Source: Streptosporangium lutulentum (lineage in GTDB: Bacteria > Actinomycetota > Actinomycetes > Streptosporangiales > Streptosporangiaceae). Taken from it: a stretch of 64,000 nt of DNA. A program made the position numbers and the translations under genes. The stretch is taken from the NCBI RefSeq assembly GCF_030811455.1, contig NZ_JAUSQU010000001.1, positions 1,922,001-1,986,000 of the forward strand. Direction: 5' to 3'. The notes under the pieces were generated by a model. The model was not told the DNA's origin, ran no database searches, and saw nothing but the letters and a program-made list of their open reading frames with translations. Below, in pieces: positions 1-64,000 of the stretch. How positions within the stretch are numbered: position 1 is the first letter of the stretch; every line of letters begins with the position of its first letter.

Positions 1-576
1 GCGGTCGCGGACGCCGAGTTTGTCGTAGATGTGCAGCAGGTGGGTCTTGATGCTGGCCTCGCTGATGAAGAGTTTGGCGGCCGCCTGGCGATTGGAGGCT
101 CCGTCGGCGACGAGGGCGAGGACCTGGAGCTCGCGGTCGGTGAGGGCGGCCTTGACCGGTCTGCGCACCTGGCCCATCAGGCGGCCGGCGACGGAGGGGG
201 ACAGGACCGGCTCGCCCGCGGCGGCGGCGCGGACGGCGCGCAGGAGTTCGTCGGTGGGGGCGTCTTTGAGGAGGTAGCCGGTGGCGCCGGCTTCGATGGC
301 GGGCAGGACGTCGGAGTCGCCGTCGAAGGTGGTCAGGACGAGGGTCTTGATGTGGGGGTGGGAGTGGCGCAGGGCGGTGATGGCGGTGACGCCGTCCATT
401 TCGGGCATGCGCAGGTCCATGAGGACGAGGTCGACCTCGAGCGCGACGGCGCGGTCGATGCCCTCGCGGCCGTTGGCGGCTTCGCCGGCGACGTCGATGT
501 CGGGTTCGGCTTCGAAGGCGGCGCGCAGGCCGTCGCGGACGATGGGGTGGTCGTCGACGATGAGGAGGCGGATCAC
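1..576 (-). CDS. LuxR/NarL-family response regulator, C-terminus cut by window edge
   Basis: This is the DNA-binding partner of the adjoining histidine kinase. The minus strand reads an N-terminal receiver domain beginning VIRLLIVDDHP, with the phospho-acceptor Asp in LVLMDLRMPEMDG (about residue 54) and the conserved Lys in GYLLKDA (about residue 104). A NarL/LuxR helix-turn-helix follows from about residue 140 (LTDRELQVLALVADGASNRQ, then SIKTHLLHIYDKLGV). The reading frame is still open at base 1, so only the last 10-20 residues should be missing. The start is a GTG at 576-574 that shares GTGA with the kinase stop codon, which implies translational coupling. Family and partner are clear. 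Its target may be the ABC exporter just upstream, but that is inferred from position only. Confidence 0.93.
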   Translation of the reverse strand, partial: MIRLLIVDDHPIVRDGLRAAFEAEPDIDVAGEAANGREGIDRAVALEVDLVLMDLRMPEMDGVTAITALRHSHPHIKTLVLTTFDGDSDVLPAIEAGATGYLLKDAPTDELLRAVRAAAAGEPVLSPSVAGRLMGQVRRPVKAALTDRELQVLALVADGASNRQAAAKLFISEASIKTHLLHIYDKLGVRDR

Positions 577-1781
577 CGGGGGTTTCCTCGGAGCGCGGGG
601 ACGGTGGCGCTGACGGCGGTGCCCTCGCCGGGCGTGCTCTCGATTTCGAGGGAGCCGCCGACGCCGCGCAGGCGTTGTCTCATGCTGCTGAGGCCGAATC
701 CTTTGCCGTTGGGATTGTGGATGCCGGTGCCGTCGTCGCGGACGTCGAGGAGGACGACGGCGTCGGTGTAGGAGAGGGTGAGGCCGGCGCGGGTGGCGCC
801 CGCGTGTTTGGCGACGTTGGCGAGGGCCTCCTGGGCGACACGGAAGAGGGTGACCTCGATGGCGGGGCTGAGGGGGACGCGGTCGCCGGTCACCTCGACG
901 TGGAGGTCGACGCCGGTGGTCTGGGTCCAGTTGCGGGCCAGGGTGGTCATGGCCTCGGGGAGGTGGGCGTCCTCGAGCTGGTGGGGCTGGAGGGCGGCGA
1001 CGGAGCGGCGGGCTTCGGTGAGGCTGTCCTGGGCGAGGTCGAGCGCGAGTTCGAGGTGGGTGTCGGAGTCCTCGACGCGTTGGGCGGCGCGTAACTGGGT
1101 GATGATGCCGGTGAGGCCCTGGGCGAGGGTGTCGTGGATCTCGCGTGCCATGCGCTGGCGTTCGTCGAGGATGCCGGCCTGGTGGGCCTGGGTGAGGAGC
1201 TGGGCGTGGAGGTCGGCGTTCTCCTCCAGGGCGGTCTGAAGGTCGCTGACCGCTTTCTGGTATTTGCGCTGCCGCTCCTCGATCCTGATGCCCGCGATGC
1301 AGCCGCCGCCGATGGCGACGGTCTGCACGGCGATGATCGCCAGGTGGAAGGCGATGAGCTGGATGGTGGCCTGGGTCCAGTCGAGCGTCGAGCCGTACAG
1401 GACGAAGGAGGTGGCGGCGACGGCGGCGAAGGTCCACCTGGAGGGAGCGAAGTTGGCGGCGATGAAGAAGCCGGAGATGCAGTAGATGACGAAGATGGGG
1501 TCGTGGAAGGTCAGCAGCGCGGTGGTGGCCAGGAGGCCGACGAAGTGAACGGTGACGGCGACCCTCCGCCGGCGTACGGCGGCGGGGAGGAGGACGTGGG
1601 CGCCGAGAATCCAGGCGAGGGCCAGGGCGGTGAGCACGAGGGTGCGGGGGATCTTGCCCTCGGGCTGGTCGGGTGAGGCCAGGCTGATGACGAGGGAGGC
1701 GGCGAGGGTGATGTAGGGGACGATCTCGACGACGTGCCCGAAGCGTCGCTCCCAGGTGGAAGGGGGGAAGGGGTCGTTCAT
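573..1781 (-). CDS. Sensor histidine kinase, HisKA_3 (NarL-type) family
   Basis: A 402-residue membrane sensor kinase. The N-terminal half (about residues 15-165) holds roughly five hydrophobic segments and no large extracytoplasmic loop, as in DesK-like kinases that sense the membrane. A coiled stretch (165-205) leads into the HisKA_3 dimerisation domain with phospho-acceptor His216 in MAREIHDTLAQGL. The C-terminal ATPase shows an N-box (AQEALANVAKHA) and a G-box (GKGFGLSSMRQRL). It ends in a 4-bp overlap with the response regulator and lies 36 bp downstream of an exporter operon. Kinases in this position in actinomycetes often control the neighbouring ABC exporter, but the signal is unknown. 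Confidence 0.95.
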   Translation of the reverse strand: MNDPFPPSTWERRFGHVVEIVPYITLAASLVISLASPDQPEGKIPRTLVLTALALAWILGAHVLLPAAVRRRRVAVTVHFVGLLATTALLTFHDPIFVIYCISGFFIAANFAPSRWTFAAVAATSFVLYGSTLDWTQATIQLIAFHLAIIAVQTVAIGGGCIAGIRIEERQRKYQKAVSDLQTALEENADLHAQLLTQAHQAGILDERQRMAREIHDTLAQGLTGIITQLRAAQRVEDSDTHLELALDLAQDSLTEARRSVAALQPHQLEDAHLPEAMTTLARNWTQTTGVDLHVEVTGDRVPLSPAIEVTLFRVAQEALANVAKHAGATRAGLTLSYTDAVVLLDVRDDGTGIHNPNGKGFGLSSMRQRLRGVGGSLEIESTPGEGTAVSATVPALRGNPR

Positions 1782-1817
1782 CCGGGGGGTGCCCCTCCTC
1801 TCGGGTACGAATGGGTT

Positions 1818-3622
1818 TCACCCGGTGGTGGCCGACGAGGACGAGCTTAGGCGCATGGGGATCAAGATGGCGTAGCCGTACATCAGCAGTCCTAGAGCGA
1901 TCATGAAGATGATGGTGGGCCACTGCCAGATCGGCGGGAGATGAAGGGCGAGGAACCATACGCGCTCCTCGATGCCGAAGATCTTCATGACCATGGGCAC
2001 GAGTCCCTGGGGGAACAGGGGAAGCCAGGCGATGGTGTAGCTGATCATGACGCCGATGCGGTGGTGGATGGGGAGGTCCGCGGTGGTGGGTTTGTCGGCC
2101 TGGGGCGCCGGGCCGTGCTTCATGAGGTTGAGCAGCTCGATCCCGTGGCTCTCGAGCCTGCGGTAGGCGATCCTGCCGAGCCCCCAGGCGCTGAGGACGC
2201 CGGTCAGCACACCGGTGGCGATGCCGGCCCAGGGGTTGAGGAGAATGGCGCCGGCCGCGGGCAGGGCGATGGCGGGGACCGCGACGAGCACGAGCCAGGC
2301 GAGGCTGGTTTCGGCGGTTTCGTCGGCGCCGGTGCTGAGCGGGTTGCCGCCGCGTTTGTGAGGGTCGGTGCCGGGGACGAGCGAGGTGACGGCGAGCAGG
2401 ACGATGATCCCGGCGCCGCCGCCGAGGAGGGCGGGGAGCAGACCGAGTACCCACGGCCAGGCCCAGGTCTCGCCGCTGACGAGGGTGCCGGCCAGGGTGA
2501 GGACGACGGCGGCCGGGCCGATGATGAGGAGCCAGGCCAGCTGGCGGCCGCGGACGTCGGCGCGTTCCGCACCGGGGGTCATGAGGGTGAGCCAGAGAGC
2601 GGTCCCGTCGGCGCCGTAGAGGTTGGCCGAGGACGCGGCGGCCATGACGATCGCGATGAGTCCCGTGAAGGGGACCATGATCCAAGCGTCGATGGTGACG
2701 AGCAGGAGAGGGGTGACGACGGCGTAGGAGAAGGCGAGGGCAAGGAGCTGGATGCGGACGAGATCGCGCCACCAGACACGCAGTTCCTTGGCGGCGGTGA
2801 CGCGGGCGCCGCTGGTGGTGGGGAAGGGGCGGGGCGCGCCGCGGCGGGGCGGCACACCGCCGCGTGCGGCCGAGACGACGCGCCGCGACAGCAGGCCTGC
2901 CCAAGCAGCCAGGAGAAGGGCGATCACACCGGCGTTGGCGGCGAGGACGGCGAGGGCGAGAAGCCAGGGGGCTTCGATGGCGGCCACGCCCCATCCGGAG
3001 GGCAGGGCGCGGACGAGGACCTCAGACCAGGCGGTGGTGTCGGCGCCGCCCAGAGCCACGATGGGTGCCCAGCCGTTGCTGCACAGGGCGATGGCGGTGC
3101 CGATCACGATGCCGACGGCGGCCGCGGTGGCGCGGGATCTGACGAACAGGCCGATGAGCGCCACGATGACGCGGGAGATCATCACCATGGTGACGAGCGT
3201 GGTCACGGCCGCTGCCAGGCCGATGAGCACTCCGGCCGGACCGAAACGCCAGCCGTACACGGGCAGGGACAGCAGGGCGATGAGATTGACCGCGGGTGCG
3301 GGGCCGGCGAAGGCTCCGGCGAGCAGTGCCGTGGCGATCCGGCCTGGCGTGGCCGGGAGCATGGAGAAGTATTCGGGGCGGAGGGCCTCGTTGCCGCCCC
3401 CGACGAAGATGGGGCCGAAGATCCAGCCGGAGAGCCACGCGGCCAGGGTGAGGGGCAGGTAGGCGGGCCACAGGACGGCGACGGCGATCGTTCCGAAGGC
3501 CAGGATCAGCCCGGCCGAGACGCCGATGTAGAGGTTGGAGGCGTTGTCGCCGCGCAGGGAGTTGCGCATGAGCGTCAGCCGCATGCGGATCATGTGCTGT
3601 GCCAGGTCGGCCGGGCCGGGGG

Positions 3623-3638
<16 letters not shown>
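1818..3638 (-). CDS. ABC-2-type exporter, large membrane permease
   Basis: A 606-residue, strongly hydrophobic protein with about 10-12 predicted membrane segments in two halves, separated by a polar stretch near residues 255-280 that is rich in Arg and Pro. It ends in a Ser-rich tail. It overlaps the end of the ATPase gene by 16 bp, so the two are almost certainly translated together and form one transporter. No substrate-specific motif is visible. The pairing with a single ATPase of the drug/lantibiotic-export type and the two-component system downstream point to export of a toxic or membrane-active compound, or to membrane-stress response. That role is inference. Confidence 0.85.
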
Positions 3639-4390
<752 letters not shown>

Positions 4391-4452
4391 GTCTTGAGCA
4401 TCGCGGGGGGGCGGGGGTGGCGGATCGTCCGGGCGGGGAGCGGGACGGTGGA

Positions 4453-4484
4453 TTCCGGCATCAACCGATCGGTTGATGCCGGAA
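4453..4484. promoter_or_regulatory. Perfect 32-bp palindrome between lacI and ABC ATPase genes
   Basis: The half-site is TTCCGGCATCAACCGA and the other half is its exact reverse complement, with no spacer. It starts 17 bp past the lacI stop codon and ends 63 bp before the ATPase ATG, both genes being on the minus strand. It could be an operator of a TetR-like or other dimeric regulator (core CAACCGATCGGTTG), or a stem for factor-independent termination. No U-run follows, which favours an operator. Confidence 0.6.
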
Positions 4485-4500
4485 GATCGGCGGACGGTGG

Positions 4501-5574
4501 TCAGCGCCCCCGTGGAGGGGCGGTGGACTGCCGGTTCACCAGGGTGAGCGGCAGCAGGACGGACCGGGCCGGCCGGTTCGGGGCCCGCAAGCGCTCCAGG
4601 AGCAGGTGCGCGGCCTCGGCCCCGACCTCGTAGTGGGGGATGCGCACCGTCGTGAGCGGAGGGCTCAGCTTGTCGACGAAGGGCATGTCGTTGAAGCCGA
4701 CCACGGAGACGTCGCCCGGGCACGACAGCCCGCGCTCCGCCAGGGCGTCGTAGCAGCCGAGCGCGAGGAGGTCGTTGCCCGCCAGGACGGCGGTGAACTC
4801 GACCCCGTCGTCGAGGAGCTCGGCGACCGCCTTCGCGCCGGCGGTCTCGGCCCACGCGGAGCAGAGCTTCAGGCGCGACGGGGAGTTCTCCAGCCCGTGG
4901 TCCTCCAGCGCCTGCCGGAAGGCGCGCAGGCGGTTCACCCCGGTGGAGAGGTCCTGGGGACCGGCGAGGTGGACGATCTTCCGATGACCGAGTTCGACGA
5001 GATGGCGCATCGCCATCGCGACGCCTCCGGCGTCGTCACCCGTCACCGAGGGGATATCGGACAGGGCGAGCCTGCGGTTCACCAGGACGGTGGGGGTGCC
5101 GCCGGCGGCCAGCCGCTCGAGGAGCGGGTGATGGAGGCGCGCCGTCGCGAAGACGAAACCTTCGACGCTCCTGTTCTGGAGGGACTCGACGACGGCCGTC
5201 TCGCGGTCGGGGTCGTTGTCGGTGTTGACGATCCAGGCGTTGTACCCGACGCCGCCGAGCACGTCCTCGACGCCCCTGACGATCGGCGGGAACAGGGGGT
5301 TGGTGAGGTCGGGGATGACCAGGCCGATGCTTGAGGAACGTGCCGTCTTGAGGCTGCGGGCGATGGGGTTCGGCTGGTAGCCGAGCGAGTCCGCGACCCG
5401 GTGCACCCGCTGCGCCGTCTCGTCGTTGACCAGGTGGCGCGTCTCGGGATTCAGCGCGCGGGAGGCCGTCGCCGGGTGGACGCCCGCCTCGCCGGCCACG
5501 TCCTTGAGCGTCGGCCGCCGTGCCGCTGAGGCGGCCTGGACGCCGGGCTCGGTGGCGGGGGACGGAGGCGTCAC
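4501..5574 (-). CDS. LacI-family transcriptional regulator of the catabolic regulon
   Basis: A 357-residue repressor-type protein. The N-terminal LacI helix-turn-helix spans about residues 22-75 (TLKDVAGEAGVHPATASRAL), followed by the hinge (GYQPNPIARSLKTARSSSIG) and a periplasmic-binding-fold effector domain (IGLVIPDLTNPLFPPIVRGV onward). It starts with GTG at 5574, which overlaps the stop of the NMT1-like gene as GTGA, so the two proteins are made together. Two copies of the TGCAANCGATTGCA-type palindrome lie upstream of this operon and four more at other catabolic promoters, as expected for a self-regulating LacI protein. The assignment of these sites to this protein is inferred from motif type and position. 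The effector is unknown. Confidence 0.95.
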   Translation of the reverse strand: MTPPSPATEPGVQAASAARRPTLKDVAGEAGVHPATASRALNPETRHLVNDETAQRVHRVADSLGYQPNPIARSLKTARSSSIGLVIPDLTNPLFPPIVRGVEDVLGGVGYNAWIVNTDNDPDRETAVVESLQNRSVEGFVFATARLHHPLLERLAAGGTPTVLVNRRLALSDIPSVTGDDAGGVAMAMRHLVELGHRKIVHLAGPQDLSTGVNRLRAFRQALEDHGLENSPSRLKLCSAWAETAGAKAVAELLDDGVEFTAVLAGNDLLALGCYDALAERGLSCPGDVSVVGFNDMPFVDKLSPPLTTVRIPHYEVGAEAAHLLLERLRAPNRPARSVLLPLTLVNRQSTAPPRGR

Positions 5575-6485
5575 GGCGCGGCTCCCGGCAGGAAGCGCTC
5601 GTCCAGGAGCCCGGTGTCGCGCAGCAGGGCGCCGGCGAGGTCGGCCGAGCCGGCGTGGTGGCGCGTCCGCAGTGTCACCAGCGTGTCAAGCGACTCCCGG
5701 TCCACGCGGCCGCCGGCGACGAGTCCCTCCTCGGGGTCGGCGAGCAGCTCGACGTACCGCCGGACGTCGTCGTCGCCCAGCTTCAGGAGCCGCGCGGTGA
5801 CCGACGACGCGAGTTCGTGGAGGCGCCCGGCGGCCAGCTGTCCCGCGGTGTCCACGATGACGCGGGTCAGCGCCGCGAGCGACTCCTCCTCGTGCCCCCC
5901 GGCGCTCGCGAGGACCGTCGCGACGTACGGGCCGAGCTCTCTGGCACGCGAGAGCCTGTGGCAGCCGGCCCCCTCGGCGCGAAGGTCGTTCCCCGCGTTG
6001 AGCACGGTCACCGCGCACCGCCCCTCGGCCAGCGCCTCGGCGCGCCGGGGGGTCGATCCGAGCGCGGTGATCTCGCAGTCGATCCCCGCCTTGACGCCCT
6101 GCCGCGCGAGCAGCTCGTAGGCCACGAAGGCGAAGCCCGAGGTGGGGACGTCGACGGCGAGGACACCCCCGCGCAGCGAGTCGACGTCCTTCACCCCGGG
6201 GGCGGTGAACAGCGACAACCCGAGGCCGCGGTCGACGGCGGCGAGAATCCTCAGGTCGGCGGTGCTTCTGAGGGGGTTGTCCGCGACGAACCGGTAGGCT
6301 AGGACGTTGTCCGGGCTGGTGATGGCCGCGTCGAGCTCGCCTGCGAGCAACGCGGCGAACTGCTCGGGGGAGCTGCGTGCGGGCACCTGGGTGATCGCGA
6401 GCCCGGCTGCGTCGAGTGCTCCGGTCGCCGCGGCGACGCCGAGCACCACGGATGGGCTGAACGTGCCGATCCGCAACGTACGCAT
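5571..6485 (-). CDS. NMT1/THI5-like type 2 binding-fold protein without signal peptide
   Basis: A 304-residue protein with the fold of ABC-importer substrate-binding proteins of the nitrate/taurine/NMT1 type: MRTLRIGTFSPSVVLG at the start, the DAAITSPDN segment near residue 55, and the hinge-region VDVPTSGFAFVAYELL. It lacks any secretion signal or lipobox, so it should stay in the cytoplasm. The ATG at 6485 is chosen because GAGGAGG lies just upstream; the longer frame would run back through the operator DNA. It is the first gene of the lacI operon, with a GTGA overlap. The real binding protein of the transporter is the lipoprotein at 8656. This one may instead present the ligand to the regulator or be an enzyme on the same fold. 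Confidence 0.8.
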   Translation of the reverse strand: MRTLRIGTFSPSVVLGVAAATGALDAAGLAITQVPARSSPEQFAALLAGELDAAITSPDNVLAYRFVADNPLRSTADLRILAAVDRGLGLSLFTAPGVKDVDSLRGGVLAVDVPTSGFAFVAYELLARQGVKAGIDCEITALGSTPRRAEALAEGRCAVTVLNAGNDLRAEGAGCHRLSRARELGPYVATVLASAGGHEEESLAALTRVIVDTAGQLAAGRLHELASSVTARLLKLGDDDVRRYVELLADPEEGLVAGGRVDRESLDTLVTLRTRHHAGSADLAGALLRDTGLLDERFLPGAAP

Positions 6486-6512
6486 GGTCCACCTCCTCTG
6501 GTGACAGGATAG

Positions 6513-6526
6513 AGCAAACGATTGCT
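6513..6526. promoter_or_regulatory. LacI-type operator A (lacI operon, proximal)
   Basis: AGCAAACGATTGCT, a near-perfect palindrome with a central CG. It lies 27 bp upstream of the ATG of the NMT1-like gene, a position where a bound repressor would block transcription of its own operon. It matches five other sites in the window at most positions. Confidence 0.8.
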
Positions 6527-6581
6527 GCGCAAGGATACGCGGCGCCGGGCGAATGAGGTCCATTCGCTTTCGGCTTTCGCA

Positions 6582-6595
6582 TGCAATCGATTGCG
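6582..6595. promoter_or_regulatory. LacI-type operator B (lacI operon, distal)
   Basis: TGCAATCGATTGCG, an almost perfect palindrome around ATCGAT. It is 69 bp centre to centre from operator A. I see no good leftward promoter hexamers next to it. Confidence 0.8.
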
Positions 6596-6768
6596 TCATC
6601 ATGCGGGCAGCTCGGGGCAGCCGGCCCGCGAGGTCTAAAGATCACGAATATGAATGATCGTCGGGTTTGAAAGCCCTTCATTTTTGAGATCCGGGATCCG
6701 GAGGCACCGGGCGGCGGAGTCGGCGGGCGAGAAGTTGTTGACGCCGTCGTAATCCTTAGGTAACGTGC

Positions 6769-6782
6769 CGCAAACGATTGCA
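6769..6782. promoter_or_regulatory. LacI-type operator C (ABC importer operon)
   Basis: CGCAAACGATTGCA begins 2 bp downstream of a -10 hexamer TAACGT. That hexamer is 17 bp from the -35 TTGACG at 6738-6743. A repressor here would cover the transcription start of the importer operon. Confidence 0.82.
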
Positions 6783-6852
6783 GTGTGAATCGCGTCACAG
6801 CCCGTTCGCGCCGGCACGCAAGCGCCGCGCACTGGTTGAGCAAGGAGCTGAA

Positions 6853-7743
6853 ATGGTGCACGTCGGGTCTCGCCAGACCGAACGTCCGGCCAAGGAGCAC
6901 GCGAGTACCGTCGGATCCACGCTGATCGAGGCGACTGAGGTCAGTGCGGGATACGACAACCAGCGCGAACGCACGCGACTGATCGCGCTGCGCGACATCT
7001 CCCTCACGGTGACGCAGGGTGAGTTCCTGGCCATCGTCGGTCCGTCGGGGTGCGGCAAGACCACCCTGATCAACATGATCGCCGGATTCGTCAAACCCAT
7101 CTCCGGCTCGGTCAAGGTGCGAGGCGTGGAGGTCGGCGGTCCCGGGGCCGACCGCGCGATGGTGTTCCAGGACTACGCCCTGCTGCCGTGGCGAACCGTC
7201 GAACGCAACGTGGAGTTCGCGATCGAGAACCGGCGAGGACACGTCCCCAAGCCCGAACGGCGGCGCCGCATCGCCGACGCCCTGAAGCTGGTGGGGCTGG
7301 CCGGATTCGAGAAGTCCTACCCGCACGAGCTCTCCGGCGGCATGCGCCAGCGGGTCGGCATCGCCAGGGCGCTCGTCGGCGAGCCCGAGATCCTGCTGAT
7401 GGACGAACCGTTCGGCGCCGTCGACGCCATGACGCGCGAGGCCATGCAGGCCGAGCTGGAGAAGATCATCGCCGAGACGCGGCAGACCGTCGTGTTCATC
7501 ACCCACTCGATCGACGAGGCCATCACGCTCGGCGACCGCATCGTCGTGGTGTCCAACCGCCCCGGAACGATCCGGGAGATCATCGACGTCGACCTGCCGC
7601 GCCCCCGGTTCGACGAGCGCAACGACATCAAGCGATCGGCCAGGTTCGGCGAGATCCGCAGCCATCTCTGGCAGCTTCTCGCGGACGAGGCGCTCGGCGC
7701 CAAATCGGGATCCGTCGCGCAGCAGGAGGTCGAGACCCGATGA
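6853..7743 (+). CDS. ABC importer ATPase, nitrate/sulfonate/taurine (SsuB/TauB) type
   Basis: A 296-residue ATPase that drives uptake through the permease encoded next. It shows Walker [12 protein letters not shown]-loop [10 protein letters not shown], signature [12 protein letters not shown], Walker [13 protein letters not shown] and the switch His in [11 protein letters not shown]. These variants ([18 protein letters not shown]) are those of the NitT/TauT family. The ATG at 6853 is preferred because AAGGAGCTG lies 5 bp upstream; the frame is open further upstream only across the promoter. The stop overlaps the permease start (ATGA). Operator C controls the promoter. The substrate is probably the compound catabolised by the other operator-linked genes. 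Confidence 0.95.
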
Positions 7744-8579
7744 CGCACGCCGTTCCGGCCGGGCAGAGCACCCGGGGCACCGCCCAGATCGAGACGATCG
7801 CCGTCAACAGGTACGCGCGGTTCAGGAGCACGGCGATCACGATCGTCAACCTGTCGGTGTTCTTCCTGATCTGGGAACTCGTCGCGCGTGCCGAGCTGAT
7901 CAACGCCCTGTTCTTCCCCAGGGCGTCGGCCATGTTCGAAGCCATCTACACCGGGTTCGCCGACGGAACGATCTGGCCCGAGCTGTCGCACAGCATCTCG
8001 AACTTCCTGATCGGGCTGGCCATCTCCATCGCCATCGGCATCCCCGTCGGCCTTCTGATGGGGGCGAGCAAGGTCGCGGACCTCATCCTGAGCCCCTATG
8101 TCTGGGCGATGGCGTCGCTGCCCAGGGTCGCCCTGATCCCGTTGCTGATCCTCATCATGGGATTCGACAACTCGATGCAGCTGACCATCATCGTCCTCTC
8201 GGCCGTCTTCCCGATCATGGTCAACTGCATGGCCGGCGTGAAGACCGTCGACCCCTCGCTGCTGCGCGCCGGGCGGGTGTTCGGGACCAGCCGCCTGCAG
8301 ACGTATTCCAAGATCATCTTTCCGTTCACGCTGCCGTTCGTGATCTCGGGCGTGAACCAGGGGATCGCTCGAGGCCTCGTCGGGATGCTGATCGGCGAGC
8401 TTCTCGGCGGCGGCGGCAACGGCCTCGGCTTCCTGCTCGACCGGGCCGGCGACCAGTTCGACGCGCCGATGCTGTACGCGGTCCTGATCCTCCTCGCCAT
8501 CATGTCCGTCGGTCTCATCCAGTCCATGCGCTGGCTGGAGCAACGCGCCGCGCCGTGGCGGGACACCTCGCGCGCGTGA
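7740..8579 (+). CDS. ABC importer permease, SsuC/TauC type
   Basis: A 279-residue inner-membrane protein with about six membrane segments and the binding-protein-dependent transport fold. The segment [20 protein letters not shown] (about residues 180-199) is the EAA-like loop that docks with the ATPase. The ATG at 7740 overlaps the ATPase stop codon by 4 bp, so translation is coupled. A long upstream extension of the frame is only the antisense-like reading of the ATPase gene. Together with the flanking ATPase and lipoprotein it makes a complete importer. Confidence 0.95.
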
Positions 8580-8655
8580 CCACGTCCTCGGATTCCTCGA
8601 CGATGTCGCCCCCCTCGACCCAGATCTCGCCACAGGCAGAGCAGGAGTCAAGCTC

Positions 8656-9783
8656 ATGAACGGATTCACCCGGTGCCTCGGAACGATCGGCGTGTCACTC
8701 CTCTTCGCGGGCTCGCTGGCCGGATGCGGTGGCTCCGGCGACAGCGCCGGCACCGCCGCCGGCGGCGGTGCCGGCAACGCGCCCATGGACGCCGTCAAGG
8801 CCAACGTGCCCAAGAGCGAGACCGACGTCAGCGGGACGATCGACAAGAGCAAGGTCAAGAAGAGCCTCGTGGTCGGGGTGGACAACCCGTACTACCTCTT
8901 CCACCACGACATCGAGGTCGCGCTCGTCAAGGGCTACTTCAAGGAGTTCGGCATCGACTCCGTCGAGATCAAGACGATCGAGGACCCGCTGCCGCCGCTC
9001 ATCGGCGGCTCGCTCGACCTGGCCCTGTACGACACCGACACGGCGATCACCGCGGCCAAGAAGAGCGGCCAGGGCCTGCGGTTCCTCTCGGTCTACCTCG
9101 GTGGCGAGGCGAACATCCTGGGGGTGGGCAAGGGGATCACCTCGGGGGCCGACCTGAAGGGCAAGACCATCACCGGCGGCCAGTTCGGCAGCCGCAACGA
9201 CGCGATCATCCGTCAGCTGCTCCGGGACAACGGCGTCGAACCCGACAGGGACGTCAAGATCGTCAGCACCGGCGGCCAGTCGAACGAGCGGCTGCAGTCG
9301 GTGATCGCCGGCACCGTCGACGGCGCCAGCATCCAGTTGCGCCACCGCACGGTGCTGGAGAAGGCGGGCGGCAAGGTCCTGTTCCAGGAGACCCGCGAAG
9401 TGCCGCAGAGCGGCTGGTCGGCGAACAAACTCCTCCAGGAGAGCCCCGAAACCGTGACCGCGTTCCTCGCCGCCACCCTGAAGGCGCGTCAGTTCATCAC
9501 CGACCAGGCCAACAAGGACGAAGTGCTCACCATCATGCGCGACAGGAAGTTCGACATCCCGGCCGAGTACGCGGACGCGTACGGGGCGGAGAACGCGCCG
9601 GACTACCACGTGAGCGACGGCGGATTCAAGCCGGCGGACATGGACAAGTTCATCGGTGACCAGATCGCCTACAAGACGGTGCCCGAGGGGACGGACTGGC
9701 GCGAGTTCACCTACCTCCTCCCGCTCTGGCGCGCGCAGAAGGCTCTGGGCCTTCCGCTCAACCCCGCGCTCGCGGACATGTGA
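8656..9783 (+). CDS. ABC importer substrate-binding lipoprotein (NMT1/SsuA-like)
   Basis: A 375-residue lipoprotein that captures the substrate outside the membrane. The first 25 residues are a signal peptide ending in the lipobox LAGC, followed by a Gly/Ser/Ala-rich linker. The mature part has the NMT1-like fold: YYLFHHDIEVALVKGYFKEF, LYDTDTAITAAKKSG, and a GKTITGGQFGSRNDAII loop of the kind that lines the ligand cleft. AGGAG lies 8 bp upstream of the ATG. It sits 76 bp after the permease in the same operon. The family imports sulfonates, nitrate, riboflavin or pyrimidine precursors, aromatic acids and other small molecules, so the ligand cannot be assigned by family. Confidence 0.93.
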   Translation: MNGFTRCLGTIGVSLLFAGSLAGCGGSGDSAGTAAGGGAGNAPMDAVKANVPKSETDVSGTIDKSKVKKSLVVGVDNPYYLFHHDIEVALVKGYFKEFGIDSVEIKTIEDPLPPLIGGSLDLALYDTDTAITAAKKSGQGLRFLSVYLGGEANILGVGKGITSGADLKGKTITGGQFGSRNDAIIRQLLRDNGVEPDRDVKIVSTGGQSNERLQSVIAGTVDGASIQLRHRTVLEKAGGKVLFQETREVPQSGWSANKLLQESPETVTAFLAATLKARQFITDQANKDEVLTIMRDRKFDIPAEYADAYGAENAPDYHVSDGGFKPADMDKFIGDQIAYKTVPEGTDWREFTYLLPLWRAQKALGLPLNPALADM

Positions 9784-9787
9784 CCCG

Positions 9788-10957
9788 ATGCGCGTGGAAA
9801 CCGCCGAGGCGAAGGGCCTGCGACTGCTCGCGCATCACGATCTCGACGGCAGGGGCGACGGGATGCAGGTGATGCGTCACGAGAACACCCTGTACGTCGG
9901 CCATGCGGGGACGTCGAGGGCGGGAACCTCGATCCTCGACGTCTCGGACCCCCGGCGCCCGAAGCTGGTGGATCAGTGGCCGGCGCCGGACAACACGCAC
10001 ACGCACAAGGTGCAGGTCGCCGACGGCCTGCTGCTGGTCAACCACGAGCGTTTTCCGTACCGGCCCACCGCCCCGCTGGGACCGCACTCGGCGGGCCTGG
10101 CGATATACGACCTCGCCGATCCGCCGGCGCCGAGACGGATCGCGTTCTGGGAGTCCTCCGGCAAGGGCGTTCACCGGATCGTGTGGGAGGGCGGGCGGTT
10201 CGCCCACGTCTCCGTCACGCCGGAGGGCTTCACCGACCGGATCTGGATGATCCTCGACCTGTCGGACCCGTACCACCCGGTGGAGGCGGGCCGGTGGTGG
10301 TGGCCCGGCCAGTGGGAGGCCGGAGGCGAGCGGCCGGACTGGCCGGCCGGGCGACGGCACGCGGCGCATCACGCGCTGCTCGACGGAGACATCGCCTACC
10401 TCGGCTACGACGACGCGAATCTCGTGGTCCTCGACATCGCGGACCCCTCCCGCCCCCGGGCGATCGGGTTCTGCCGATGGGAGGGCGGCGCCACGCACAC
10501 GTGCCTCCCGCTGCCCGGCCGTGACCTGCTCGTCGTCACCGACGAGCAGCAGCAGGACGGACCGCGCGCGCCGGCCCGGCGCATCCACCTGATCGACGTC
10601 GGTGATCCGGCGAACCCGCGCTATCTGGCGGCCCTCCCGGAGCCGGAGGGCGACTTCGGCGCGCTGCCCATGCGGTACGGGCCGCACTGCCTGCACGAGA
10701 ATCGCGCGGGGTCGTTCCAGAGCGGGCGCCTGGTCTTCGCGACGTACTTCAGCGCGGGGGTCCGGGTCTACGACCTGGAGGATTCCGGCCGTCCACGCGA
10801 GATCGCGCACTGGGTCTCGCGGACGCCGCCCGGTCAGGCCGCCCCACAGGCGAACGACCTGTTCGTCGATCGCGACGGCCTCGTCTGGGTGACCGACCGC
10901 ACGAACGGAGGGCTGTTCGTCCTGGAGCCCGAGGGCGAACTCGCCGCTTTGATGTAA
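9788..10957 (+). CDS. LVIVD-type beta-propeller protein, role unknown
   Basis: A 389-residue protein built of repeated beta-propeller blades of the LVIVD type: SILDVSDPRRPKLVDQW, AIYDLADPPAPRRIAFW, MILDLSDPYHPVEAGRWW, VVLDIADPSRPRAIGF, HLIDVGDPANPRYLAAL, VYDLEDSGRPREIAHW. His- and Glu-rich loops between blades (DNTHTHK, HAAHHALL, GGATHTCLPL, YGPHCLHEN) look able to bind a metal or a ligand. No signal peptide is seen. It starts 4 bp after the lipoprotein stop, so it belongs to the importer operon and the LacI regulon. Propellers of this type have few known activities. It could be a lyase, lactonase-like enzyme or binding protein for the imported compound. Confidence 0.88.
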   Translation: MRVETAEAKGLRLLAHHDLDGRGDGMQVMRHENTLYVGHAGTSRAGTSILDVSDPRRPKLVDQWPAPDNTHTHKVQVADGLLLVNHERFPYRPTAPLGPHSAGLAIYDLADPPAPRRIAFWESSGKGVHRIVWEGGRFAHVSVTPEGFTDRIWMILDLSDPYHPVEAGRWWWPGQWEAGGERPDWPAGRRHAAHHALLDGDIAYLGYDDANLVVLDIADPSRPRAIGFCRWEGGATHTCLPLPGRDLLVVTDEQQQDGPRAPARRIHLIDVGDPANPRYLAALPEPEGDFGALPMRYGPHCLHENRAGSFQSGRLVFATYFSAGVRVYDLEDSGRPREIAHWVSRTPPGQAAPQANDLFVDRDGLVWVTDRTNGGLFVLEPEGELAALM

Positions 10958-11197
10958 ATGTGTGCTTTGGGGCCGTCTGCCTTGGGGCCGTCTCCATGGC
11001 GACGAGACACCCAGCTCGTTCCATCACCGAAACGAGCGACCACCCCTTCCCACCCGAGGCCTGCCCCCGGTCTTCTCGATCCTCCAGGCCTGGATTGTGG
11101 AGGACCGAGGTTCCCCGGGTCGGGCGGAGCGAGGCGTGAAGCAGTCGGCAGGCCGGTGACTTTGCGGAATCGAGCACGTGCTTTTGGTGACGTAGTT

Positions 11198-11231
11198 TAA
11201 CCTTTACCTATGGTGGCTACAGTAAAGGTTA
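11198..11231. promoter_or_regulatory. Inverted repeat at the start of the toxin-antitoxin operon
   Basis: Perfect 10-bp arms TAACCTTTAC (11198-11207) and GTAAAGGTTA (11222-11231) separated by 14 bp. The repeat covers the region just before the antitoxin coding sequence, as expected for an autoregulatory antitoxin operator. One possible ATG (11210) lies between the arms, which favours the ATG at 11231 as the real start. Confidence 0.65.
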
Positions 11232-11482
11232 TGGAGTACGGCAAGAGAACACGTGTCAGGCGTGAGGGACCGGCGCGCATTTCCAGCAAGAACCAAGTGA
11301 CTCTGCCGGCCGCCGTGCTGCGCAAGCTCGGGCTTCGCGCGGGAGACCCGATCGACATAACCGAGGAAGGCGGCCAGATCGTCATCCGGCGGCATCGCAG
11401 CCGCTTCGACGGTGTCATCGGCACGGTCCCCGGCTTCACCGAAGCCGTGGACGTCGAGGCAAGCCGCGAAAGCTGGAGCTGA
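11231..11482 (+). CDS. AbrB/MazE-fold antitoxin (VapB-like)
   Basis: An 83-residue protein (90 if the ATG at 11210 is used). The swapped-hairpin AbrB DNA-binding domain is near the N-terminus: RISSKNQVTLPAAVLRKLGL followed by RAGDPIDITEEGGQIVIRRH. The C-terminal tail (FDGVIGTVPGF onward) would wrap and inhibit the toxin. It is followed 4 bp later by a PIN-domain gene, the classic antitoxin-toxin order. The inverted repeat at its start is probably where it represses its own operon. Unlike the LacI regulon genes on both sides, it looks like an independent cassette. Confidence 0.88.
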   Translation: MEYGKRTRVRREGPARISSKNQVTLPAAVLRKLGLRAGDPIDITEEGGQIVIRRHRSRFDGVIGTVPGFTEAVDVEASRESWS

Positions 11483-11486
11483 CGGC

Positions 11487-11897
11487 GTGCCGACGGTGAT
11501 ACTCGACACCAACATCATCTCCAGTCTCCTCAATCCCGACGACGCGCTCCACCTTGACGCCTTCGCCGCGGTCCGCCGCTGGGAGGACCAGGCGGCGTCC
11601 TTCGCCATTTCTGTGATCACGTGGAGCGAGCTACGGGTTGGTGCGGTCCGCAGGGGAGCCGAGGCCGAGAAGGCGCTCGCGGAGTTCCGTACCGCCGCCC
11701 TCGATCGGATCGTCGGGGTGGACGAGGCGACGGCCGAGAGCGCGGCCCAGCTCAGAGCCGGAGATCTGACCGTTCGGATGCCGGATGCCCTCATCATCGC
11801 GACCGCACGTGAGGTGGGGGCCGCAGCGCTGCTCACCGCGGATCGGAAGTTCCCGGGCGTCGCGCCGGAACTCGTCGAGCTGGTCCGTCCGAGCTGA
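11487..11897 (+). CDS. PIN-domain toxin (VapC-like ribonuclease)
   Basis: A 136-residue PIN-domain endoribonuclease. Acidic catalytic residues are visible in ILDTNIISSLL (first Asp), ITWSELRVGA (Glu), MPDALIIATA (Asp) and LLTADRKFPGV (Asp). The GTG at 11487 gives VPTVILDTN, the normal short N-terminus, and lies 4 bp after the antitoxin stop. Targets of VapC toxins are usually tRNAs or rRNA. The cut site here cannot be told from sequence. Neutralisation by the upstream AbrB-type protein is expected from gene order. Confidence 0.9.
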   Translation: MPTVILDTNIISSLLNPDDALHLDAFAAVRRWEDQAASFAISVITWSELRVGAVRRGAEAEKALAEFRTAALDRIVGVDEATAESAAQLRAGDLTVRMPDALIIATAREVGAAALLTADRKFPGVAPELVELVRPS

Positions 11898-12026
11898 TCC
11901 GCGGGATCGGGGTCCCGGGACTGTCCGGCTGAGAACCAGCGCCAACGACTGAGCCGCAGATCAGAAGGTGTTTCGGTCGGCGAGGTTGGTTCCGGGTGGT
12001 CCATCCGCGCTTGCGTCAAAGGTGCG

Positions 12027-12524
12027 CTAAGAGCCCTTTACGTCTTCGGCCAGACCTCGGTTGCGGAGGTGGGCCAGAGAGCCGACGTACTTGAGCATCA
12101 GGCGGGCGAACTCCAGGCGGTCGTGGTCCGACCAGTCGGCGGTGATGTATTCGAACGCCGAGCGCTGGTGGCGACGGAAGCGGGCCATGAGCTCGGCGCC
12201 TTCCGGGCTGAGCTGCAGGACGGTGCGGCGGCCGTCCTGCTGGGAGGCGGCGCGGATCAGGTAGCCGGCCTTGATGTTGTCGGTGACCATTCGGCTGGCC
12301 ACCGAAGGATCCACGGCCAGGAATTCGGCCACCGCCCCGACAGTGATCTCCTTGCCGGAGTCCTGGGTGTGCTCCAGGACGATGTTGAGCACGAGGGTCC
12401 GGCTCAGGTCCTTGGCCGAGATCGGGTTTTCGACCTCCAGCAATGAGGTGCGGCGCAGCTTGGAGAACGCGGAGCCCACGGCGTCCAGCAGCTCGTCGGC
12501 CGTTCGTGGCTCGCTCGTCGTCAT
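12027..12524 (-). CDS. MarR-family transcriptional regulator
   Basis: A 165-residue winged-helix protein. The DNA-binding part is around residues 55-105 (ITVGAVAEFLAVDPSVASRM, then the wing SQQDGRRTVLQLSPEGAEL), with dimerisation helices at both ends. The ATG at 12524 gives the usual MarR length; the longer frame reads back through the neighbouring gene. It is divergent from an NmrA-like oxidoreductase. The 99-bp gap contains a perfect 7-4-7 palindrome that probably serves as its operator. The likely regulon is the oxidoreductase and exporter genes to its right. The inducer is unknown. Confidence 0.92.
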   Translation of the reverse strand: MTTSEPRTADELLDAVGSAFSKLRRTSLLEVENPISAKDLSRTLVLNIVLEHTQDSGKEITVGAVAEFLAVDPSVASRMVTDNIKAGYLIRAASQQDGRRTVLQLSPEGAELMARFRRHQRSAFEYITADWSDHDRLEFARLMLKYVGSLAHLRNRGLAEDVKGS

Positions 12525-12577
12525 GTGCCCATCGTATATCCGTGAACCTCCGAAGACATGTGTTGACGCGAAAATAC

Positions 12578-12595
12578 ATGCATGACAGCATGCAT
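12578..12595. promoter_or_regulatory. Probable MarR operator in the 12525-12623 divergent gap
   Basis: ATGCATG-ACAG-CATGCAT, perfect 7-bp arms with a 4-bp centre, overlapping a further palindrome TGCATATGCA at 12591-12600. A -35-like TTGACG lies at 12563-12568. The spacing fits a MarR dimer blocking rightward transcription. Confidence 0.65.
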
Positions 12596-12623
12596 ATGCA
12601 TAACACCATGAACGGAGAAGATC

Positions 12624-13466
12624 ATGACTATCCTCATCACCGGTGCCCGCGGCAGGGTCGGTCAAGCGGTCATTTACCGCCTCCACTCCGCAGGTATCTC
12701 CGTCCGCGCCGCCAGCGCCAATCCCGCTGAACTGACCGTCCCCGCCGGTGTCGAAGTCGCCGAGCTCGGGCTCAACCGGCCGGAGACCTTCGAAGCCGTG
12801 CTCCGCGGCGTCCGCCAGGTGTTCCTCTACCCCGAGCCCGACGGCATCGACGCCTTCATCAAGACCGCCGAGGCCGCGGGCGTCGAGCACGTCGTTCTGC
12901 TGTCCTCCTCCTCGGTCCTCGACCCCGGCGCCGAGACCGACCCGCTGGCCTCACACAGCCTTAAGGTCGAGCAGGCCCTCGCCTCCTCCGATCTCACCTG
13001 CACGTTCCTGCGCCCGGACGCCTTCGCCAGCAACGCGCTCGGCTGGGCCTACTTCATCGGCCAGAATCTGCCGATCCAGCTCGCCTACCCGGACGCGGAC
13101 ATCACGCCCATCCACTCCGAGGACCTCGCGGACATCGCCGTCGAGGCCCTGAGCGGCGGTTCCCTCAAGGGCCGCTCGATCACCCTCACCGGCGCGCAGT
13201 CGCTCACCTTCCGCGAGCAGCTCGCCGTTCTGTCCGAGGTCCTCGAGCGCGACATCCTCGTCGTGAAGATCACTCACGCCGAGGCCGAGCAGCAGATGAG
13301 CCAGTACATGCCCGCCCCGATGGCCGCTTCCCTGCTTGCCCTCTGGTCCGCCGCGTCCGCTCGCCCCGCCGCCATCGCCGACACCACCCAGACCCTTCTC
13401 GGCAAGCCCGCCCGCAGCTTCCAGCAGTGGGCACGTGAGAACGCCGCCGCCTTCACCCAGCGCTGA
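12624..13466 (+). CDS. NmrA-like NAD(P)-binding oxidoreductase (QOR2/azoreductase type)
   Basis: A 280-residue Rossmann protein with the N-terminal dinucleotide motif GARGRVGQAV (residues 7-16) after MTILIT. The NmrA/HSCARG-like family members reduce quinones or act as redox sensors. It lacks the Tyr-x3-Lys of classical SDRs, which fits the NmrA branch (HVVLLSSSSVLD region instead). GGAGAAG lies 5 bp upstream of the ATG. It is divergent from a MarR regulator and followed 53 bp later by a DHA2 exporter, so the three form a plausible electrophile or drug response unit. Confidence 0.88.
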   Translation: MTILITGARGRVGQAVIYRLHSAGISVRAASANPAELTVPAGVEVAELGLNRPETFEAVLRGVRQVFLYPEPDGIDAFIKTAEAAGVEHVVLLSSSSVLDPGAETDPLASHSLKVEQALASSDLTCTFLRPDAFASNALGWAYFIGQNLPIQLAYPDADITPIHSEDLADIAVEALSGGSLKGRSITLTGAQSLTFREQLAVLSEVLERDILVVKITHAEAEQQMSQYMPAPMAASLLALWSAASARPAAIADTTQTLLGKPARSFQQWARENAAAFTQR

Positions 13467-13519
13467 CCTCGCCGGTCCTCCGTTCAGGCGGCGCCCCTTC
13501 CTTCCCTTAAGGCCTCCCC

Positions 13520-14986
13520 ATGTCCACCCTCCTGGCTCCCGTGCCGCCGCATTCCGCCGATCACAGACGCTGGGCCGTCCTTGCCGTCGTCCTCTTCGCC
13601 GCAATCGTCGACCTTCTCGATGCGACGATCACCAACATCGCCGCCCCGACCATCGCCGCCGACCTGCGCGGCGGAGACGCCCTCGTCCAGTGGCTCGGCG
13701 CGAGCTACTCCCTGGCCATGGGCGTCCTACTCGTGGTCGGCGGACGGCTCGGCGACAGGTTCGGGCGTCGCCGCCTGTTCCTGATCGGAATCACCGGCTT
13801 CACCCTCGCGTCCATCGCCTGCGGCCTGGCCTTCGACCCCGCGTCCATCGCCTGCGGCCTGGCCTTCGACCCCGCGTCCATCGCCTGCGGCCTGGCCTTT
13901 GACCCCGCGTCCATCATCGCCTTCCGGCTGCTTCAGGGAGCCTTCGGCGCCCTGCTGATCCCGCAGGGCTTCGGCATCCTCGGCGCGGTATTCCCCCGCG
14001 ACGAGATCGGCAAAGCATTCGGCGTCTTCGTCCCCGCCCTGGGCCTGTCCGCCATCGGCGGCCCTATCCTCGCCGGATTGCTTATCGACGCCAATCTGTT
14101 CGGCCTCGGCTGGCGCTCCATGTTCCTGATCAACATCGCGCTCGGCGGCTTCGCGATCGGCCTGGCCGCCCGGCTCCTGCCCCATGACACCGGCGACCGG
14201 ACGGTCACCGTCGACGGCCTCGGCTCCGGCCTGCTCGCAGCCACGATGATCGGCCTCCTGTACGGCCTGGTCGAGGGCTCCAGCCATGGCTGGACGCTGC
14301 GCCCGATCCTCTCCCTGGCGGTCGGCGCGGGCCTCTTCGCCCTGTTCTGCCTGCGTCAGCGCGCCGCGGTCAGCCCACTCATCGAGCCCTCGCTGCTGAC
14401 GAACCGAGGCTTCACCTCCGGCCTGCTCCTCGGACTGGTCTTTAACGCGGCAGTCTCCGGCCTGCTGTTCGTCCTGTCCCTCTTCCTGCAGGACGTGCTG
14501 CACCGCACGCCGACGCAGGCATCTCTCGGCCTCGCGCCGATCGCGGCAGGCATCATCGTCTCCTCGATCACCGTGCACAACCTCATCGCTCGTATGGGCC
14601 GCACCCTGATTCTGATCGGCCTGACCCTCACCCTGACCGGCACCCTCTCACTGCTCGCACTGGTGCAGACCCAGGGATCCGACCTGGCCGGCTGGGCGCT
14701 CATCCTGCCGGTGTTCGTCATCGGCCTGGGCCTGGGCACATGCTTCGGCACCATCTACGAGGTCACCCTGGGTGACCTCGACCCGAAGGAGTCCGGCAGC
14801 GCCAGCGGCTCGCTGTCGGCCACCCAGCAATTGGCCAACAGCGTCGGCGCCGCGGCCATCACCACCATCTACCTCCACACCTCCGGCGGCACCGCCCTCA
14901 GCCTGGCCGCCGTCGCCGCCGGCGTGTTCGTCTGCTGCGGCCTCGTCCGGCTCATGCCACGCAAAGCCCAACCTCGACTTCACTGA
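13520..14986 (+). CDS. DHA2-family MFS exporter (EmrB/QacA type) with internal repeat expansion
   Basis: A 488-residue drug:proton antiporter with about 14 membrane segments. Motif D1-like residues appear in AIVDLLDATITNIAAP, motif A in GGRLGDRFGRRRLF, and the conserved RLLQGAFGALLIPQG follows. An 11-residue unit ASIACGLAFDP occurs three times in a row after the third membrane segment, where relatives have it about once, so 22 extra residues sit between segments 3 and 4. The protein may be altered in function or expression. It lies between the NmrA-like gene and a second MarR gene. Confidence 0.92.
   Translation: MSTLLAPVPPHSADHRRWAVLAVVLFAAIVDLLDATITNIAAPTIAADLRGGDALVQWLGASYSLAMGVLLVVGGRLGDRFGRRRLFLIGITGFTLASIACGLAFDPASIACGLAFDPASIACGLAFDPASIIAFRLLQGAFGALLIPQGFGILGAVFPRDEIGKAFGVFVPALGLSAIGGPILAGLLIDANLFGLGWRSMFLINIALGGFAIGLAARLLPHDTGDRTVTVDGLGSGLLAATMIGLLYGLVEGSSHGWTLRPILSLAVGAGLFALFCLRQRAAVSPLIEPSLLTNRGFTSGLLLGLVFNAAVSGLLFVLSLFLQDVLHRTPTQASLGLAPIAAGIIVSSITVHNLIARMGRTLILIGLTLTLTGTLSLLALVQTQGSDLAGWALILPVFVIGLGLGTCFGTIYEVTLGDLDPKESGSASGSLSATQQLANSVGAAAITTIYLHTSGGTALSLAAVAAGVFVCCGLVRLMPRKAQPRLH
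13808..13915 (+). repeat. In-frame 33-bp tandem repeat inside the MFS gene
   Basis: Three consecutive 33-bp units at 13808-13840, 13841-13873 and 13874-13906, followed by 9 bp of a fourth. They differ at one position only (T for C in unit 3). The near identity at DNA level shows that the expansion is recent. Each unit adds 11 residues without breaking the frame. Confidence 0.95.
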
Positions 14987-14998
14987 GGAGCACCGATC

Positions 14999-15421
14999 AT
15001 GAAACCCATCGGTTACTGGCTCAACCGCACCGACGAAGCCCTCACCCATCACATGAACGGCATGCTGAACGAGTTCGGCCTCACCCGGATCGCCTGGCAG
15101 GTCCTCAACGTCGTCGAAGACACCCCTCAGGTCTCGGACACCGACGTCCTATCGGTCCTCGCGGCCAACGCCGATGTCCCCACCCTGACCGCCGTCATCG
15201 AAACCGTGCTCGCCGACGGTTGGGTGACCCGCCCCACATCGGACCGGCTCACCCTCACCTCCGACGGACGTCGGCGTCTGGCCAAGGTCGCCGAACGCGT
15301 CAACGCGTTTCGTGAGCTGTCGATGTCTGGCATATCCATGAACGAGTACCTCACGGCCGTCGGCGTCCTCGAACGCATGACCCACAACATCGAGGCCCGC
15401 CGGACAGGAATCGAACGATGA
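14999..15421 (+). CDS. MarR-like winged-helix regulator
   Basis: A 140-residue small helical protein. The N-terminus (YWLNRTDEALTHHMNGMLNE) is the first dimerisation helix, the middle carries a winged helix (VLSVLAANADVPTLTAVIET and the wing LTLTSDGRRRLAKVAERVNA), and the end is a helix (YLTAVGVLERMTHNIEA). GAGGAG is placed 8 bp upstream of the ATG, overlapping the end of the exporter gene region. It is co-oriented with the exporter and probably cotranscribed. The sequence is divergent from the MarR at 12027, so they are not recent duplicates. Confidence 0.8.
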   Translation: MKPIGYWLNRTDEALTHHMNGMLNEFGLTRIAWQVLNVVEDTPQVSDTDVLSVLAANADVPTLTAVIETVLADGWVTRPTSDRLTLTSDGRRRLAKVAERVNAFRELSMSGISMNEYLTAVGVLERMTHNIEARRTGIER

Positions 15422-15459
15422 AGGCCGCCCACACCACGACGGGCTCCGCACGGTCCTGA

Positions 15460-16665
15460 TCAGCCGTACGGCCGCGAGGCGTCGAAGGGAAGGGTGAGCA
15501 GGCCGGGCGGGAACCGGTGCAGGGAGCGGCAGCCGGTGTCGGTGACCACGACCATCTCACCGGTCTGCACGCCGGCGGAGAGATCGGGGGTGCAGACGTT
15601 GGGCTGCACCACGAGCGTCGTCCCCGCGCGCAGCGGCTCGGCGTGCAGGCCGCGCGGGGTGAGGTCGCGCCCGCTCAGAACGGGAGGCAGGTATCCACCG
15701 CCGAGTCCATGGAGGAGATCGTCGACGGTCGACAGCCCTTCGGCCCGGACATGACGCAGGCTCGCCAGCAGCTCGGCGGGCGGGACCCCGGCGCGCAGGC
15801 GGCCCATGACCTCGTCACGGACCGTCTCGGCGACCGCGTGCAGCCGCCGGTACAGCGCGGGGGGCTCGGCGCCGACCACCGCGGTGCGCAGCAGTTGGGC
15901 GGGGTGGTCCTGTCCCCAGCCCGCACTGAGCTCGAACACCACGACGGACCCGGGCCGCGTTACGCGCTCGCCCGGCCACTGGGCCGGGACGCAGCGGTCG
16001 GGCGCGCTCATCGACGTCGTCGTGACGTAGCAGATGTGGTGCGTGCCCCCCTCCGCGCGGTAGGCGTGCTCCGCGGCGGCGACCATCTCCCGCTCGCTCG
16101 CCCCCTGTCCGGCGGCGTCGAGCAGGGCCGCCGCGCCCAGGTCGGTCAGCGCCGCAGCGTGCTCCAGCCACCGCAGTTCCTCGTCGGATTTGACCATGCG
16201 CAGGCGGGTGTAGTGCTCGTCCAGCGTCACGACGGCGCTCGCCCACCCGCCGACGGCGTCCCGCACCCTGGCCGGGACCGGGCCGACGAGGCCGACCCGG
16301 CACGCGGGGCCGAGCCGCCGCAGAGCCCGCACCGCCGCGTGCGCCGGGTCGTCGCCGATCGGGCCGGCCTCGTCGCCGAGGTCCGCGGCGAGAACGGTGC
16401 GCCGGGCGTCGGGCACGTGGTTGTGGAATCCGACGAGCAGATGTCCCGCCCCGTCCGCCGGGAGCACGAAGAGCGCCTCCCGGGTGACCGGCCAGGTGGT
16501 GAGCCAGGGGATGGCACTACCGGTCCGGTTCGCGCCGTACGCGAGGACGACGTCCGCGCCGTGCGCCGTGGCGGCGGCCCGCATGAGCGCACGTCTGGAA
16601 TGCAGTTCCCCGGTGCTGAACGGAGCGGGGGCGACGAGTGGCGATCTGAAGAGCGGCGTTGACAT
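15460..16665 (-). CDS. M24-family (creatinase/prolidase fold) protein with altered metal site
   Basis: A 401-residue protein with an N-terminal creatinase-type domain (residues 1-165) and a C-terminal pita-bread domain. Canonical M24 enzymes use two Asp, one His and two Glu to bind two metals. Here the first Asp region reads VVFELSAGW, the second DHPAQLLRT, the His is kept in LLHGLGGGY, the first Glu is Gln in LVVQPNV and the last Glu is kept in QTGEMVVVTDTG. This suggests a metal-free enzyme like creatinase rather than a peptidase. The ATG at 16665 is preferred (MSTPLFRS). It is divergent from the C-C hydrolase, with an operator between them. Confidence 0.85.
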   Translation of the reverse strand: MSTPLFRSPLVAPAPFSTGELHSRRALMRAAATAHGADVVLAYGANRTGSAIPWLTTWPVTREALFVLPADGAGHLLVGFHNHVPDARRTVLAADLGDEAGPIGDDPAHAAVRALRRLGPACRVGLVGPVPARVRDAVGGWASAVVTLDEHYTRLRMVKSDEELRWLEHAAALTDLGAAALLDAAGQGASEREMVAAAEHAYRAEGGTHHICYVTTTSMSAPDRCVPAQWPGERVTRPGSVVVFELSAGWGQDHPAQLLRTAVVGAEPPALYRRLHAVAETVRDEVMGRLRAGVPPAELLASLRHVRAEGLSTVDDLLHGLGGGYLPPVLSGRDLTPRGLHAEPLRAGTTLVVQPNVCTPDLSAGVQTGEMVVVTDTGCRSLHRFPPGLLTLPFDASRPYG

Positions 16666-16700
16666 GACTCTTATGATCGAACAGTATGCAACCGATTGCA
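16659..16700 (+). promoter_or_regulatory. Promoter and LacI-type operator D (M24 / hydrolase divergent gap)
   Basis: A rightward promoter TTGACA (16659-16664), 17-bp spacer, CAGTAT (16682-16687) runs straight into operator TGCAACCGATTGCA at 16687-16700. A weaker leftward promoter overlapping the operator is possible (TTGCAA, 17 bp, GATCAT). One bound repressor could therefore shut both divergent genes. Confidence 0.82.
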
Positions 16701-16716
16701 ATGAGAGGAGTAGATC

Positions 16717-17781
16717 ATGGACGAGCTCGTCGCCTCGGCGGTCTCGCACTGGGCTCCGAGGTTCACGACGAACGGGGTCGCGGTCGCGGACTTCGAGCGC
16801 GTGACGTCCGGTCTGAAGGACTGGGACGGCTGGTGCTCCGCGTGGTCGCAGGTGGGGGCGGAGTACGAGGCTCTCGGTGCCGAGGCCGTGGAGGAGGGCC
16901 GCCTCCGCTCGGCGGGACAGCATTACGTCCAGGCCGCCGTCTGCCATCACTTCGGCAAGTTCCTCTTCGTCCAGGACCCGGTCCGGATGCGCGAGGCGCA
17001 CCTGGCCGCGGTGCGATGCCTCGACGCCGCGCTCCCGCACCTCGACCCGCCGGGGCGGCGCGTCGAGATCCCGTTCGACGGATCACGTCTCGTCGGCGTG
17101 CTCCGTCTGCCCCGCGGCCCCGGCCCGCACCCGGTGACGGTCATGATCCCGGGCCTGGACTCCGCGAAGGAGGAGTTCCGCTCGACCGAGGCCCTCTTCC
17201 TCGAACGGGGCGTCGGAACCTTCAGCGTCGACGGTCCCGGACAGGGCGAAGCCGAGTACGACCTGGCGATTCGCGGTGACTGGGAGGTCCCGGGCGGCGC
17301 GATCCTCGACGCCGTCTCGGCGGAGCCGGACGTCGATCCGGACCGGCTCGCGGTCTGGGGGGTCAGCCTCGGCGGCTACTACGCCCCTCGCGTCGCCAGT
17401 GGCGACGGCCGGGTGCGCGCCTGTGTCGCGCTCGCCGGACCCTACGACTTCGGCGAGTGCTGGGAGCGGCTGCCGGCCCTCACCCGGGCGGCGTTCCGCG
17501 CCCGGTCCAGGGCGGAGAGCGACGGGCACGCGCGCGAGATCGCGCACACGCTCAGCCTCACGGGGCGGACCGCCTCCATCACCTGCCCGCTGCTCGTGGT
17601 CACCGGCAGGCGCGACCGGCTCATCCCGTGGCAGCACGCCGTCCGCCTCGCCGAGGAGGCGAAGGGGGAGACCCGGCTGCTGCTCCTCGACGAGGGCAAC
17701 CACGGGTGCATGAACGTCGCCGCGCGGCACCGCCAGAAGACGGCGGACTGGGTGGCGACCCAGCTCGGAGCGGGTGAGTGA
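16717..17781 (+). CDS. FrsA-like alpha/beta hydrolase, resembles 2,6-dihydroxypseudooxynicotine hydrolase
   Basis: A 354-residue hydrolase with an all-helical N-terminal cap (residues 1-110) and a C-terminal alpha/beta domain. The nucleophile is Ser217 in WGVSLGGYYAPR. Asp300 (VVTGRRDRLIP) and His329 (DEGNHGCMN) complete the triad. The layout and numbering are like those I recall for the C-C bond hydrolase of the Arthrobacter nicotine pathway, which splits an aryl ketone side chain; an alignment should confirm this. AGAGGAG is 6 bp before the ATG. It is the first gene to the right of operator D. It probably cleaves a carbonyl intermediate of the compound degraded by the regulon. Confidence 0.88.
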   Translation: MDELVASAVSHWAPRFTTNGVAVADFERVTSGLKDWDGWCSAWSQVGAEYEALGAEAVEEGRLRSAGQHYVQAAVCHHFGKFLFVQDPVRMREAHLAAVRCLDAALPHLDPPGRRVEIPFDGSRLVGVLRLPRGPGPHPVTVMIPGLDSAKEEFRSTEALFLERGVGTFSVDGPGQGEAEYDLAIRGDWEVPGGAILDAVSAEPDVDPDRLAVWGVSLGGYYAPRVASGDGRVRACVALAGPYDFGECWERLPALTRAAFRARSRAESDGHAREIAHTLSLTGRTASITCPLLVVTGRRDRLIPWQHAVRLAEEAKGETRLLLLDEGNHGCMNVAARHRQKTADWVATQLGAGE

Positions 17782-17784
17782 ACC

Positions 17785-17830
17785 TTGACACCCGACAGGT
17801 GCCTCAGTAAATTCATGGCAATCGATTGCA
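17785..17830 (+). promoter_or_regulatory. Promoter and LacI-type operator E (dehydrogenase operon)
   Basis: TTGACA (17785-17790), 17-bp spacer, TAAATT (17808-17813), then operator GGCAATCGATTGCA at 17817-17830. The operator covers the predicted transcription start and its end overlaps the AAGGAG ribosome site of the next gene. This is the best promoter in the regulon. Confidence 0.88.
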
Positions 17831-17840
17831 AGGAGTCCGC

Positions 17841-18788
17841 ATGAGCCTTGAACCACTCCCGCCGCCGCGCGTCGGGTGGATCGGAGCGGGCCGGATGGGA
17901 GCGGCCATGGCACGGCGGCTCGCGCGGGCCGGCGTCGACGTGGCGGTGTGGAACCGGACGCGATCGAAGGCCGAGGAACTCGTGGCCGACGGCGCGTCGG
18001 TGGCCGAGTCGATCGGCGACCTCGCCGACCGCGACGTGGTCTTCACGATGGTGTCCTCCTCGGAGGACCTTGAGCAGGTGCTGGTCGGCGAAGGCGGCCT
18101 CCTCACCGCCGGCGGCCCCGTTCCCCCGATCGTCGTCGACTGCTCCACGGTGTCGGCGGAGACCTCCGCGGAGATGCGAGCGGCCGTCAACCGGCACGGG
18201 GCCGAGTTCCTCGCCTCCCCGGTGAGCGGCAACGGCAAGGTCGTGGCGTCGGGGAAGCTCAGCTTCGTCGTCTCCGGTCCCGAGGAGGTCTACGACAAGG
18301 TCGCGCCGCTGCTCGGCGCGATCGGCCGTTCGGCCTCCTACGTGGGGGAGGGGGAGACGGCCAGGCTGGTGAAGATCTGCCACAACCTGCTGCTCGGCGT
18401 CGTGGCCCAGTCGCTCGCCGAGGTCACGGTGCTCGCGGAGAAGGGCGGCGTCTCACGGGCGGCCTTCCTCGCCTTCCTCAACGACAGCGTCATGGGCTCC
18501 ACGTTCACCCGCTACAAGACACCGGCGTTCGTGAAGCTCGACTACACCCCCACCTTCACCCCCGTCCTGCTGCGCAAGGACTTCGACCTCGGGCTCAAGG
18601 CCGCCCGCGAGCTGGGCGTGGCGATGCCCGTGGCGGCCCTGACGCAGCAACTGGTGCAGGCCACCATCGGAGGCGGCCGGAGCGAGGAGGACTTCTCCGT
18701 CCTGCTCGACCAGATGGCCGCCGCCGCGGGCCTGGAGCTGAAACCCGAAGCCGCCGAGGTCGACGACGGCCTCGGCGCGGGCAAGTGA
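17841..18788 (+). CDS. 3-hydroxyisobutyrate dehydrogenase-like oxidoreductase
   Basis: A 315-residue beta-hydroxyacid dehydrogenase family member. The NAD(P)-binding motif is GWIGAGRMGAAMARRL (about residues 11-26), the substrate motif DCSTVSAETS lies near residue 105, and the catalytic Lys is in ARLVKICHNLLLG. AAGGAG lies 5 bp before the ATG. It heads the operon that continues with M24, E1 alpha, E1 beta and aldehyde dehydrogenase. Family members oxidise or reduce small hydroxyacids or semialdehydes such as 3-hydroxyisobutyrate, tartronate semialdehyde or succinic semialdehyde. The exact substrate is open. Confidence 0.9.
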   Translation: MSLEPLPPPRVGWIGAGRMGAAMARRLARAGVDVAVWNRTRSKAEELVADGASVAESIGDLADRDVVFTMVSSSEDLEQVLVGEGGLLTAGGPVPPIVVDCSTVSAETSAEMRAAVNRHGAEFLASPVSGNGKVVASGKLSFVVSGPEEVYDKVAPLLGAIGRSASYVGEGETARLVKICHNLLLGVVAQSLAEVTVLAEKGGVSRAAFLAFLNDSVMGSTFTRYKTPAFVKLDYTPTFTPVLLRKDFDLGLKAARELGVAMPVAALTQQLVQATIGGGRSEEDFSVLLDQMAAAAGLELKPEAAEVDDGLGAGK

Positions 18789-18823
18789 GCCGGGCACGTG
18801 AGCCGGGCGAGTGAGGAGACGCG

Positions 18824-20074
18824 ATGAGCAGCACCACAGGACCGCTCGTGCCGGCCCCCGGACGGATGGGCGTCGACTTCGAACAGCGGGTCGACTTCGG
18901 CCGGCTCCGTGACCACCGCCTGTCCCGTGCGCGCGCCGCGCTGGACGCCTCCGAGCTCGGCGCGCTGCTCGTGTTCGACATCAACAACATCCGCTACATC
19001 ACCTCGACGATGATCGGGGAGTGGGCGCGCGACAAGATGGCCCGATACGCGCTGCTGCCCCGTGAGGCCGAACCGGTCCTGTGGGACTTCGGCTCTGCGG
19101 CCAGACACCACCAGCTGTACGCGCCCTGGCTGCGGATGGAGAACTCACGTGCGGGGATGCTCGGCCTGCGCGGCTCCGTCGCACCGGAGGCGGGCCTGTT
19201 CGAGCGGGCCGCCCGCGAGATCAAGGGCGTGCTGGAGGACGCGGGCGTCGCCCATCTGCCCGTCGGCGTCGACGTCGTCGAACCGCCGATGCTCTTCGAG
19301 CTGCAACGCCTCGGCCTCGACGTGCGCGACGGCCAGCAGGTGATGCTCGACGCGCGCCAGATCAAGTCCGCCGACGAGATCGCGCTGCTGTCCACGGCGG
19401 CCGCGATGGTCGACGGCACCTACCAGACGATCGTCGACGCGCTCAAACCCGGCATCCGGGAGAACGAGGTCGTCGCGCTGGCGAACAAGCGCCTGTACGA
19501 CATGGGTTCCGACGACGTGGAGGCCGTCAACGCGGTCTCGGGCGAGCGTTGCAGCCCCCACCCGCACAACTTCACCGACCGCATCATCCGGCCGGGGGAC
19601 CAGGTCTACTTCGACATCATCCAGTCGTTCAACGGCTACCGGACCTGCTACTACCGGACCTTCGCCGTCGGCCGATCCACTCCCGCCCAGCGCGACGCCT
19701 ACAAGCGGGCGCGCGAGTGGATCGACATCGCGATCTCCACGGTGAAACCCGGTGTCGGAACCGACGAGATCGCGCGGCTGTGGCCGCGCGCCGAGGACTT
19801 CGGGTTCGAGGACGAGATGTCGGCCTTCGGCCTGCAGTTCGGCCACGGTCTCGGCCTCGCGCTGCACGAGCGGCCGATCATCAGCCGTCTGAACTCGCTG
19901 GAGAACCCGGTCGAGCTCCAGGCGGGCATGGTCTTCGCCCTGGAGACCTACTGCCCGGCCTCCGACGGTTACTCCGCGGCACGGATCGAGGAGGAAGTCG
20001 TCGTCACGGAGGACGGCCCGCGGGTCATCACTCTCTTCCCGGCAGAGGAGCTGTTCGTTGCCAACCCCTACTGA
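18824..20074 (+). CDS. M24-family protein (creatinase-like), one metal ligand missing
   Basis: A 416-residue pita-bread protein. The N-terminal domain contains LLVFDINNIRYITSTMIGEW, as in creatinase-like members. In the catalytic domain the first Asp is kept (VYFDIIQSFNG), the second Asp position reads CYYRTF where metallo-enzymes have an Asp before the TRTF-like stretch, the His is in FGHGLGLALHERP, and the Glu residues are in FALETYCP and ARIEEEVVV. With a ligand lost it may work without metal, like creatinase. The ATG at 18824 gives MSSTTGPL. It follows the dehydrogenase by 35 bp and overlaps the next gene by 17 bp. It probably cleaves a C-N or similar bond in the pathway. Confidence 0.88.
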   Translation: MSSTTGPLVPAPGRMGVDFEQRVDFGRLRDHRLSRARAALDASELGALLVFDINNIRYITSTMIGEWARDKMARYALLPREAEPVLWDFGSAARHHQLYAPWLRMENSRAGMLGLRGSVAPEAGLFERAAREIKGVLEDAGVAHLPVGVDVVEPPMLFELQRLGLDVRDGQQVMLDARQIKSADEIALLSTAAAMVDGTYQTIVDALKPGIRENEVVALANKRLYDMGSDDVEAVNAVSGERCSPHPHNFTDRIIRPGDQVYFDIIQSFNGYRTCYYRTFAVGRSTPAQRDAYKRAREWIDIAISTVKPGVGTDEIARLWPRAEDFGFEDEMSAFGLQFGHGLGLALHERPIISRLNSLENPVELQAGMVFALETYCPASDGYSAARIEEEVVVTEDGPRVITLFPAEELFVANPY

Positions 20075-21089
20075 TCTAGGACTGCCCGAGACGCCCGCCT
20101 TCCGGCACGAGGTCGACGCGGAGACCGAACTCGAGCTCTACCGGTCCATGGAACGGCTGCGCAGGTTCGAGAAGCGCGCCTACGACCTGTTCCTGCAAAG
20201 CCTGGTCAAAGGCACCAGCCACCTGTCGCTGGGACAGGAGGCGATCGCGGCGGCGTTCGGGGCGAGCATGCGCCCCGACGACTGGACGTTCGCGACCTAC
20301 CGCGGGCACGCGCACACCCTCGCCCGGGGGGTCGCGATGGAGCCCATCATGGCCGAGCTGCTCGGGCGATCCACCGGCCTGATGGCCGGCAAGGGCGGCT
20401 CGATGCACCTGACCAGCGTCGAACACGGCGTCATGGGCTCCTACGCCATCATCGGCGCGCACCTGACCATCGCCAACGGCGCCGCCTGGTCGGCGAAGCT
20501 GCGCGGCACCGACCAGGTCGCCGTCTGCTTCTTCGGCGACGGCACGACCAACATCGGGGCGTTCCACGAGGCCCTCAACCTCGCGGCGACCTGGAAGCTC
20601 CCGGTCGTCTTCGTCTGCGAGAACAACCAGTGGATGGAGTACACCCCGATCGGCAGCGTCACCGCCGTACCCCGCCCGGCCGCCGACCGCGCGGCGGCGT
20701 ACGGCCTGGAGCCGGTCGTCGTCGACGGCAACGACGCGACCGCGATGTACGCGGCCGCGCGCGACGCCCTCCGGCACGCGCGCTCGGGGCACGGGCCGGT
20801 GCTGATCGAGGCGCTGACCTACCGGCACGGCGGGCACTCACGGGCGGATCCCGCGAAGTACCGCCCCGCCGAAGAGGTCGAGCCGTGGCTCCTGCGGGAT
20901 CCGCTCGTGACCTACCGGGCGCACCTGCTGCGCAAGGGCGTGGAGGAGGGAGTGCTGAAAGGGATCGACGAAGACGTCCTGCGCGAGGTGGACGACGCCA
21001 CCGAGGCGGCGAGGAACGCGCCGGAGCCGGACCTGACCCTCATCGAGCGTGACGTATGGGCTGACGGGAGCTCGGCATGGCGCAACTGA
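20058..21089 (+). CDS. 2-oxoacid dehydrogenase E1 component, alpha subunit
   Basis: A 343-residue thiamine-diphosphate subunit. The TPP motif runs from FFGDGTTNIGAFHEA to VFVCENNQW with the expected spacing, and the loop region RHGGHSRAD matches the E1 alpha phosphorylation-loop position. It starts with TTG at 20058, preceded by AGAGGAG, inside the end of the M24 gene. With the next gene it forms an alpha2beta2 E1, as in pyruvate, branched-chain or acetoin dehydrogenase systems. No E2 or E3 gene is present in the operon, so it must borrow them or reduce another acceptor. Confidence 0.93.
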   Translation: MPTPTDLGLPETPAFRHEVDAETELELYRSMERLRRFEKRAYDLFLQSLVKGTSHLSLGQEAIAAAFGASMRPDDWTFATYRGHAHTLARGVAMEPIMAELLGRSTGLMAGKGGSMHLTSVEHGVMGSYAIIGAHLTIANGAAWSAKLRGTDQVAVCFFGDGTTNIGAFHEALNLAATWKLPVVFVCENNQWMEYTPIGSVTAVPRPAADRAAAYGLEPVVVDGNDATAMYAAARDALRHARSGHGPVLIEALTYRHGGHSRADPAKYRPAEEVEPWLLRDPLVTYRAHLLRKGVEEGVLKGIDEDVLREVDDATEAARNAPEPDLTLIERDVWADGSSAWRN

Positions 21090-21132
21090 CCCCTCTCCTC
21101 GACCGTGACACCCGCGCCGAAGGGAACCCGGC

Positions 21133-22107
21133 ATGACGCTGATGACCTACCGCGACGCCGTGGCACGGGGCATCGCACAAGAACTCGAACGCGACGACAG
21201 GGTGGTCTTCCTCGGCGAGGACGTCGGCGCGGCGGGCGGCGTGTTCAAGGCGACCGGAGGACTGCTCGAAAGATTCGGGCCGCTGCGCGTCGCCGACACG
21301 CCCATCTCCGAACAGGCCATCCTCGGCGCCGCGATGGGCGCGGCGATGACCGGGCTGCGCCCGATCGCCGAGATCATGTTCTCCGACTTCCTCGCCGTGT
21401 GCTGGGACCTGGTCGCGAACGAGATCGCCAAGACCCGCTACATGACCAATGGGCAGATCTCGCTCCCGCTGGTCATCCGGACCGGAAACGGCGGCGGGCT
21501 GCGGTTCGGCGCCCAGCATTCGCAGAGCCTCGAGAACTGGGCCATGGCCGTGCCCGGCCTGAAGGTGGTGGCCCCGTCCACGCCCGAGGACGTCGTCGGC
21601 CTGCTCGCGGCCGCGGTGCGTGACCCCGACCCCGTGATGTTCTTCGAGCACAAGGGGCTGTACCCCACGAAGGGGGAGGTCCCCGACGGGGAGATCGTCG
21701 ACACCCTGGGCACCGCGAAGGTGCGGCGGCGGGGAACCGACTGCACGATCCTCGCGCTGGCCGCGATGGTGCCCCGGGCGCTGAAGGCCGCCGACGCGCT
21801 CGCCGCGGCGGGCGTCAACGCGACGGTCGTGGACGTCCGCTCCCTGGTCCCGCTCGACACCGCGACGATCCTCGACGCCGTCGCCCGGACCGGGCAGCTG
21901 TTCACCGTGGAGGAGAACCCCCGGCTGTGCGGCTGGGGCGCCGAGATCGTCTCGGTCGTCGTCGAGGAGATCTGGGACGACCTCGACGGACCTCCGATCC
22001 GGATCACCACCCCGCACGTCCCGCTCCCGTCCTCGGACACGCTTGAGGACGCCACGATCCCCTCGGTCACGCGCATCGTGGACACCGTACGGAAGGTGAT
22101 GGAGTGA
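21133..22107 (+). CDS. 2-oxoacid dehydrogenase E1 component, beta subunit
   Basis: A 324-residue transketolase-like subunit partnered with the E1 alpha upstream. Characteristic stretches are VVFLGEDVGAAGGVFKAT near residue 24, DTPISEQAILGAAMGAA near 56, and VVDVRSLVPLDTATILDAV in the C-terminal domain. It lies 43 bp after E1 alpha and its stop shares a base with the start of the aldehyde dehydrogenase gene (TGATG). Substrates of the family include pyruvate, acetoin and branched 2-oxoacids. Here a pathway-specific 2-oxoacid or alpha-hydroxyketone is likely. Confidence 0.93.
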   Translation: MTLMTYRDAVARGIAQELERDDRVVFLGEDVGAAGGVFKATGGLLERFGPLRVADTPISEQAILGAAMGAAMTGLRPIAEIMFSDFLAVCWDLVANEIAKTRYMTNGQISLPLVIRTGNGGGLRFGAQHSQSLENWAMAVPGLKVVAPSTPEDVVGLLAAAVRDPDPVMFFEHKGLYPTKGEVPDGEIVDTLGTAKVRRRGTDCTILALAAMVPRALKAADALAAAGVNATVVDVRSLVPLDTATILDAVARTGQLFTVEENPRLCGWGAEIVSVVVEEIWDDLDGPPIRITTPHVPLPSSDTLEDATIPSVTRIVDTVRKVME

Positions 22108-23558
22108 TGAGCGCCGAGGCGCTCGCCCTCGCCCCCACGGACCTGCTGGTCGGCGGCCGGTGGCGGCCGGCGAGCGCCGGTTCGGTGATGGACGTGCACG
22201 ACCCGGCCACCACCGAGGTCCTCGCCCAGGTCGCCGACGGCGGGGTGGAGGACGCGACGGCCGCCGTTGCCGCCGCCGCGGACGCCGGTCCCGCCTGGGC
22301 CGCCACCCCGCCCCGCCTGCGGGCGGAGGTGCTCAGGCGGGCGTTCACGCTGATGACCGAACGCGCGGAGCCGCTCGCCGCGTTGGTCGTGCTGGAGAAC
22401 GGCAAGGCGCTGCCGGACGCGCGGGGAGAGATCGCCTACGCCGCGGAGTTCTTCCGGTGGTACGCGGAGGAGGCCGTGCGCGCGACGGGCTCCCTCTCCA
22501 CGGCCCCGGCGGGGGCCAACCGCATCCTCGTGCTGCACCAGCCGGTGGGCGTGTGCGTCCTCGTCACCCCGTGGAACTTCCCCGCCGCGATGGCGACCCG
22601 CAAGATCGCACCGGCTCTCGCCGCCGGGTGCTCCATGGTGCTCAAGCCCGCCGGCGACACGCCCCTGACCGCGCTCGCGATCGGCGCGATCCTCGCGGAG
22701 GCCGGGGTGCCCGACGGCGTCGTCAACATCGTGCCGTCACGGCGCTCCGGGGCGGTGGTGTCGGCGATGCTGCACGACCCCAGGGTGCGCAAGCTCTCCT
22801 TCACCGGAAGCACCGAGGTGGGCCGGGTCCTGCTGCGCGAGGCGGCGGACCGCGTGGTGAACACGTCCATGGAGCTGGGCGGCAACGCGCCGTTCCTCGT
22901 GCTCGACGACGCGGACGTGGAGGCGGCCGTCGCCGGCGCGATGCTCGCCAAGATGCGCAACGGCGGCGAGGCGTGCACCGCGGCCAACCGCTTCTACGTC
23001 CACCGCCGGGTCGCCGGGGAGTTCTCGAAGGGGCTCGCCGCCGCGATGGACGCCCTCGTCGTCGGGCCGGGGCTCGAACCCGGAACGCAGGTCGGACCGC
23101 TGGTCAACCAGGCCGCCGTCGACAAGGTGAGCGCACTGGTCGAGGGCGCGGTCGACGACGGCGCCCGGCTGCTGGCCGGAGGCGGTCCGGTGGACCGGCG
23201 AGGGTGGTTCTACCGGCCCACCGTCCTCGGCGACGTCGACCCCTCCTCGGCGATCCTCCGGGAGGAGATCTTCGGGCCGGTCGCCCCGATCGTGGTCTTC
23301 GACGACCTCGACGAGGCCGTCCGGCTCGCCAATGACACCGAGTACGGCCTGGTGTCGTACGTCTACACCGGCGACCTGGCGCGCGGGCTGCGGGTGGGCG
23401 AGGCGCTCGAGGCGGGAATGATCGGCTTGAACCGGGGCGTGGTGAGCGACCCCGCGGCGCCGTTCGGCGGGGTGAAGCAGAGCGGCATCGGCCGCGAGGG
23501 CGGCCACGACGGCCTGCTCGACTACCTGGAGTCCAAGTACGTGGCGGTGCGGTGGTGA
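22107..23558 (+). CDS. NAD(P)-dependent aldehyde dehydrogenase, succinate-semialdehyde type
   Basis: A 483-residue aldehyde dehydrogenase of normal length. Conserved parts are TPWNFPAAMATRKIAPAL, the cofactor loop FTGSTEVG, catalytic Glu in MELGGNAPF, catalytic Cys in GGEACTAANRF and the C-terminal EEIFGPVAPI and PFGGVKQSGIGREGG. These resemble GabD/SSADH enzymes. It is the last gene of the operon started at operator E. Succinic semialdehyde or a related C4 semialdehyde is a sensible end product of the pathway. The operon ends only 51 bp before an IS insertion. Confidence 0.92.
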   Translation: MSAEALALAPTDLLVGGRWRPASAGSVMDVHDPATTEVLAQVADGGVEDATAAVAAAADAGPAWAATPPRLRAEVLRRAFTLMTERAEPLAALVVLENGKALPDARGEIAYAAEFFRWYAEEAVRATGSLSTAPAGANRILVLHQPVGVCVLVTPWNFPAAMATRKIAPALAAGCSMVLKPAGDTPLTALAIGAILAEAGVPDGVVNIVPSRRSGAVVSAMLHDPRVRKLSFTGSTEVGRVLLREAADRVVNTSMELGGNAPFLVLDDADVEAAVAGAMLAKMRNGGEACTAANRFYVHRRVAGEFSKGLAAAMDALVVGPGLEPGTQVGPLVNQAAVDKVSALVEGAVDDGARLLAGGGPVDRRGWFYRPTVLGDVDPSSAILREEIFGPVAPIVVFDDLDEAVRLANDTEYGLVSYVYTGDLARGLRVGEALEAGMIGLNRGVVSDPAAPFGGVKQSGIGREGGHDGLLDYLESKYVAVRW

Positions 23559-23609
23559 ACCGCCACCATGGGCCGCCGACGCGGCGCCGCCGGGCGCGGG
23601 GCGGCGGCG

Positions 23610-24526
23610 CTAGGGCCTGTTCGAAGTTCGGATCTTTAGGTGGGGCGGAGGTTTCGGATCCATGGGATCGCGCCTCGCAGGTGGAGCCCGGCCAGGTGGC
23701 TTTCCGGGGTCTCGTCGAAGCGGAAGGCCGGCCCACGCCATTCCTCGATCCGGGTGATGCAGCACTCGGCCGTGTTGCGCTCCGCGTACAACGCCTCGTC
23801 GTGGCGGACCGGACGGCCACCGCGTGAGCCCCGCTTTGTGCGATGGGCCGCCCGGTCGCTCTTTTCCGGGATGACCGCCTTGATGCCACGGTCGCGCAGG
23901 TGGGCGCGGTCGGTGAGACAGGAGCAGGCCTTGTCGGCGGCGACCGCGCCGGGACGGGTGCGGGGACGGCCGATGGGGACGCGCACCGTGATACGGGCCG
24001 GCACCGCGGTGAAGCCGGGGGCTGTCGGCTGACTCCTGTGCCTGGGCCTTGTGTCCCTTTCGCGGAGCCCCTTTTCCTCCTCGGCTGTCTTTTCCACCTC
24101 CTGCAGCGGTTGCGGATCGAGTGCCGTCCCGGCGGCGTGATGGTGCGCACGAGCCGTCGTGGAATCCACGCTGACCAGGTCGAGTCTGCCCGCCCACGGG
24201 CGGCGGCCTCGCCGATCACTGCGTGCATCAGGTTCTGGAAGACACCCGCGGTCGCCCAGGAGCGGAAGCGGTCATAGACAGTGGACCACGAGCCGTATTC
24301 GTCGGACAAATCCCGCCACGGGCTGCCGGTACGAAACCTGCACATCACGGCGTTGAACTGCCGCCGCAGGTCCGGAATCGGGCCCGGCTCGCCCAGCGGT
24401 AGATGAGGTTCGATCAGGGCTCACTTGTCATCGGTGAGGTCACCACGCGCCATGCCTTGTGCTCTACCAAGGCCGGACGGCGCCGCGCAGGCGAATATCA
24501 TGATCTGAATCCCGAACAGGCCCTAG
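23610..24526 (-). mobile_element. IS5-family (IS427-group-like) insertion sequence, degenerate
   Basis: A 909-bp element (23614-24522) flanked on both sides by CTAG, which fits the YTAR-type target duplication of the IS427 group. Its terminal repeats begin GGCCTGTTCG on the left and end CGAACAGGCC on the right, and stay similar for about 25 bp with five mismatches. It carries one damaged transposase gene on the minus strand. It sits just behind the aldehyde dehydrogenase operon. Confidence 0.85.
23636..24453 (-). pseudogene. IS5-family transposase, inactivated
   Basis: The minus strand starts MARGDLTDDK at 24453, then has a stop codon (TGA, 24423-24421) where relatives have Trp, and continues in frame with ALIEPHLPLGEPGPIPDLRR and CRFRTGSPWRDLSDEYGSWS. 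Near 24185 the frame shifts into LDLVSVDSTTARAHHHAAG, which contains the first catalytic Asp. After LRERDT the central block, including the second DDE Asp region, has been lost, and the text resumes at RVPIGRPRTRPGAVAADKA. The C-terminal AGLHLRGAIPWIRNLRPT is intact. Three independent lesions make it dead. Confidence 0.9.
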
Positions 24527-24809
24527 CTGAGCAGACCGATCAGTGGATCGAGGCCCGCCGCTACATGGGCCTGGACATGCAGGCTAAGGCCCGGCTACGG
24601 GTGACCTGCGGCGACACGCCGCCACGGAATCCCGTCCCGCAGACACTTACCGCTTAACCTGCAAAAGGATCATGCGGAGATCGGCTCATACACCACTCCG
24701 CTGGACGTGACCGTTCGCTCAGAACGTCTGCCCGCGGATGGGCGCAGCAGCGAACCACCAACCCCGGCGAGCACGGGCTCGACCGGGATGCGACACCAAG
24801 GAAAAGATC
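24527..24809 (+). other. Gap with a coding-like fragment of unknown origin
   Basis: Right after the IS, one forward frame reads AEQTDQWIEARRYMGLDM and ends in a stop at 24655-24657. It looks like the C-terminal tail of a protein, but no start or upstream part is found, since the left flank of the IS is the region behind the aldehyde dehydrogenase. It may be a mobile-element remnant. The rest of the gap shows nothing except AAGGAAAAGATC just before the next ATG. Confidence 0.35.
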
Positions 24810-25949
24810 ATGAAGCGCAGCGACTTAGGTCTAGATAGGCCATACCGGCAAGCTCCATCTGATCAGCGAGCGGCAGTTTCCAACGAAAAAAACGTCATAA
24901 GAAGAATCCGCAGAATCGGAGCCGCATCCACGACCGAAGTGCAAAACGTCGCCCGCCGTACTAGGTCTTTTTCCGCAGCTGGCCGGATATTTCCGGCCAT
25001 CGCTGCGTTGATGCTCGGTACAGCGGGCAGCTTGGTTACGGCCTCCCCCGCGCAGGCCGCGCCGGGCGGAGATGCGATCATCGAGGAGACAACATTCGCG
25101 TTGGGGGGTGGTGCTCAGCGTGGTCAGGTCGTCACATGCCCGCCGGGTACTCGGGTAACCGGGGGAGGCGTCGGCACAACCGCTACGAACGTCCATTCGA
25201 CAGTGCTGGTCAGCGGTCCGCTCGATGAAACGGGCACCACCGCCGCCACCGACGACGGCGACATCGCCACATCGTGGTACGCGGCTGTCTATAATCGCGG
25301 CCTACGCGAAGATCCGCCGACCATCTACAAGGTGTTCGCCCTCTGCTTGGCCAACTCCGACGCGGTCATCGAGGCCACCACGGTCACACCATCGATGACC
25401 TCTTATGGCGGCCATGGCGTTGCGACGTGCCCAGCGGGCCGTCGCCTCGTCGGCGGCGGACTCGGCACGACCTTTCCGTACGTCGATCACAGCTATCTAG
25501 CGGGCTCATCGTGGCAGATGCAGCACAGCGGCCCCCTCGACGAAACGGGCACCACCGCCGCCACCGACGACGGCGACATCGCCCGGTATTGGTATGCGTC
25601 GTGGCGGACGACGGAAGGCGGACCCCCCCGGACTGTCAAGGTGTTCGCACTCTGCTCCGCAACCTCAGACGCGGTCATCGAGGCCACCGCGTTCAATGTG
25701 CCAGCCAGTGGCAGGCGCGGCGCCGTTGCCGAGTGCCCTTCCGGGCGGCGCGTCACGGGCGGCGGAGTCGGCACACCCACTACTCCTGTCAATGACTACA
25801 TACTGATCAGCGGCCCGCTCGACGCCAGCGGCACCACTGCCGGCACGAGCGATGGCGATGTCGCCCGGTACTGGTATGCGCACGCCTACAATTTCGACTC
25901 ATGGAGTAGTGATCGAGTCTATAAGGTCTTCGCTTTGTGCAGCAGCTGA
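24810..25949 (+). CDS. Secreted protein with three tandem 90-100 residue repeats, function unknown
   Basis: A 379-residue protein. Residues 57-84 form a signal peptide (IFPAIAALMLGTAGSLV, cleavage after ASPAQA), preceded by an unusually long basic N-terminus. A GTG at 24939 would give a normal signal peptide. The mature part has three repeats at about 88-179, 184-282 and 287-377. Each starts D-A-(I/V)-I-E-x-T, has CPxGxRxxGGGxGT in the middle and SGPLDxxGTTA, DGD and WYA later, and ends VFALC. Each carries two Cys, likely one disulphide per repeat. Codon use is less GC-biased than the neighbours. It lies between IS remnants and is probably transferred cargo. I do not recognise a function. Confidence 0.8.
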   Translation: MKRSDLGLDRPYRQAPSDQRAAVSNEKNVIRRIRRIGAASTTEVQNVARRTRSFSAAGRIFPAIAALMLGTAGSLVTASPAQAAPGGDAIIEETTFALGGGAQRGQVVTCPPGTRVTGGGVGTTATNVHSTVLVSGPLDETGTTAATDDGDIATSWYAAVYNRGLREDPPTIYKVFALCLANSDAVIEATTVTPSMTSYGGHGVATCPAGRRLVGGGLGTTFPYVDHSYLAGSSWQMQHSGPLDETGTTAATDDGDIARYWYASWRTTEGGPPRTVKVFALCSATSDAVIEATAFNVPASGRRGAVAECPSGRRVTGGGVGTPTTPVNDYILISGPLDASGTTAGTSDGDVARYWYAHAYNFDSWSSDRVYKVFALCSS

Positions 25950-26077
25950 GCCCTCTCGTACGCGGCTGGTGAGCTTGCCCTCAGGTCGGGTCTCCTGGCA
26001 GCCGGGTGGCATCCCCTCTCCTCGCCCATCTCCACCTCGACCGAGTCATCGCCCTCACCGACATCGCGGACTGAGCG

Positions 26078-26926
26078 TCACTGCTGTTCGTCGGGCAGGT
26101 CCTCCACCTGGTTGACCTCGTCCCGCGGGAGGACTCCGCGCCCGTCGAGGGCGGGCGTCGCCCCGCCCTGCCCGACGCCCTCGCTGAGAAGGACCACCCC
26201 AGACGTGGCGGGGACGTTCGCGGTCGGCTTGTCGGCGTCGCCGTGGATCACGCAGTCGAACATGACCTTCCAGTGGGTGTGGTGAAGGTAGACCACATCC
26301 ATCGGCTGGTGGTTGGCGTCCTCCCGGACGGCGACCAGCCATGTCCAGAACTCCTTCTCCCCGCCGCATCCGGCCGGCGTCCAGTCGACGAGGGCCGCCA
26401 GGCCGGGCCCGCCGGTGTGGCGGGGGTGGTGGAAGGGGACCACCGGATCGTCCATCAATGAGATGGTGACAGGCTTGGCGGGGTCGGCCTTCTCGCGCGA
26501 CTCGTCCCCGTACCAGCAGCCCTTGCGGGTGTCGCTGTCCCGCATGCGCTGCGGCAGCTTCGTGCGCTGCCGGGCGGCGCGCGCGCCGTTCCGATAGAGC
26601 ACCCAGAAGTCGGCCGACTCGACGGTCTGCACCCAGCCGATCTTCCATGCCTCGTTCCCGACGAACCTTACGGTCGCGTTGAAGTCGACCCCAAAAGAGC
26701 CGATCGCGTGGGACGGCAGTTCGGCGGCCTCGTCTCCCGACTCGCTCGACTCTGAGTCGTCCGAATCGGGCTGGTTCGCTTGGACGACCAGCCCGGACGT
26801 GAAGGCCAGGGCTAGGCTCAGCACCTGAAACCGCTGCCCGCGAGGGCCGACGACCTCTGGATACGGCACGGTGCTGCCCGCCTCCGTGCGCACGCTCTGC
26901 GGAGGCTGGAACGGCTGATCGGTCAT
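26078..26926 (-). CDS. Hypothetical protein, unrecognised family
   Basis: A 282-residue protein starting MTDQPFQPPQSVRTEAG. A hydrophobic stretch (VLSLALAFTSGLVVQA, about residues 34-49) could be a membrane anchor and is followed by an acidic Ser-rich segment (DSDDSESSESGDEAAE). The remainder is rich in Trp, His and Asp (EAWKIGWVQTVESADFWVLY, VVYLHHTHWKVMFDCVI) without a motif I can name. Codon usage looks normal for this genome, so it is probably a real gene. It lies alone within the IS-bounded island, convergent with the repeat protein. Confidence 0.6.
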   Translation of the reverse strand: MTDQPFQPPQSVRTEAGSTVPYPEVVGPRGQRFQVLSLALAFTSGLVVQANQPDSDDSESSESGDEAAELPSHAIGSFGVDFNATVRFVGNEAWKIGWVQTVESADFWVLYRNGARAARQRTKLPQRMRDSDTRKGCWYGDESREKADPAKPVTISLMDDPVVPFHHPRHTGGPGLAALVDWTPAGCGGEKEFWTWLVAVREDANHQPMDVVYLHHTHWKVMFDCVIHGDADKPTANVPATSGVVLLSEGVGQGGATPALDGRGVLPRDEVNQVEDLPDEQQ

Positions 26927-26991
26927 GAGGCCCCTTCTCTTCGGCTTCGGCCCTCATGGCACCACAGCATGATCCGCGTCACAAGACCACC

Positions 26992-27090
26992 GCCCGGTTC
27001 TGCCGCCCTACGTCCCCGAGCTCAACCCCGTCGAACAGACCTGGGCCCATCTGAAGACCCCGCTGGCCAACCGGCCGAATAGTGGTTCAG
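26992..27090 (+). pseudogene. IS630-type transposase C-terminal relic
   Basis: A forward frame reads VLPPYVPELNPVEQTWAHLK and then TPLANR, matching the C-terminal DDE signature of IS630/Tc1-type transposases (LPxYxPxLNPVE-W-LK). No upstream catalytic region or start is present. The reading then degrades. It lies directly left of the second IS right end and is evidence of repeated insertion in this island. Confidence 0.75.
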
Positions 27091-27144
27091 GCACACATTC
27101 CGTGATCTCCCTGTTCGAGAAGCCCTGCAGGCGATCGCGCTGGA

Positions 27145-27188
27145 CCGCGCAGGCGAACATCACGATCTGAATCCCGAACAGGCCCTAG
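27145..27188 (+). repeat. Second copy of the IS right end, abutting the molybdenum hydroxylase gene
   Basis: Forty-four bases match the right end of the IS at 24483-24526 with two differences, in the same orientation and again ending CGAACAGGCC-CTAG. The CTAG provides the TAG stop codon of the molybdenum hydroxylase gene on the other strand (27187-27185). The left part of this copy is gone. Confidence 0.85.
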
Positions 27189-29392
27189 TCGTCCATGGCG
27201 GCGACGATCCGCTCGGCGGTGATCGGCAGATCCCGGACCCGCACGCCGACCGCGGCGGCCACCGCGTTGCCGACGGCCGCCGCGGTGGGGCCCTGCGCCG
27301 CCTCGCCGGCGCCGACCGACGGCTCGTCCGGCCGGTCGATCACCTCGACCACGACCTCCGGCACCTCGGTGAACCGGAGGATGGGGTAGCTCTCCCAGTC
27401 GTCGCTGGTGATCCGGGTCCGGTCGAACCGCACCCGCTCCTTGAGGGTCCAGCTCACGGACTGGACCGCCCCGCCCTCGATCTGGTTCGCGACGCCGTCG
27501 GGATTGACCACGCGGCCGACGTCGACGGCGATCGTGAGCCGGCGCACGCGGACGTCGCGCACCGCCTCCACCTCGGCGACCACCGCGCAGTACGCGCCGC
27601 TGTCCTTGTACCTCGCGAAGCCGATGCCGCAGGCGACGCCGTCCTCCCCGGGCGGTCCTGGCCGTCCGGGCCAGCCGGCGGCCAGGGCCGCCCGCTCCAC
27701 GACCTCCCGCGCCCGCGGGTCGGTGAGATGCGCGAGGCGGTACTCGAGCGCGTCGCGTCCGGCCGCGGCGGCGAGCTCGTCGATGAAGGACTCGATCGCG
27801 AAGACGTTGAGGTAGGCGCCCAGCGTCCGCAGCGCGGACGTGCGGATCGGCGTCGTCAGGACGCGATGCGCCCTGATGGCACGACGCGGGATCACGTATA
27901 GGGGAACGGCGTTGCGCGCGGTGCCGCCACCGCCCGCGAGTACGGGATCGGCGGACGGGGGGAGGGGGTGGGGCCGCTCCGTGTGCGCCGCGGCGAGCAG
28001 CCCCGGGGATCCCGCGTATCCCGGGCGGGCCGTGTGCCCGTAGCTCCACACGTCGTAGGTCCACGACAGGAGCCGTCCGTCCGGAGCCAGGTCCGCGCCG
28101 ACGTCGGCGACCATCGCGGAACCCATGGGGCTCCAGGTCAGCTCGTCCGCCCGGCTCCACACCACGTGCACCGGCCTGCCGGGGACCGCGCGGGCGAGGA
28201 GCACGGCGTCGTAGGCGGCGTCGTCGGCGCCGTTGTGGCCGTAGGCGCCGGCGCCCTCGACATGGTGCACGGTCACGGTGGCGACGTCGATTCCGGCGGC
28301 CCGGGCGATGGCGCGGCGCAGCGGGTGGATGCCCTGGCTGTGCGACCAGACGGTGAGCCCGTCCTCGTCCCACCGGGCGGCGCCGCAGCTCGGCGCGATG
28401 GAGGCGTGGGCGATGAAGCCGCGCGTGTAGGTCGCCGACCTCGAGGTGGCCGTCGAGGCCGGCTCGTCCTCGGCCAGCTCGTCGTCACCCGCTGCGGCGG
28501 TCGCGGACCCGGCGCCGCCTTCGCGTGCCGTGGCCGTCCCGGGTCCGGCGCCGTCGTCGCGCACCACGGTCGTCTCGGTCTCCGCGCCGCGCAGCACCGC
28601 CCGCATCGACTCCTGCGGTGGCAGGGAATCCTCCTGCCGCCACCGGCAGGCGCGGCGCAGCGCGGCGGCCGCCCTCTCCGCCCCGGTCTCCGTCTCGGCA
28701 ACGACGCCCAGGAAGTCTCCGTCGCGGACGACCGCGACGACCCCGGGCAGCCGTTCCACGGGAACGGGGTCGAACGCGAGCAGCCGCGCGGCCGGAGACG
28801 GCGGCCGTACGACGCGGCCGGCGAGCTGTCCGGGCAGGGAGAGGTCGTGGATGAAACGCGGCCGTCCGGTCAGCTTGTCCGGCAGGTCGACGCGGGCGGC
28901 GCTCGTGCCCACCACGGCGTGCCCGGTCACGGGCCTCGGCGAGGCGAGGCCCCGGATCTCCCGATCGAGGTCGACGCCCGCCGCCAGCTCCCAGTAGGAG
29001 GTCTTCCAGGTGCCGTCACGATCCCGCAGGACGCCGTCCGCCACGACCACCTCGTCCGCGCCGGCTCCGAACGCCGCCGCGGCCCGCTGGACGAACAGGG
29101 CGCGGGCCTCGGCGCACGCCACGCGCAGCGCCTCGGAGTCGGCGATCGACATGCTTCCCGCGGTGAGGCCCTGATCCGGTCCTGAGGCGGTGGTGGCCGG
29201 CAGGACCCGGACGCGATGCGGGGCGATCCCGAGCTCGTCGGCCGCGACCTGGCCCAGGGCGGTCAGGATGCCCTGCCCGAGCTCGACCTTGCCACTGAAC
29301 ACGTGGACGGTCCCGTCGTCGTGGATCGTGAGCCACTGCGACACCCGTGGGTTCGCCGCGATGCCCCGTGGCAGGGAACCGGGCGAGGTCAT
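27185..29392 (-). CDS. Molybdenum hydroxylase large subunit (IorB/xanthine dehydrogenase family)
   Basis: A 735-residue molybdopterin subunit that would hydroxylate a carbon next to ring nitrogen or an aldehyde using water. Motifs include FSGKVELGQGILTALGQVAADE near the N-terminus, the Mo-pterin region GAGAYGHNGADDAA and the active-site Glu in VGAGEAAQGPTAAA near the C-terminus. A low-complexity Ala/Gly/Glu/Thr segment lies around residues 275-320. It resembles isoquinoline 1-oxidoreductase/nicotinate dehydrogenase-type enzymes, which lack a FAD subunit. It overlaps the small subunit gene by ATGA. Its C-terminus runs exactly into an IS end, so the last residues could have been trimmed. Confidence 0.92.
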   Translation of the reverse strand: MTSPGSLPRGIAANPRVSQWLTIHDDGTVHVFSGKVELGQGILTALGQVAADELGIAPHRVRVLPATTASGPDQGLTAGSMSIADSEALRVACAEARALFVQRAAAAFGAGADEVVVADGVLRDRDGTWKTSYWELAAGVDLDREIRGLASPRPVTGHAVVGTSAARVDLPDKLTGRPRFIHDLSLPGQLAGRVVRPPSPAARLLAFDPVPVERLPGVVAVVRDGDFLGVVAETETGAERAAAALRRACRWRQEDSLPPQESMRAVLRGAETETTVVRDDGAGPGTATAREGGAGSATAAAGDDELAEDEPASTATSRSATYTRGFIAHASIAPSCGAARWDEDGLTVWSHSQGIHPLRRAIARAAGIDVATVTVHHVEGAGAYGHNGADDAAYDAVLLARAVPGRPVHVVWSRADELTWSPMGSAMVADVGADLAPDGRLLSWTYDVWSYGHTARPGYAGSPGLLAAAHTERPHPLPPSADPVLAGGGGTARNAVPLYVIPRRAIRAHRVLTTPIRTSALRTLGAYLNVFAIESFIDELAAAAGRDALEYRLAHLTDPRAREVVERAALAAGWPGRPGPPGEDGVACGIGFARYKDSGAYCAVVAEVEAVRDVRVRRLTIAVDVGRVVNPDGVANQIEGGAVQSVSWTLKERVRFDRTRITSDDWESYPILRFTEVPEVVVEVIDRPDEPSVGAGEAAQGPTAAAVGNAVAAAVGVRVRDLPITAERIVAAMDD

Positions 29393-29883
29393 CGGCGGTC
29401 CTCCCTCGCGGCGCGCATCACGGCACGGATCATGCGCCGCTGGGCGCCGCAGCGGCAGAGGTTGCGGTCGAGCGCCTCGGCCACCTCCCGTTCGTCCGGC
29501 TCGGGGTTGCGGGCGAGGAGCGCGGCGGCGCTGACCAGGATTCCGGACAGGCAGTACCCGCACTGGCCGGCCTGCTCGTCGAGGAAGGCGCGCTGCAGCG
29601 GGTGGGGGGTGTCGAGGTCGCCGAGCCCCTCGACGGTGACGACGTCCTTGCCCTCGGCCGCCCAGAGGGGGGTGTCGCAGGACGGCGTCGGATGCCCGTC
29701 GAGCAGTACGAAGCACGCGCCGCACAGCCCGGCTCCGCACCCGAAGCGCGGCCCCTTGAGGCCGAGATCCTCCCGGAGGACGTGCAGAAGGCTCGTCTCC
29801 GCGTCGGCGCCGACCGAACGCCTGACCCCGTTGACGGTCATCTCATGCGTCACGTCGTCTCGGCCCCCTCTGTGAGCACTCAT
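29389..29883 (-). CDS. Molybdenum hydroxylase small subunit with two [2Fe-2S] clusters
   Basis: A 164-residue iron-sulfur subunit. The plant-type ferredoxin cluster is bound by GCGAGLCGACFVLLDG plus a Cys in PTPSCDTP, and the second by QCGYCLSGILV and LCRCGAQRRM. It passes electrons from the molybdenum subunit to an acceptor. No FAD subunit gene is next to it. The ATG at 29883 gives MSAHRGGRDDV; a later in-frame start about 11 codons on is possible. Operator F lies 7 bp upstream, so transcription should be under the LacI regulator. Confidence 0.93.
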   Translation of the reverse strand: MSAHRGGRDDVTHEMTVNGVRRSVGADAETSLLHVLREDLGLKGPRFGCGAGLCGACFVLLDGHPTPSCDTPLWAAEGKDVVTVEGLGDLDTPHPLQRAFLDEQAGQCGYCLSGILVSAAALLARNPEPDEREVAEALDRNLCRCGAQRRMIRAVMRAAREDRR

Positions 29884-29890
29884 ATGTTCC

Positions 29891-29935
29891 TGCAAACGAT
29901 TGCCAACGATGTCCCGTAAGAATGCCACACGTCAA
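29891..29935 (-). promoter_or_regulatory. Promoter and LacI-type operator F (molybdenum hydroxylase operon)
   Basis: On the minus strand TTGACG (29935-29930), a 17-bp spacer, ACATCG (29912-29907), then 2 bp, then operator GGCAATCGTTTGCA (29904-29891). The geometry equals that of promoters C and E. The -10 hexamer is weak, the operator is good. Confidence 0.78.
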
Positions 29936-30025
29936 GGGGGCCATGCGAACGTCACTCGGTTCGGGGTCCCAGAGCCGGCGGGGGCCGGGTATGGCTTGAG
30001 GAGAATTACGTAGGTTCGGTTGTAG

Positions 30026-31210
30026 TCAGGTTCGGTGCGAGCCTAGCGTTGCGCACAGCGTGTCGATCTCCTCGTCGGTGTTGTAGTAGTGCACCGATGC
30101 CCGCACCACCGCAGGGAGGTTGCGTGCTCCCAGGTCGTAGCGGGCAGAGGTGATCGCTGAGACGCCGGTGTTGATGCCTGCCGTGGTGAGACGGCGGTGG
30201 ACGTCGGCGGCGGGCACGCCGTCGACGGTGAAGGTGACGATTCCGCACAGGCGCCGGCCTCGGTCCTGGACGGTCACTCCGGGCAGCTGGGCGAGCTGGT
30301 GCCGGAGCCGTGTGGCCAGAGAGGTGACGCGTTCCTCGATCGCTTCGATACCCCAGTCCAGGGCGTAGCCCACCGCGACGCCGAGGCCGATCTTGGCCGC
30401 GTAGTTGGTCTCCCAGCTTTCGAACCGGCGCGCGTCGGGGCGGATGTCGTAGGTCTGTGCGTCGGTCCAGGTGGCGGCGTGCAGGTCGAGGAAGGGCGGT
30501 TCCATCGTTTCGACGAGCCGGTCGGAGACGTAGAGGAAGCCGGTGCCGCGCGGCCCGCGCAGGAACTTGCGCCCGGTGGCTGACAGCATGTCGCAGCCGA
30601 TCTCCTGCACGTCGACGGGCAGTTGTCCGACGGACTGGCAGGCGTCGAGCAGGAACGGGACGCCGGCGGCGCGGGTCAGCCGGCCGACCTCGGCCGCGGG
30701 GTTGACCAGGCCGCTCTGGGTGGGGACGTGGGTGACGGCGACGAGCTTGACGTCGTCGTCCAGGCGCCGCTCCAGGTCCTCGACCGACAGCTGGCCATGC
30801 TCGTCGTCGTCGACCACCTCGATGTGGGCGCCGGTGCGGCGGGCGACCTGGAGGAAGGCGATGACGTTGCTGGCGTACTCGGCGCGGGAGGTCAGGATAC
30901 GGTCGCCGGGCCCGAAGCGCATCGCGTAGAAGGCCATGTCCCAGGCGCGGGTGGCGTTTTCGACCACGGCGACCTCGTGCGGCCGGCAACCGATCAAGCG
31001 GGCGATCGACTCATAGACGGCGTTCACCTTCGGGGCCGCGGCCGTGGCGGCCTCGTAGCCGCCAAGCCGTGCCTCCAGGTGCAGGTGATCGATGACGGCG
31101 TCGAGCACCGGAGCCGGAGTAAGTGCCGCGCCGGCGTTGTTGAGATGCACGACCTCGGCGCATCCGGGGGTGTCGTGGCGGGCGCGGGTCACGTCCACTG
31201 GTATCGGCAT
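30026..31210 (-). CDS. PLP-dependent class V aminotransferase-like enzyme
   Basis: A 394-residue fold-type I PLP enzyme of the NifS/isopenicillin-epimerase branch. The PLP Lys is in MLSATGRKFLRGPRGTGFL, the Asp/Gln pair in FLLDACQSVGQ and the cofactor-stacking His region in VAVTHVPTQSG. The ATG at 31210 has AGGAA upstream and is chosen over 31234, which has none. It follows aminopeptidase P by 43 bp on the same strand. Family members are cysteine desulfurases, C-S lyases, kynureninase-like and epimerase enzymes. A pairing with aminopeptidase P may suggest peptide or thiol-amino-acid processing. The specific reaction is open. Confidence 0.88.
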   Translation of the reverse strand: MPIPVDVTRARHDTPGCAEVVHLNNAGAALTPAPVLDAVIDHLHLEARLGGYEAATAAAPKVNAVYESIARLIGCRPHEVAVVENATRAWDMAFYAMRFGPGDRILTSRAEYASNVIAFLQVARRTGAHIEVVDDDEHGQLSVEDLERRLDDDVKLVAVTHVPTQSGLVNPAAEVGRLTRAAGVPFLLDACQSVGQLPVDVQEIGCDMLSATGRKFLRGPRGTGFLYVSDRLVETMEPPFLDLHAATWTDAQTYDIRPDARRFESWETNYAAKIGLGVAVGYALDWGIEAIEERVTSLATRLRHQLAQLPGVTVQDRGRRLCGIVTFTVDGVPAADVHRRLTTAGINTGVSAITSARYDLGARNLPAVVRASVHYYNTDEEIDTLCATLGSHRT

Positions 31211-31253
31211 GGCATTCCTGTTCGCGTTCGTCATGGTGAGGTGGCGGCGGGGT

Positions 31254-32708
31254 TCAGGGCAGTCGCGGGCCGGCGTCCCGCTGGGCGGCGAGCCAGGCCT
31301 CCACCTCCCCGGACCGCCGTGGCAGGCCGGCGGAGAGGTTGACCGCGCCCTCGGCGGTGACCAGGATGTCATCCTCCAGCCGGATGCCGACCCCGCGGAG
31401 CTCGGCCGGAACCAGGCCGTCCTCGGGCTGGAAGTACAACCCCGGTTCGACGGTCAGTACGTTGCCCTCGCTGAGTTCGCCCTCGCGGTAGCGGTCCGGG
31501 CGGGCCGCCGCACAGTCGTGCATGTCGATGCCGAGCATGTGACCGAAGCCGTGCAGCGTCCAGCGCCGGTAGAGCATGGAGGCGGGATCCATCGCCTCAT
31601 CGGCACTCATCCGCAGCACGCCCAGCTCCACCAGGCCCTCGGCGAGCACACGCATGCAGGTGAGGTGGACGTCGGCGAACCTCACGCCCGGTTTGATGGC
31701 CTCCATGCCGGCCTGCTGGGAGGCGTAGACGATGTCGTAGACCTCGCGCTGGAGCGGGGAGAAGGTTCCCGAGACGGGCAGGGTGCGGGTCACGTCGGCG
31801 GTGTAGAGGTGGTTGTTCTCCACACCCATGTCCATCAGCAGCAACTGGCCGGGCACGGTGAGGCCGTCGTTGCGCTTCCAGGACAGGATCGTGGCGTGCG
31901 GGCCTGCGCAGACGATCGAGCCGTATCCGACGTCGTTGCCATCGTGGCGGGCGCGCAGGCCGAAGACGCCTTCGATGAGGCGCTCGGACACACCGCGGTC
32001 GGCCGGCACCACGCGGGCGACGTCTTCGAAGCCGCGGACGGTGGCGTCGATCGCGTCCTGCAACTGGGCGATCTCCCACTCGTCTTTGACGAGCTTCAGT
32101 TCGGAGATCGCCGCCGCGAGCTCACGGTCGCGGGTGCCTGTGGCGGGCACGGCCGCGTCGACCCGGGGGTCCAGGCCGCGCAGCACGCGGGTGCGGCCCG
32201 GCGCGCAGCGGGTCAGGACGGTGTCGAGGTCGGCGAGCGGGGCCGTGTCGATGCCCAGTTCGCCCGTTTTCTCCGCCAGAGTACGACGGCGGCCGGCCCA
32301 CAGTTCGCCGTCCCTGTCACGGAAGAACTCATCGGTCTCCCGAGAGGAGCGCTGCCTGGTGTACAGGAGGGCGTCGTGGCCGTCGCCGCTCGGCCGCAGG
32401 ATCAGTACGCTGTCCGGATCGTGATCGCCGGTGAGGTAGGCGAAGTCGCTTCCCGGGCGAAAGCGGTAGAGCGTGTTGTTAGCGCGTACCTTGGTCGGCC
32501 CGGTGGGGATGATGAGCGTTTCTCCGGGGAAGGCGTCGGACAGCGCCGCGCGGCGTCGCGCGTAATGGGTCACCGCCGGCTGGGGCCGCACCTCGATCGG
32601 ATGGTCCAGCCACCCGGCCCGCATGAACTCCAGCAGCTTCTGCGGGAAGTCCGGGTCGTGCGAGGCCGTACGCGCGGTCGCGAACCGGCTCACTCCTTGG
32701 TCCGACAT
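31254..32708 (-). CDS. pepP: Xaa-Pro aminopeptidase (aminopeptidase P, M24B)
   Basis: A 484-residue metallopeptidase that removes N-terminal residues before proline. All five metal ligands are intact: Asp in LLLMDMGVENNH, Asp in LYTADVTRTLPV, His in HGFGHMLGIDMHD, Glu in LTVEPGLYF and Glu in GIRLEDDILVT. The N-terminal domain (residues 40-180) is of the aminopeptidase P type. The ATG at 32708 has GGAGG upstream; the open frame further upstream is non-coding. It thus differs from the two metal-poor M24 proteins of the LacI regulon. It is followed by the aminotransferase. Confidence 0.93.
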   Translation of the reverse strand: MSDQGVSRFATARTASHDPDFPQKLLEFMRAGWLDHPIEVRPQPAVTHYARRRAALSDAFPGETLIIPTGPTKVRANNTLYRFRPGSDFAYLTGDHDPDSVLILRPSGDGHDALLYTRQRSSRETDEFFRDRDGELWAGRRRTLAEKTGELGIDTAPLADLDTVLTRCAPGRTRVLRGLDPRVDAAVPATGTRDRELAAAISELKLVKDEWEIAQLQDAIDATVRGFEDVARVVPADRGVSERLIEGVFGLRARHDGNDVGYGSIVCAGPHATILSWKRNDGLTVPGQLLLMDMGVENNHLYTADVTRTLPVSGTFSPLQREVYDIVYASQQAGMEAIKPGVRFADVHLTCMRVLAEGLVELGVLRMSADEAMDPASMLYRRWTLHGFGHMLGIDMHDCAAARPDRYREGELSEGNVLTVEPGLYFQPEDGLVPAELRGVGIRLEDDILVTAEGAVNLSAGLPRRSGEVEAWLAAQRDAGPRLP

Positions 32709-32763
32709 CAGTACCTCCAGTCCTGCGTACCCACCTCCGTGAGCCGCGATCAGCAAGTATGTA

Positions 32764-32786
32764 CTATTGCCATAAGTTTGCAATAG
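32764..32786. promoter_or_regulatory. Inverted repeat upstream of aminopeptidase P
   Basis: CTATTGC and GCAATAG, perfect 7-bp arms with a 9-bp centre. On the minus strand it overlaps a possible promoter (TTGCAA, 16 bp, CATACT). It differs from the LacI-type site, so this operon is likely under another regulator, not found nearby. Confidence 0.55.
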
Positions 32787-32829
32787 CAAAAGATAGGCAC
32801 AAATGGGCCTCCGAGGAGGAGGGGGGTGG

Positions 32830-33155
32830 AGAGATTTGGAACGTGGCGCACGGGCCCGTTGCGGGCCTCGGGCCCGTCGATCGTCATGGCGCTGGACCTG
32901 GTGGCGGAGATCGCCGGCGCGGGCCTGGGAAAACTGAAGCTGAACCAGATGGTGCCGCAGCGGCGGGTGGCTGAACTGGCCGCTACGGGATGGCGGTCCG
33001 TTCGGCGCAGTTGAGGAAACACCTGCCTGCGCGGCAGTCGGCGACGCTGGTGGCGACGGTGCGGCGGCTGGAGACCAAGATGATCGACGACGTCCTGGAG
33101 TTGCTGAACCTGTTGATGGTGACGGGGCTGGACCTGCGACGGATTGCAGGTCCAC
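32830..33155 (+). pseudogene. Tn3-family transposase relic
   Basis: One forward frame reads GPLRASGPSIVMALDLVAEI and continues to PQRRVAELA. A one-base deletion near 32982 shifts to a second frame, which reads YGMAVRSAQLRKHLPARQSA, then TLVATVRRLE and DDVLELLNLLMVTGLDL. This order matches the N-terminal to middle part of Tn3-family transposases. Everything after about 33155 and the start are missing. The gap 32709-33240 has no intact gene. Confidence 0.78.
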
Positions 33156-33240
33156 CCCGAGGAGTGCGCTACCGGCCCGCCCGTCAGGGTCGTTCACCGG
33201 TCACCACGACGCTCGCGCGATCGGGCGGAGCCCAACCTGA

Positions 33241-33831
33241 TCAGCTCTGGGCAAGGCCGGCCAGGAAGCGGTCTACCAGCGCCACCTGGCGCTTCGGGGG
33301 GAACGCCGCCGGGTCGAACAGCGCCTGCACGACCACCCCGTGCGTGAAGGCGATCGCCGCGGCGGCCAGGTCGTCGCCGTCCCCGCCGGGCAGCTCGCCG
33401 CGTTCCTGCGCGACCGCGATGTGCTCGCGCAGTTTCGCCCGGATGCCCTCGTACCGTGCCGCCTGGTCCGCGCCCAGTTCCGCGTCGGCCAGCGCCACGT
33501 CCCACGAGGCGACCCAGATCCGGTTGTTCGCGGTGCCGTCGGGCGTCAGCGGCAGGATGTCGATCAGCGCGGTCCGCAACGCCGCCAGGCCGGGGGCGGG
33601 CGGCGCCTGGCGCGGCCGGCCGTGCGTGCGCTCCCCCAGGATGTCCAGCGCGTACACCACCAGGGCCCGCTTGTTCGGGAAGTAGTGCGTCAGCAACCCG
33701 GTCGAGGCGCCCATCTCGGTGGCCACCGCACGCAGCGTCAGTCCGGCGAAACCGCGCGTGGCCATCACGCGCCAGACCGCCGCGGACACGTCCTGGCGCC
33801 GGGCATCCCAGCGTTCCTTGCTCGGTGACAT
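33241..33831 (-). CDS. TetR-family regulator (BetI-like)
   Basis: A 196-residue regulator. The helix-turn-helix is at about residues 20-55 (LTLRAVATEMGASTGLLTHY, then FPNKRALVVYAL), with a helical ligand domain after it. The ATG at 33831 (MSPSKERW) is chosen; starting at 33855 would place the operator inside the gene. It is divergent from a GNAT acetyltransferase, with a nearly perfect palindrome between. The two probably form a single regulated unit. Confidence 0.92.
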   Translation of the reverse strand: MSPSKERWDARRQDVSAAVWRVMATRGFAGLTLRAVATEMGASTGLLTHYFPNKRALVVYALDILGERTHGRPRQAPPAPGLAALRTALIDILPLTPDGTANNRIWVASWDVALADAELGADQAARYEGIRAKLREHIAVAQERGELPGGDGDDLAAAAIAFTHGVVVQALFDPAAFPPKRQVALVDRFLAGLAQS

Positions 33832-33840
33832 GGCATTAGG

Positions 33841-33866
33841 GTACATACCAAACATTTGTTATGTAC
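33841..33866. promoter_or_regulatory. Probable TetR operator
   Basis: A 26-bp near-perfect palindrome: outer arms GTACATA and TATGTAC, inner CAAA and TTTG, with only a few mismatched positions at the centre. It fills most of the 51-bp gap between the TetR and acetyltransferase genes and should control both. Confidence 0.75.
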
Positions 33867-33882
33867 GAGGTGAGGTCCCCGC

Positions 33883-34437
33883 ATGTTCGCCCTGTCCCTG
33901 CCCGCAGGCCCCGGCCACGACGCGCAACTCCGACCTCTGGAACCGTGGCAGAGCACCGAGTTCTTCGAGCACATCGAGCGGGCCCGCGCCACGGTCGACC
34001 CGTGGATACCGTGGGCGGCCGCGAGCTCCGACCCGGTCGGCGCGCGGGCCACCCTCCAGCGCTACGCCGACGGCCAGGCCGCCGACACCAAGCGGCTGTA
34101 CGGCATCTGGCTGGACGGCACGCTGGTCGGCGGAACCATGTTCGTCAGGTTCGACACCGAGTCGGGCATCGGGGAGATCGGCGTGTGGACGGAACCGGCG
34201 GGCCAGGGCCATGGCCTGGTCACTGCCGCGGTGCGGCACCTCGTCGACTGGGCCTTCACCGTTCGCGGCCTGCACCGGCTCGAATGGCGCACCAGCCCGG
34301 CCAACGTGCGCAGCAGCAACGTGGCCCGGCGCCTGGGCATGCGGCTCGACGGAGTCCTCCGCCAGTCCTACCCGCATCGGGGGGTACGCCACGACACGGA
34401 GGTCTGGTCGCTGCTGGCGGAGGAGTGGAAGCCGTAG
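33883..34437 (+). CDS. GNAT-family N-acetyltransferase (RimJ/RimL-like)
   Basis: A 184-residue acetyltransferase. The acetyl-CoA-binding region is GEIGVWTEPAGQGHGLVTAA (motif A, around residue 105), followed by WAFTVRGLHRLEWRTSPANV and SSNVARRLGMRLDGVLRQSY, the typical RimJ/RimL C-terminal half. It is transcribed away from the TetR gene. The likely acceptor is an amino group of a ribosomal protein, another protein or an antibiotic. Nothing local decides between these. Confidence 0.9.
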   Translation: MFALSLPAGPGHDAQLRPLEPWQSTEFFEHIERARATVDPWIPWAAASSDPVGARATLQRYADGQAADTKRLYGIWLDGTLVGGTMFVRFDTESGIGEIGVWTEPAGQGHGLVTAAVRHLVDWAFTVRGLHRLEWRTSPANVRSSNVARRLGMRLDGVLRQSYPHRGVRHDTEVWSLLAEEWKP

Positions 34438-34463
34438 CGAAGCACCCGGTCCGACCGCGACCT

Positions 34464-34483
34464 CGCCGGCGACTCAGCCGGCG
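34464..34483. terminator. Possible bidirectional hairpin between convergent genes
   Basis: CGCCGGC-GACTCA-GCCGGCG, a 7-bp GC stem with a 6-base loop overlapping the stop of the reductase gene. It lies between the converging acetyltransferase and reductase genes. No U-run, so weak evidence. Confidence 0.35.
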
Positions 34484-35709
34484 GTCACCTCGTGCAGAGG
34501 GACGCCGGGGTCGGCGAGCCTGTCGCGATCGACGGGGCCGCCCGAGCGGATCAGCGCCTGGATCTGGTCCGTGACATCCCAGACGTTGACGTTCATGCCG
34601 GCCGTCACCCTGCCGTCATCGATCCAGAACGCGATGAACTCGCGGGAGCCGAGATCGCCCCGGACGACGACGTCGTTGTTGTGGCCGGGCGGGGTGTGGC
34701 CGGTGTACTCCATGCCGAGGTCGTACTGGTCGGTGTAGAAGTAGGGCAACCGGTCGTAGGAGGCGTCCCGCCCGAGCATGGCGCGGGCGGCGACGGCGGG
34801 CTGGTTGAGGGCGTTGGCCCAGTGCTCGACGCGGATGTGGGTGTCCAGCAGCGGATGGTAGGCGTTGGCGACGTCGCCGGCGGCGAAGATGTCGGGGTCC
34901 GAGGTGCGCAGGTCGGCGCCGACCCGTACGCCGTCCTCGACCTCCAGCCCGGCGGCGGCCGCGAGCTCGGTGTTGGGGGTCGCGCCGATGCCGACGACGA
35001 CCGCGTCCGCCTCGAGGTGGGTGCCGTCCGCCAGCCGTACTCCCCGCACCTTCCCGTGCTCGCCCGTGATCTCGGAGACCTGGGTCCCCAGCCGCAGATC
35101 CACGTCGTGGTCGCGGTGCAGGTCGGCGAAGACGGACGCGATCCGGGAGCCGAGGACGCGCAGCAGCGGCTGCCTCTCGACCTCCAGGACGCTCACCCGC
35201 ACCCCGGCGGCCCTGGCCGCCGCGGCGACCTCCAGGCCGATCCAGCCCGCGCCGATGATCGCGACCCGGGACACGGCGGCCAGCGTGTCGCGGATGCGCT
35301 CGCTGTCCCGCACGGTGCGCAGGTACAGCACGCCGTCCAGGTCCGCGCCCGGAACGGTCAGGCGGCGGGGCGAGGCCCCGGTGGCCAGCAGCAGCTTGTC
35401 GTAGCCGATCCTCTCGCCGCCGGACAGGGTGACCTGGTGGCCGCTCCGGTCGATGCCGGTCACCGCGGTGCCGGAACGCAGCTCGATGTCATGATCGCGA
35501 TACCAGGCGTCGTCGTGGACGACGAACTTCTGGCGCCCGGTCTTTCCCTGCAGGTAGCCCTTGGACAGCGGCGGCCGCTCGTACGGCAGATCGCGCTCAT
35601 CGCCGACCAGCAGGATCCGGCCGTCGAAGCCCTGATCACGCAGCGCCTCGGCGGTTTTGGCCGCGGCGAGGCCACCACCGGCGATCAGGAATGCAGCGGA
35701 TGCGGACAT
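34474..35709 (-). CDS. FAD/NAD-dependent ferredoxin reductase-type oxidoreductase
   Basis: A 411-residue flavoprotein. The FAD motif is FLIAGGGLAAAKTAEAL, the NAD motif AIIGAGWIGLEVAAAA and the second FAD motif DPDIFAAGDVAN. A C-terminal reductase domain follows. Such proteins pass electrons from NADH to a [2Fe-2S] ferredoxin for P450s or Rieske oxygenases. No ferredoxin or oxygenase gene is adjacent, so it may serve partners elsewhere, or nearby redox enzymes such as the FAD-less molybdenum hydroxylase (speculation). Confidence 0.92.
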   Translation of the reverse strand: MSASAAFLIAGGGLAAAKTAEALRDQGFDGRILLVGDERDLPYERPPLSKGYLQGKTGRQKFVVHDDAWYRDHDIELRSGTAVTGIDRSGHQVTLSGGERIGYDKLLLATGASPRRLTVPGADLDGVLYLRTVRDSERIRDTLAAVSRVAIIGAGWIGLEVAAAARAAGVRVSVLEVERQPLLRVLGSRIASVFADLHRDHDVDLRLGTQVSEITGEHGKVRGVRLADGTHLEADAVVVGIGATPNTELAAAAGLEVEDGVRVGADLRTSDPDIFAAGDVANAYHPLLDTHIRVEHWANALNQPAVAARAMLGRDASYDRLPYFYTDQYDLGMEYTGHTPPGHNNDVVVRGDLGSREFIAFWIDDGRVTAGMNVNVWDVTDQIQALIRSGGPVDRDRLADPGVPLHEVTAG

Positions 35710-36001
35710 GGCGTCAGGCTCCTGCGTCGCCGCAGGTCTTCGCTGAACACCGCGACGGCGGCGAGCGCGGCGGCATCCGTGATAACCCGGTCATTCAACG
35801 CCCTTCGTCGTCGGTCGAACAAGGTGACACGCCGGTTCCCACCGGACCGTTGGCGAACATTCTGAATATGGCCGTCACTTGTCAGTGAAATACCCTCATC
35901 GGCCGCTCACGGTAGGTCGGTACTGCTTTCGCACCCTCGGGCGAACGGCGCCTCGTGACCGCCGCGGCCGGCCGGGCACGCGAACGCCTCCACGGCGGCG
36001 A
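35710..36001. other. Intergenic gap between two leftward genes
   Basis: 292 bp. It presumably holds the promoter of the ferredoxin reductase gene. I see AT-richer bases near 35855-35890 but no hexamer pair I would defend, and no gene. Confidence 0.3.
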
Positions 36002-37588
<1,587 letters not shown>

Positions 37589-38131
37589 TCAGCCGCCGTG
37601 AAGGACGTCGAACTCACCGTGGGTGATCGCCAGGACTCGCACCGGCTGCCCGTGGGCGGGCACCACCGTCTCCCGCTCCTGGCGCATGCCCAGCTTCGTC
37701 ATGACGCGGGCGGACGCGTGGTGGTCGACGTGGCAGATGCTGATGACCCGATCCAGGCCCGCTTCGGCGAATCCGAAACGCAGTGCCGCTCCGGCCGCCT
37801 CGGTGGCGATGCCCCGCCCCCAGAAAGGCCGTCCCAACCGCCAGCCGATCTCCACCGCAGGCAGCACCTCGGGCAAGAAGCCGGGGATCGTCAGCCCGGC
37901 CCAACCGGCCAGCTCTCCGGTCTCGCGCAGTTCCACGGCGAATATCCCGAAGCCACGCTCGTCCCACCCTCGCTCCATGGACATGAGCGCGGTCGCGGTC
38001 TGTTCCTTGGTGCGGACGGAGCCGTCACCGATGAAGCGCATGACCTCCGGATCTCCGTCGATCGCGGCCAGCGGTTCCAGATCCTCCTCACGCCAGCGGC
38101 GCAGCACCAGCCGCTCGGTTTCCAGCCTCAT
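37589..38131 (-). CDS. GNAT-family N-acetyltransferase (RimL-type)
   Basis: A 180-residue acetyltransferase starting MRLETERLVLRRWREEDLEP, the typical RimJ/RimL N-terminus. The acetyl-CoA motif is EIGWRLGRPFWGRGIATEAA, followed by ALRFGFAEAGLDRVISICHV and SARVMTKLGMRQERETVVPA. The ATG at 38131 is preferred over a longer frame without family similarity. It is divergent from an aminoglycoside-phosphotransferase-like gene. The natural acceptor is not predictable. Confidence 0.92.
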   Translation of the reverse strand: MRLETERLVLRRWREEDLEPLAAIDGDPEVMRFIGDGSVRTKEQTATALMSMERGWDERGFGIFAVELRETGELAGWAGLTIPGFLPEVLPAVEIGWRLGRPFWGRGIATEAAGAALRFGFAEAGLDRVISICHVDHHASARVMTKLGMRQERETVVPAHGQPVRVLAITHGEFDVLHGG

Positions 38132-38415
38132 CGCCGATCGATCCCCCTCAGCCGGACGCCTTCGGGCATCCGATCCCCCGGACACGGCGAAGGCGCCCGA
38201 GGTCCATTTGTGCCGACAGACCTGGACACCTTCGTGAGTGCACTATATGGGGAGATCGGCGACCGGATCGGCCGCATCCGGTCCGCCGCACTCCGACAGG
38301 CAGGTCCGATGCCACTCAGCCTAAATTGATCATGGGAGCGCGATGGGGTGTACTCAAGCGGCAAGCAATGTCCTGAGTCGCACACTCACGTCCATCGCCG
38401 GATAGGGAGGTCTCG

Positions 38416-39366
38416 TTGAGCGATATACCTGATCTCGGTCCGATGCCCCAGCGCATCACGGTCGACACGGAGCAGGCCCGTCAGCTCATCGCCGGACAGT
38501 TTCCTCGGTGGGCGCACCTCCCGATTGAGCCCGTGGCCAACGGCGGCTGGGATAACTGGACCTTCCACCTCGGCGACGGAATGCTGATGCGTTTGCCCAG
38601 CGCATCCGAGTACGCCCTGGCGGTCGAAAAGGAACACCGGTGGCTTCCGCCGCTCGCCTCCCGGCTTCCGCTGCCCATTCCTGTCCCGCTGGCGAAGGGC
38701 GAGCCAGGTGCGGGCTACCCCTTCTCGTGGTCGATCTACCAGTGGCTCGACGGCGAGCCTGCGAGCACCGACCGGATCGCCGATCCGGTCGGATTCGCGG
38801 TCGACCTGGCCGGCTTCGTCGCGGCCCTGCAGAGCGTCGACACCGCTGACGGCCCCCGGCCGGGAAAGCACAACTGGTTCCGGGGCGCCACGCTGCGCAC
38901 CTATGAGGGGCACTTCGAGAGCGCGCTGGCGAAACTGGACGGCCACGTCGACGTCCACCTGGCGCGCGAGATCTGGAAGGCCGCACTGGACGCGCGCTGG
39001 GACGGAGTGGACGGTTGGTTCCACGGTGACCTCGCCCAGGGGAATCTCCTGCTCAACGACGGGCGGTTGGCGGCTGTCATCGACTTCGGCACGTGCGGCG
39101 TCGGCGACCCGGCCTGCGACCTGGCAATCGCATGGACATCGCTGACCGCCGACGGTCGCCAGGCGTTCCGCGAGCGACTGTCCGTTGACGATGCGAGGTG
39201 GGCGCGCGGGCGCGGCTGGGCTCTCTGGAAGACGATGGTCACCTGCTCTCACGCCCTGGGCGATACCGGCGAGCCGGCGCTGAACGCACGGCGCGTCCTC
39301 ACCGAGATCTTCGCCGAGTACTCGGCAGGGAGCCCTCCCGCCGCACCGGCGGCAGCAGATCGATAG
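38416..39366 (+). CDS. APH-family phosphotransferase (aminoglycoside/macrolide kinase-like)
   Basis: A 316-residue small-molecule kinase. The catalytic loop is WFHGDLAQGNLLL (Asp and Asn) and the metal-binding Asp is in AAVIDFGTCGVGDP. The N-lobe has GGWDNWTFHLGDGM, a nucleotide loop. The TTG at 38416 has GGGAGG 6 bp upstream and is chosen; an ATG at 38443 is possible. Such enzymes phosphorylate aminoglycosides, homoserine, or many unknown alcohols. Resistance is possible but not shown by sequence. Confidence 0.9.
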   Translation: MSDIPDLGPMPQRITVDTEQARQLIAGQFPRWAHLPIEPVANGGWDNWTFHLGDGMLMRLPSASEYALAVEKEHRWLPPLASRLPLPIPVPLAKGEPGAGYPFSWSIYQWLDGEPASTDRIADPVGFAVDLAGFVAALQSVDTADGPRPGKHNWFRGATLRTYEGHFESALAKLDGHVDVHLAREIWKAALDARWDGVDGWFHGDLAQGNLLLNDGRLAAVIDFGTCGVGDPACDLAIAWTSLTADGRQAFRERLSVDDARWARGRGWALWKTMVTCSHALGDTGEPALNARRVLTEIFAEYSAGSPPAAPAAADR

Positions 39367-39499
39367 GCCGACCTCGACCGGTCGTGGGAATGCCGCCGAC
39401 AGCGCGGGAACACCGTTCACGTCGCCGGTCGAGCCCGCTTCAGGCACGCGTACGGCTCGGCCACGACGTTCCCGGCCCGTTGCGGCGCTCCGCTCGGCG

Positions 39500-40411
39500 T
39501 CACCCGAGGGCGGGGACGAAGTTGGGGCCGCTGGTGTCGAAGTCGGGCCTGTTCTCGGTGACGAACTGCTCGACGGACAGCGGGACGCGATGACCGACCT
39601 TCTCGACGTTGTCGTTCGTGCAGGCGAACACGCCGTTCCGGTAATCGACGGCGACGTTGCTCAGGTGCTGGACGAGGTGCGCGGGCAGACCGCGTTCCGT
39701 CATGGCCGAGGCGAACTCCTCGACGCTGATCGGCTCGTAGTGCACCGGGATGCCGAGCGCGCCGGACATGGCCCGGGCGATGTCATGGTGGTTCAGTTCG
39801 ACCGGGCCGTGCAGGGTGTAGACCGCGCGGTCGTGCGGCTCGGGATCGAGCAGCACCGCGGCGATCACGTGGGCCTGGTCGGCCGCGGCGATCGGCGCGT
39901 GCCGGCCCTCGCCGAACGGAAGCCGCAGGTACCCCTCGCCGCCCCGCAGTTCCCACCACATCTTCAGCCACTCGGCGAAGAAGGTCGGCCGCAGGTGCGT
40001 GGTGAGCAGGTCGGTCCGGTCGAGCAGGCGCTCGCACAGCCAGTGCTCCTGGGCGGCGTTGCTGCCCGCCTCACGGCGTGCGGAGATCTGCGACATGTTG
40101 ACCACGGACCGGACGCCGGCCTCGGTCGCCGCCTGCGCGAAGTAGACGGTCGCCTCGATGAGGCCCGGCAGGATCGGGTGGCACAGGTAGGCGCCGGTGA
40201 CGCCCCGCAGAGCCGCGGTCACGCCGTCCAGGTCGTGAAAGTCCGAGACGACGACCTCGGCGCCGGCCTCGGCCAGCGAGCGGGAGCGCGCGTCCTCGCG
40301 GTGCACCATCGCCCGGACGCGGTGACCCCGCCGCAGCAGCAGGTCGATCGTGCCGCCCCCGGTCCTGCCGGTCGCGCCGGTGATCAGGAACAGCCTGTCG
40401 TCGTCGGTCAT
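39500..40411 (-). CDS. NmrA-family NAD(P)-binding protein
   Basis: A 303-residue Rossmann protein with the motif FLITGATGRTGGGTIDLLL near the N-terminus, then a redox-family HSCARG-like layout (VRAMVHREDARS, VVSDFHDLDGVTAALRGV). AAAGGTG lies 6 bp before the ATG at 40411. It resembles the genes at 12624 and 44680 in fold, but not closely enough for recent duplication. It is next to a dehalogenase fragment on the same strand. Role probably in NADPH-dependent reduction or redox sensing. Confidence 0.88.
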   Translation of the reverse strand: MTDDDRLFLITGATGRTGGGTIDLLLRRGHRVRAMVHREDARSRSLAEAGAEVVVSDFHDLDGVTAALRGVTGAYLCHPILPGLIEATVYFAQAATEAGVRSVVNMSQISARREAGSNAAQEHWLCERLLDRTDLLTTHLRPTFFAEWLKMWWELRGGEGYLRLPFGEGRHAPIAAADQAHVIAAVLLDPEPHDRAVYTLHGPVELNHHDIARAMSGALGIPVHYEPISVEEFASAMTERGLPAHLVQHLSNVAVDYRNGVFACTNDNVEKVGHRVPLSVEQFVTENRPDFDTSGPNFVPALG

Positions 40412-40511
40412 CTGAACACCTTTCGTGGAACTGCGAGTTGCCGTCCAGAGGGCGGGACCTCCGCGGTCGCCCGCGCCGCCGTTCACACGGCGAAGCGGCC
40501 CGGAGGTCCGG

Positions 40512-41290
40512 TCACTCACCCGATCGGATGCCGCGGACGAAGTCCGCCACCGCGGCGCCGATCACATCCGGACTGTCCTCTTGGACGAAGTGCCTGCCCG
40601 GCACCGTCACTTCGGTCTGGTTGGGCCAGGTCCGGCAGAATTCGCGCGGGTTGCGGATCAGGATGGCGCCGGGGTCGGCGTTGACGAACAGTTTGGGCAC
40701 CGTGGACGTGGCCAGCCATCGGCCGTACTCCTCGACGATCCGCACCACGTCGGCGGGTTCGCCGTCGATCGGGAGCCGGCGCGGCCAGCTCAGCGTGGGG
40801 CGACGGCTCTCGCCCGGGGTGAGGTAGGGCGCTCGGTAGACCGCTTTCTCCTCCTCGCTCAGGTCCCGGAGGATCCCCATCGGCATCACCTGCTCGACGA
40901 ACGCGTTGTCGGTGATCACCATGGATTCGCCGGCGGGGGAACGAAGAGCCTGGAAGGTCGGTCGCGCGTGCTCCTGCCAGTCGTCCCAGGTCAGGGGCGC
41001 CACAATGGCTTCCATGTAGGCGATGCCGGCGACCCGGTCCTGGTTGTGGAACGCCCAGTCGAAGCCGAGTGCCGAACCCCAGTCGTGCAGGACGAGCACG
41101 GCGTCATCGCCGATGCCGAGGTGTTCCCAGAGCGCGAACAGATGATCTCGCTGCTCCCGGTAGGAGTAGCGATCCGGGCCGGAGGAGGGCAGTTTGCCGG
41201 AGTCGCCCATCCCGACGAGGTCGCAGGCGATCAGCCGGCCCAGTCCTTCGAGGTGTGGCATGACGTTGCGCCACAGGTAGGCGCTCGAAC
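40512..41290 (-). pseudogene. Haloalkane dehalogenase-like alpha/beta hydrolase, N-terminus missing
   Basis: From [20 protein letters not shown] onward this is a typical haloalkane dehalogenase: nucleophile Asp in [15 protein letters not shown], catalytic His in [12 protein letters not shown] and a normal C-terminus. The family's first 45 residues, including the HGNP oxyanion loop that should precede the Ser-Tyr-Leu-Trp-Arg-Asn stretch, are replaced by unrelated sequence (frame continues to 41390 but without similarity). No good start codon lies at the break near 41290. It is probably a 5'-truncated, inactive gene. HxlR-type palindromes lie just upstream. Confidence 0.75.
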
Positions 41291-41351
41291 CACGTCGTCG
41301 CGGTGTTCCGGCCGGATGAACGGAGCAGTATCCCGGAGCTCGACATGCCTG

Positions 41352-41413
41352 GTTCACTGACCGAACTATCCCTGGTGGCCACCGTAACACACGTCAGTTC
41401 GGTGAGTGAACTG
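41352..41413. promoter_or_regulatory. Two HxlR-type palindromes upstream of the dehalogenase remnant
   Basis: GTTCACTGACCGAAC at 41352-41366 and CAGTTCGGTGAGTGAACTG at 41395-41413. Both resemble the sites in the HxlR/monooxygenase gap at 44088-44155, 2.7 kb away. They imply that the HxlR regulator once controlled, or still controls, this locus. Confidence 0.65.
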
Positions 41414-41608
41414 CACTGGTGGGACCGGGACTTCTCCATCGTCGGCGGCACTGGCGGCGCGGCCGTGGGGCTGATCTTTTCGACCATCTGATCGTTGTGC
41501 GCCGTTGACGGGCCTCGGCGGAGAACGTCCGGCACCCGGTCTTCTCGCGCGACGAGATGTCGCGGCGCTACAGCGATCGGCGGCCCGGGGCCACGGGCGC
41601 GGCGAGGA

Positions 41609-42223
41609 TCAGCGGGGCGTCGTCTCGCGTTCCGCCGCGGCGTACCCGGCGGCGTTCACCGCTCCCAGCATGATGCGTTCGGTCGCGCGGACGGCCTCCG
41701 CCCGGCTCAGGCGGCCGGCGGTGGCCTCGCGGGCCAGCGCCTCGGCGGCGCCGACGACGCCGAGCATCAGTGTCATCCCCTCGCTTGCCGGCAGGGACGC
41801 GAAACGCTCCACGGCGCGCAGGTAGAGCCCGGCGTAGCGCTCCCGCCCCTCCCTCAGCAGTTCCTCGGTGCCGGCGATCGAGGAGAGTGCCGCGGTCACC
41901 GCACCGAACTCCTTGCCGATGTGCAGTACGCAGTCGATGTACGCCTCGGCCAGGATTCGTACGGTCTCCTCCAGCGAACGCGCCCGCGCGCGCAGCGCCG
42001 TGGTCGCGGCTTCGGTCTGCTGGTCGTCGACGCGCCGGTAGAGCGCGGCCAGCAATCCCGCCCGCGTCTCGAAGTGCTCGTAGGCGACCGGCTTCGTGAC
42101 GCCGGCCTCCTCGGCGACCCGGGCGAGTGTCAGCGCGTCGGCGCCCTCGGACCGGACGATCGCCATCGCCGTGTCGAGCAGTTGCAGACGTCGTTTCTCA
42201 CGCGACAGCCGACGTCCGGCCAC
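41609..42223 (-). CDS. TetR-family regulator
   Basis: A 204-residue regulator with the helix-turn-helix LTLARVAEEAGVTKPVAYEH and FETRAGLLAALYRR near residues 35-65. It starts with GTG at 42223, preceded by GGAGG with 7-bp spacing, rather than the TTG at 42250. The ligand domain is all-helical. It is divergent from a saccharopine-dehydrogenase-like gene, and both gaps next to it contain repeats of GTAACTTAC type, its probable operators. Confidence 0.92.
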   Translation of the reverse strand: MAGRRLSREKRRLQLLDTAMAIVRSEGADALTLARVAEEAGVTKPVAYEHFETRAGLLAALYRRVDDQQTEAATTALRARARSLEETVRILAEAYIDCVLHIGKEFGAVTAALSSIAGTEELLREGRERYAGLYLRAVERFASLPASEGMTLMLGVVGAAEALAREATAGRLSRAEAVRATERIMLGAVNAAGYAAAERETTPR

Positions 42224-42349
42224 GTGTTTTCCTCCGCCCGCTGCCGACAACCTACGGAAAGTAGCTTACTTCTCCGGTCTCCGCTCCCGCCCTGCCTCTC
42301 GTTGAGCGGGGTCGCCTCCGCGGCGGCGGGCGCGGGTCTCCCGGGGGTC

Positions 42350-42381
42350 TTGACAAGTAACCTACCAATGGTAACTTACCA
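42350..42381 (+). promoter_or_regulatory. Promoter with TetR operator for the gene at 42518
   Basis: TTGACA (42350-42355), 16-bp spacer, TAACTT (42372-42377). The -10 lies inside TGGTAACTTACCA (42369-42381), a perfect 6-1-6 palindrome. Related half-sites AAGTAACCTACC and CGTAACTTA flank it and GTAGCTTAC lies near the TetR start at 42261. Confidence 0.75.
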
Positions 42382-42517
42382 AACGTAACTTATCGTCGCC
42401 GTCCGCCTCGGGCAGGACCCTTGTGTTCCGGCAGCCCGGCGTACGGAGCGGCCGGCGCACGCCACGTCGCCCGCCTGGGCGGCGGCGTACCTCTCTTCTT
42501 CTCCCTTCGGGAACCAC

Positions 42518-43534
42518 ATGATGCATCGCATACTTGTCGTCGGCGGCTACGGGCTCGTCGGCGGATGGGCCGTCCGTCACCTGCGTGCGGCAGGGCACGA
42601 CCTCGACGTGGTGATCGGCGGGCGGCGTCCCGACGAGGCCGCCGTGCCGGCTCGCGAGTCGGGAGCCCGCGTCGTGAAGTTCGACACCGGCCACGCCGAG
42701 GCCGGGCTGGCCGCGGCCGGGCCGGTCGACCTGGTCGTCTCCTTGGTGCAGGACCCGGACGACAATCTGCTGAGGGCGACGCTGCGGGCCGGATCCGCGC
42801 ACCTCGGGATTGTGCGCAAGGCGGACAACGTCGGCCGTACCATGATCGCCGCGGCTGACCTGGCGCAGCGCCCAGCCATGATCATGGGGCACTGGCAGGC
42901 GGGGGTCACGACGTTCGCGACGCTGGCCGCCGCGCGGGAATTCGGCCGGGTCGAGCGCGTCGAACTGGCCGCCCTGTTCGACCGGGCCGACCCCACCGGA
43001 CCGATGACCACCGGCGACAGCAGGGAGTTCTTCGACCGGGCACTCCTCCGCCGCGACGGACGTTGGGAGAACGTCGAGCCGACGGCCGACATCCGCACCG
43101 TCGACCGTGGCGGCCCGCCGGCATTCGACGCCCGGCCCATGGGTGTCCTCGACGTCCCGGCGCTGGCGGCGGTCACCGGAGCGCCGAACGTCCGCTTCGA
43201 CCTGGGGGTCGGCGACTCGTGCGGCACACTCGCCGGCGGGACGGCGTCCCACGAGATCTACGCCGACCTGTGGGGCCGGGACGACCGCGACATGCCGGCG
43301 GCCCTTCGCACGGTGGTCAGCGACCCGCTGGGGCAGGCCCATCTGACCGCCCTCGGAGTGCTCATCGGCATCGAACGTGTCCTCGGCCTGGACGGAGCCC
43401 TGCCGCCGGGGGCCGGGGTGGTCCTCCCTGAAACGGCGATCGACCCGGTGCGCGCGCTGAGCCGCCTGCGCGCGTTCGGCGTCGGCATCACCACCGTCCC
43501 CCTCCCGGCGGCCCCCTCGGGCACAGCGGGCTGA
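42518..43534 (+). CDS. Saccharopine dehydrogenase-like NAD(P)-binding protein
   Basis: A 338-residue protein. The Rossmann motif is VVGGYGLVGGWAVRHL at the N-terminus. The centre (LVVSLVQDPDDNLLRATLRA, HLGIVRKADN) resembles saccharopine dehydrogenase/trans-acting enoyl reductase relatives. It lacks membrane segments. It is probably repressed by the divergent TetR. The end is contiguous with the convergent HxlR gene (stop codons touch at 43534/43535). The substrate is not known. Confidence 0.85.
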   Translation: MMHRILVVGGYGLVGGWAVRHLRAAGHDLDVVIGGRRPDEAAVPARESGARVVKFDTGHAEAGLAAAGPVDLVVSLVQDPDDNLLRATLRAGSAHLGIVRKADNVGRTMIAAADLAQRPAMIMGHWQAGVTTFATLAAAREFGRVERVELAALFDRADPTGPMTTGDSREFFDRALLRRDGRWENVEPTADIRTVDRGGPPAFDARPMGVLDVPALAAVTGAPNVRFDLGVGDSCGTLAGGTASHEIYADLWGRDDRDMPAALRTVVSDPLGQAHLTALGVLIGIERVLGLDGALPPGAGVVLPETAIDPVRALSRLRAFGVGITTVPLPAAPSGTAG

Positions 43535-44071
43535 TCACGTCCGCGTCCGCGCCGCCATGATCGGCTCAAGGAGTCGTCGTGGTGTGTTGATCGCGTTGGA
43601 CACGGGATCCCGATCGGAGTTCGCCGGATCGAACCCGGGCCCGGGTTCGATCCGGATCTCCGGGACCGGGACGGCCAAGCCGCAATCTTCGCAGCGTCCC
43701 TCGTGGTCGAGAAGGCCTCCGTCCCGATCGTGGCGCTCGGTGCGCTTCACTCCGGTGGGAGAGTAGAACGCGTCTCCCCAGCCCATCAGGGTGCGCACGA
43801 CCGGCCACAGTCCGACGCCCTTGGCGGTCAGCCGGTACTCGACGCCTTTGGCCGCATCGTCGTCACGTGCGAGCACGCCTTCCTGTACGAGGAACTTCAG
43901 CCGGCTGGTCAAGACGGCGCGGGGGATCTTCAGTTGGGTGGCGAAGTCTCCGAATCGACGCACCCCCAAGAACGCGTCGCGGATGATGAGGAGCGTCCAC
44001 CGCTCTCCGACGATCTCCAATGCCCGTGCCAGCGAGCAGTTGCGGTCCGTGTAGGTACTGGGGAGTGTCAT
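43535..44071 (-). CDS. HxlR-family transcriptional regulator
   Basis: A 178-residue winged-helix protein of the HxlR family: NCSLARALEIVGERWTLLII, FLGVRRFGDFATQLKIPRAV and SRLKFLVQEGVLARDDD are the signature of this family. The C-terminal part holds a Cys pair (GRCEDCGLAV) that may sense metals or oxidants. It is divergent from an ABM monooxygenase, with a 25-bp perfect palindrome between. It should be the regulator of that gene and perhaps of the dehalogenase locus. Confidence 0.93.
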   Translation of the reverse strand: MTLPSTYTDRNCSLARALEIVGERWTLLIIRDAFLGVRRFGDFATQLKIPRAVLTSRLKFLVQEGVLARDDDAAKGVEYRLTAKGVGLWPVVRTLMGWGDAFYSPTGVKRTERHDRDGGLLDHEGRCEDCGLAVPVPEIRIEPGPGFDPANSDRDPVSNAINTPRRLLEPIMAARTRT

Positions 44072-44087
44072 GTCGCGATTCTATCTC

Positions 44088-44155
44088 CCCTAGTTCACTG
44101 AGTGAACTAGGGCGTGCTACGGTCTCCACCAGTTTTAGTTCAGTCAGTGAACTGA
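44088..44155. promoter_or_regulatory. HxlR operators in the divergent gap
   Basis: A perfect 12-1-12 palindrome at 44088-44112 with core TAGTTCACTGAGTGAACTAG, and a second near-perfect copy AGTTCAGTCAGTGAACT at 44137-44153. Centres are 45 bp apart, about four helical turns. Two dimers could therefore bind on one face. Confidence 0.82.
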
Positions 44156-44181
44156 ACCTGTCGAGCTTGAGAGGCCGGCCC

Positions 44182-44484
44182 GTGTACCAATTCCTCGTCT
44201 CCTTCACCGTCCGGCCGGAGCACCACGACGACTTCGTCCGGGTGGCCAGGAAGACCGCGCGTGACTCCCTCGCGAACGAGCCCGGCTCCCGCCGGTTCGA
44301 GGTCATCGCGGACGAGAAGAACCCGGATCTCTTCTATCTGAACGAGGTCTACGCGGACCTCGACGCATTCAACGCGCACGCCGGCGGCCCCTACTTCCAG
44401 GCGTTCTTCGCCGAAGCCGGCGCCTACGCCGAAGGCCCGACGTGGCTCATGAGGGGAAACCTCATCGACGACAGCGCCACCTGA
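44182..44484 (+). CDS. ABM-domain (antibiotic biosynthesis monooxygenase-like) protein
   Basis: A 100-residue single-domain protein of the dimeric alpha-beta barrel type. Typical stretches are FLVSFTVRPEHHDDFVRVAR, LANEPGSRRFEVIADE and LFYLNEVYADLDAFNAHAGG. It starts with GTG at 44182 (GAGAGG upstream). Relatives are quinol monooxygenases, YgiN-like or heme-degrading proteins. It is divergent from HxlR and likely induced by a quinone-like or aldehyde signal, as is known for other HxlR systems. Confidence 0.9.
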   Translation: MYQFLVSFTVRPEHHDDFVRVARKTARDSLANEPGSRRFEVIADEKNPDLFYLNEVYADLDAFNAHAGGPYFQAFFAEAGAYAEGPTWLMRGNLIDDSAT

Positions 44485-44679
44485 GCCGTACCCGGCGGCG
44501 ACACCGCCGAGAGGGCGAGTAGACCAGCGCCTGCCCGGAGCTGTCCGCCGTCGACATCGCATCAGGCCCGGCGCCGGGTTGATCTCACCCCCCGAACACG
44601 GCCCCGCCGGAGAGTGGGCCGCGGCCGACGGCGACCCGGAACGCCGACGGCGATACCGAACAGAATCGAGGAGCGAGAC

Positions 44680-45663
44680 ATGAGCCATGGACCACGCGAG
44701 GACGCGCGGACCTCCCAGACCCCGCCGTACGGCCCGGCCGCGGGCACGCCGCAGGCACCCGTCCTGGTCACGGGCGCCACCGGGCGGCACGGAGCGACGG
44801 GCCCGTACGTCGTGCGCCGCCTTCTGGAGGAGGGCAGGAACGTGCGGGCGCTGGTACGGCGCCTCGGCGAGCGCACGGACGAACTGGCCGCGCAGGGCGT
44901 CGAGGTCGTCGTCGGGGACCTGCACGACCGACGCAGCGTCGTCCGGGCGCTGCGCGATGTCGAGACGGCCTACTTCACCTATCCGATCGACGCCGGGGTC
45001 GTGGTGGCGGCGGCGAACTACGCCGCGGCGGTCCGCGAGTACGGCGCCCCGGTGCGGACGGTGGTCATGTCCATGGGCCCCGCGCACCCCGGGCACCCCA
45101 GCGACCGTGGGCGCGACCAGTGGCTGGCGGAGGAGGTGCTGAGCTGGGCCGGACTCGACATTCTGGTGCTCAGGATCGCCGCGGCCTTCCACGAGAACAT
45201 CAGCGTCCTGCACGGCAGGTCGGCCCGCGAGCGGGGCGTGATCCGCAACTGTTTCGGGAACACCCCGGTGGCGTGGATCAACGCCGAAGACGCGGGTGAA
45301 CTGGCGGTCGCGGCGCTGATGCACCCCGAGCGCTTCGACGGCCCCGTCTGCTACCCGCCGGGCGCGGAGGAAGCCGATCACGCGACCGTCGCCGCCCTGC
45401 TCGGCGAGGCGCTCGACCGGCCGGTCGAATTCGAGCCGATCGACCCCGAGACCTGGCGCCAAGAGCTGGTCGAGCTTGCCGCCATCGACACCACCGGCGT
45501 GGTCAACCCCGACATGGCGGGCCACATCACCGCCGTCGCGGCCTACATCGCCGGACGCGGCCCCACCCGGCCGGCCGACCGGGACGAACTGCGCCGCCTG
45601 ATCGGTCGCGAGCCCACGACCTTGCGAAGCTTCCTCCTCGCCGGCCCGGCGACGGCCGGCTGA
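44680..45663 (+). CDS. NmrA-family NAD(P)-binding protein
   Basis: A 327-residue Rossmann protein with an N-terminal Pro/Gly-rich extension of about 25 residues before APVLVTGATGRHGATG. The rest has the NmrA order (VRALVRRLGERTDELAAQGV, VVVGDLHDRRSVVRALRDVE). The ATG at 44680 has GAGGAGCGAG upstream. It follows the ABM gene by 195 bp on the same strand, perhaps in the same operon. Probably a reductase of a small electrophile. Confidence 0.88.
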   Translation: MSHGPREDARTSQTPPYGPAAGTPQAPVLVTGATGRHGATGPYVVRRLLEEGRNVRALVRRLGERTDELAAQGVEVVVGDLHDRRSVVRALRDVETAYFTYPIDAGVVVAAANYAAAVREYGAPVRTVVMSMGPAHPGHPSDRGRDQWLAEEVLSWAGLDILVLRIAAAFHENISVLHGRSARERGVIRNCFGNTPVAWINAEDAGELAVAALMHPERFDGPVCYPPGAEEADHATVAALLGEALDRPVEFEPIDPETWRQELVELAAIDTTGVVNPDMAGHITAVAAYIAGRGPTRPADRDELRRLIGREPTTLRSFLLAGPATAG

Positions 45664-45679
45664 GGGATGGATCCAACGC

Positions 45680-45707
45680 GAGAAGGGCTCCATCCGGTGC
45701 CCTTCTC
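45680..45707. terminator. Hairpin terminator between convergent genes
   Basis: GAGAAGGGC, a 10-base loop, GCCCTTCTC: a perfect 9-bp stem 17 bp after the NmrA-like stop codon. The methyltransferase converges from the right, so it may serve both strands. The following bases TCAG are not U-rich. Confidence 0.6.
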
Positions 45708-45788
45708 TCAGAGGTCAGACGTTTCACCGATGAGGTGTCGCTCGCCGCATGACCGCCGGTGCCGTCGCGGTTCTCACATCAAAATCTG

Positions 45789-46496
45789 TCATGCCGGCCG
45801 GGACGCCCGCATCCACAGATGCCACGGAACACGGTGAGAAGTGCCGTCGGCTCGGAGAGCGACCGGTTCACGGAGTGCCTCGATGAGCAGGCCGGCGGTC
45901 TCCAGGGCGGTGGTGTAGTCGCTCAGTGGCTGGTCCCAGCCGCTGAACACCATGGGCAGGCCGTCGCGCTCGACCTCCTGCCTGAACCGTCGGCGTTCGA
46001 AATAGGAGCCGTCGAGTACGAACGTCTCACCGTCGAATCTGCCGGTGTTGGTGATCGGATGGGTGATGGCCAGCACCAGGCGGCCGCCGGGGGCCAGGAC
46101 CCTGGCGGCCTCGCGTACCGAGCCGGACAGGTCGTCCACGTCCATCAGGACATTGTAGGCGACGACGAGGTCGAAGGCGCCGTCGTCGAACGGCAGGTCG
46201 GCGGCGTCGGCCACCATGTACCGTCCGTCCGGGTGTGCCTCGCGTGCCGCCTCCACGAGGACCGGTGAGATGTCCACCCCGGTAACCCGGTGCCCCAGCT
46301 CCGACAGATCCCGGGAGACCCGGCCCTCGCCGCAGCCGAGGTCGAGCGTGGCCACCGCGGGCGGGGGCACCAGTTCCAGGAACCGTGAGCGGTAACCCCA
46401 GTAGGAGTCGAAGCCGGGCCTGCGCGCCCAGGCGATCCAGTTGCGCGCCTGTTGCTCCCAGTCCTGTTCGGGTTTGGCCGTGATGTCCTCCGTCAT
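45789..46496 (-). CDS. SAM-dependent methyltransferase, class I
   Basis: A 235-residue methyltransferase. Motif I is ATLDLGCGEGRVSRDLSELG near residue 52, motif II/III are in VTGVDISPVLVEAA and MVADAADLPFDDGAFDLVVA. The ATG at 46496 (MTEDITAKPEQ) is chosen, with slightly longer starts possible. The C-terminal region (FVLDGSYFERRRF onward) carries substrate contacts. It stands alone and is divergent from RidA. The acceptor is unknown. Confidence 0.9.
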   Translation of the reverse strand: MTEDITAKPEQDWEQQARNWIAWARRPGFDSYWGYRSRFLELVPPPAVATLDLGCGEGRVSRDLSELGHRVTGVDISPVLVEAAREAHPDGRYMVADAADLPFDDGAFDLVVAYNVLMDVDDLSGSVREAARVLAPGGRLVLAITHPITNTGRFDGETFVLDGSYFERRRFRQEVERDGLPMVFSGWDQPLSDYTTALETAGLLIEALREPVALRADGTSHRVPWHLWMRASRPA

Positions 46497-46741
46497 GCTC
46501 GTGATCCTAGGTGCCGGTGAACCGCTCACGTGGTGTTGATCCCGCTGACGGCGGGACCCGCGCGGCGACGTGGTGGTCGGTGAGTTGGCAGGTCACCGTC
46601 TCCGCGGGCCGGGTAACCGGCGGCGGAGCCGATCGGCCCCCGAAGGGACGAGCCGTTCGCGGCCGGCCGGGAAAAGGAAGTGCGTGCCGATAAGACCTTT
46701 GGAAGGATTGCCGCGCTTCATGCCATTCGAAAGGAACGACT

Positions 46742-47152
46742 GTGGCTCGTGCCATCACTTTGATCCGCTCCGCCTCCCTGTCCGGCGTCGCCGAGTACGC
46801 CTACGCGGCCACGGCGCCCGCCGAATCGCGGCTGATCTTCCTTGCCGGGGCGTGTCCATTGAACGAGGACGGATCCACGGCGGCGGTCGGAGACTACGCG
46901 GGCCAGGCGGCGAAAGCCGTCGAGAACATGCGAATCGCTCTCGCCGAGGCCGGCGCGTCACTGCAGGACGTCATCAGCACAAGGGTTCTCGTCGCGTCGT
47001 CGCGGCAGGAGGACCTGGTGACTGCCTGGGAGGTGGTCCGGGACTCGTTCGGTGACCACGACGTTCCCAGCACCTTGATGGGCGTCACCGTGCTCGGATA
47101 CAGCGACCAGCTTGTCGAGATCGAAGCCGTCGCTGCCGTGCTCGACGCCTGA
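46742..47152 (+). CDS. RidA-family (YjgF/YER057c) protein
   Basis: A 136-residue trimeric enamine/imine deaminase-fold protein. Conserved parts are RLIFLAGACPLNEDG, QAAKAVENMRIALAEAGASL and DVISTRVLVAS with the Arg that binds the carboxylate. It starts with GTG at 46742 (AAAGGAACG upstream). It may remove reactive 2-aminoacrylate or act on a specific imine. A clear terminator follows 26 bp later. Confidence 0.9.
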   Translation: MARAITLIRSASLSGVAEYAYAATAPAESRLIFLAGACPLNEDGSTAAVGDYAGQAAKAVENMRIALAEAGASLQDVISTRVLVASSRQEDLVTAWEVVRDSFGDHDVPSTLMGVTVLGYSDQLVEIEAVAAVLDA

Positions 47153-47178
47153 AAGCCGTAGAGGACGGGGGAAATGGG

Positions 47179-47204
47179 TCCGGCCGGGCGATGGCCCGGC
47201 CGGA
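47179..47204. terminator. Strong bidirectional terminator hairpin
   Basis: TCCGGCCGGGC-GATG-GCCCGGCCGGA, a perfect 11-bp GC-rich stem with a 4-base loop, between the converging RidA and carboxypeptidase genes. This is the clearest terminator in the window. Confidence 0.82.
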
Positions 47205-47234
47205 ACTCACTTGTCGTTGATCAGGGACAGGGGA

Positions 47235-50078
47235 TCAGCCCACGACCGAACGCAGCGGGATGCCGGTGCTGTCCAGTTCATGGACCAGTTCGCGGAGGAA
47301 CGGGTGCTCTTCCGACGTCAGGCCCTCGGGGTTGGGGATGGTGACGTAGGTCGAACCGTCGGCCTTGGCCGAGGTCGCCGTGTCGGTGTACTTCCGGACC
47401 ACGGCCTCAGTCCGCGCCTGGTCGGCGTCGGCGACCTGGATGGTGATGGGACGCCACTCGCCGCCGAGGTTGGCCGGCTCCTCGGCCTTCTGCGCCGCGG
47501 CACGGAGAGCGTCCACGTTGGTCGGCGGTGCCAGCGTCCGCTGCTGCGCCGAGGCGGTCGCGCCCGCCGGGTAGAGCAGCGCGTTCGCGACCAGGTGGAG
47601 GCCGTTGTCGTTGTAGGCGCGGAACAGCGGGTTGTAGGCGAAGAGCACCGCGTGACCCGCGCCGGTCGGCTCGTCGACCAGTGCCGTCGTGCCCATGAGG
47701 GCGTCGGACTTCACGGTGTAGCCGTTGGCCCAGAAGGTGTCGTCCGACGGGTAGGTGAGGATGTTCGTACCCGTCTGGGTCGGGTTCAGGATCGGGTCGC
47801 CGTTGTTGAACTGGAAGTCCTCAGCCGGACGGCCGATTCCCACCGGGTTCTCATTGGCCACGTCCACGCGGAAGTGCGAGCCGACGACCTGGTAGCCGGT
47901 CGGCTTGGCCTTCTCCGTGGTGGAGGTCAGACCCGCGGCGCGCGCGACCCGGGTGCCCTCGTTCCGCAGTCCGATGTACGTGCCGCCCGCGGACACCCAG
48001 GCCTTGAGGTTCGCCAGGCCCTGCGCGTCCAGGCCACCGTTCGAGCTGCTGCCGTCCGGGACGATCAGCGCGGTGCGCTCGGTGAACGCCGGGGTGTTGC
48101 CGTTGATGTCGGCGGTCGTCACCGGCTTGAGGTCGAGACCCCACTGGCTGCCGAGCACGTAGCGTGCCTCGCCGTGCGACCCGGAGGTCGTCGAGATGCC
48201 GGTGCCGGCGAACAGGCCGGTGTCGGGCAGGCTAAGCGCGGTGCCGGAGGCCGGCCTGGAGCTGCCCTTGACGGTGACGCCGAGCGATCCGGCCAGCTTG
48301 TCCAGGTCGTTCCGCTTCACGGCCTTGGCGGAAATGCCGACCACGCCGGTCTTGAGGTCACGCGAGAGCGGCACACCCGAGCTGAGAAGCTTGAACGTGA
48401 GCTCCGACGCGGCGGCAGAGTCCAGCGGGTAGGAGTACGAGCCCCTCGACGAGGCCGACGAGTCGACGCCGCCGTCCAGGCTCTTCACCCGGTCGGTCTT
48501 CGGCGACAGCTTGTCACCCGTGTAGACGGCGTTGATGCCCATCAGCAGCGGGTTGCTCCACGAGGAGACGTCGTAGAAGTACGGGAAGGGCGCGTAGGGG
48601 TTCTCCCCGATCAGCGCCTGGATCCAGTGCTTCTGCGGCTGGTCCATCGGGATCCAGTACGCGCCCTCGGGAACCCTGAGGTTCTTGGCGCTGCGGCCGC
48701 CGAAGATCTGGGCGTTGGGCACGGTGAGCGCCTTCTCGACCTCGTAGACCTCGACGTCCATGTTGCGCAGGCGCTCGACCAGCTTGCGGACGTCGCCGAC
48801 CTGGCGGTCGGGCAGCAGGAAGTACGACCGGATCTTGATGTCGGGAACCGGGAACTGGACGGTGTTGGTCGGCTGCACGACCTCGTTGGGTTCGAGTGCG
48901 CCGGCGGCGCCCTCGGCGAGCGCGGTCTGCCAGACCTTGTAGTAGCCGTCCAGGACCTCGCGCTTGTTGTCAGCCGCCCAGCCGGTGGTCGCCCACTGCG
49001 TGTTGAACTGCTGCTGCACGCGGTCCTCGACCGAGGAGGAGCTGCCCTTCTCGAAGGTCATGCCGGCCGCGCCGAACCCGGTGGACGGCACCGTGTCGCC
49101 GTACCCCATGTAGAACAGGTCGTACCGCGCGTAGTTGAAGTAGCACTCCTCGACGACCTCGCCGGCGCAGGCGCCGTTGAAGCCGAAGGCCGCCTTGTTG
49201 GCCTCACCGATGCGGTTGATCCAGTCCACCGGCTGATCGGCGATCTCGTGGTGGATCGGGTCGGCGTTCGGCGGGAAGAAGTACTGGCGCCCGCCCATCT
49301 CGTGCGCGTCGACGAAGATCTGCGGCGGGTAGTTCCGCAGCATCTCGATCTTGCCGTCGGTCTCCGGCTGGGTGCGGGCGAACCAGTCCCGGTTGAGGTC
49401 GAAGCCGTAGTCGTTCTGCCGGATGTTCGCGTCGCGGCCATCGGGGTTCTGGGTCGGCACGATGATCGTGACGGTGTTGTCGTTGCGCTTCTTCACGTCG
49501 CAGGACAGGCCACCGGCCAGCTCGTACAGAGTCTTGAGCGAGGCGTCGGCGCCGCTCGTCTCGCCGCCGTGGACGTTGCCCGCCACCCACACGATGGCCG
49601 GGGTGTCCTTGGCGATGCGCGCGGCCTTGTCCGGCCGAAGCGACCGCGGGTCGCGCAGCGACTGGATCTGCTCGGCGATCTTCTTCAGCTCTTTCGGCGC
49701 CACGTGCTCCTTGTCGGACACGATGGCGTAGGGCAGTTCCTGGCCGGAGACGCTGTGCGCCATCGTGCCGGTGATCACGCGGTCGGACGCGCTCCCCACG
49801 GCGGAGACGTACTTCCTGATCTCGTCAGAGGTGACAACCCGGCTCTGGCCCTTGCCGAGGGGGAAACCGAAGAACTTCTCAGGGCTCGGTACGGAGCTCA
49901 GGTGGGCGTCAGGGTCCGTGCTGCATTGCGTGTGGTCGCGATCGGGGCGCGAGTGACCGGCCGGATCCGCGTTCGCGGCCTGGCTCAACGGCAACATGAG
50001 CGCGGTCAACGCGACGGCCGCGGCTCCGGCCATCTTTATGTATGCGGGTTTTCCGCGCCTCGCTGTGCTGGGCGGCAT
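47235..50078 (-). CDS. Secreted M14 zinc carboxypeptidase with C-terminal glutamine-amidotransferase-like domain
   Basis: A 947-residue exported protein. Residues 1-37 are a signal peptide (MAGAAAVALTALMLPLSQA). The M14 domain has zinc ligands His170 and Glu173 (NVHGGETSG) and His259 (FVDAHEMGG). NPDGRDANIRQNDYGFDLNR gives the conserved substrate-binding block. The C-terminal half (about 640-860) contains ALIVPDGSSS, LKAWVSAGGTYIGL and repeats of beta strands as in a class I glutamine-amidotransferase-like fold. Such large M14 enzymes cleave peptides outside the cell. The promoter region 100 bp upstream (GGTATA and GGTCAA on the plus strand) is reasonable. Confidence 0.93.
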   Translation of the reverse strand: MPPSTARRGKPAYIKMAGAAAVALTALMLPLSQAANADPAGHSRPDRDHTQCSTDPDAHLSSVPSPEKFFGFPLGKGQSRVVTSDEIRKYVSAVGSASDRVITGTMAHSVSGQELPYAIVSDKEHVAPKELKKIAEQIQSLRDPRSLRPDKAARIAKDTPAIVWVAGNVHGGETSGADASLKTLYELAGGLSCDVKKRNDNTVTIIVPTQNPDGRDANIRQNDYGFDLNRDWFARTQPETDGKIEMLRNYPPQIFVDAHEMGGRQYFFPPNADPIHHEIADQPVDWINRIGEANKAAFGFNGACAGEVVEECYFNYARYDLFYMGYGDTVPSTGFGAAGMTFEKGSSSSVEDRVQQQFNTQWATTGWAADNKREVLDGYYKVWQTALAEGAAGALEPNEVVQPTNTVQFPVPDIKIRSYFLLPDRQVGDVRKLVERLRNMDVEVYEVEKALTVPNAQIFGGRSAKNLRVPEGAYWIPMDQPQKHWIQALIGENPYAPFPYFYDVSSWSNPLLMGINAVYTGDKLSPKTDRVKSLDGGVDSSASSRGSYSYPLDSAAASELTFKLLSSGVPLSRDLKTGVVGISAKAVKRNDLDKLAGSLGVTVKGSSRPASGTALSLPDTGLFAGTGISTTSGSHGEARYVLGSQWGLDLKPVTTADINGNTPAFTERTALIVPDGSSSNGGLDAQGLANLKAWVSAGGTYIGLRNEGTRVARAAGLTSTTEKAKPTGYQVVGSHFRVDVANENPVGIGRPAEDFQFNNGDPILNPTQTGTNILTYPSDDTFWANGYTVKSDALMGTTALVDEPTGAGHAVLFAYNPLFRAYNDNGLHLVANALLYPAGATASAQQRTLAPPTNVDALRAAAQKAEEPANLGGEWRPITIQVADADQARTEAVVRKYTDTATSAKADGSTYVTIPNPEGLTSEEHPFLRELVHELDSTGIPLRSVVG

Positions 50079-50539
50079 GTCGACTCCTCAAGGGGGCATG
50101 GACGGCCCACTCCTTGCCCGGAGCAGGACCGTCCTTGGAAACGACGCCACTGTGGCGCCAGAGGCAGACGATGCGGATGGTATAAAACCGCAATAAAGTG
50201 GTCAAGATCGCCCTAAGAGTCTGAACTATCCCGTTTTTCCGTGTAATGGCCCATTTGAGGGCGGGGGAGGGCGTCCCTCAAGGGCGTCGGCGAAGCCGGG
50301 GACCTGGCCTGTAGCCCTCGCTCCCGTCCTGCGGGGCTGGAAGGAGGCTCCGGTATCCGCTCCTTCCTGGCCGACCGGAATTATGATCAAATGGATCTGA
50401 TTTGTAATCAAGCAGACATGATTCAGAGATGACCTCATGACTTCTGGCGCCGTGGCGACGTCCCCCGAACCTCCCGCGCCGTGAGGCGGCCGACGGCGGC
50501 CGAGAGGCCACGCCCATCCTTGACCGGGAAGACCCTCGG
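50079..50539. promoter_or_regulatory. Intergenic region with the carboxypeptidase promoter
   Basis: A leftward promoter is suggested by TTGACC (50205-50200) and TATACC (50184-50179), though the 15-bp spacer is short. This leaves a leader of about 100 bases. The rest (50230-50539) has no gene; an AT-rich stretch near 50380-50420 precedes the next, rightward gene. Confidence 0.5.
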
Positions 50540-51148
50540 GTGCTGGACCTGACGGCCGAGCTCCGAACCGCCGGCGCCGTCGGCGAGCGGGACCTGTTGA
50601 TCGCGGCCCATCGCCTTGTCGCCGCACGCGTCCGCCCGGTCTACGGGATGGACGACCGGCAGCCGGTTTCCGTGACGCTCGCGCTGGGCCGGGGCTCGTG
50701 CAGTCAGCGGATGGCGGTGCTGGAGGCCGTGGCGCGTGCCTGCGGGATCGCCACCAGGGTCAGAGGACTGCTGGTGGACGGCCGGTTCTGGTATCCCCGC
50801 TTCCCTCGGATGGGTGCGCTGATCCCTCATCGGGTGGTGCTCGCCTGGCCCGAGTTCCGTTTCGACGGACGATGGGTCTCGGTCTCCGGGCTCTACGGTG
50901 ACCTGACGGCGTTGCGAGCGGGGGGAGGATTCACCAACGACGGTGGAGAGACCCTCTTCGACGCGATCGCTCGCACCGCGGTCGACTGGGACGGCGTGAC
51001 CTGCTCCTCCTGCGACCTGTCGGCCCACGTGTCGGCCGACCTGGGCTACTTCGACTCTCGCGACGAACTGTTCGAGACACATGGTCAGACCCTGTGCCGG
51101 CCGGCCAGGATCGTCGCCAACCCGATCATGGGTCGTCGATCCGCGTGA
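50540..51148 (+). CDS. Transglutaminase-like cysteine protease-fold protein
   Basis: A 202-residue protein with the transglutaminase-like core: the Cys in GRGSCSQRMAVLEAVARACG (about residues 50-69), His in LIPHRVVLAWPEF and Asp in VSGLYGDLTALRA. Two further Cys pairs (TCSSCDLSA) may bind metal. GTG at 50540 is the first plausible start. Family members hydrolyse or crosslink amide bonds. The neighbouring hypothetical gene on the same strand may be cotranscribed. Confidence 0.78.
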   Translation: MLDLTAELRTAGAVGERDLLIAAHRLVAARVRPVYGMDDRQPVSVTLALGRGSCSQRMAVLEAVARACGIATRVRGLLVDGRFWYPRFPRMGALIPHRVVLAWPEFRFDGRWVSVSGLYGDLTALRAGGGFTNDGGETLFDAIARTAVDWDGVTCSSCDLSAHVSADLGYFDSRDELFETHGQTLCRPARIVANPIMGRRSA

Positions 51149-51226
51149 TCCGTCGTCGCGGCGAGGTCTCTGCCCGGGCGGCATTTCATACAGAAAGCCA
51201 TAAGCGGGGCCGACATAATCGCGAAT

Positions 51227-51592
51227 ATGGAAATATTGATCACTGATGCGGTTGTGGGTGGATTAACGCTGACCCTGGACCGGGACGGCGGCACCGTTCG
51301 AGTCGAGGGTGACGCGATTCCCACGGTTGTCGTGCGCCGATCCGTTGAGGCTGCACCGCTGCAGCACATTCCCATCGGCACCCGCGGCACCGAAGACCTG
51401 ACCATGACCCTCGACGGAGCTCCTGTCGCGTTGCGTCCTGCCCCGGGCCGCGTCACGCGCGACTCCTATCGGGCCGAGGTGGACCACGAGGGAATCACCT
51501 ACAGCGTCTTCGATTTCCTGTGGTTGTCTGAGGATTTCAGACATTCCGGGCCGGTGTGGTCGTACTCGCGCGGGGTCCGTAGTCCGCGCTGA
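51227..51592 (+). CDS. Small hypothetical protein
   Basis: A 121-residue protein of mostly beta-strand character (MEILITDAVVGGLTLTLDRD, TVRVEGDAIPTVVVRRSVEA, TEDLTMTLDGAPVALRPAPG). No signal peptide, no family recognised. It lies 78 bp after the transglutaminase-like gene on the same strand. Its end overlaps the reverse-strand TnpB-like frame. Base use is normal, so it is probably real, but there is no functional clue. Confidence 0.5.
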   Translation: MEILITDAVVGGLTLTLDRDGGTVRVEGDAIPTVVVRRSVEAAPLQHIPIGTRGTEDLTMTLDGAPVALRPAPGRVTRDSYRAEVDHEGITYSVFDFLWLSEDFRHSGPVWSYSRGVRSPR

Positions 51593-52859
51593 GGCGGAGG
51601 ACGGGGGTGGCGCGGGCGCGGTGGAAACCGGTCCGGTGCTGGAAATCGCGTGCACGACCTGAGCGGGTCACCGCAAGGTGGCCGCTCTGGGGTTCGTGTC
51701 CCGCCGGACGCTGTCCCACCGCGGTGGGGGCGGGAACCGTACGCCACTCCGGCACACGGCGAAAAGTCGATGCGAGCCCGGCCTCATCCCGGACTGCCGG
51801 AGTGGGCCGTCCGGGGCGTTTAGGCGTGGGCCGGTCCTTACCCGGGGTGGGGCCGGGACGGCCGGGGCGGTCAAAGGTGTCGCGGCCGCTACGGTTGGCG
51901 CGGCGCACCCGGCGGATCTCAGCGCGGGGACGCCGGGCGCGGGCGACGTTGCCCTCCACCACCGTGGTGATGGTGCGGTGGCCGGTGGCCCGGTCGGTGC
52001 GAGTATGGGCCTGACCCAGCAGACCACGCGCCACGATCCGCTCGGCGGCGGCCCAATCCCGATCCGCCGAGAGCCCACACGAGCAGCGCGCCCATTTCCA
52101 GCCCGCCCGGGTGGGCTGGTCCGGCGCCGCCACGTGCTTCAGAGGGCTGGTGCCGGTGCCGCAGCGCGGGCAGTACCTCGAGGTACCTCGCGCCGGGACG
52201 GTGACCACGGCAATACCGGCTTTGGCGGCCAGGTGCCGGATCTCCTCCACCACCAGGCCGCGGACCTGCCCCGACAGCCGAGCATTACCCCTACGGTGCC
52301 CGCGCGCTTGCAGAGTGGCGAGGTCTTCGAGGTAGATGACGCCGCAGCCGGTCGCGGTCGCTTGGTCCACTGCCCAGCGGGCCGCTGACCAGGCCAGGGT
52401 GTGGTTGAGGTTGCGGATCCTTGCGCAGATGCGTTCGTGGTCAGCCGCGGTGCGAGCGTGGCGGTGGTGTAGGTCGGCCCACTGCGGGTGTGAGGTGTCC
52501 AGCCCGGATAGCAGGGCGGCGTAGTGGTCGCGTTTGGTGGCCAGGTGTTCGCGGTGGGTGCGTAGCCGGTGCAGTTTCGCGGAGATTGCGGTGGCGTCGT
52601 AGCGCAGCATCCGCCCATCGGAGAACACCCGCCCACCCGCGCAGCCGCCGCCCGAGGTGCCGGGTGGGTCGCTCAGGCGGGCGACGGTGCCGGTCAGCAA
52701 CGTGTTCACCCCCCAATCCAACCCCAACCCCACCCGATGCCCCACTGCCGCAACGACCGGGATCGGAGTGGTGAACGGCAGATCCACCCGCAGCCGATGC
52801 GCGGCCACCCGCAGCGTGGGCGTACACCACGTGGCATAGGCGGGTACGTGTGGCGGCAC
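51537..52859 (-). CDS. TnpB/IS605 OrfB-like RuvC protein, N-terminal domain lost
   Basis: A 440-residue frame. The RuvC-like nuclease core is complete: Asp48 in GLGLDWGVNTLL, Glu178 in GVIYLEDLATLQA and Asp268 in LSADRDWAAAERIV. A zinc ribbon (CPRCGTGTSPL, then ARCSCG) lies between the last two. The N-terminal recognition domain of roughly 150-190 residues that TnpB normally has is missing, so this is probably a truncated transposon-associated nuclease. The C-terminus is an Arg/Pro-rich tail. The GTG start at 52859 is uncertain. No TnpA gene or clear element ends were found. Confidence 0.75.
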   Translation of the reverse strand: MPPHVPAYATWCTPTLRVAAHRLRVDLPFTTPIPVVAAVGHRVGLGLDWGVNTLLTGTVARLSDPPGTSGGGCAGGRVFSDGRMLRYDATAISAKLHRLRTHREHLATKRDHYAALLSGLDTSHPQWADLHHRHARTAADHERICARIRNLNHTLAWSAARWAVDQATATGCGVIYLEDLATLQARGHRRGNARLSGQVRGLVVEEIRHLAAKAGIAVVTVPARGTSRYCPRCGTGTSPLKHVAAPDQPTRAGWKWARCSCGLSADRDWAAAERIVARGLLGQAHTRTDRATGHRTITTVVEGNVARARRPRAEIRRVRRANRSGRDTFDRPGRPGPTPGKDRPTPKRPGRPTPAVRDEAGLASTFRRVPEWRTVPAPTAVGQRPAGHEPQSGHLAVTRSGRARDFQHRTGFHRARATPVLRLSADYGPRASTTTPARNV

Positions 52860-52898
52860 CGTCCTGGTGCCGCCACCGCAGGACCGCGTCGAGACGGC

Positions 52899-53732
52899 CT
52901 AGCCGGCGCTGGAGGGCTTGCTTTCCGCCGCGTGCTCAAGAGCCCAGGCGAGGGCCTTGTCGGCGACCTCCTCCCAGCCTTCCTGGGCGGGCATGAGGTG
53001 GGAGCGTCCGGGGAACTCGACGACTTCGGTGAGGGTGTTGGACTTGTAGTGCTTGGCGTTGGACCGCTGGATCTTGGGGGGCATGAGGTTGTCGTTCTCG
53101 CCGGCGATGAAGAGCAGCGGGTTGCGGTCGTCGTTGTGGTAGTTGACGTGGTTGTCGTCGGGGCCGGGGTGGATGTTGGCGAGGGCGCTGCCCCAGAAGA
53201 CGTGGCCGGAGGCGGGGATGTGGTAGCGGTCGTAGGTGGCGCGGGCCTGGTCCTCGGGGAAGGTGTTGGTGAAGGCGTACTTCCACTGCTCATAGGTGAA
53301 GCCGACCGCCTTGTGCCGGTTGGCGGGGTTCTTCAGCACGGGGAAGGTGGCTCTGATCTGTGACAGGGGGATGACCTGGACGCCTTCGGTGGGGGCGGAG
53401 TTGATGGCGACGCCGACGGCGCCGTAGCCGCGGTCGAGGAGGATCTGGGTGAAGACGCCGCCGGCGGAGTGGCCCATGAGGATGGGCTGCCTGTCGAGGC
53501 CGTCGATGAGCTTTTCCAGCGATTCGATGATCGCCGGTACGGTGAGCCGCTCGATGGGGGTGGGGTCGGCGTTGAGGGCCTCGACCTCCACCTCGAAACC
53601 GGGGTAGGCGGGGGTCAGGACGGTGAAGCCCTGGGCCTCGTAGCGTTCCTTCCACTGTTCCCAGCTGCGGGGGGTGACCCAGAAGCCGTGGATCAGGACG
53701 ATCGTGTCAGGGGCGGTGGATGCGGTGCTCAT
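52899..53732 (-). CDS. Alpha/beta hydrolase (esterase/lipase-like)
   Basis: A 277-residue hydrolase: oxyanion loop LIHGFWVTPRSWEQW, nucleophile Ser in LMGHSAGGVFTQ, acid in IAGENDNLMPP and His in PGRSHLMPAQEG. No signal peptide. It is the first of three leftward hydrolase genes in a row (52899, 53799, 54804), probably one transcription unit. Substrate unknown; small esters or lactones are typical. Confidence 0.9.
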   Translation of the reverse strand: MSTASTAPDTIVLIHGFWVTPRSWEQWKERYEAQGFTVLTPAYPGFEVEVEALNADPTPIERLTVPAIIESLEKLIDGLDRQPILMGHSAGGVFTQILLDRGYGAVGVAINSAPTEGVQVIPLSQIRATFPVLKNPANRHKAVGFTYEQWKYAFTNTFPEDQARATYDRYHIPASGHVFWGSALANIHPGPDDNHVNYHNDDRNPLLFIAGENDNLMPPKIQRSNAKHYKSNTLTEVVEFPGRSHLMPAQEGWEEVADKALAWALEHAAESKPSSAG

Positions 53733-53798
53733 GGCGTTGTCCTTCGAGTCCTGGGCCGCCGGAACGATGCCGGCTCCGGCGGCGGGAGAGAGATGGGG

Positions 53799-54629
53799 TC
53801 AGCGGGTGGCGCTGTAGGCGGCGAGGATCTGGCGGACGGCGGCGTCGGGGTGGGACATCATGACGACGTGTGAGGAGCGGATCTCGGTGACCTTGCTGCC
53901 GGCGCGCTTGGCCATGAAGCGCTGGACGGCGGGCGGGATGACCTTGTCCTCGGTGGGGATCAGGTACCAGGAGGGGATGGTCTTCCAGGCCGGGACGCCG
54001 CTGCCGCCGGACAGGCCTCCGACGCTGCCGGGGCGCTGGGTGGCGGCCATGAGACGGGTTTTGGAAGCGGGCAGGTCGGCGGCGAACACCTCGCGGAAGC
54101 GTTCGGCGGTGATGTAGCCGTCGGTGCCGTGGGTGCCGTCGGGCAGGGACCAGTTGCGGGCGAGCAGGGCGTGGCCCAGCTCACTGCCGGGGAACTTGTC
54201 GGCCAGCACCAGGGCGCTCTCACCCTCGTCGGGTGCGAACGCGCCCAGGTAGACCAGGGCCTTGACGTTGGCGTGGTCGCGGGCGGCGTTGGTGATGACG
54301 ATGCCGCCGTAGGAGTGACCGGCGAGGATCACCGGCCCGGGGATGGTGTCCAGGATGCTGGAGATGTAGGCGGCGTCGCCGGCCACGTCGCGCAGCGGGT
54401 TGGCCGGGGCGATCACCGGGAAGCCCTCGCTCTGCAGCCGGGCGATGGTGTCGTTGAACCCGGAGGCGTCGGCGAACGCGCCGTGCACCAGGACCACGGT
54501 GGGCTTGGGGCCCTTGTCGGGCTTGGTCGCGGGCGCGGCCGAGGCGGGGCCGGTCATGGTCAGGGCGAGGGCGCAGGCGGTGACGGCGAGGGTGAGAAAG
54601 CGGCTGCTGCGGTGACGCGAAGCGATCAT
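53799..54629 (-). CDS. Secreted alpha/beta hydrolase
   Basis: A 276-residue exported hydrolase. Residues 1-31 are a signal peptide (FLTLAVTACALALTMTGPAS, cleavage at ASA). The core has VVLVHGAFADASGFNDT, nucleophile Ser in LAGHSYGGIVIT, acid region in LIPTEDKVIPP and His in RSSHVVMMSHP. It resembles the EstC/salicylate-esterase-like branch. It follows the haloperoxidase-like gene on the same strand after 174 bp. Confidence 0.9.
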   Translation of the reverse strand: MIASRHRSSRFLTLAVTACALALTMTGPASAAPATKPDKGPKPTVVLVHGAFADASGFNDTIARLQSEGFPVIAPANPLRDVAGDAAYISSILDTIPGPVILAGHSYGGIVITNAARDHANVKALVYLGAFAPDEGESALVLADKFPGSELGHALLARNWSLPDGTHGTDGYITAERFREVFAADLPASKTRLMAATQRPGSVGGLSGGSGVPAWKTIPSWYLIPTEDKVIPPAVQRFMAKRAGSKVTEIRSSHVVMMSHPDAAVRQILAAYSATR

Positions 54630-54803
54630 GATCCTGGTCCTTCGTTGTCGGAGACGAGCATAAGAGGTTCGAGAACCCTCCGTCGTGCGAAAAGGGCACG
54701 GCGGTCGTGGCGGCGTACGGTGAACCGTCCGGACGCCCCGACTCGGAGGCGGTGCCGGCCGGTCCGGGCCGCCGGTTACGTCACAGCGGGCGGATGGGCC
54801 GGT

Positions 54804-55625
54804 TCAGCCCTTGATGAAGGACAGCAGATCGGCGTTGAACTCCTGCTCGAAGGCTCCGGCCAGGCCGTGAGGGCCGCCCGGGTAGACCTTCAGGGTGGCG
54901 TCCTTGACGAGCTTGGCCGACTCCAGGCCGCCGGCGACGATGGGCACGATCTGGTCGTCGTCGCCGTGCGCGATGAGCGTCGGGATGTCGAAGCGCTTGA
55001 GGTCTTCGGTGAAGTCGGTCTCGGAGAAGGCCCTGATGCAGTCGAGCGCGCCCTTCACCCCGACCTGCATGCTCCACAGCCAGAAGGCGTCGCTGACACC
55101 TTGCGAGACCTGAGCACCGGGCCGGTTGTAGCCGTAGAAGGGAATGCTCAGCTCCTGGTAGAACTGCGAGCGGTCGTTGCTCACCCCGGCGCGGATGCCG
55201 TCGAACACCTCGATCGGCAGGCCCAGAGGATTGGCGTCCGTCTTGAGCATCAGCGGCGGAACCGCCCCGAGCAGGACCGCCTTGGCCACGCGGGAGGTGC
55301 CGTGCCGGCCGATGTAACGGGTCACCTCGCCGCCGCCGGTGGAGTGGCCGACCAGCACCGCGTCACGCAGATCGAGGGTCTCGATGAGCTGGGCCAGGTC
55401 GTCGGCGTAGGTGTCCATCTCGTTGCCGCCCCACGGCTGACTGGAGCGGCCGTGCCCGCGCCGGTCGTGGGCGATGGCGCGGAAACCGTTGGCCGCCACC
55501 AGGTGCATCTGGTTGTCCCAGGCGTCGGCGTTCAACGGCCAGCCGTGACTGAACACGACCGGCTGCCCCACGCCCCAGTCCTTGTAGAAGATCTCGGTAC
55601 CGTCAGTGGTGGTGATGAAGCTCAT
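54804..55625 (-). CDS. Cofactor-free haloperoxidase/perhydrolase-type alpha/beta hydrolase
   Basis: A 273-residue hydrolase of the non-heme chloroperoxidase type: [20 protein letters not shown], nucleophile Ser in [19 protein letters not shown], Asp in [12 protein letters not shown] and His in [10 protein letters not shown]. These enzymes are in practice esterases or perhydrolases that make peracids. It is divergent from the large LAL regulator at 56107, and resembles the hydrolase at 61881 (HGWPL, STGGGE-like). It may be regulated by that LAL protein. Confidence 0.92.
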
Positions 55626-56106
55626 CAGAACGTTCCTCCGGAGCGATCACACTCGGTCACACGAAGCGCCGGTGAAACCGTGTTCGTGCGGCTTGGCATG
55701 ACTCGAAGCTAGATCGGCGGGGGGCGCCTGCAATCGGTCAGATGACTGCACCCCCCGACCGCGGGTGCGCTACTTACGCGGCTTAGGTCGGCAGGACGTT
55801 CGCGCGGCTGAGACGCTGCCCGGACGAGGACCGCCTGACCGTGCAGGCTGAGATAAGGATCGTGCGCTTTGCGCTCATTTCCGCGCTCGTTTCCCTGTGA
55901 TCATGGAGGAACGGGTGCCGTCCGAACCGGGCGGCCACCTGACACCGAGTGACCACCGAAGGGACCGGCATGCGTGCGCGCACGCTTCTCGCGCCCCCCT
56001 GCCCCCACCGGGCAGAATGCGCGGAGCGCGGCATCCCGATCACTCACCGGCCGGGCGCGGATGCCGCCCGGCGGACGCCGGCCCGCTCGTCGAACCGGGT
56101 GCCGCG
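55626..56106. promoter_or_regulatory. 481-bp divergent gap between haloperoxidase and LAL regulator genes
   Basis: No coding region of normal composition. Small inverted repeats such as GTCAGATGAC (55738-55747) and a GC hairpin near 55780 are present. I see no promoter I would defend. An upstream extension of the LAL frame across this gap lacks coding character. Confidence 0.35.
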
Positions 56107-58869
56107 GTGAGCGGGCGTGATCTGAGAGGCAGGCAGGAGGAGCTCGGCCGCCTGAAAGGCCTGGTCGATTCGGTGAGCCGCATCGGAGGCGGCACGCTGG
56201 CCCTGGTTCAGGGGGAGCCGGGCATCGGCAAGTCCTCCATCCTCGACGCGGTCATCGCCTACGGACGTGAGCGCGGATTCCTGATCAGCCGTGGCACGGT
56301 CGACGAACTCGACCAGATCGCCCCGCTCTCGTCGCTGACGGCCTGCCTGCTGCACGGCGAGCAGCCGCTGCTGACCGCCGACGCCTTCAGCCGGTTGTCC
56401 TGCCGGCACGACCAGCGCATGTGGTTGATGGAGCGGCTCGCGGGGATCATCGAGGCCAAGGCCCTGAACGTCCCGATACTGATCGCGCTGGACGACGTGC
56501 AGTGGGCCGACCCGTTCAGCCGGTTCGCCCTTCGGGTGCTGCCCGCCCGTCTGCGGACCTCGCCGGTGCTGTGGCTGCTGGCGGGCAGGATGGAGCACGG
56601 AGGACCCGCGGGAGAGATCGCGGCCGCGGTGGCGAACGACATCCCGGTCGAGCTGGTGCGGCTGGGCCCGCTGTCGGGCACGGCCATCGACGAGCTGGCC
56701 TGCGACGTGCTGGGCAGGGCCGCCGACGTCCACGTCAGGAAGCTGCTCGACGGCGCCGCGGGTAACCCCTTCCTGGCGGTCGAGATGCTCGCCGGCCTCG
56801 CCGCGGGGGTGCCGTCGCCGGTATCAGGCGAACCCGGGGAGCAGGTGACCCCCACCCGGCTGATCCTCGGGGTGCGGGGCCGGCTCAGCTCGCTGCCCGC
56901 GAGCACCTTGCTGTTCCTGCGGGTGGGTGCCGTCCTGGGCAGCAGGTTCGTCTTCGCCGACGCCTGCGCCCTGCTCGGCCAGAGCCCGGTCGCCCTCCTG
57001 GGGGATCTGGAGGCGGCGATACGGGGTGGGCTGCTCGACGACGACGGCGAACACCTGCACTTCCGGCACGACCTGCTGCGGCAGGCCGTCTACGCCGACA
57101 TCTCGCCTTCGGCCCGGAAGGCGCTGCATCGGGAGGCCGCCGTCCACCTGGCGACCGTCGGCCGCGGCGCGGTGGACGCCGCACCTCACCTGTTCATCGG
57201 TGCGTTGCCGGGCGACAGGCAGGCCGTCGACCTGCTTCGCCGGGCCGCCGCCGACGTGCTGGCGGTCATGCCCGCACTGGCGGCCGACTTCGTCACGCGA
57301 GCCCTGGACCTGGTCCCGGAGGCCGGACCGCTCCGGTTCGAGGTGGGCGAGCAGGCGATCGTGTACTTGACGCGGGCGGGGCGCAACCGCGAAGCCGTAC
57401 AGGTCGGTGACCGGTTGCTGGCGCAGCGGCCGGCCGCGGAGGTCGCAGGGCGACTCCAGGCGGCTCTGGGCGGTCCGCTGTGGAGCATGAGGCTGACCGA
57501 TGAGCTGGAGCACCGCGCCGAGGCCGCCCTCGAAGCGGGCGGGACGGCCCCGCGGGTGACGGCACGGCTCGCCGCGCTGCACGCGCTGGCACTGTCACGC
57601 GGCGAAGACCTGGACGCCGCACGCGCGGCGGGCGAGACGGCGCTGGAGCGGGCGAGCACGATCGACGACCGGGAGGCGCGGGTCACCGCGCTGCTCGCCC
57701 TGGGAGAGATCGAGCTCAACGCTGGACGGTGCCGGGCCTCGCTCGGTCACTTCACGACCCTGCGCCTCCTCGACCCGGCCTTCACCGTCGAGGAGATCGT
57801 CGCGCGTCAGCACCTGGACGACTACGGGACCAGCGACCGGATGCTCGCCGAGGCACGCCGCGACAGCGAGCGGGACGGCGGCCCGCTCAGGCCGGCGATG
57901 CTGCTGTGGGCGCAGGCCAACCACCATCTGGGGCTGGGCAGGCTCGACGACGCCGAGGCCGACTTCCTGACCCTGGAGCGCCTGGAGGAGGACCTTCGGG
58001 AACCCGTGCATCAGGTGAACTCACGGGTGACGCGGTGCTGGATCGCCCACCTGCGCGGGGACGGGAAGGCCGCGCACGAGTGCCTGGCCTCGGCCCGGGC
58101 GGCGCTCGCGGCCAGACCCGACCCGGGCAACCGCGCGGCCGTGCGTTTCATCGAGGCGATCACGGCGGACCTGGAGGGGGACACCGCCGAGGCCGTACAC
58201 CTGATCGAGCGGGCGCGGGCGGACGGGCCGACGACGCGCTGGCGATTGCTGCGCACCTGGATCGCCCCGGCGGTCCGGCTGGCCGTACGGGGCGGCGACC
58301 ACGCGCTCGCCGCGGAGCTGGCGGCGCAGAGCGCCGCCTACGCCGAGCGGAACCCGGACGTCGCCACCGCGGCCGGCATCGCCGCGCAGGCCGCCGGGCT
58401 CGCGCACGCCGACCTCGATCAGCTGGAGCGGGCCGTCACCCTGCTGCGGTGCGGGCCCCGGCCGCTGATCCACGCCGACGCGATCGCCGACCTGGGATCG
58501 GCGCTGCTGGCGCGGGGCCGCCGGGACGAGGCCGTCACCGCGCTGCGCGCGGCCGGGGGCACCTTCACCCGCCTTCGGGCCTACGGTCAGGCGGCCCGCG
58601 TGCAGGACCACCTCGACAGCGCCGGGGCCAGAGGCAGGCCCAGGAGCGCCAGGCCGGCCCGGCCCGCCAGAGGATGGCGGGCACTCACCCCCACCGAGGA
58701 GAAAGTCGCCCGGATCATCGCCGCGGGCCACACCAACCGGTCGGCGGCGGCCGAGCTGTTCATCTCGCCGCACACGGTGAACACGCACGTCACCTCGATC
58801 TTCCGCAAGCTGTCGGTCACCTCGCGCGTGCAGCTCGCCAGGGCCGTGATGGCCGAGACCGAGGCCTGA
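56107..58869 (+). CDS. LAL-type LuxR regulator with AAA ATPase domain
   Basis: A 920-residue regulator. GTG at 56107 (SGRDLRGRQEELGRLKGLVD) is the first start inside the AAA domain; the open frame further upstream is Pro/Arg-rich. Walker A is QGEPGIGKSSIL, Walker B IALDDVQWADPF. A long helical repeat region (about 400-830) follows and a LuxR helix-turn-helix at the end (LTPTEEKVARIIAAGHTNRS, HTVNTHVTSIFRKL). LAL proteins activate genes on binding ATP and an inducer. The neighbouring hydrolases are candidate targets. Confidence 0.92.
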   Translation: MSGRDLRGRQEELGRLKGLVDSVSRIGGGTLALVQGEPGIGKSSILDAVIAYGRERGFLISRGTVDELDQIAPLSSLTACLLHGEQPLLTADAFSRLSCRHDQRMWLMERLAGIIEAKALNVPILIALDDVQWADPFSRFALRVLPARLRTSPVLWLLAGRMEHGGPAGEIAAAVANDIPVELVRLGPLSGTAIDELACDVLGRAADVHVRKLLDGAAGNPFLAVEMLAGLAAGVPSPVSGEPGEQVTPTRLILGVRGRLSSLPASTLLFLRVGAVLGSRFVFADACALLGQSPVALLGDLEAAIRGGLLDDDGEHLHFRHDLLRQAVYADISPSARKALHREAAVHLATVGRGAVDAAPHLFIGALPGDRQAVDLLRRAAADVLAVMPALAADFVTRALDLVPEAGPLRFEVGEQAIVYLTRAGRNREAVQVGDRLLAQRPAAEVAGRLQAALGGPLWSMRLTDELEHRAEAALEAGGTAPRVTARLAALHALALSRGEDLDAARAAGETALERASTIDDREARVTALLALGEIELNAGRCRASLGHFTTLRLLDPAFTVEEIVARQHLDDYGTSDRMLAEARRDSERDGGPLRPAMLLWAQANHHLGLGRLDDAEADFLTLERLEEDLREPVHQVNSRVTRCWIAHLRGDGKAAHECLASARAALAARPDPGNRAAVRFIEAITADLEGDTAEAVHLIERARADGPTTRWRLLRTWIAPAVRLAVRGGDHALAAELAAQSAAYAERNPDVATAAGIAAQAAGLAHADLDQLERAVTLLRCGPRPLIHADAIADLGSALLARGRRDEAVTALRAAGGTFTRLRAYGQAARVQDHLDSAGARGRPRSARPARPARGWRALTPTEEKVARIIAAGHTNRSAAAELFISPHTVNTHVTSIFRKLSVTSRVQLARAVMAETEA

Positions 58870-58893
58870 ACGCCTCGTCTTCCCCGTGACGTG

Positions 58894-58919
58894 CGTCCTC
58901 CGGAAGGAGGCGGAGGACG
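58894..58919. terminator. Hairpin terminator between the two LAL genes
   Basis: CGTCCTCCG, 8-base loop GAAGGAGG, CGGAGGACG: a perfect 9-bp stem in the 137-bp gap between the converging LAL regulators. Confidence 0.65.
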
Positions 58920-59006
58920 GATCCGGTGGCGGGGGAGCGAACCTCAGCGGGGTGGGAGCGCCGCGTTCGGGAACACCGGGGAACACGGCGCCGACCCGCG
59001 GAACGG

Positions 59007-61775
59007 TCACGAGGGGATCCGGGTGTGCCTGAGCGCTTCGAGCGCGTCGCGCAGGGCCGAACGCGAGGTGATGCCGAGCTTGGGGAAGATCCGGTAGAGG
59101 TGGGCGCTGACGGTGCGCGGTGACAGGTACAACCGTTCGGCGATCTCCTTGTTGCTGAGCCCCGAGGCCGCCAGGTGCGCGACCTCGAGCTGCTGGGCGG
59201 TCAGGTCACCGGCGGCCGAATCGGTGCTCGTGCGCGGGACGACCTGCTGGGCGACGGCGACGCCGGTGGCGCGCAGTTCCTGTTCGGCGCGTTGACGCCA
59301 GGCGGTCGCGCCGATGCGGGCGAAGAGGTCGGCGGCACGGCGCAGCTCGGGCCGGGCGTCACCGGGGCGGTGCCGGCGCCGGTGGAACTCGCCGAGGGCG
59401 AGCCGCACCCGAGCGTGGTCGAAAGGCCGCTGCTCGACGCGCGGCAACGCGAGCGCCGCCCTGAACAGCGCCGGCGCCTCGTCCTCGGGGGCGACCAGGG
59501 CCCGGGCGGCGAAGATCTGCAGGCGCAGCCGGGGGGTGAGGTCGGCCAGCGAGGCGCGCTCGGCCGCGGCGACGTGCGCCCGGGCCTCCCGCGGCCGGCC
59601 ACTGTGCACGGCGGCGTCGACGAGGTCGAAGACCAGCCACGGAGCGTAGGCCACGTGCCGTGCCAGATCGCCCGCCGGGCTGACGCGAACGCACTGGGCG
59701 TAGGCGCTCTCGTAGTCGCCCTGCGACAACGCGGCCAGTGCCAGGTTGCGGGCCGACAACGTCAGGTGCAGGCCGCTGCCGCGCGGCTCGGCCCACTGCT
59801 CGACGGTCCTGCTGTACTCGCGCGCGCTGTCGACGTCGCCGCGTCCGGCCGCGAACCAGCCCAGGCTGCAGCGCAGATCGTGGGCGAGCAGCTCCAGGTC
59901 ATGCCGTACGCACAGGTCGAGACCGGCGGAGGCGGCGGTCTCGGCGGCCTCCCACTCGCCCGACAGGTAGTGGTCGTGCGCGGCGAACCAGTAACCGCTG
60001 GCGGCGTAGGTGACCGCGCCCCGGCCGCTCTCGTCGGCGATCAGGTCGCGCACCTGGAGACGGTAGTCGTGGAGCAGGTCCAGCCAGGTCGCCGCGCGGC
60101 ACAGCTCGGCGACCCGGCCTGGCGGGGCGTCGTCGGGCAGCGCCTCGAAGGCCGCTCGCAGCCGGGTGGCCGCGCCGTGCCCGGTACGGGAGACGTCGTA
60201 CAACACGTCGTGCAGCAGGTGGACGTGCGGGCCGAGGTGATCACCGCGGCCGGCGAACACGTCCCGCACGGCTTCCCACTCGACGGGGTCCTGCGCGTAC
60301 GAGGCGGCCACGACGCGAGCCAGGACGGCTCCATCCAGTGCGGGACCGGTCATGGAGGCGCCGCCGGTGGCGACGGCCCGGGTCAGCAGCCGGCGGACGG
60401 CCGCCAGGTCGCCGTCGCGCAACAGCAGGATCCGCGCCTTGGTGGTGAGGCCGTGCGCGGAGCGGGCCGGGTCGTCCAGGTGCCGGCGGGCCTCGTCGAG
60501 GAGCCGCTGTGCCAGGTCGAGCCGGCCGCACTCACTGGCCAGGTCGGCGGCCCTCTGCAGCCGCCGGGCGGCGTCGCCGGGGTCGGGGGTGAGCGCCGCC
60601 GCCCGCTGCATCGCGGTGACGGCCAGTCCGGTGCCGCCGCGCACGCTGACCGCGTAGGCGGTCTGCTCGATCTCGGCGGCGACCTCCTCCTTCGGTTCCA
60701 CCGCCGCGGCGGCCAGGTGCCAGACGCGGCGCTCGGGGTCGGCGCGGTGCTGCTCGGCCAGGACGGCGTGCGCGGCCCGGACCTCGTCGGGGGAGGCGGT
60801 GTTGATGATGGCGGAACGGACGAGCGGATGACGGAAACGCACCCCGGACGGGGTGGAGTCACGGGTGATGAGACCGAGCCGCTCGATCTCCAGCAGGTCG
60901 CGCGGCGAGAGCGAGGTCGGCTGGGCCTCCTCGGAGCGGTGTTCGAGCCGGTCACCGTCCAGGGCCGTGATCAGCAGGGCCGTGTGCGACGGCGCCGGCA
61001 GCGACAGGGCCCTGCCGGCGAATCCGGATTCCAGGCGGGTGCGCAGCGGCGCGCCGGACGGCAGCATCTCCAGCCCCGCCGCGGCGTCGGTGCCGAACAC
61101 CTCGGGCAACTCGGCCAGCGCCAGCGGGTTGCCCGCGGCGTCCCGCAGCACCCGGCGGCGCACCGCCTCGGGCAGGTGAGGGTGGAGCAGGCTCAGCAGC
61201 GCCTCGGCCGCCCCCTCCTCCAGCGGCTCCACCTCCAGCATGTGGATGCCGGGGGTGACCCGCTCGGTGCTGGTCAGCGGACGCCGGGCGAAGATCGCCC
61301 GGATGTCGTACGGCTGCAGCCGCAGCAGCAGGAACATCACCACCTCGCGCGTGGGGTGGTCGACCCAGTGGGCGTCCTCCACCGCGATCAGCACCGGCCC
61401 GTCCTCGGCGACGGAGGCCAGCACCGCCAGAGAGGCCACCGAGATCGCCAGCCGGTCGGGGATGGGGCCGGGCTGGAAGCCCAGTACCCGCCGCAGCACG
61501 TCGCGGTGGAAGGGCTCGACGCGGTCGAGGTGGTCCAGGACGGGCGCGAACAGCTGGTACAGCCCGGCGAAGGCCATCTGCGCCTCGCTCTCATAGCCCG
61601 TGCCGCCCAGCACCCGCACACCCCGCTGCTCGGCGTAGCCGATCGCGGCCCGCAGCAGGACGGTCTTGCCCACCCCCGGGTCGCCGTGCAGGACGAGGTT
61701 GGGCGGCACGCCGGGCGGCCGCCTGATCGTCTCTCGCAGCGCGGCCAGCTCCCTGTCCCGCCCGATGATGTCCAC
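59007..61775 (-). CDS. LAL-type LuxR regulator with AAA ATPase domain
   Basis: A 922-residue regulator, convergent with the LAL gene at 56107. It starts MDIIGRDRELAALRETIRRP. Walker A is HGDPGVGKTVLL, Walker B VLIAVEDAHWVDHP. The helical central region is followed by the LuxR helix-turn-helix (LTAQQLEVAHLAASGLSNKE and SPRTVSAHLYRIFPKLGI). Overall length equals the other LAL protein, but the sequences are divergent, so this is an old pair or independent gain. It is divergent from the hydrolase at 61881, a candidate target. Confidence 0.93.
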   Translation of the reverse strand: MDIIGRDRELAALRETIRRPPGVPPNLVLHGDPGVGKTVLLRAAIGYAEQRGVRVLGGTGYESEAQMAFAGLYQLFAPVLDHLDRVEPFHRDVLRRVLGFQPGPIPDRLAISVASLAVLASVAEDGPVLIAVEDAHWVDHPTREVVMFLLLRLQPYDIRAIFARRPLTSTERVTPGIHMLEVEPLEEGAAEALLSLLHPHLPEAVRRRVLRDAAGNPLALAELPEVFGTDAAAGLEMLPSGAPLRTRLESGFAGRALSLPAPSHTALLITALDGDRLEHRSEEAQPTSLSPRDLLEIERLGLITRDSTPSGVRFRHPLVRSAIINTASPDEVRAAHAVLAEQHRADPERRVWHLAAAAVEPKEEVAAEIEQTAYAVSVRGGTGLAVTAMQRAAALTPDPGDAARRLQRAADLASECGRLDLAQRLLDEARRHLDDPARSAHGLTTKARILLLRDGDLAAVRRLLTRAVATGGASMTGPALDGAVLARVVAASYAQDPVEWEAVRDVFAGRGDHLGPHVHLLHDVLYDVSRTGHGAATRLRAAFEALPDDAPPGRVAELCRAATWLDLLHDYRLQVRDLIADESGRGAVTYAASGYWFAAHDHYLSGEWEAAETAASAGLDLCVRHDLELLAHDLRCSLGWFAAGRGDVDSAREYSRTVEQWAEPRGSGLHLTLSARNLALAALSQGDYESAYAQCVRVSPAGDLARHVAYAPWLVFDLVDAAVHSGRPREARAHVAAAERASLADLTPRLRLQIFAARALVAPEDEAPALFRAALALPRVEQRPFDHARVRLALGEFHRRRHRPGDARPELRRAADLFARIGATAWRQRAEQELRATGVAVAQQVVPRTSTDSAAGDLTAQQLEVAHLAASGLSNKEIAERLYLSPRTVSAHLYRIFPKLGITSRSALRDALEALRHTRIPS

Positions 61776-61880
61776 CGTGGATCCCGTCCGGTTCTAGGAG
61801 TAGTCGCCGGGTGTAGTCATTTGACCGATGGCGGCAGGCCGCTCGGACGCCATGCTGAACGGGTCGGCGAAGGAGTGACC

Positions 61881-62678
61881 GTGCCACATGTTGTCGTCGG
61901 GTCGGAGAACGGCGCCGAGGTGAGCCTCTACTACGAGGACGCCGGCGCCGGTGACCCTGTCGTGCTCATCCACGGCTGGCCGCTGAGCCGGCGCTCCTGG
62001 GACTCCCAGGTGCAGACCTTCGTGGAGGCCGGCCACCGGGTGATCACCTACGACCGGCGAGGATTCGGCCGGTCCACCCACGCGTGGGACGGCTACGATC
62101 TCGACACCTTCACCGCCGACCTGCACACCCTCGTGGAGCACCTGGGCCTGACCCGGGTCTCGCTGGTCGGTTTCTCCTCCGGCGGCGGCGAGGTGGCTCG
62201 CTACGCCGCGACCTTCGGCACGGATCGCCTTCACCGGATCGTGCTGGCCGGCCCCGTCATCGGCGCGGACAGGCAGATGGCCGCCGACCTGACCATCGCT
62301 TCGCGACGGCACCGGATCTCGATGCTCGACGACCTGCTGACCAGGTTCTTCTCCGTGGACGGTGAGAGCGCGCTGGACGAGCCGACCCGCCGGTACCTGC
62401 TGCAGGCCGCCGCCGACGCCTCGGCCAAGGCCGTCACGGACTCGATCGGCGCGTGGTCGAACGCGGAACCGCTGGCCGACCTGATCCGGATCGACGTGCC
62501 CACCCTGGTCGTCCACGGGGAGCAGGACGCGTTCATGCCCTACGAGGCCGGCGGCCGGCAGGTCGCCGCGGCCATCGCGGGAAGCGCCACGGTGCTCATC
62601 CCCAGCGCGCCGCACGGCGTGCCGATCACCCACCACGAGCAGTGGAACCAGGCGGTGCTCGCCTTTCTGAACGACTGA
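61881..62678 (+). CDS. Alpha/beta hydrolase, haloperoxidase-like
   Basis: A 265-residue hydrolase: VVLIHGWPLSRRSWDSQVQT, nucleophile Ser in LVGFSSGGGEVARYAATFGT, Asp in VVHGEQDAFMP and His in IPSAPHGVPITHHE. It starts with GTG at 61881 and AAGGAG is 5 bp upstream. It resembles the haloperoxidase-type enzyme at 54804 in the [20 protein letters not shown] region. It is divergent from the LAL gene at 59007, mirroring the arrangement at the other end of the locus. Confidence 0.92.
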   Translation: MPHVVVGSENGAEVSLYYEDAGAGDPVVLIHGWPLSRRSWDSQVQTFVEAGHRVITYDRRGFGRSTHAWDGYDLDTFTADLHTLVEHLGLTRVSLVGFSSGGGEVARYAATFGTDRLHRIVLAGPVIGADRQMAADLTIASRRHRISMLDDLLTRFFSVDGESALDEPTRRYLLQAAADASAKAVTDSIGAWSNAEPLADLIRIDVPTLVVHGEQDAFMPYEAGGRQVAAAIAGSATVLIPSAPHGVPITHHEQWNQAVLAFLND

Positions 62679-62777
62679 CGTACCGCCGGTGTTCATCCGC
62701 TCTGTCCCCCATAGGCGAGGTGATCCATGGCCTATGCGGAAGACAACCAGGATCGCGCGGCCCCGGCCATCGCGCGT

Positions 62778-63440
62778 TCACGCGATAAAGGGCCGCTCAC
62801 CGTCCGGCGGGGTGTCACCTGTCACCTGCCACCGCTCGAACCCGGCGTGCCCGGCCGCCGGGACGACGACCTCTCCCCGGGCCTTTCCCGTGACGACCTC
62901 GACGTAGGCGCGGGCGACCTCGCGGACCGGCGTGCCGTCGGCGCCGTCCATGCCGAGCTTTTCGAGCGTCTCCCTCACCCATCCGGGGCTGATGACGTTC
63001 ACCCGCAGGCCCCGCGGCATCTCGATGGCCGCGGCCCGGACGAACGCCTCCAGGCCGGCATTGACAAGGGCGCCGAACGCGCTGCCCGGCGTGGGCTTCT
63101 CGAAGGTGCCGCCGGTGAGGGTGATGGACCCGCCGTCTCGCACATGCTCCAGGGCCCGGCGCAGCAGCCGCACCTGGCCGAGAAGCTTGCTCTCCAGGCC
63201 GTGGGTGAAATCCTCGTCGGAGGAGGACACGAGCGGAGCCAGCCTGCCGCCGGCCGCGCAGCACACGACCGCGTCCACCTCGCCGACCGTGGCGAACAAC
63301 GCGTCGATGGAGGCCGGATCCTCCAGGTCGGCCCGGGTGGTGCCGCCGCGTGAGACGCGGATCACCTCGTGGCCGGCCTCCAGCGCGCCGGCGACCGCGC
63401 CGCCGATGACGCCCGTCGCTCCGATCACAATGACCTTCAT
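62778..63440 (-). CDS. Short-chain dehydrogenase/reductase
   Basis: A 220-residue SDR: cofactor motif VIGATGVIGGAVAGAL, then AVVCCAAGGRLAPL and SITLTGGTFEKPTPGSAFGA. The usual Tyr-x3-Lys is not obvious: the segment reads FGALVNAGLEAFVRAAAIEM, where the Tyr and Lys positions are changed. It may be a divergent SDR with another mechanism. GGAGAAGGAA lies before the ATG at 63440. It is divergent from a LysR regulator. Confidence 0.88.
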   Translation of the reverse strand: MKVIVIGATGVIGGAVAGALEAGHEVIRVSRGGTTRADLEDPASIDALFATVGEVDAVVCCAAGGRLAPLVSSSDEDFTHGLESKLLGQVRLLRRALEHVRDGGSITLTGGTFEKPTPGSAFGALVNAGLEAFVRAAAIEMPRGLRVNVISPGWVRETLEKLGMDGADGTPVREVARAYVEVVTGKARGEVVVPAAGHAGFERWQVTGDTPPDGERPFIA

Positions 63441-63569
63441 GGTTCCTTCTCCCCCTGTCGTCACGGGAAGGCACCTGATCCGTCCGATGCCGGTCTCACC
63501 CCGATCAGTGTCGAACCTTGTCGCGGCCCCGGGGGCGTCGTCCAATACCCGCTTCCATAACCTGACGGC

Positions 63570-64000
63570 ATGGACATCGACACTCGGCTGCTGCGCTACT
63601 TCGCCGCGGTGATCGAGGAGGGCAACCTCACGCGGGCCGCACAGCGGCTCTTCGTCTCGCAGCCCGCGCTGACGAAACAGATCCGGCAGCTGGAAGCCCA
63701 GCTGGGGGTGGAGTTGTTCGTCCGATCCCGGGCCGGGATGAGCCCGACCGAGGCCGGTGAGGCTCTGGCCGGGCAGGCGGGTGCCGTGCTGGCCGCCTGG
63801 GAGTCCGCGTTGCGGGCCACCCGGGGCGCGAAGGCCCGGGCCGCGCGCACGCTGCGGGTCGGCTTCGTGGCCAGCGCCGCGAACGAGTTCACCCAGCGGA
63901 TCGTCGCCGACTTCGCCCGGCGGCGGCCCGGGTGGCGGGTCCGGATGCGGCAGACCGAGTGGTCCGATCCCACCGCCGGACTGGTCTCCGGCGACGTCGA
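63570..64000 (+). CDS. LysR-family transcriptional regulator, cut by window end
   Basis: The first 143 residues of a LysR regulator. The winged helix is LLRYFAAVIEEGNLTRAAQR and LFVSQPALTKQIRQLEAQLG; the linker leads to the start of the effector domain (RTLRVGFVASAANEFTQR). The frame is open at base 64000. The 129-bp gap to the divergent SDR contains the usual place for a LysR box (T-N11-A type). The SDR is the likely target. Confidence 0.92.
   Translation, partial: MDIDTRLLRYFAAVIEEGNLTRAAQRLFVSQPALTKQIRQLEAQLGVELFVRSRAGMSPTEAGEALAGQAGAVLAAWESALRATRGAKARAARTLRVGFVASAANEFTQRIVADFARRRPGWRVRMRQTEWSDPTAGLVSGDV

Follow-up and report, generated by a model that had tools for sequence, protein, structure and literature searches.

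The survey of LacI-family regulation by Ravcheev et al. (2014; PMC4052901) reports a CG centre for 1173 of the 1303 regulators studied, and a carbohydrate pathway for 176 of the 182 groups to which a pathway was assigned. The local regulons described there (PMC4052901) combine an even, CG-centred palindrome just upstream of a start codon with autoregulation, and with control over an importer and catabolic genes. These features recur in the predicted regulon of the window, as we call the whole 64,000-nucleotide stretch of Streptosporangium lutulentum DNA analysed here. Unlike those regulons, the window set holds no recognisable sugar enzymes, and no such regulog was found in the sections of PMC4052901 consulted. 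A LacI regulon with a CG-centred palindrome is, of course, a standard kind of system.

The operator type of PurR, which we take to be GCAAACGTTTGC, has a half site nearly the same as that of the window motif, GCAANCGNTTGC. Here, the window LacI differs in carrying His at a helix position where 25 of the 30 LacI genes read in its own genome have Ser, and the members of the window regulon look catabolic. The pyridine pathway of nicotine breakdown proceeds from the molybdenum (Mo) hydroxylase Kdh through DHPON hydrolase to SSADH, three steps whose enzyme families all recur in the window. In contrast, the Mo enzyme of the window is a two-subunit one, and we know of no counterpart in the nicotine pathway to M24b, HIBDH or the E1 pair (genes named as in Table 1).

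The DMSP lyase DddP shares the M24 fold, and among solved proteins it is the closest relative of M24b, matching it almost from end to end. M24 proteins have well-known metal-binding residues, and Asp264, His341, Glu374 and Glu389 of M24b are invariant in all 13 sequences of the alignment used here. So is Cys275, which stands where DddP has what is presumably its second metal Asp; His348 aligns with Asp377, which we take to be catalytic in DddP. On these two replacements, a DMSP/DMSOP lyase role of the DddP kind was rejected for M24b. In the literature searched, mostly open-access, neither a function for M24b nor this combination of genes was found. Thus, as far as that search reaches, the view of the initial annotation that no described pathway has exactly this set is supported.

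Table 1. Genes of the cluster and the palindromic sites before them (window coordinates).
Feature	Position	Strand	Remarks
LacI-family repressor	4501..5574	-	Pfam LacI PF00356 and Peripla_BP_3 PF13377 above cut-off; helix VHPATASRALN
SBP0, solute-binding-fold protein	5571..6485	-	first gene of lacI operon; Pfam Phosphonate-bd, weak
Operator AGCAAACGATTGCT	6513..6526		centre 34.5 bp before SBP0 start; core at 6514
Operator TGCAATCGATTGCG	6582..6595		centre 103.5 bp before SBP0 start; core at 6583
Operator CGCAAACGATTGCA	6769..6782		before importer operon; centre 77.5 bp from start 6853; core at 6770
ABC transporter ATPase	6853..7743	+	nearest models nitrate/taurine-type, below their cut-offs
ABC transporter permease	7740..8579	+	Pfam/NCBIfam
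NMT1/SsuA-like solute-binding protein (SBP)	8656..9783	+	N-terminus lipoprotein-like by eye
LVIVD-repeat protein	9788..10957	+	best hits in relatives' importer operons 68-90% identical
M24a, M24 metallohydrolase family	15460..16665	-	divergent from hydrolase
Operator TGCAACCGATTGCA	16687..16700		between M24a and a/b hydrolase; centre 28.5 and 23.5 bp from starts 16665 and 16717; core at 16688
a/b hydrolase (ABhyd)	16717..17781	+	related to DHPON C-C hydrolase (2JBW, E 6.6e-47)
Operator GGCAATCGATTGCA	17817..17830		centre 17.5 bp before dehydrogenase start 17841; core at 17818
HIBDH, 3-hydroxyisobutyrate/tartronate-semialdehyde-type dehydrogenase	17841..18788	+
M24b, M24 metalloenzyme family	18824..20074	+	anchor of conserved cluster
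2-oxoacid dehydrogenase E1 alpha	20058..21089	+
2-oxoacid dehydrogenase E1 beta	21133..22107	+
Aldehyde dehydrogenase (ALDH)	22104..23558	+	nearest model succinate-semialdehyde dehydrogenase, below cut-off
MoL, molybdopterin subunit of xanthine-dehydrogenase-family hydroxylase	27185..29392	-
FeS, 2Fe-2S subunit of Mo hydroxylase	29389..29883	-	start 29883, or possibly 29841
Operator GGCAATCGTTTGCA	29891..29904	-	before 2Fe-2S subunit; centre 14.5 bp from start; core at 29892

Gene families were assigned with Pfam and NCBIfam. The repressor has both its DNA-binding and its ligand-binding domain. SBP0 probably starts at 6485, and its N-terminus is without an evident signal peptide (N-termini were judged by eye); the protein is probably cytosolic. 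The best NCBIfam model for HIBDH, tartronate semialdehyde reductase, scores below its cut-off. The operon that holds the E1 pair has neither an E2 nor an E3 gene. A MoCo-binding subunit with an adjacent 2Fe-2S subunit makes the Mo hydroxylase one of the two-subunit xanthine dehydrogenase family type. These families fit the uptake and oxidation that were proposed for the cluster from its sequence. The C-C cleavage proposed with them has homology behind it: the a/b hydrolase aligns with the DHPON hydrolase 2JBW over residues 11-353 of 354, with the Ser/Asp/His triad aligned, and C-C hydrolysis of 2,6-dihydroxypseudooxynicotine (DHPON) is its putative activity. With the same models, no sugar kinase, aldolase, glycosidase or sugar isomerase was recognised among the members in the window.

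The six palindromes that the initial annotation had described as sharing one core are all present in the window as written. They do precede operons, as it had also claimed; the promoter regions so marked are five, however, rather than four separated operons: SBP0-lacI (with two sites), the importer, the divergent M24a/hydrolase pair, the dehydrogenase operon and the Mo hydroxylase. All six centres lie 14-104 bp upstream of likely start codons, which were chosen by their upstream sequence. The core CAANCGNTTGC gives 12 strand hits in the window, that is, six palindromic sites; shuffled windows average 0.23 hits, and none of 100 shuffles reaches 12. In a matrix built from the sites they score 21.1-26.9 and the next-best place in the window 10.3; since the matrix was built from these same six, the scores show only the gap.

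The exact palindrome occurs seven times in the 10.64-Mb genome, six of these within a 23-kb stretch of the window, and the reversed pattern, used as a control, occurs 12 times. With one mismatch allowed, 207 copies are found, against 446 for the control. Degenerate copies are not enriched, and only the exact motif discriminates. The seventh exact copy, at C1:6116182, is found upstream of another LacI gene, L145, at a distance of 170-200 bp, in surroundings that also hold a GFO/IDH-family gene and an ABC permease.

Which LacI protein would read these sites is suggested by the recognition helix. A His stands beside the conserved Val of this helix in all 50 LacI homologues (from 49 of 80 named loci; at least 38% identity, helix position covered), and in 57 of 57 rows when stretches from the family are added, at least four of which repeat named organisms. 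In its own genome, the window LacI is one of 38 LacI-like matches at E <= 1e-15, of which the 30 strongest were read. Besides the 25 with Ser, two have Gly, one has Ala and two have His. The two His-type proteins are the window LacI and L145. As the seventh site lies beside L145, every exact site in the genome is either within the cluster or next to the one other His-type LacI gene among the 30 read.

Across the named loci, an exact site accompanies a His-type LacI in 31 of 49 loci, against 7 of the 31 others (Fisher p 0.0005, with loci that are not independent). An exact site is lacking in the other 18 loci with a His-type LacI. In some of these, a palindrome with one mismatch stands close to a start, as TGCACACGTTTGCA does in L120, L123 and L134; the remainder have no such palindrome there.

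The named loci come from a scan of one genome per species, using 13 aligned M24b proteins (alignment A2). Since the best 80 of 581 loci were used, the sample is biased towards near relatives of M24b (69-94% identity). Within it, the nearest M24b is that of Nonomuraea cypriaca (94%), and the labels span many genera and several phyla; titles include Nonomuraea, Actinomadura, Mycolicibacterium and Streptomyces, and MAGs are labelled Chloroflexi, Eremiobacterota, Acidobacteria and Gammaproteobacteria, labels that in MAGs can be wrong. Counted at 40% identity or more within the stretch, these 80 loci hold HIBDH in 64, LacI in 46, ALDH in 33, E1 beta in 31, E1 alpha in 29, ABhyd in 23 and SBP0 in 20; the rarest members are FeS (11), MoL (10) and the NMT1-type SBP (3). 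In many of them, the E1 alpha/beta genes stand next to M24b. Among neighbours named by eye from sequence in 99 loci, E2-like (30), VOC-like (23) and GntR-like (19) genes recur, and they do not single out one substrate. One locus, L088, has TPP enzyme and transketolase genes.

In the 1,419,805 bases of the 80 loci, the exact motif occurs 72 times and its reversed control four times. It ranks first of 180 half-site-permuted palindromes, the next having 20 copies. The 72 sites are spread over 38 loci, the other 42 being without an exact site. Of the sites, 61 map close to the start of one of the mapped set genes (at most 60 bp inside it or 500 bp ahead of it), none lies more than 60 bp inside a mapped gene, and 11 have no assigned gene. 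Three loci labelled Woeseiaceae or Gammaproteobacteria have sites, a LacI of 46-47% identity, HIBDH, FeS and MoL beside M24b; L128 has in addition both E1 genes, L130 E1 beta, and L135 an ALDH.

In the same bacterial family, an M24b search of 297 genomes found 68 with a match at E <= 1e-60, own genome included, and 19 stretches from 18 genomes were mapped (L039 continues L038). Exact sites are present in 14 of them (L038, L041-L049, L051-L053, L056), either upstream of HIBDH or in the gap from SBP0 to the importer, or at both places, and absent from five (L039, L040, L050, L054, L055). The importer operator CGCAAACGATTGCA recurs in L038, L049 and L057. TGCAACCGATTGCA, between M24a and the hydrolase, is kept in the sister locus L038 and has a one-base variant in L057. 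TGCAATCGATTGCG was found in neither of these two close relatives. In G048, most of the gene set lies within about 14 kb, in the order ALDH-M24b-HIBDH-site-lacI-SBP0-site-ATP-permease-SBP-LVIVD-hydrolase(41%)-FeS-MoL; M24a was not seen at this locus, and its nearby E1 genes are only 37-38% alike.

Eight relatives were scanned for sites over the whole genome and 12 stretches were read, among them that around the seventh site of the own genome and L182, the continuation of the G048 locus. On a separate contig of the sister G196, the aligned part of FeS (94% identical, start codon uncertain) has a site 22 bp ahead of it and MoL (85%) behind it, which lends support to the sixth window site. An ATP-permease-SBP-LVIVD operon of 76-85% identity is preceded by two sites in each of G022 and G077 and is remote from M24b, by about 190 kb on the same contig in G022 and on a different contig in G077. 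All eight genomes hold further, unassigned exact matches. Because the reversed control gives more copies than the exact motif (2-12) in seven of these genomes and fewer in one, matches elsewhere in them may be due to chance. L171 and L172 each have three sites, one of which falls beyond the 3' end of the importer operon with no start following it; sites were seen also in L173, L174, L175, L177, L178, L180 and L181.

The surroundings of the sites resemble promoters. The pentamer TTGAC occurs 28-45 bp before a site 47 times in 156 flanks (78 sites, including the six of the window, on both strands), where 2.2 instances are expected and the maximum in 500 shuffles was eight. This -35-like box accompanies four of the six window sites; the two SBP0-lacI sites are without it. 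The layout is that of a predicted operator over the -10/+1 region of a sigma-70-type promoter, and with an operator so placed, repression is the natural reading.

The best explanation, which we hold with high confidence as a prediction, is that the window LacI (4501-5574) would bind GCAANCGNTTGC at the five promoter regions and so keep one catabolic system off until its inducer is present. At the four sites just downstream of a TTGAC box, over -10/+1, the repressor would, once bound, stand in the way of RNA polymerase. The controlled set would comprise the NMT1/SsuA-type importer, the DHPON-hydrolase-like enzyme with the divergent M24 hydrolase, the HIBDH-M24b-E1 alpha/beta-ALDH operon and the two-subunit Mo hydroxylase. 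LacI would also control its own gene together with SBP0. The proposal of a LacI regulon thus gains from the rarity of the motif in the genome, from footprinting in relatives, from the co-conservation of His and from the TTGAC box; binding itself is predicted. It would be surprising if the sites were real operators and other LacI-family proteins bound them, leaving the cluster LacI in control of only part of the set. The genome does offer candidates, as the 38 matches to the window LacI (own gene included) attest, but only two of the 30 genes read are His-type, and the second of these has a site of its own nearby. That the sites are chance or selfish repeats is hardly credible: the genome has many one-mismatch forms (207), but the exact forms are clustered here and stand upstream of the same genes in relatives.

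What the controlled pathway may degrade is a more subtle matter. The step after M24b probably involves a 2-oxo acid or an acyloin, because E1 genes adjoin it in many loci and because M24b relatives (64-66%) on roseobacter plasmids have E1, lipoyl protein and E2 genes as neighbours, together with SSADH and, at the Phaeobacter plasmid locus, dihydrolipoyl dehydrogenase. The product would enter central metabolism through a 2-oxo acid and/or a semialdehyde, an exit that, like induction and the order of the enzymes, we infer. The importers near M24b differ (NMT1-type, Liv-type, TRAP-like by eye, annotated sugar ABC), which suggests that separate entry points feed one common lower pathway. Pantothenate breakdown was also considered, with HIBDH/ALDH presumably oxidising pantoate, M24b as pantothenase and E1 acting on 2-oxoisovalerate, and no literature support was found for it. 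Pyridine, pyrazine and vitamin B6 pathways are possibilities.

A tentative case can be made for an N-heterocycle, pyridine-, pyrimidine- or lactam-like. Here, the Mo hydroxylase would add oxygen, the ring would open, the DHPON-like hydrolase would cut a C-C bond and the M24 hydrolases would cut amides. The homology to DHPON hydrolase and the Mo hydroxylase in the set speak for this scheme, as does a flavin reductase that stands near M24b relatives on two plasmids, in company with either a luciferase-like monooxygenase or RidA and cupin genes. However, at 40% identity or more within the stretch, FeS is found in only 11 and ABhyd in only 23 of the 80 loci, and LacI groups serve carbohydrates in 176 of 182 assigned cases in PMC4052901. 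This last point would favour instead a compound resembling a sugar acid or a polyol, the importer and the entry enzymes being exchanged from one species to another. Such a substrate also agrees with the best, below-cut-off NCBIfam model of HIBDH and with the annotated sugar ABC transporter genes beside roseobacter M24b relatives. It is nonetheless also tentative, as the window members include no recognised sugar kinase, aldolase or glycosidase, and a Mo hydroxylase with a DHPON-like hydrolase is odd for sugars.

Taken with the LacI regulon preferred above, the broader reading is evenly poised: a widespread, undescribed, non-sugar pathway may be built round a Cys-site M24 enzyme, with its own His-helix LacI lineage and interchangeable importers, and be carried by Actinobacteria, Proteobacteria and other phyla. 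With the operators, the genes to study are defined and a reporter for the substrate search is at hand. Should the inducer prove to be something other than a sugar, the range of compounds that LacI repressors are known to sense would widen.

The protein encoded by the first gene of the lacI operon, here called SBP0, begins directly with its fold, without a signal peptide. The same absence, judged by eye, characterizes most of 36 rows of SBP0 homologues, the exceptions being two distant rows. SBP0 may be a cytosolic partner that binds ligand.

Features discussed in the text (window positions unless a stretch is named)
Feature	Position	Remarks
SBP0	5571-6485	first gene of lacI operon; solute-binding-protein fold
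33-bp tandem repeat, 3.6 copies	13798-13915	within MFS-like transporter gene (13520-14986; name assigned by eye)
Transposase-like remnants	23600-24500; 26000-27150	by eye, from reading frames
Ferredoxin-NAD reductase-like gene	34474-35709	
Third exact operator	L171, 8894; L172, 3036	beyond 3' end of importer operon
Second His-type LacI	L179, 7031-8194	own GCAACCGGTTGC site

Two genomes of the same genus (stretches L171 and L172) carry a third exact operator that lies, in both, ~4.2-4.3 kb from the promoter sites; it is possibly a looping operator. Elsewhere in the genome of S. lutulentum itself, the second LacI having histidine in its recognition helix has an ABC permease and a GFO/IDH-family gene as neighbours.

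On two roseobacter plasmids (L137 and L138), a relative of the M24 metalloenzyme M24b is found together with E1 alpha/beta, a lipoyl protein, SSADH and E2, joined in L138 by Lpd, and these gene groups adjoin genes annotated as sugar ABC transporters.

Within the window, the transposase-like remnants separate the aldehyde dehydrogenase gene from the molybdenum hydroxylase.

In the sister genome (G196), an 87% homologue of the ferredoxin-NAD reductase-like gene immediately precedes the operator of the hydroxylase subunit genes, FeS-MoL. The reductase-like gene is a candidate for an electron route.
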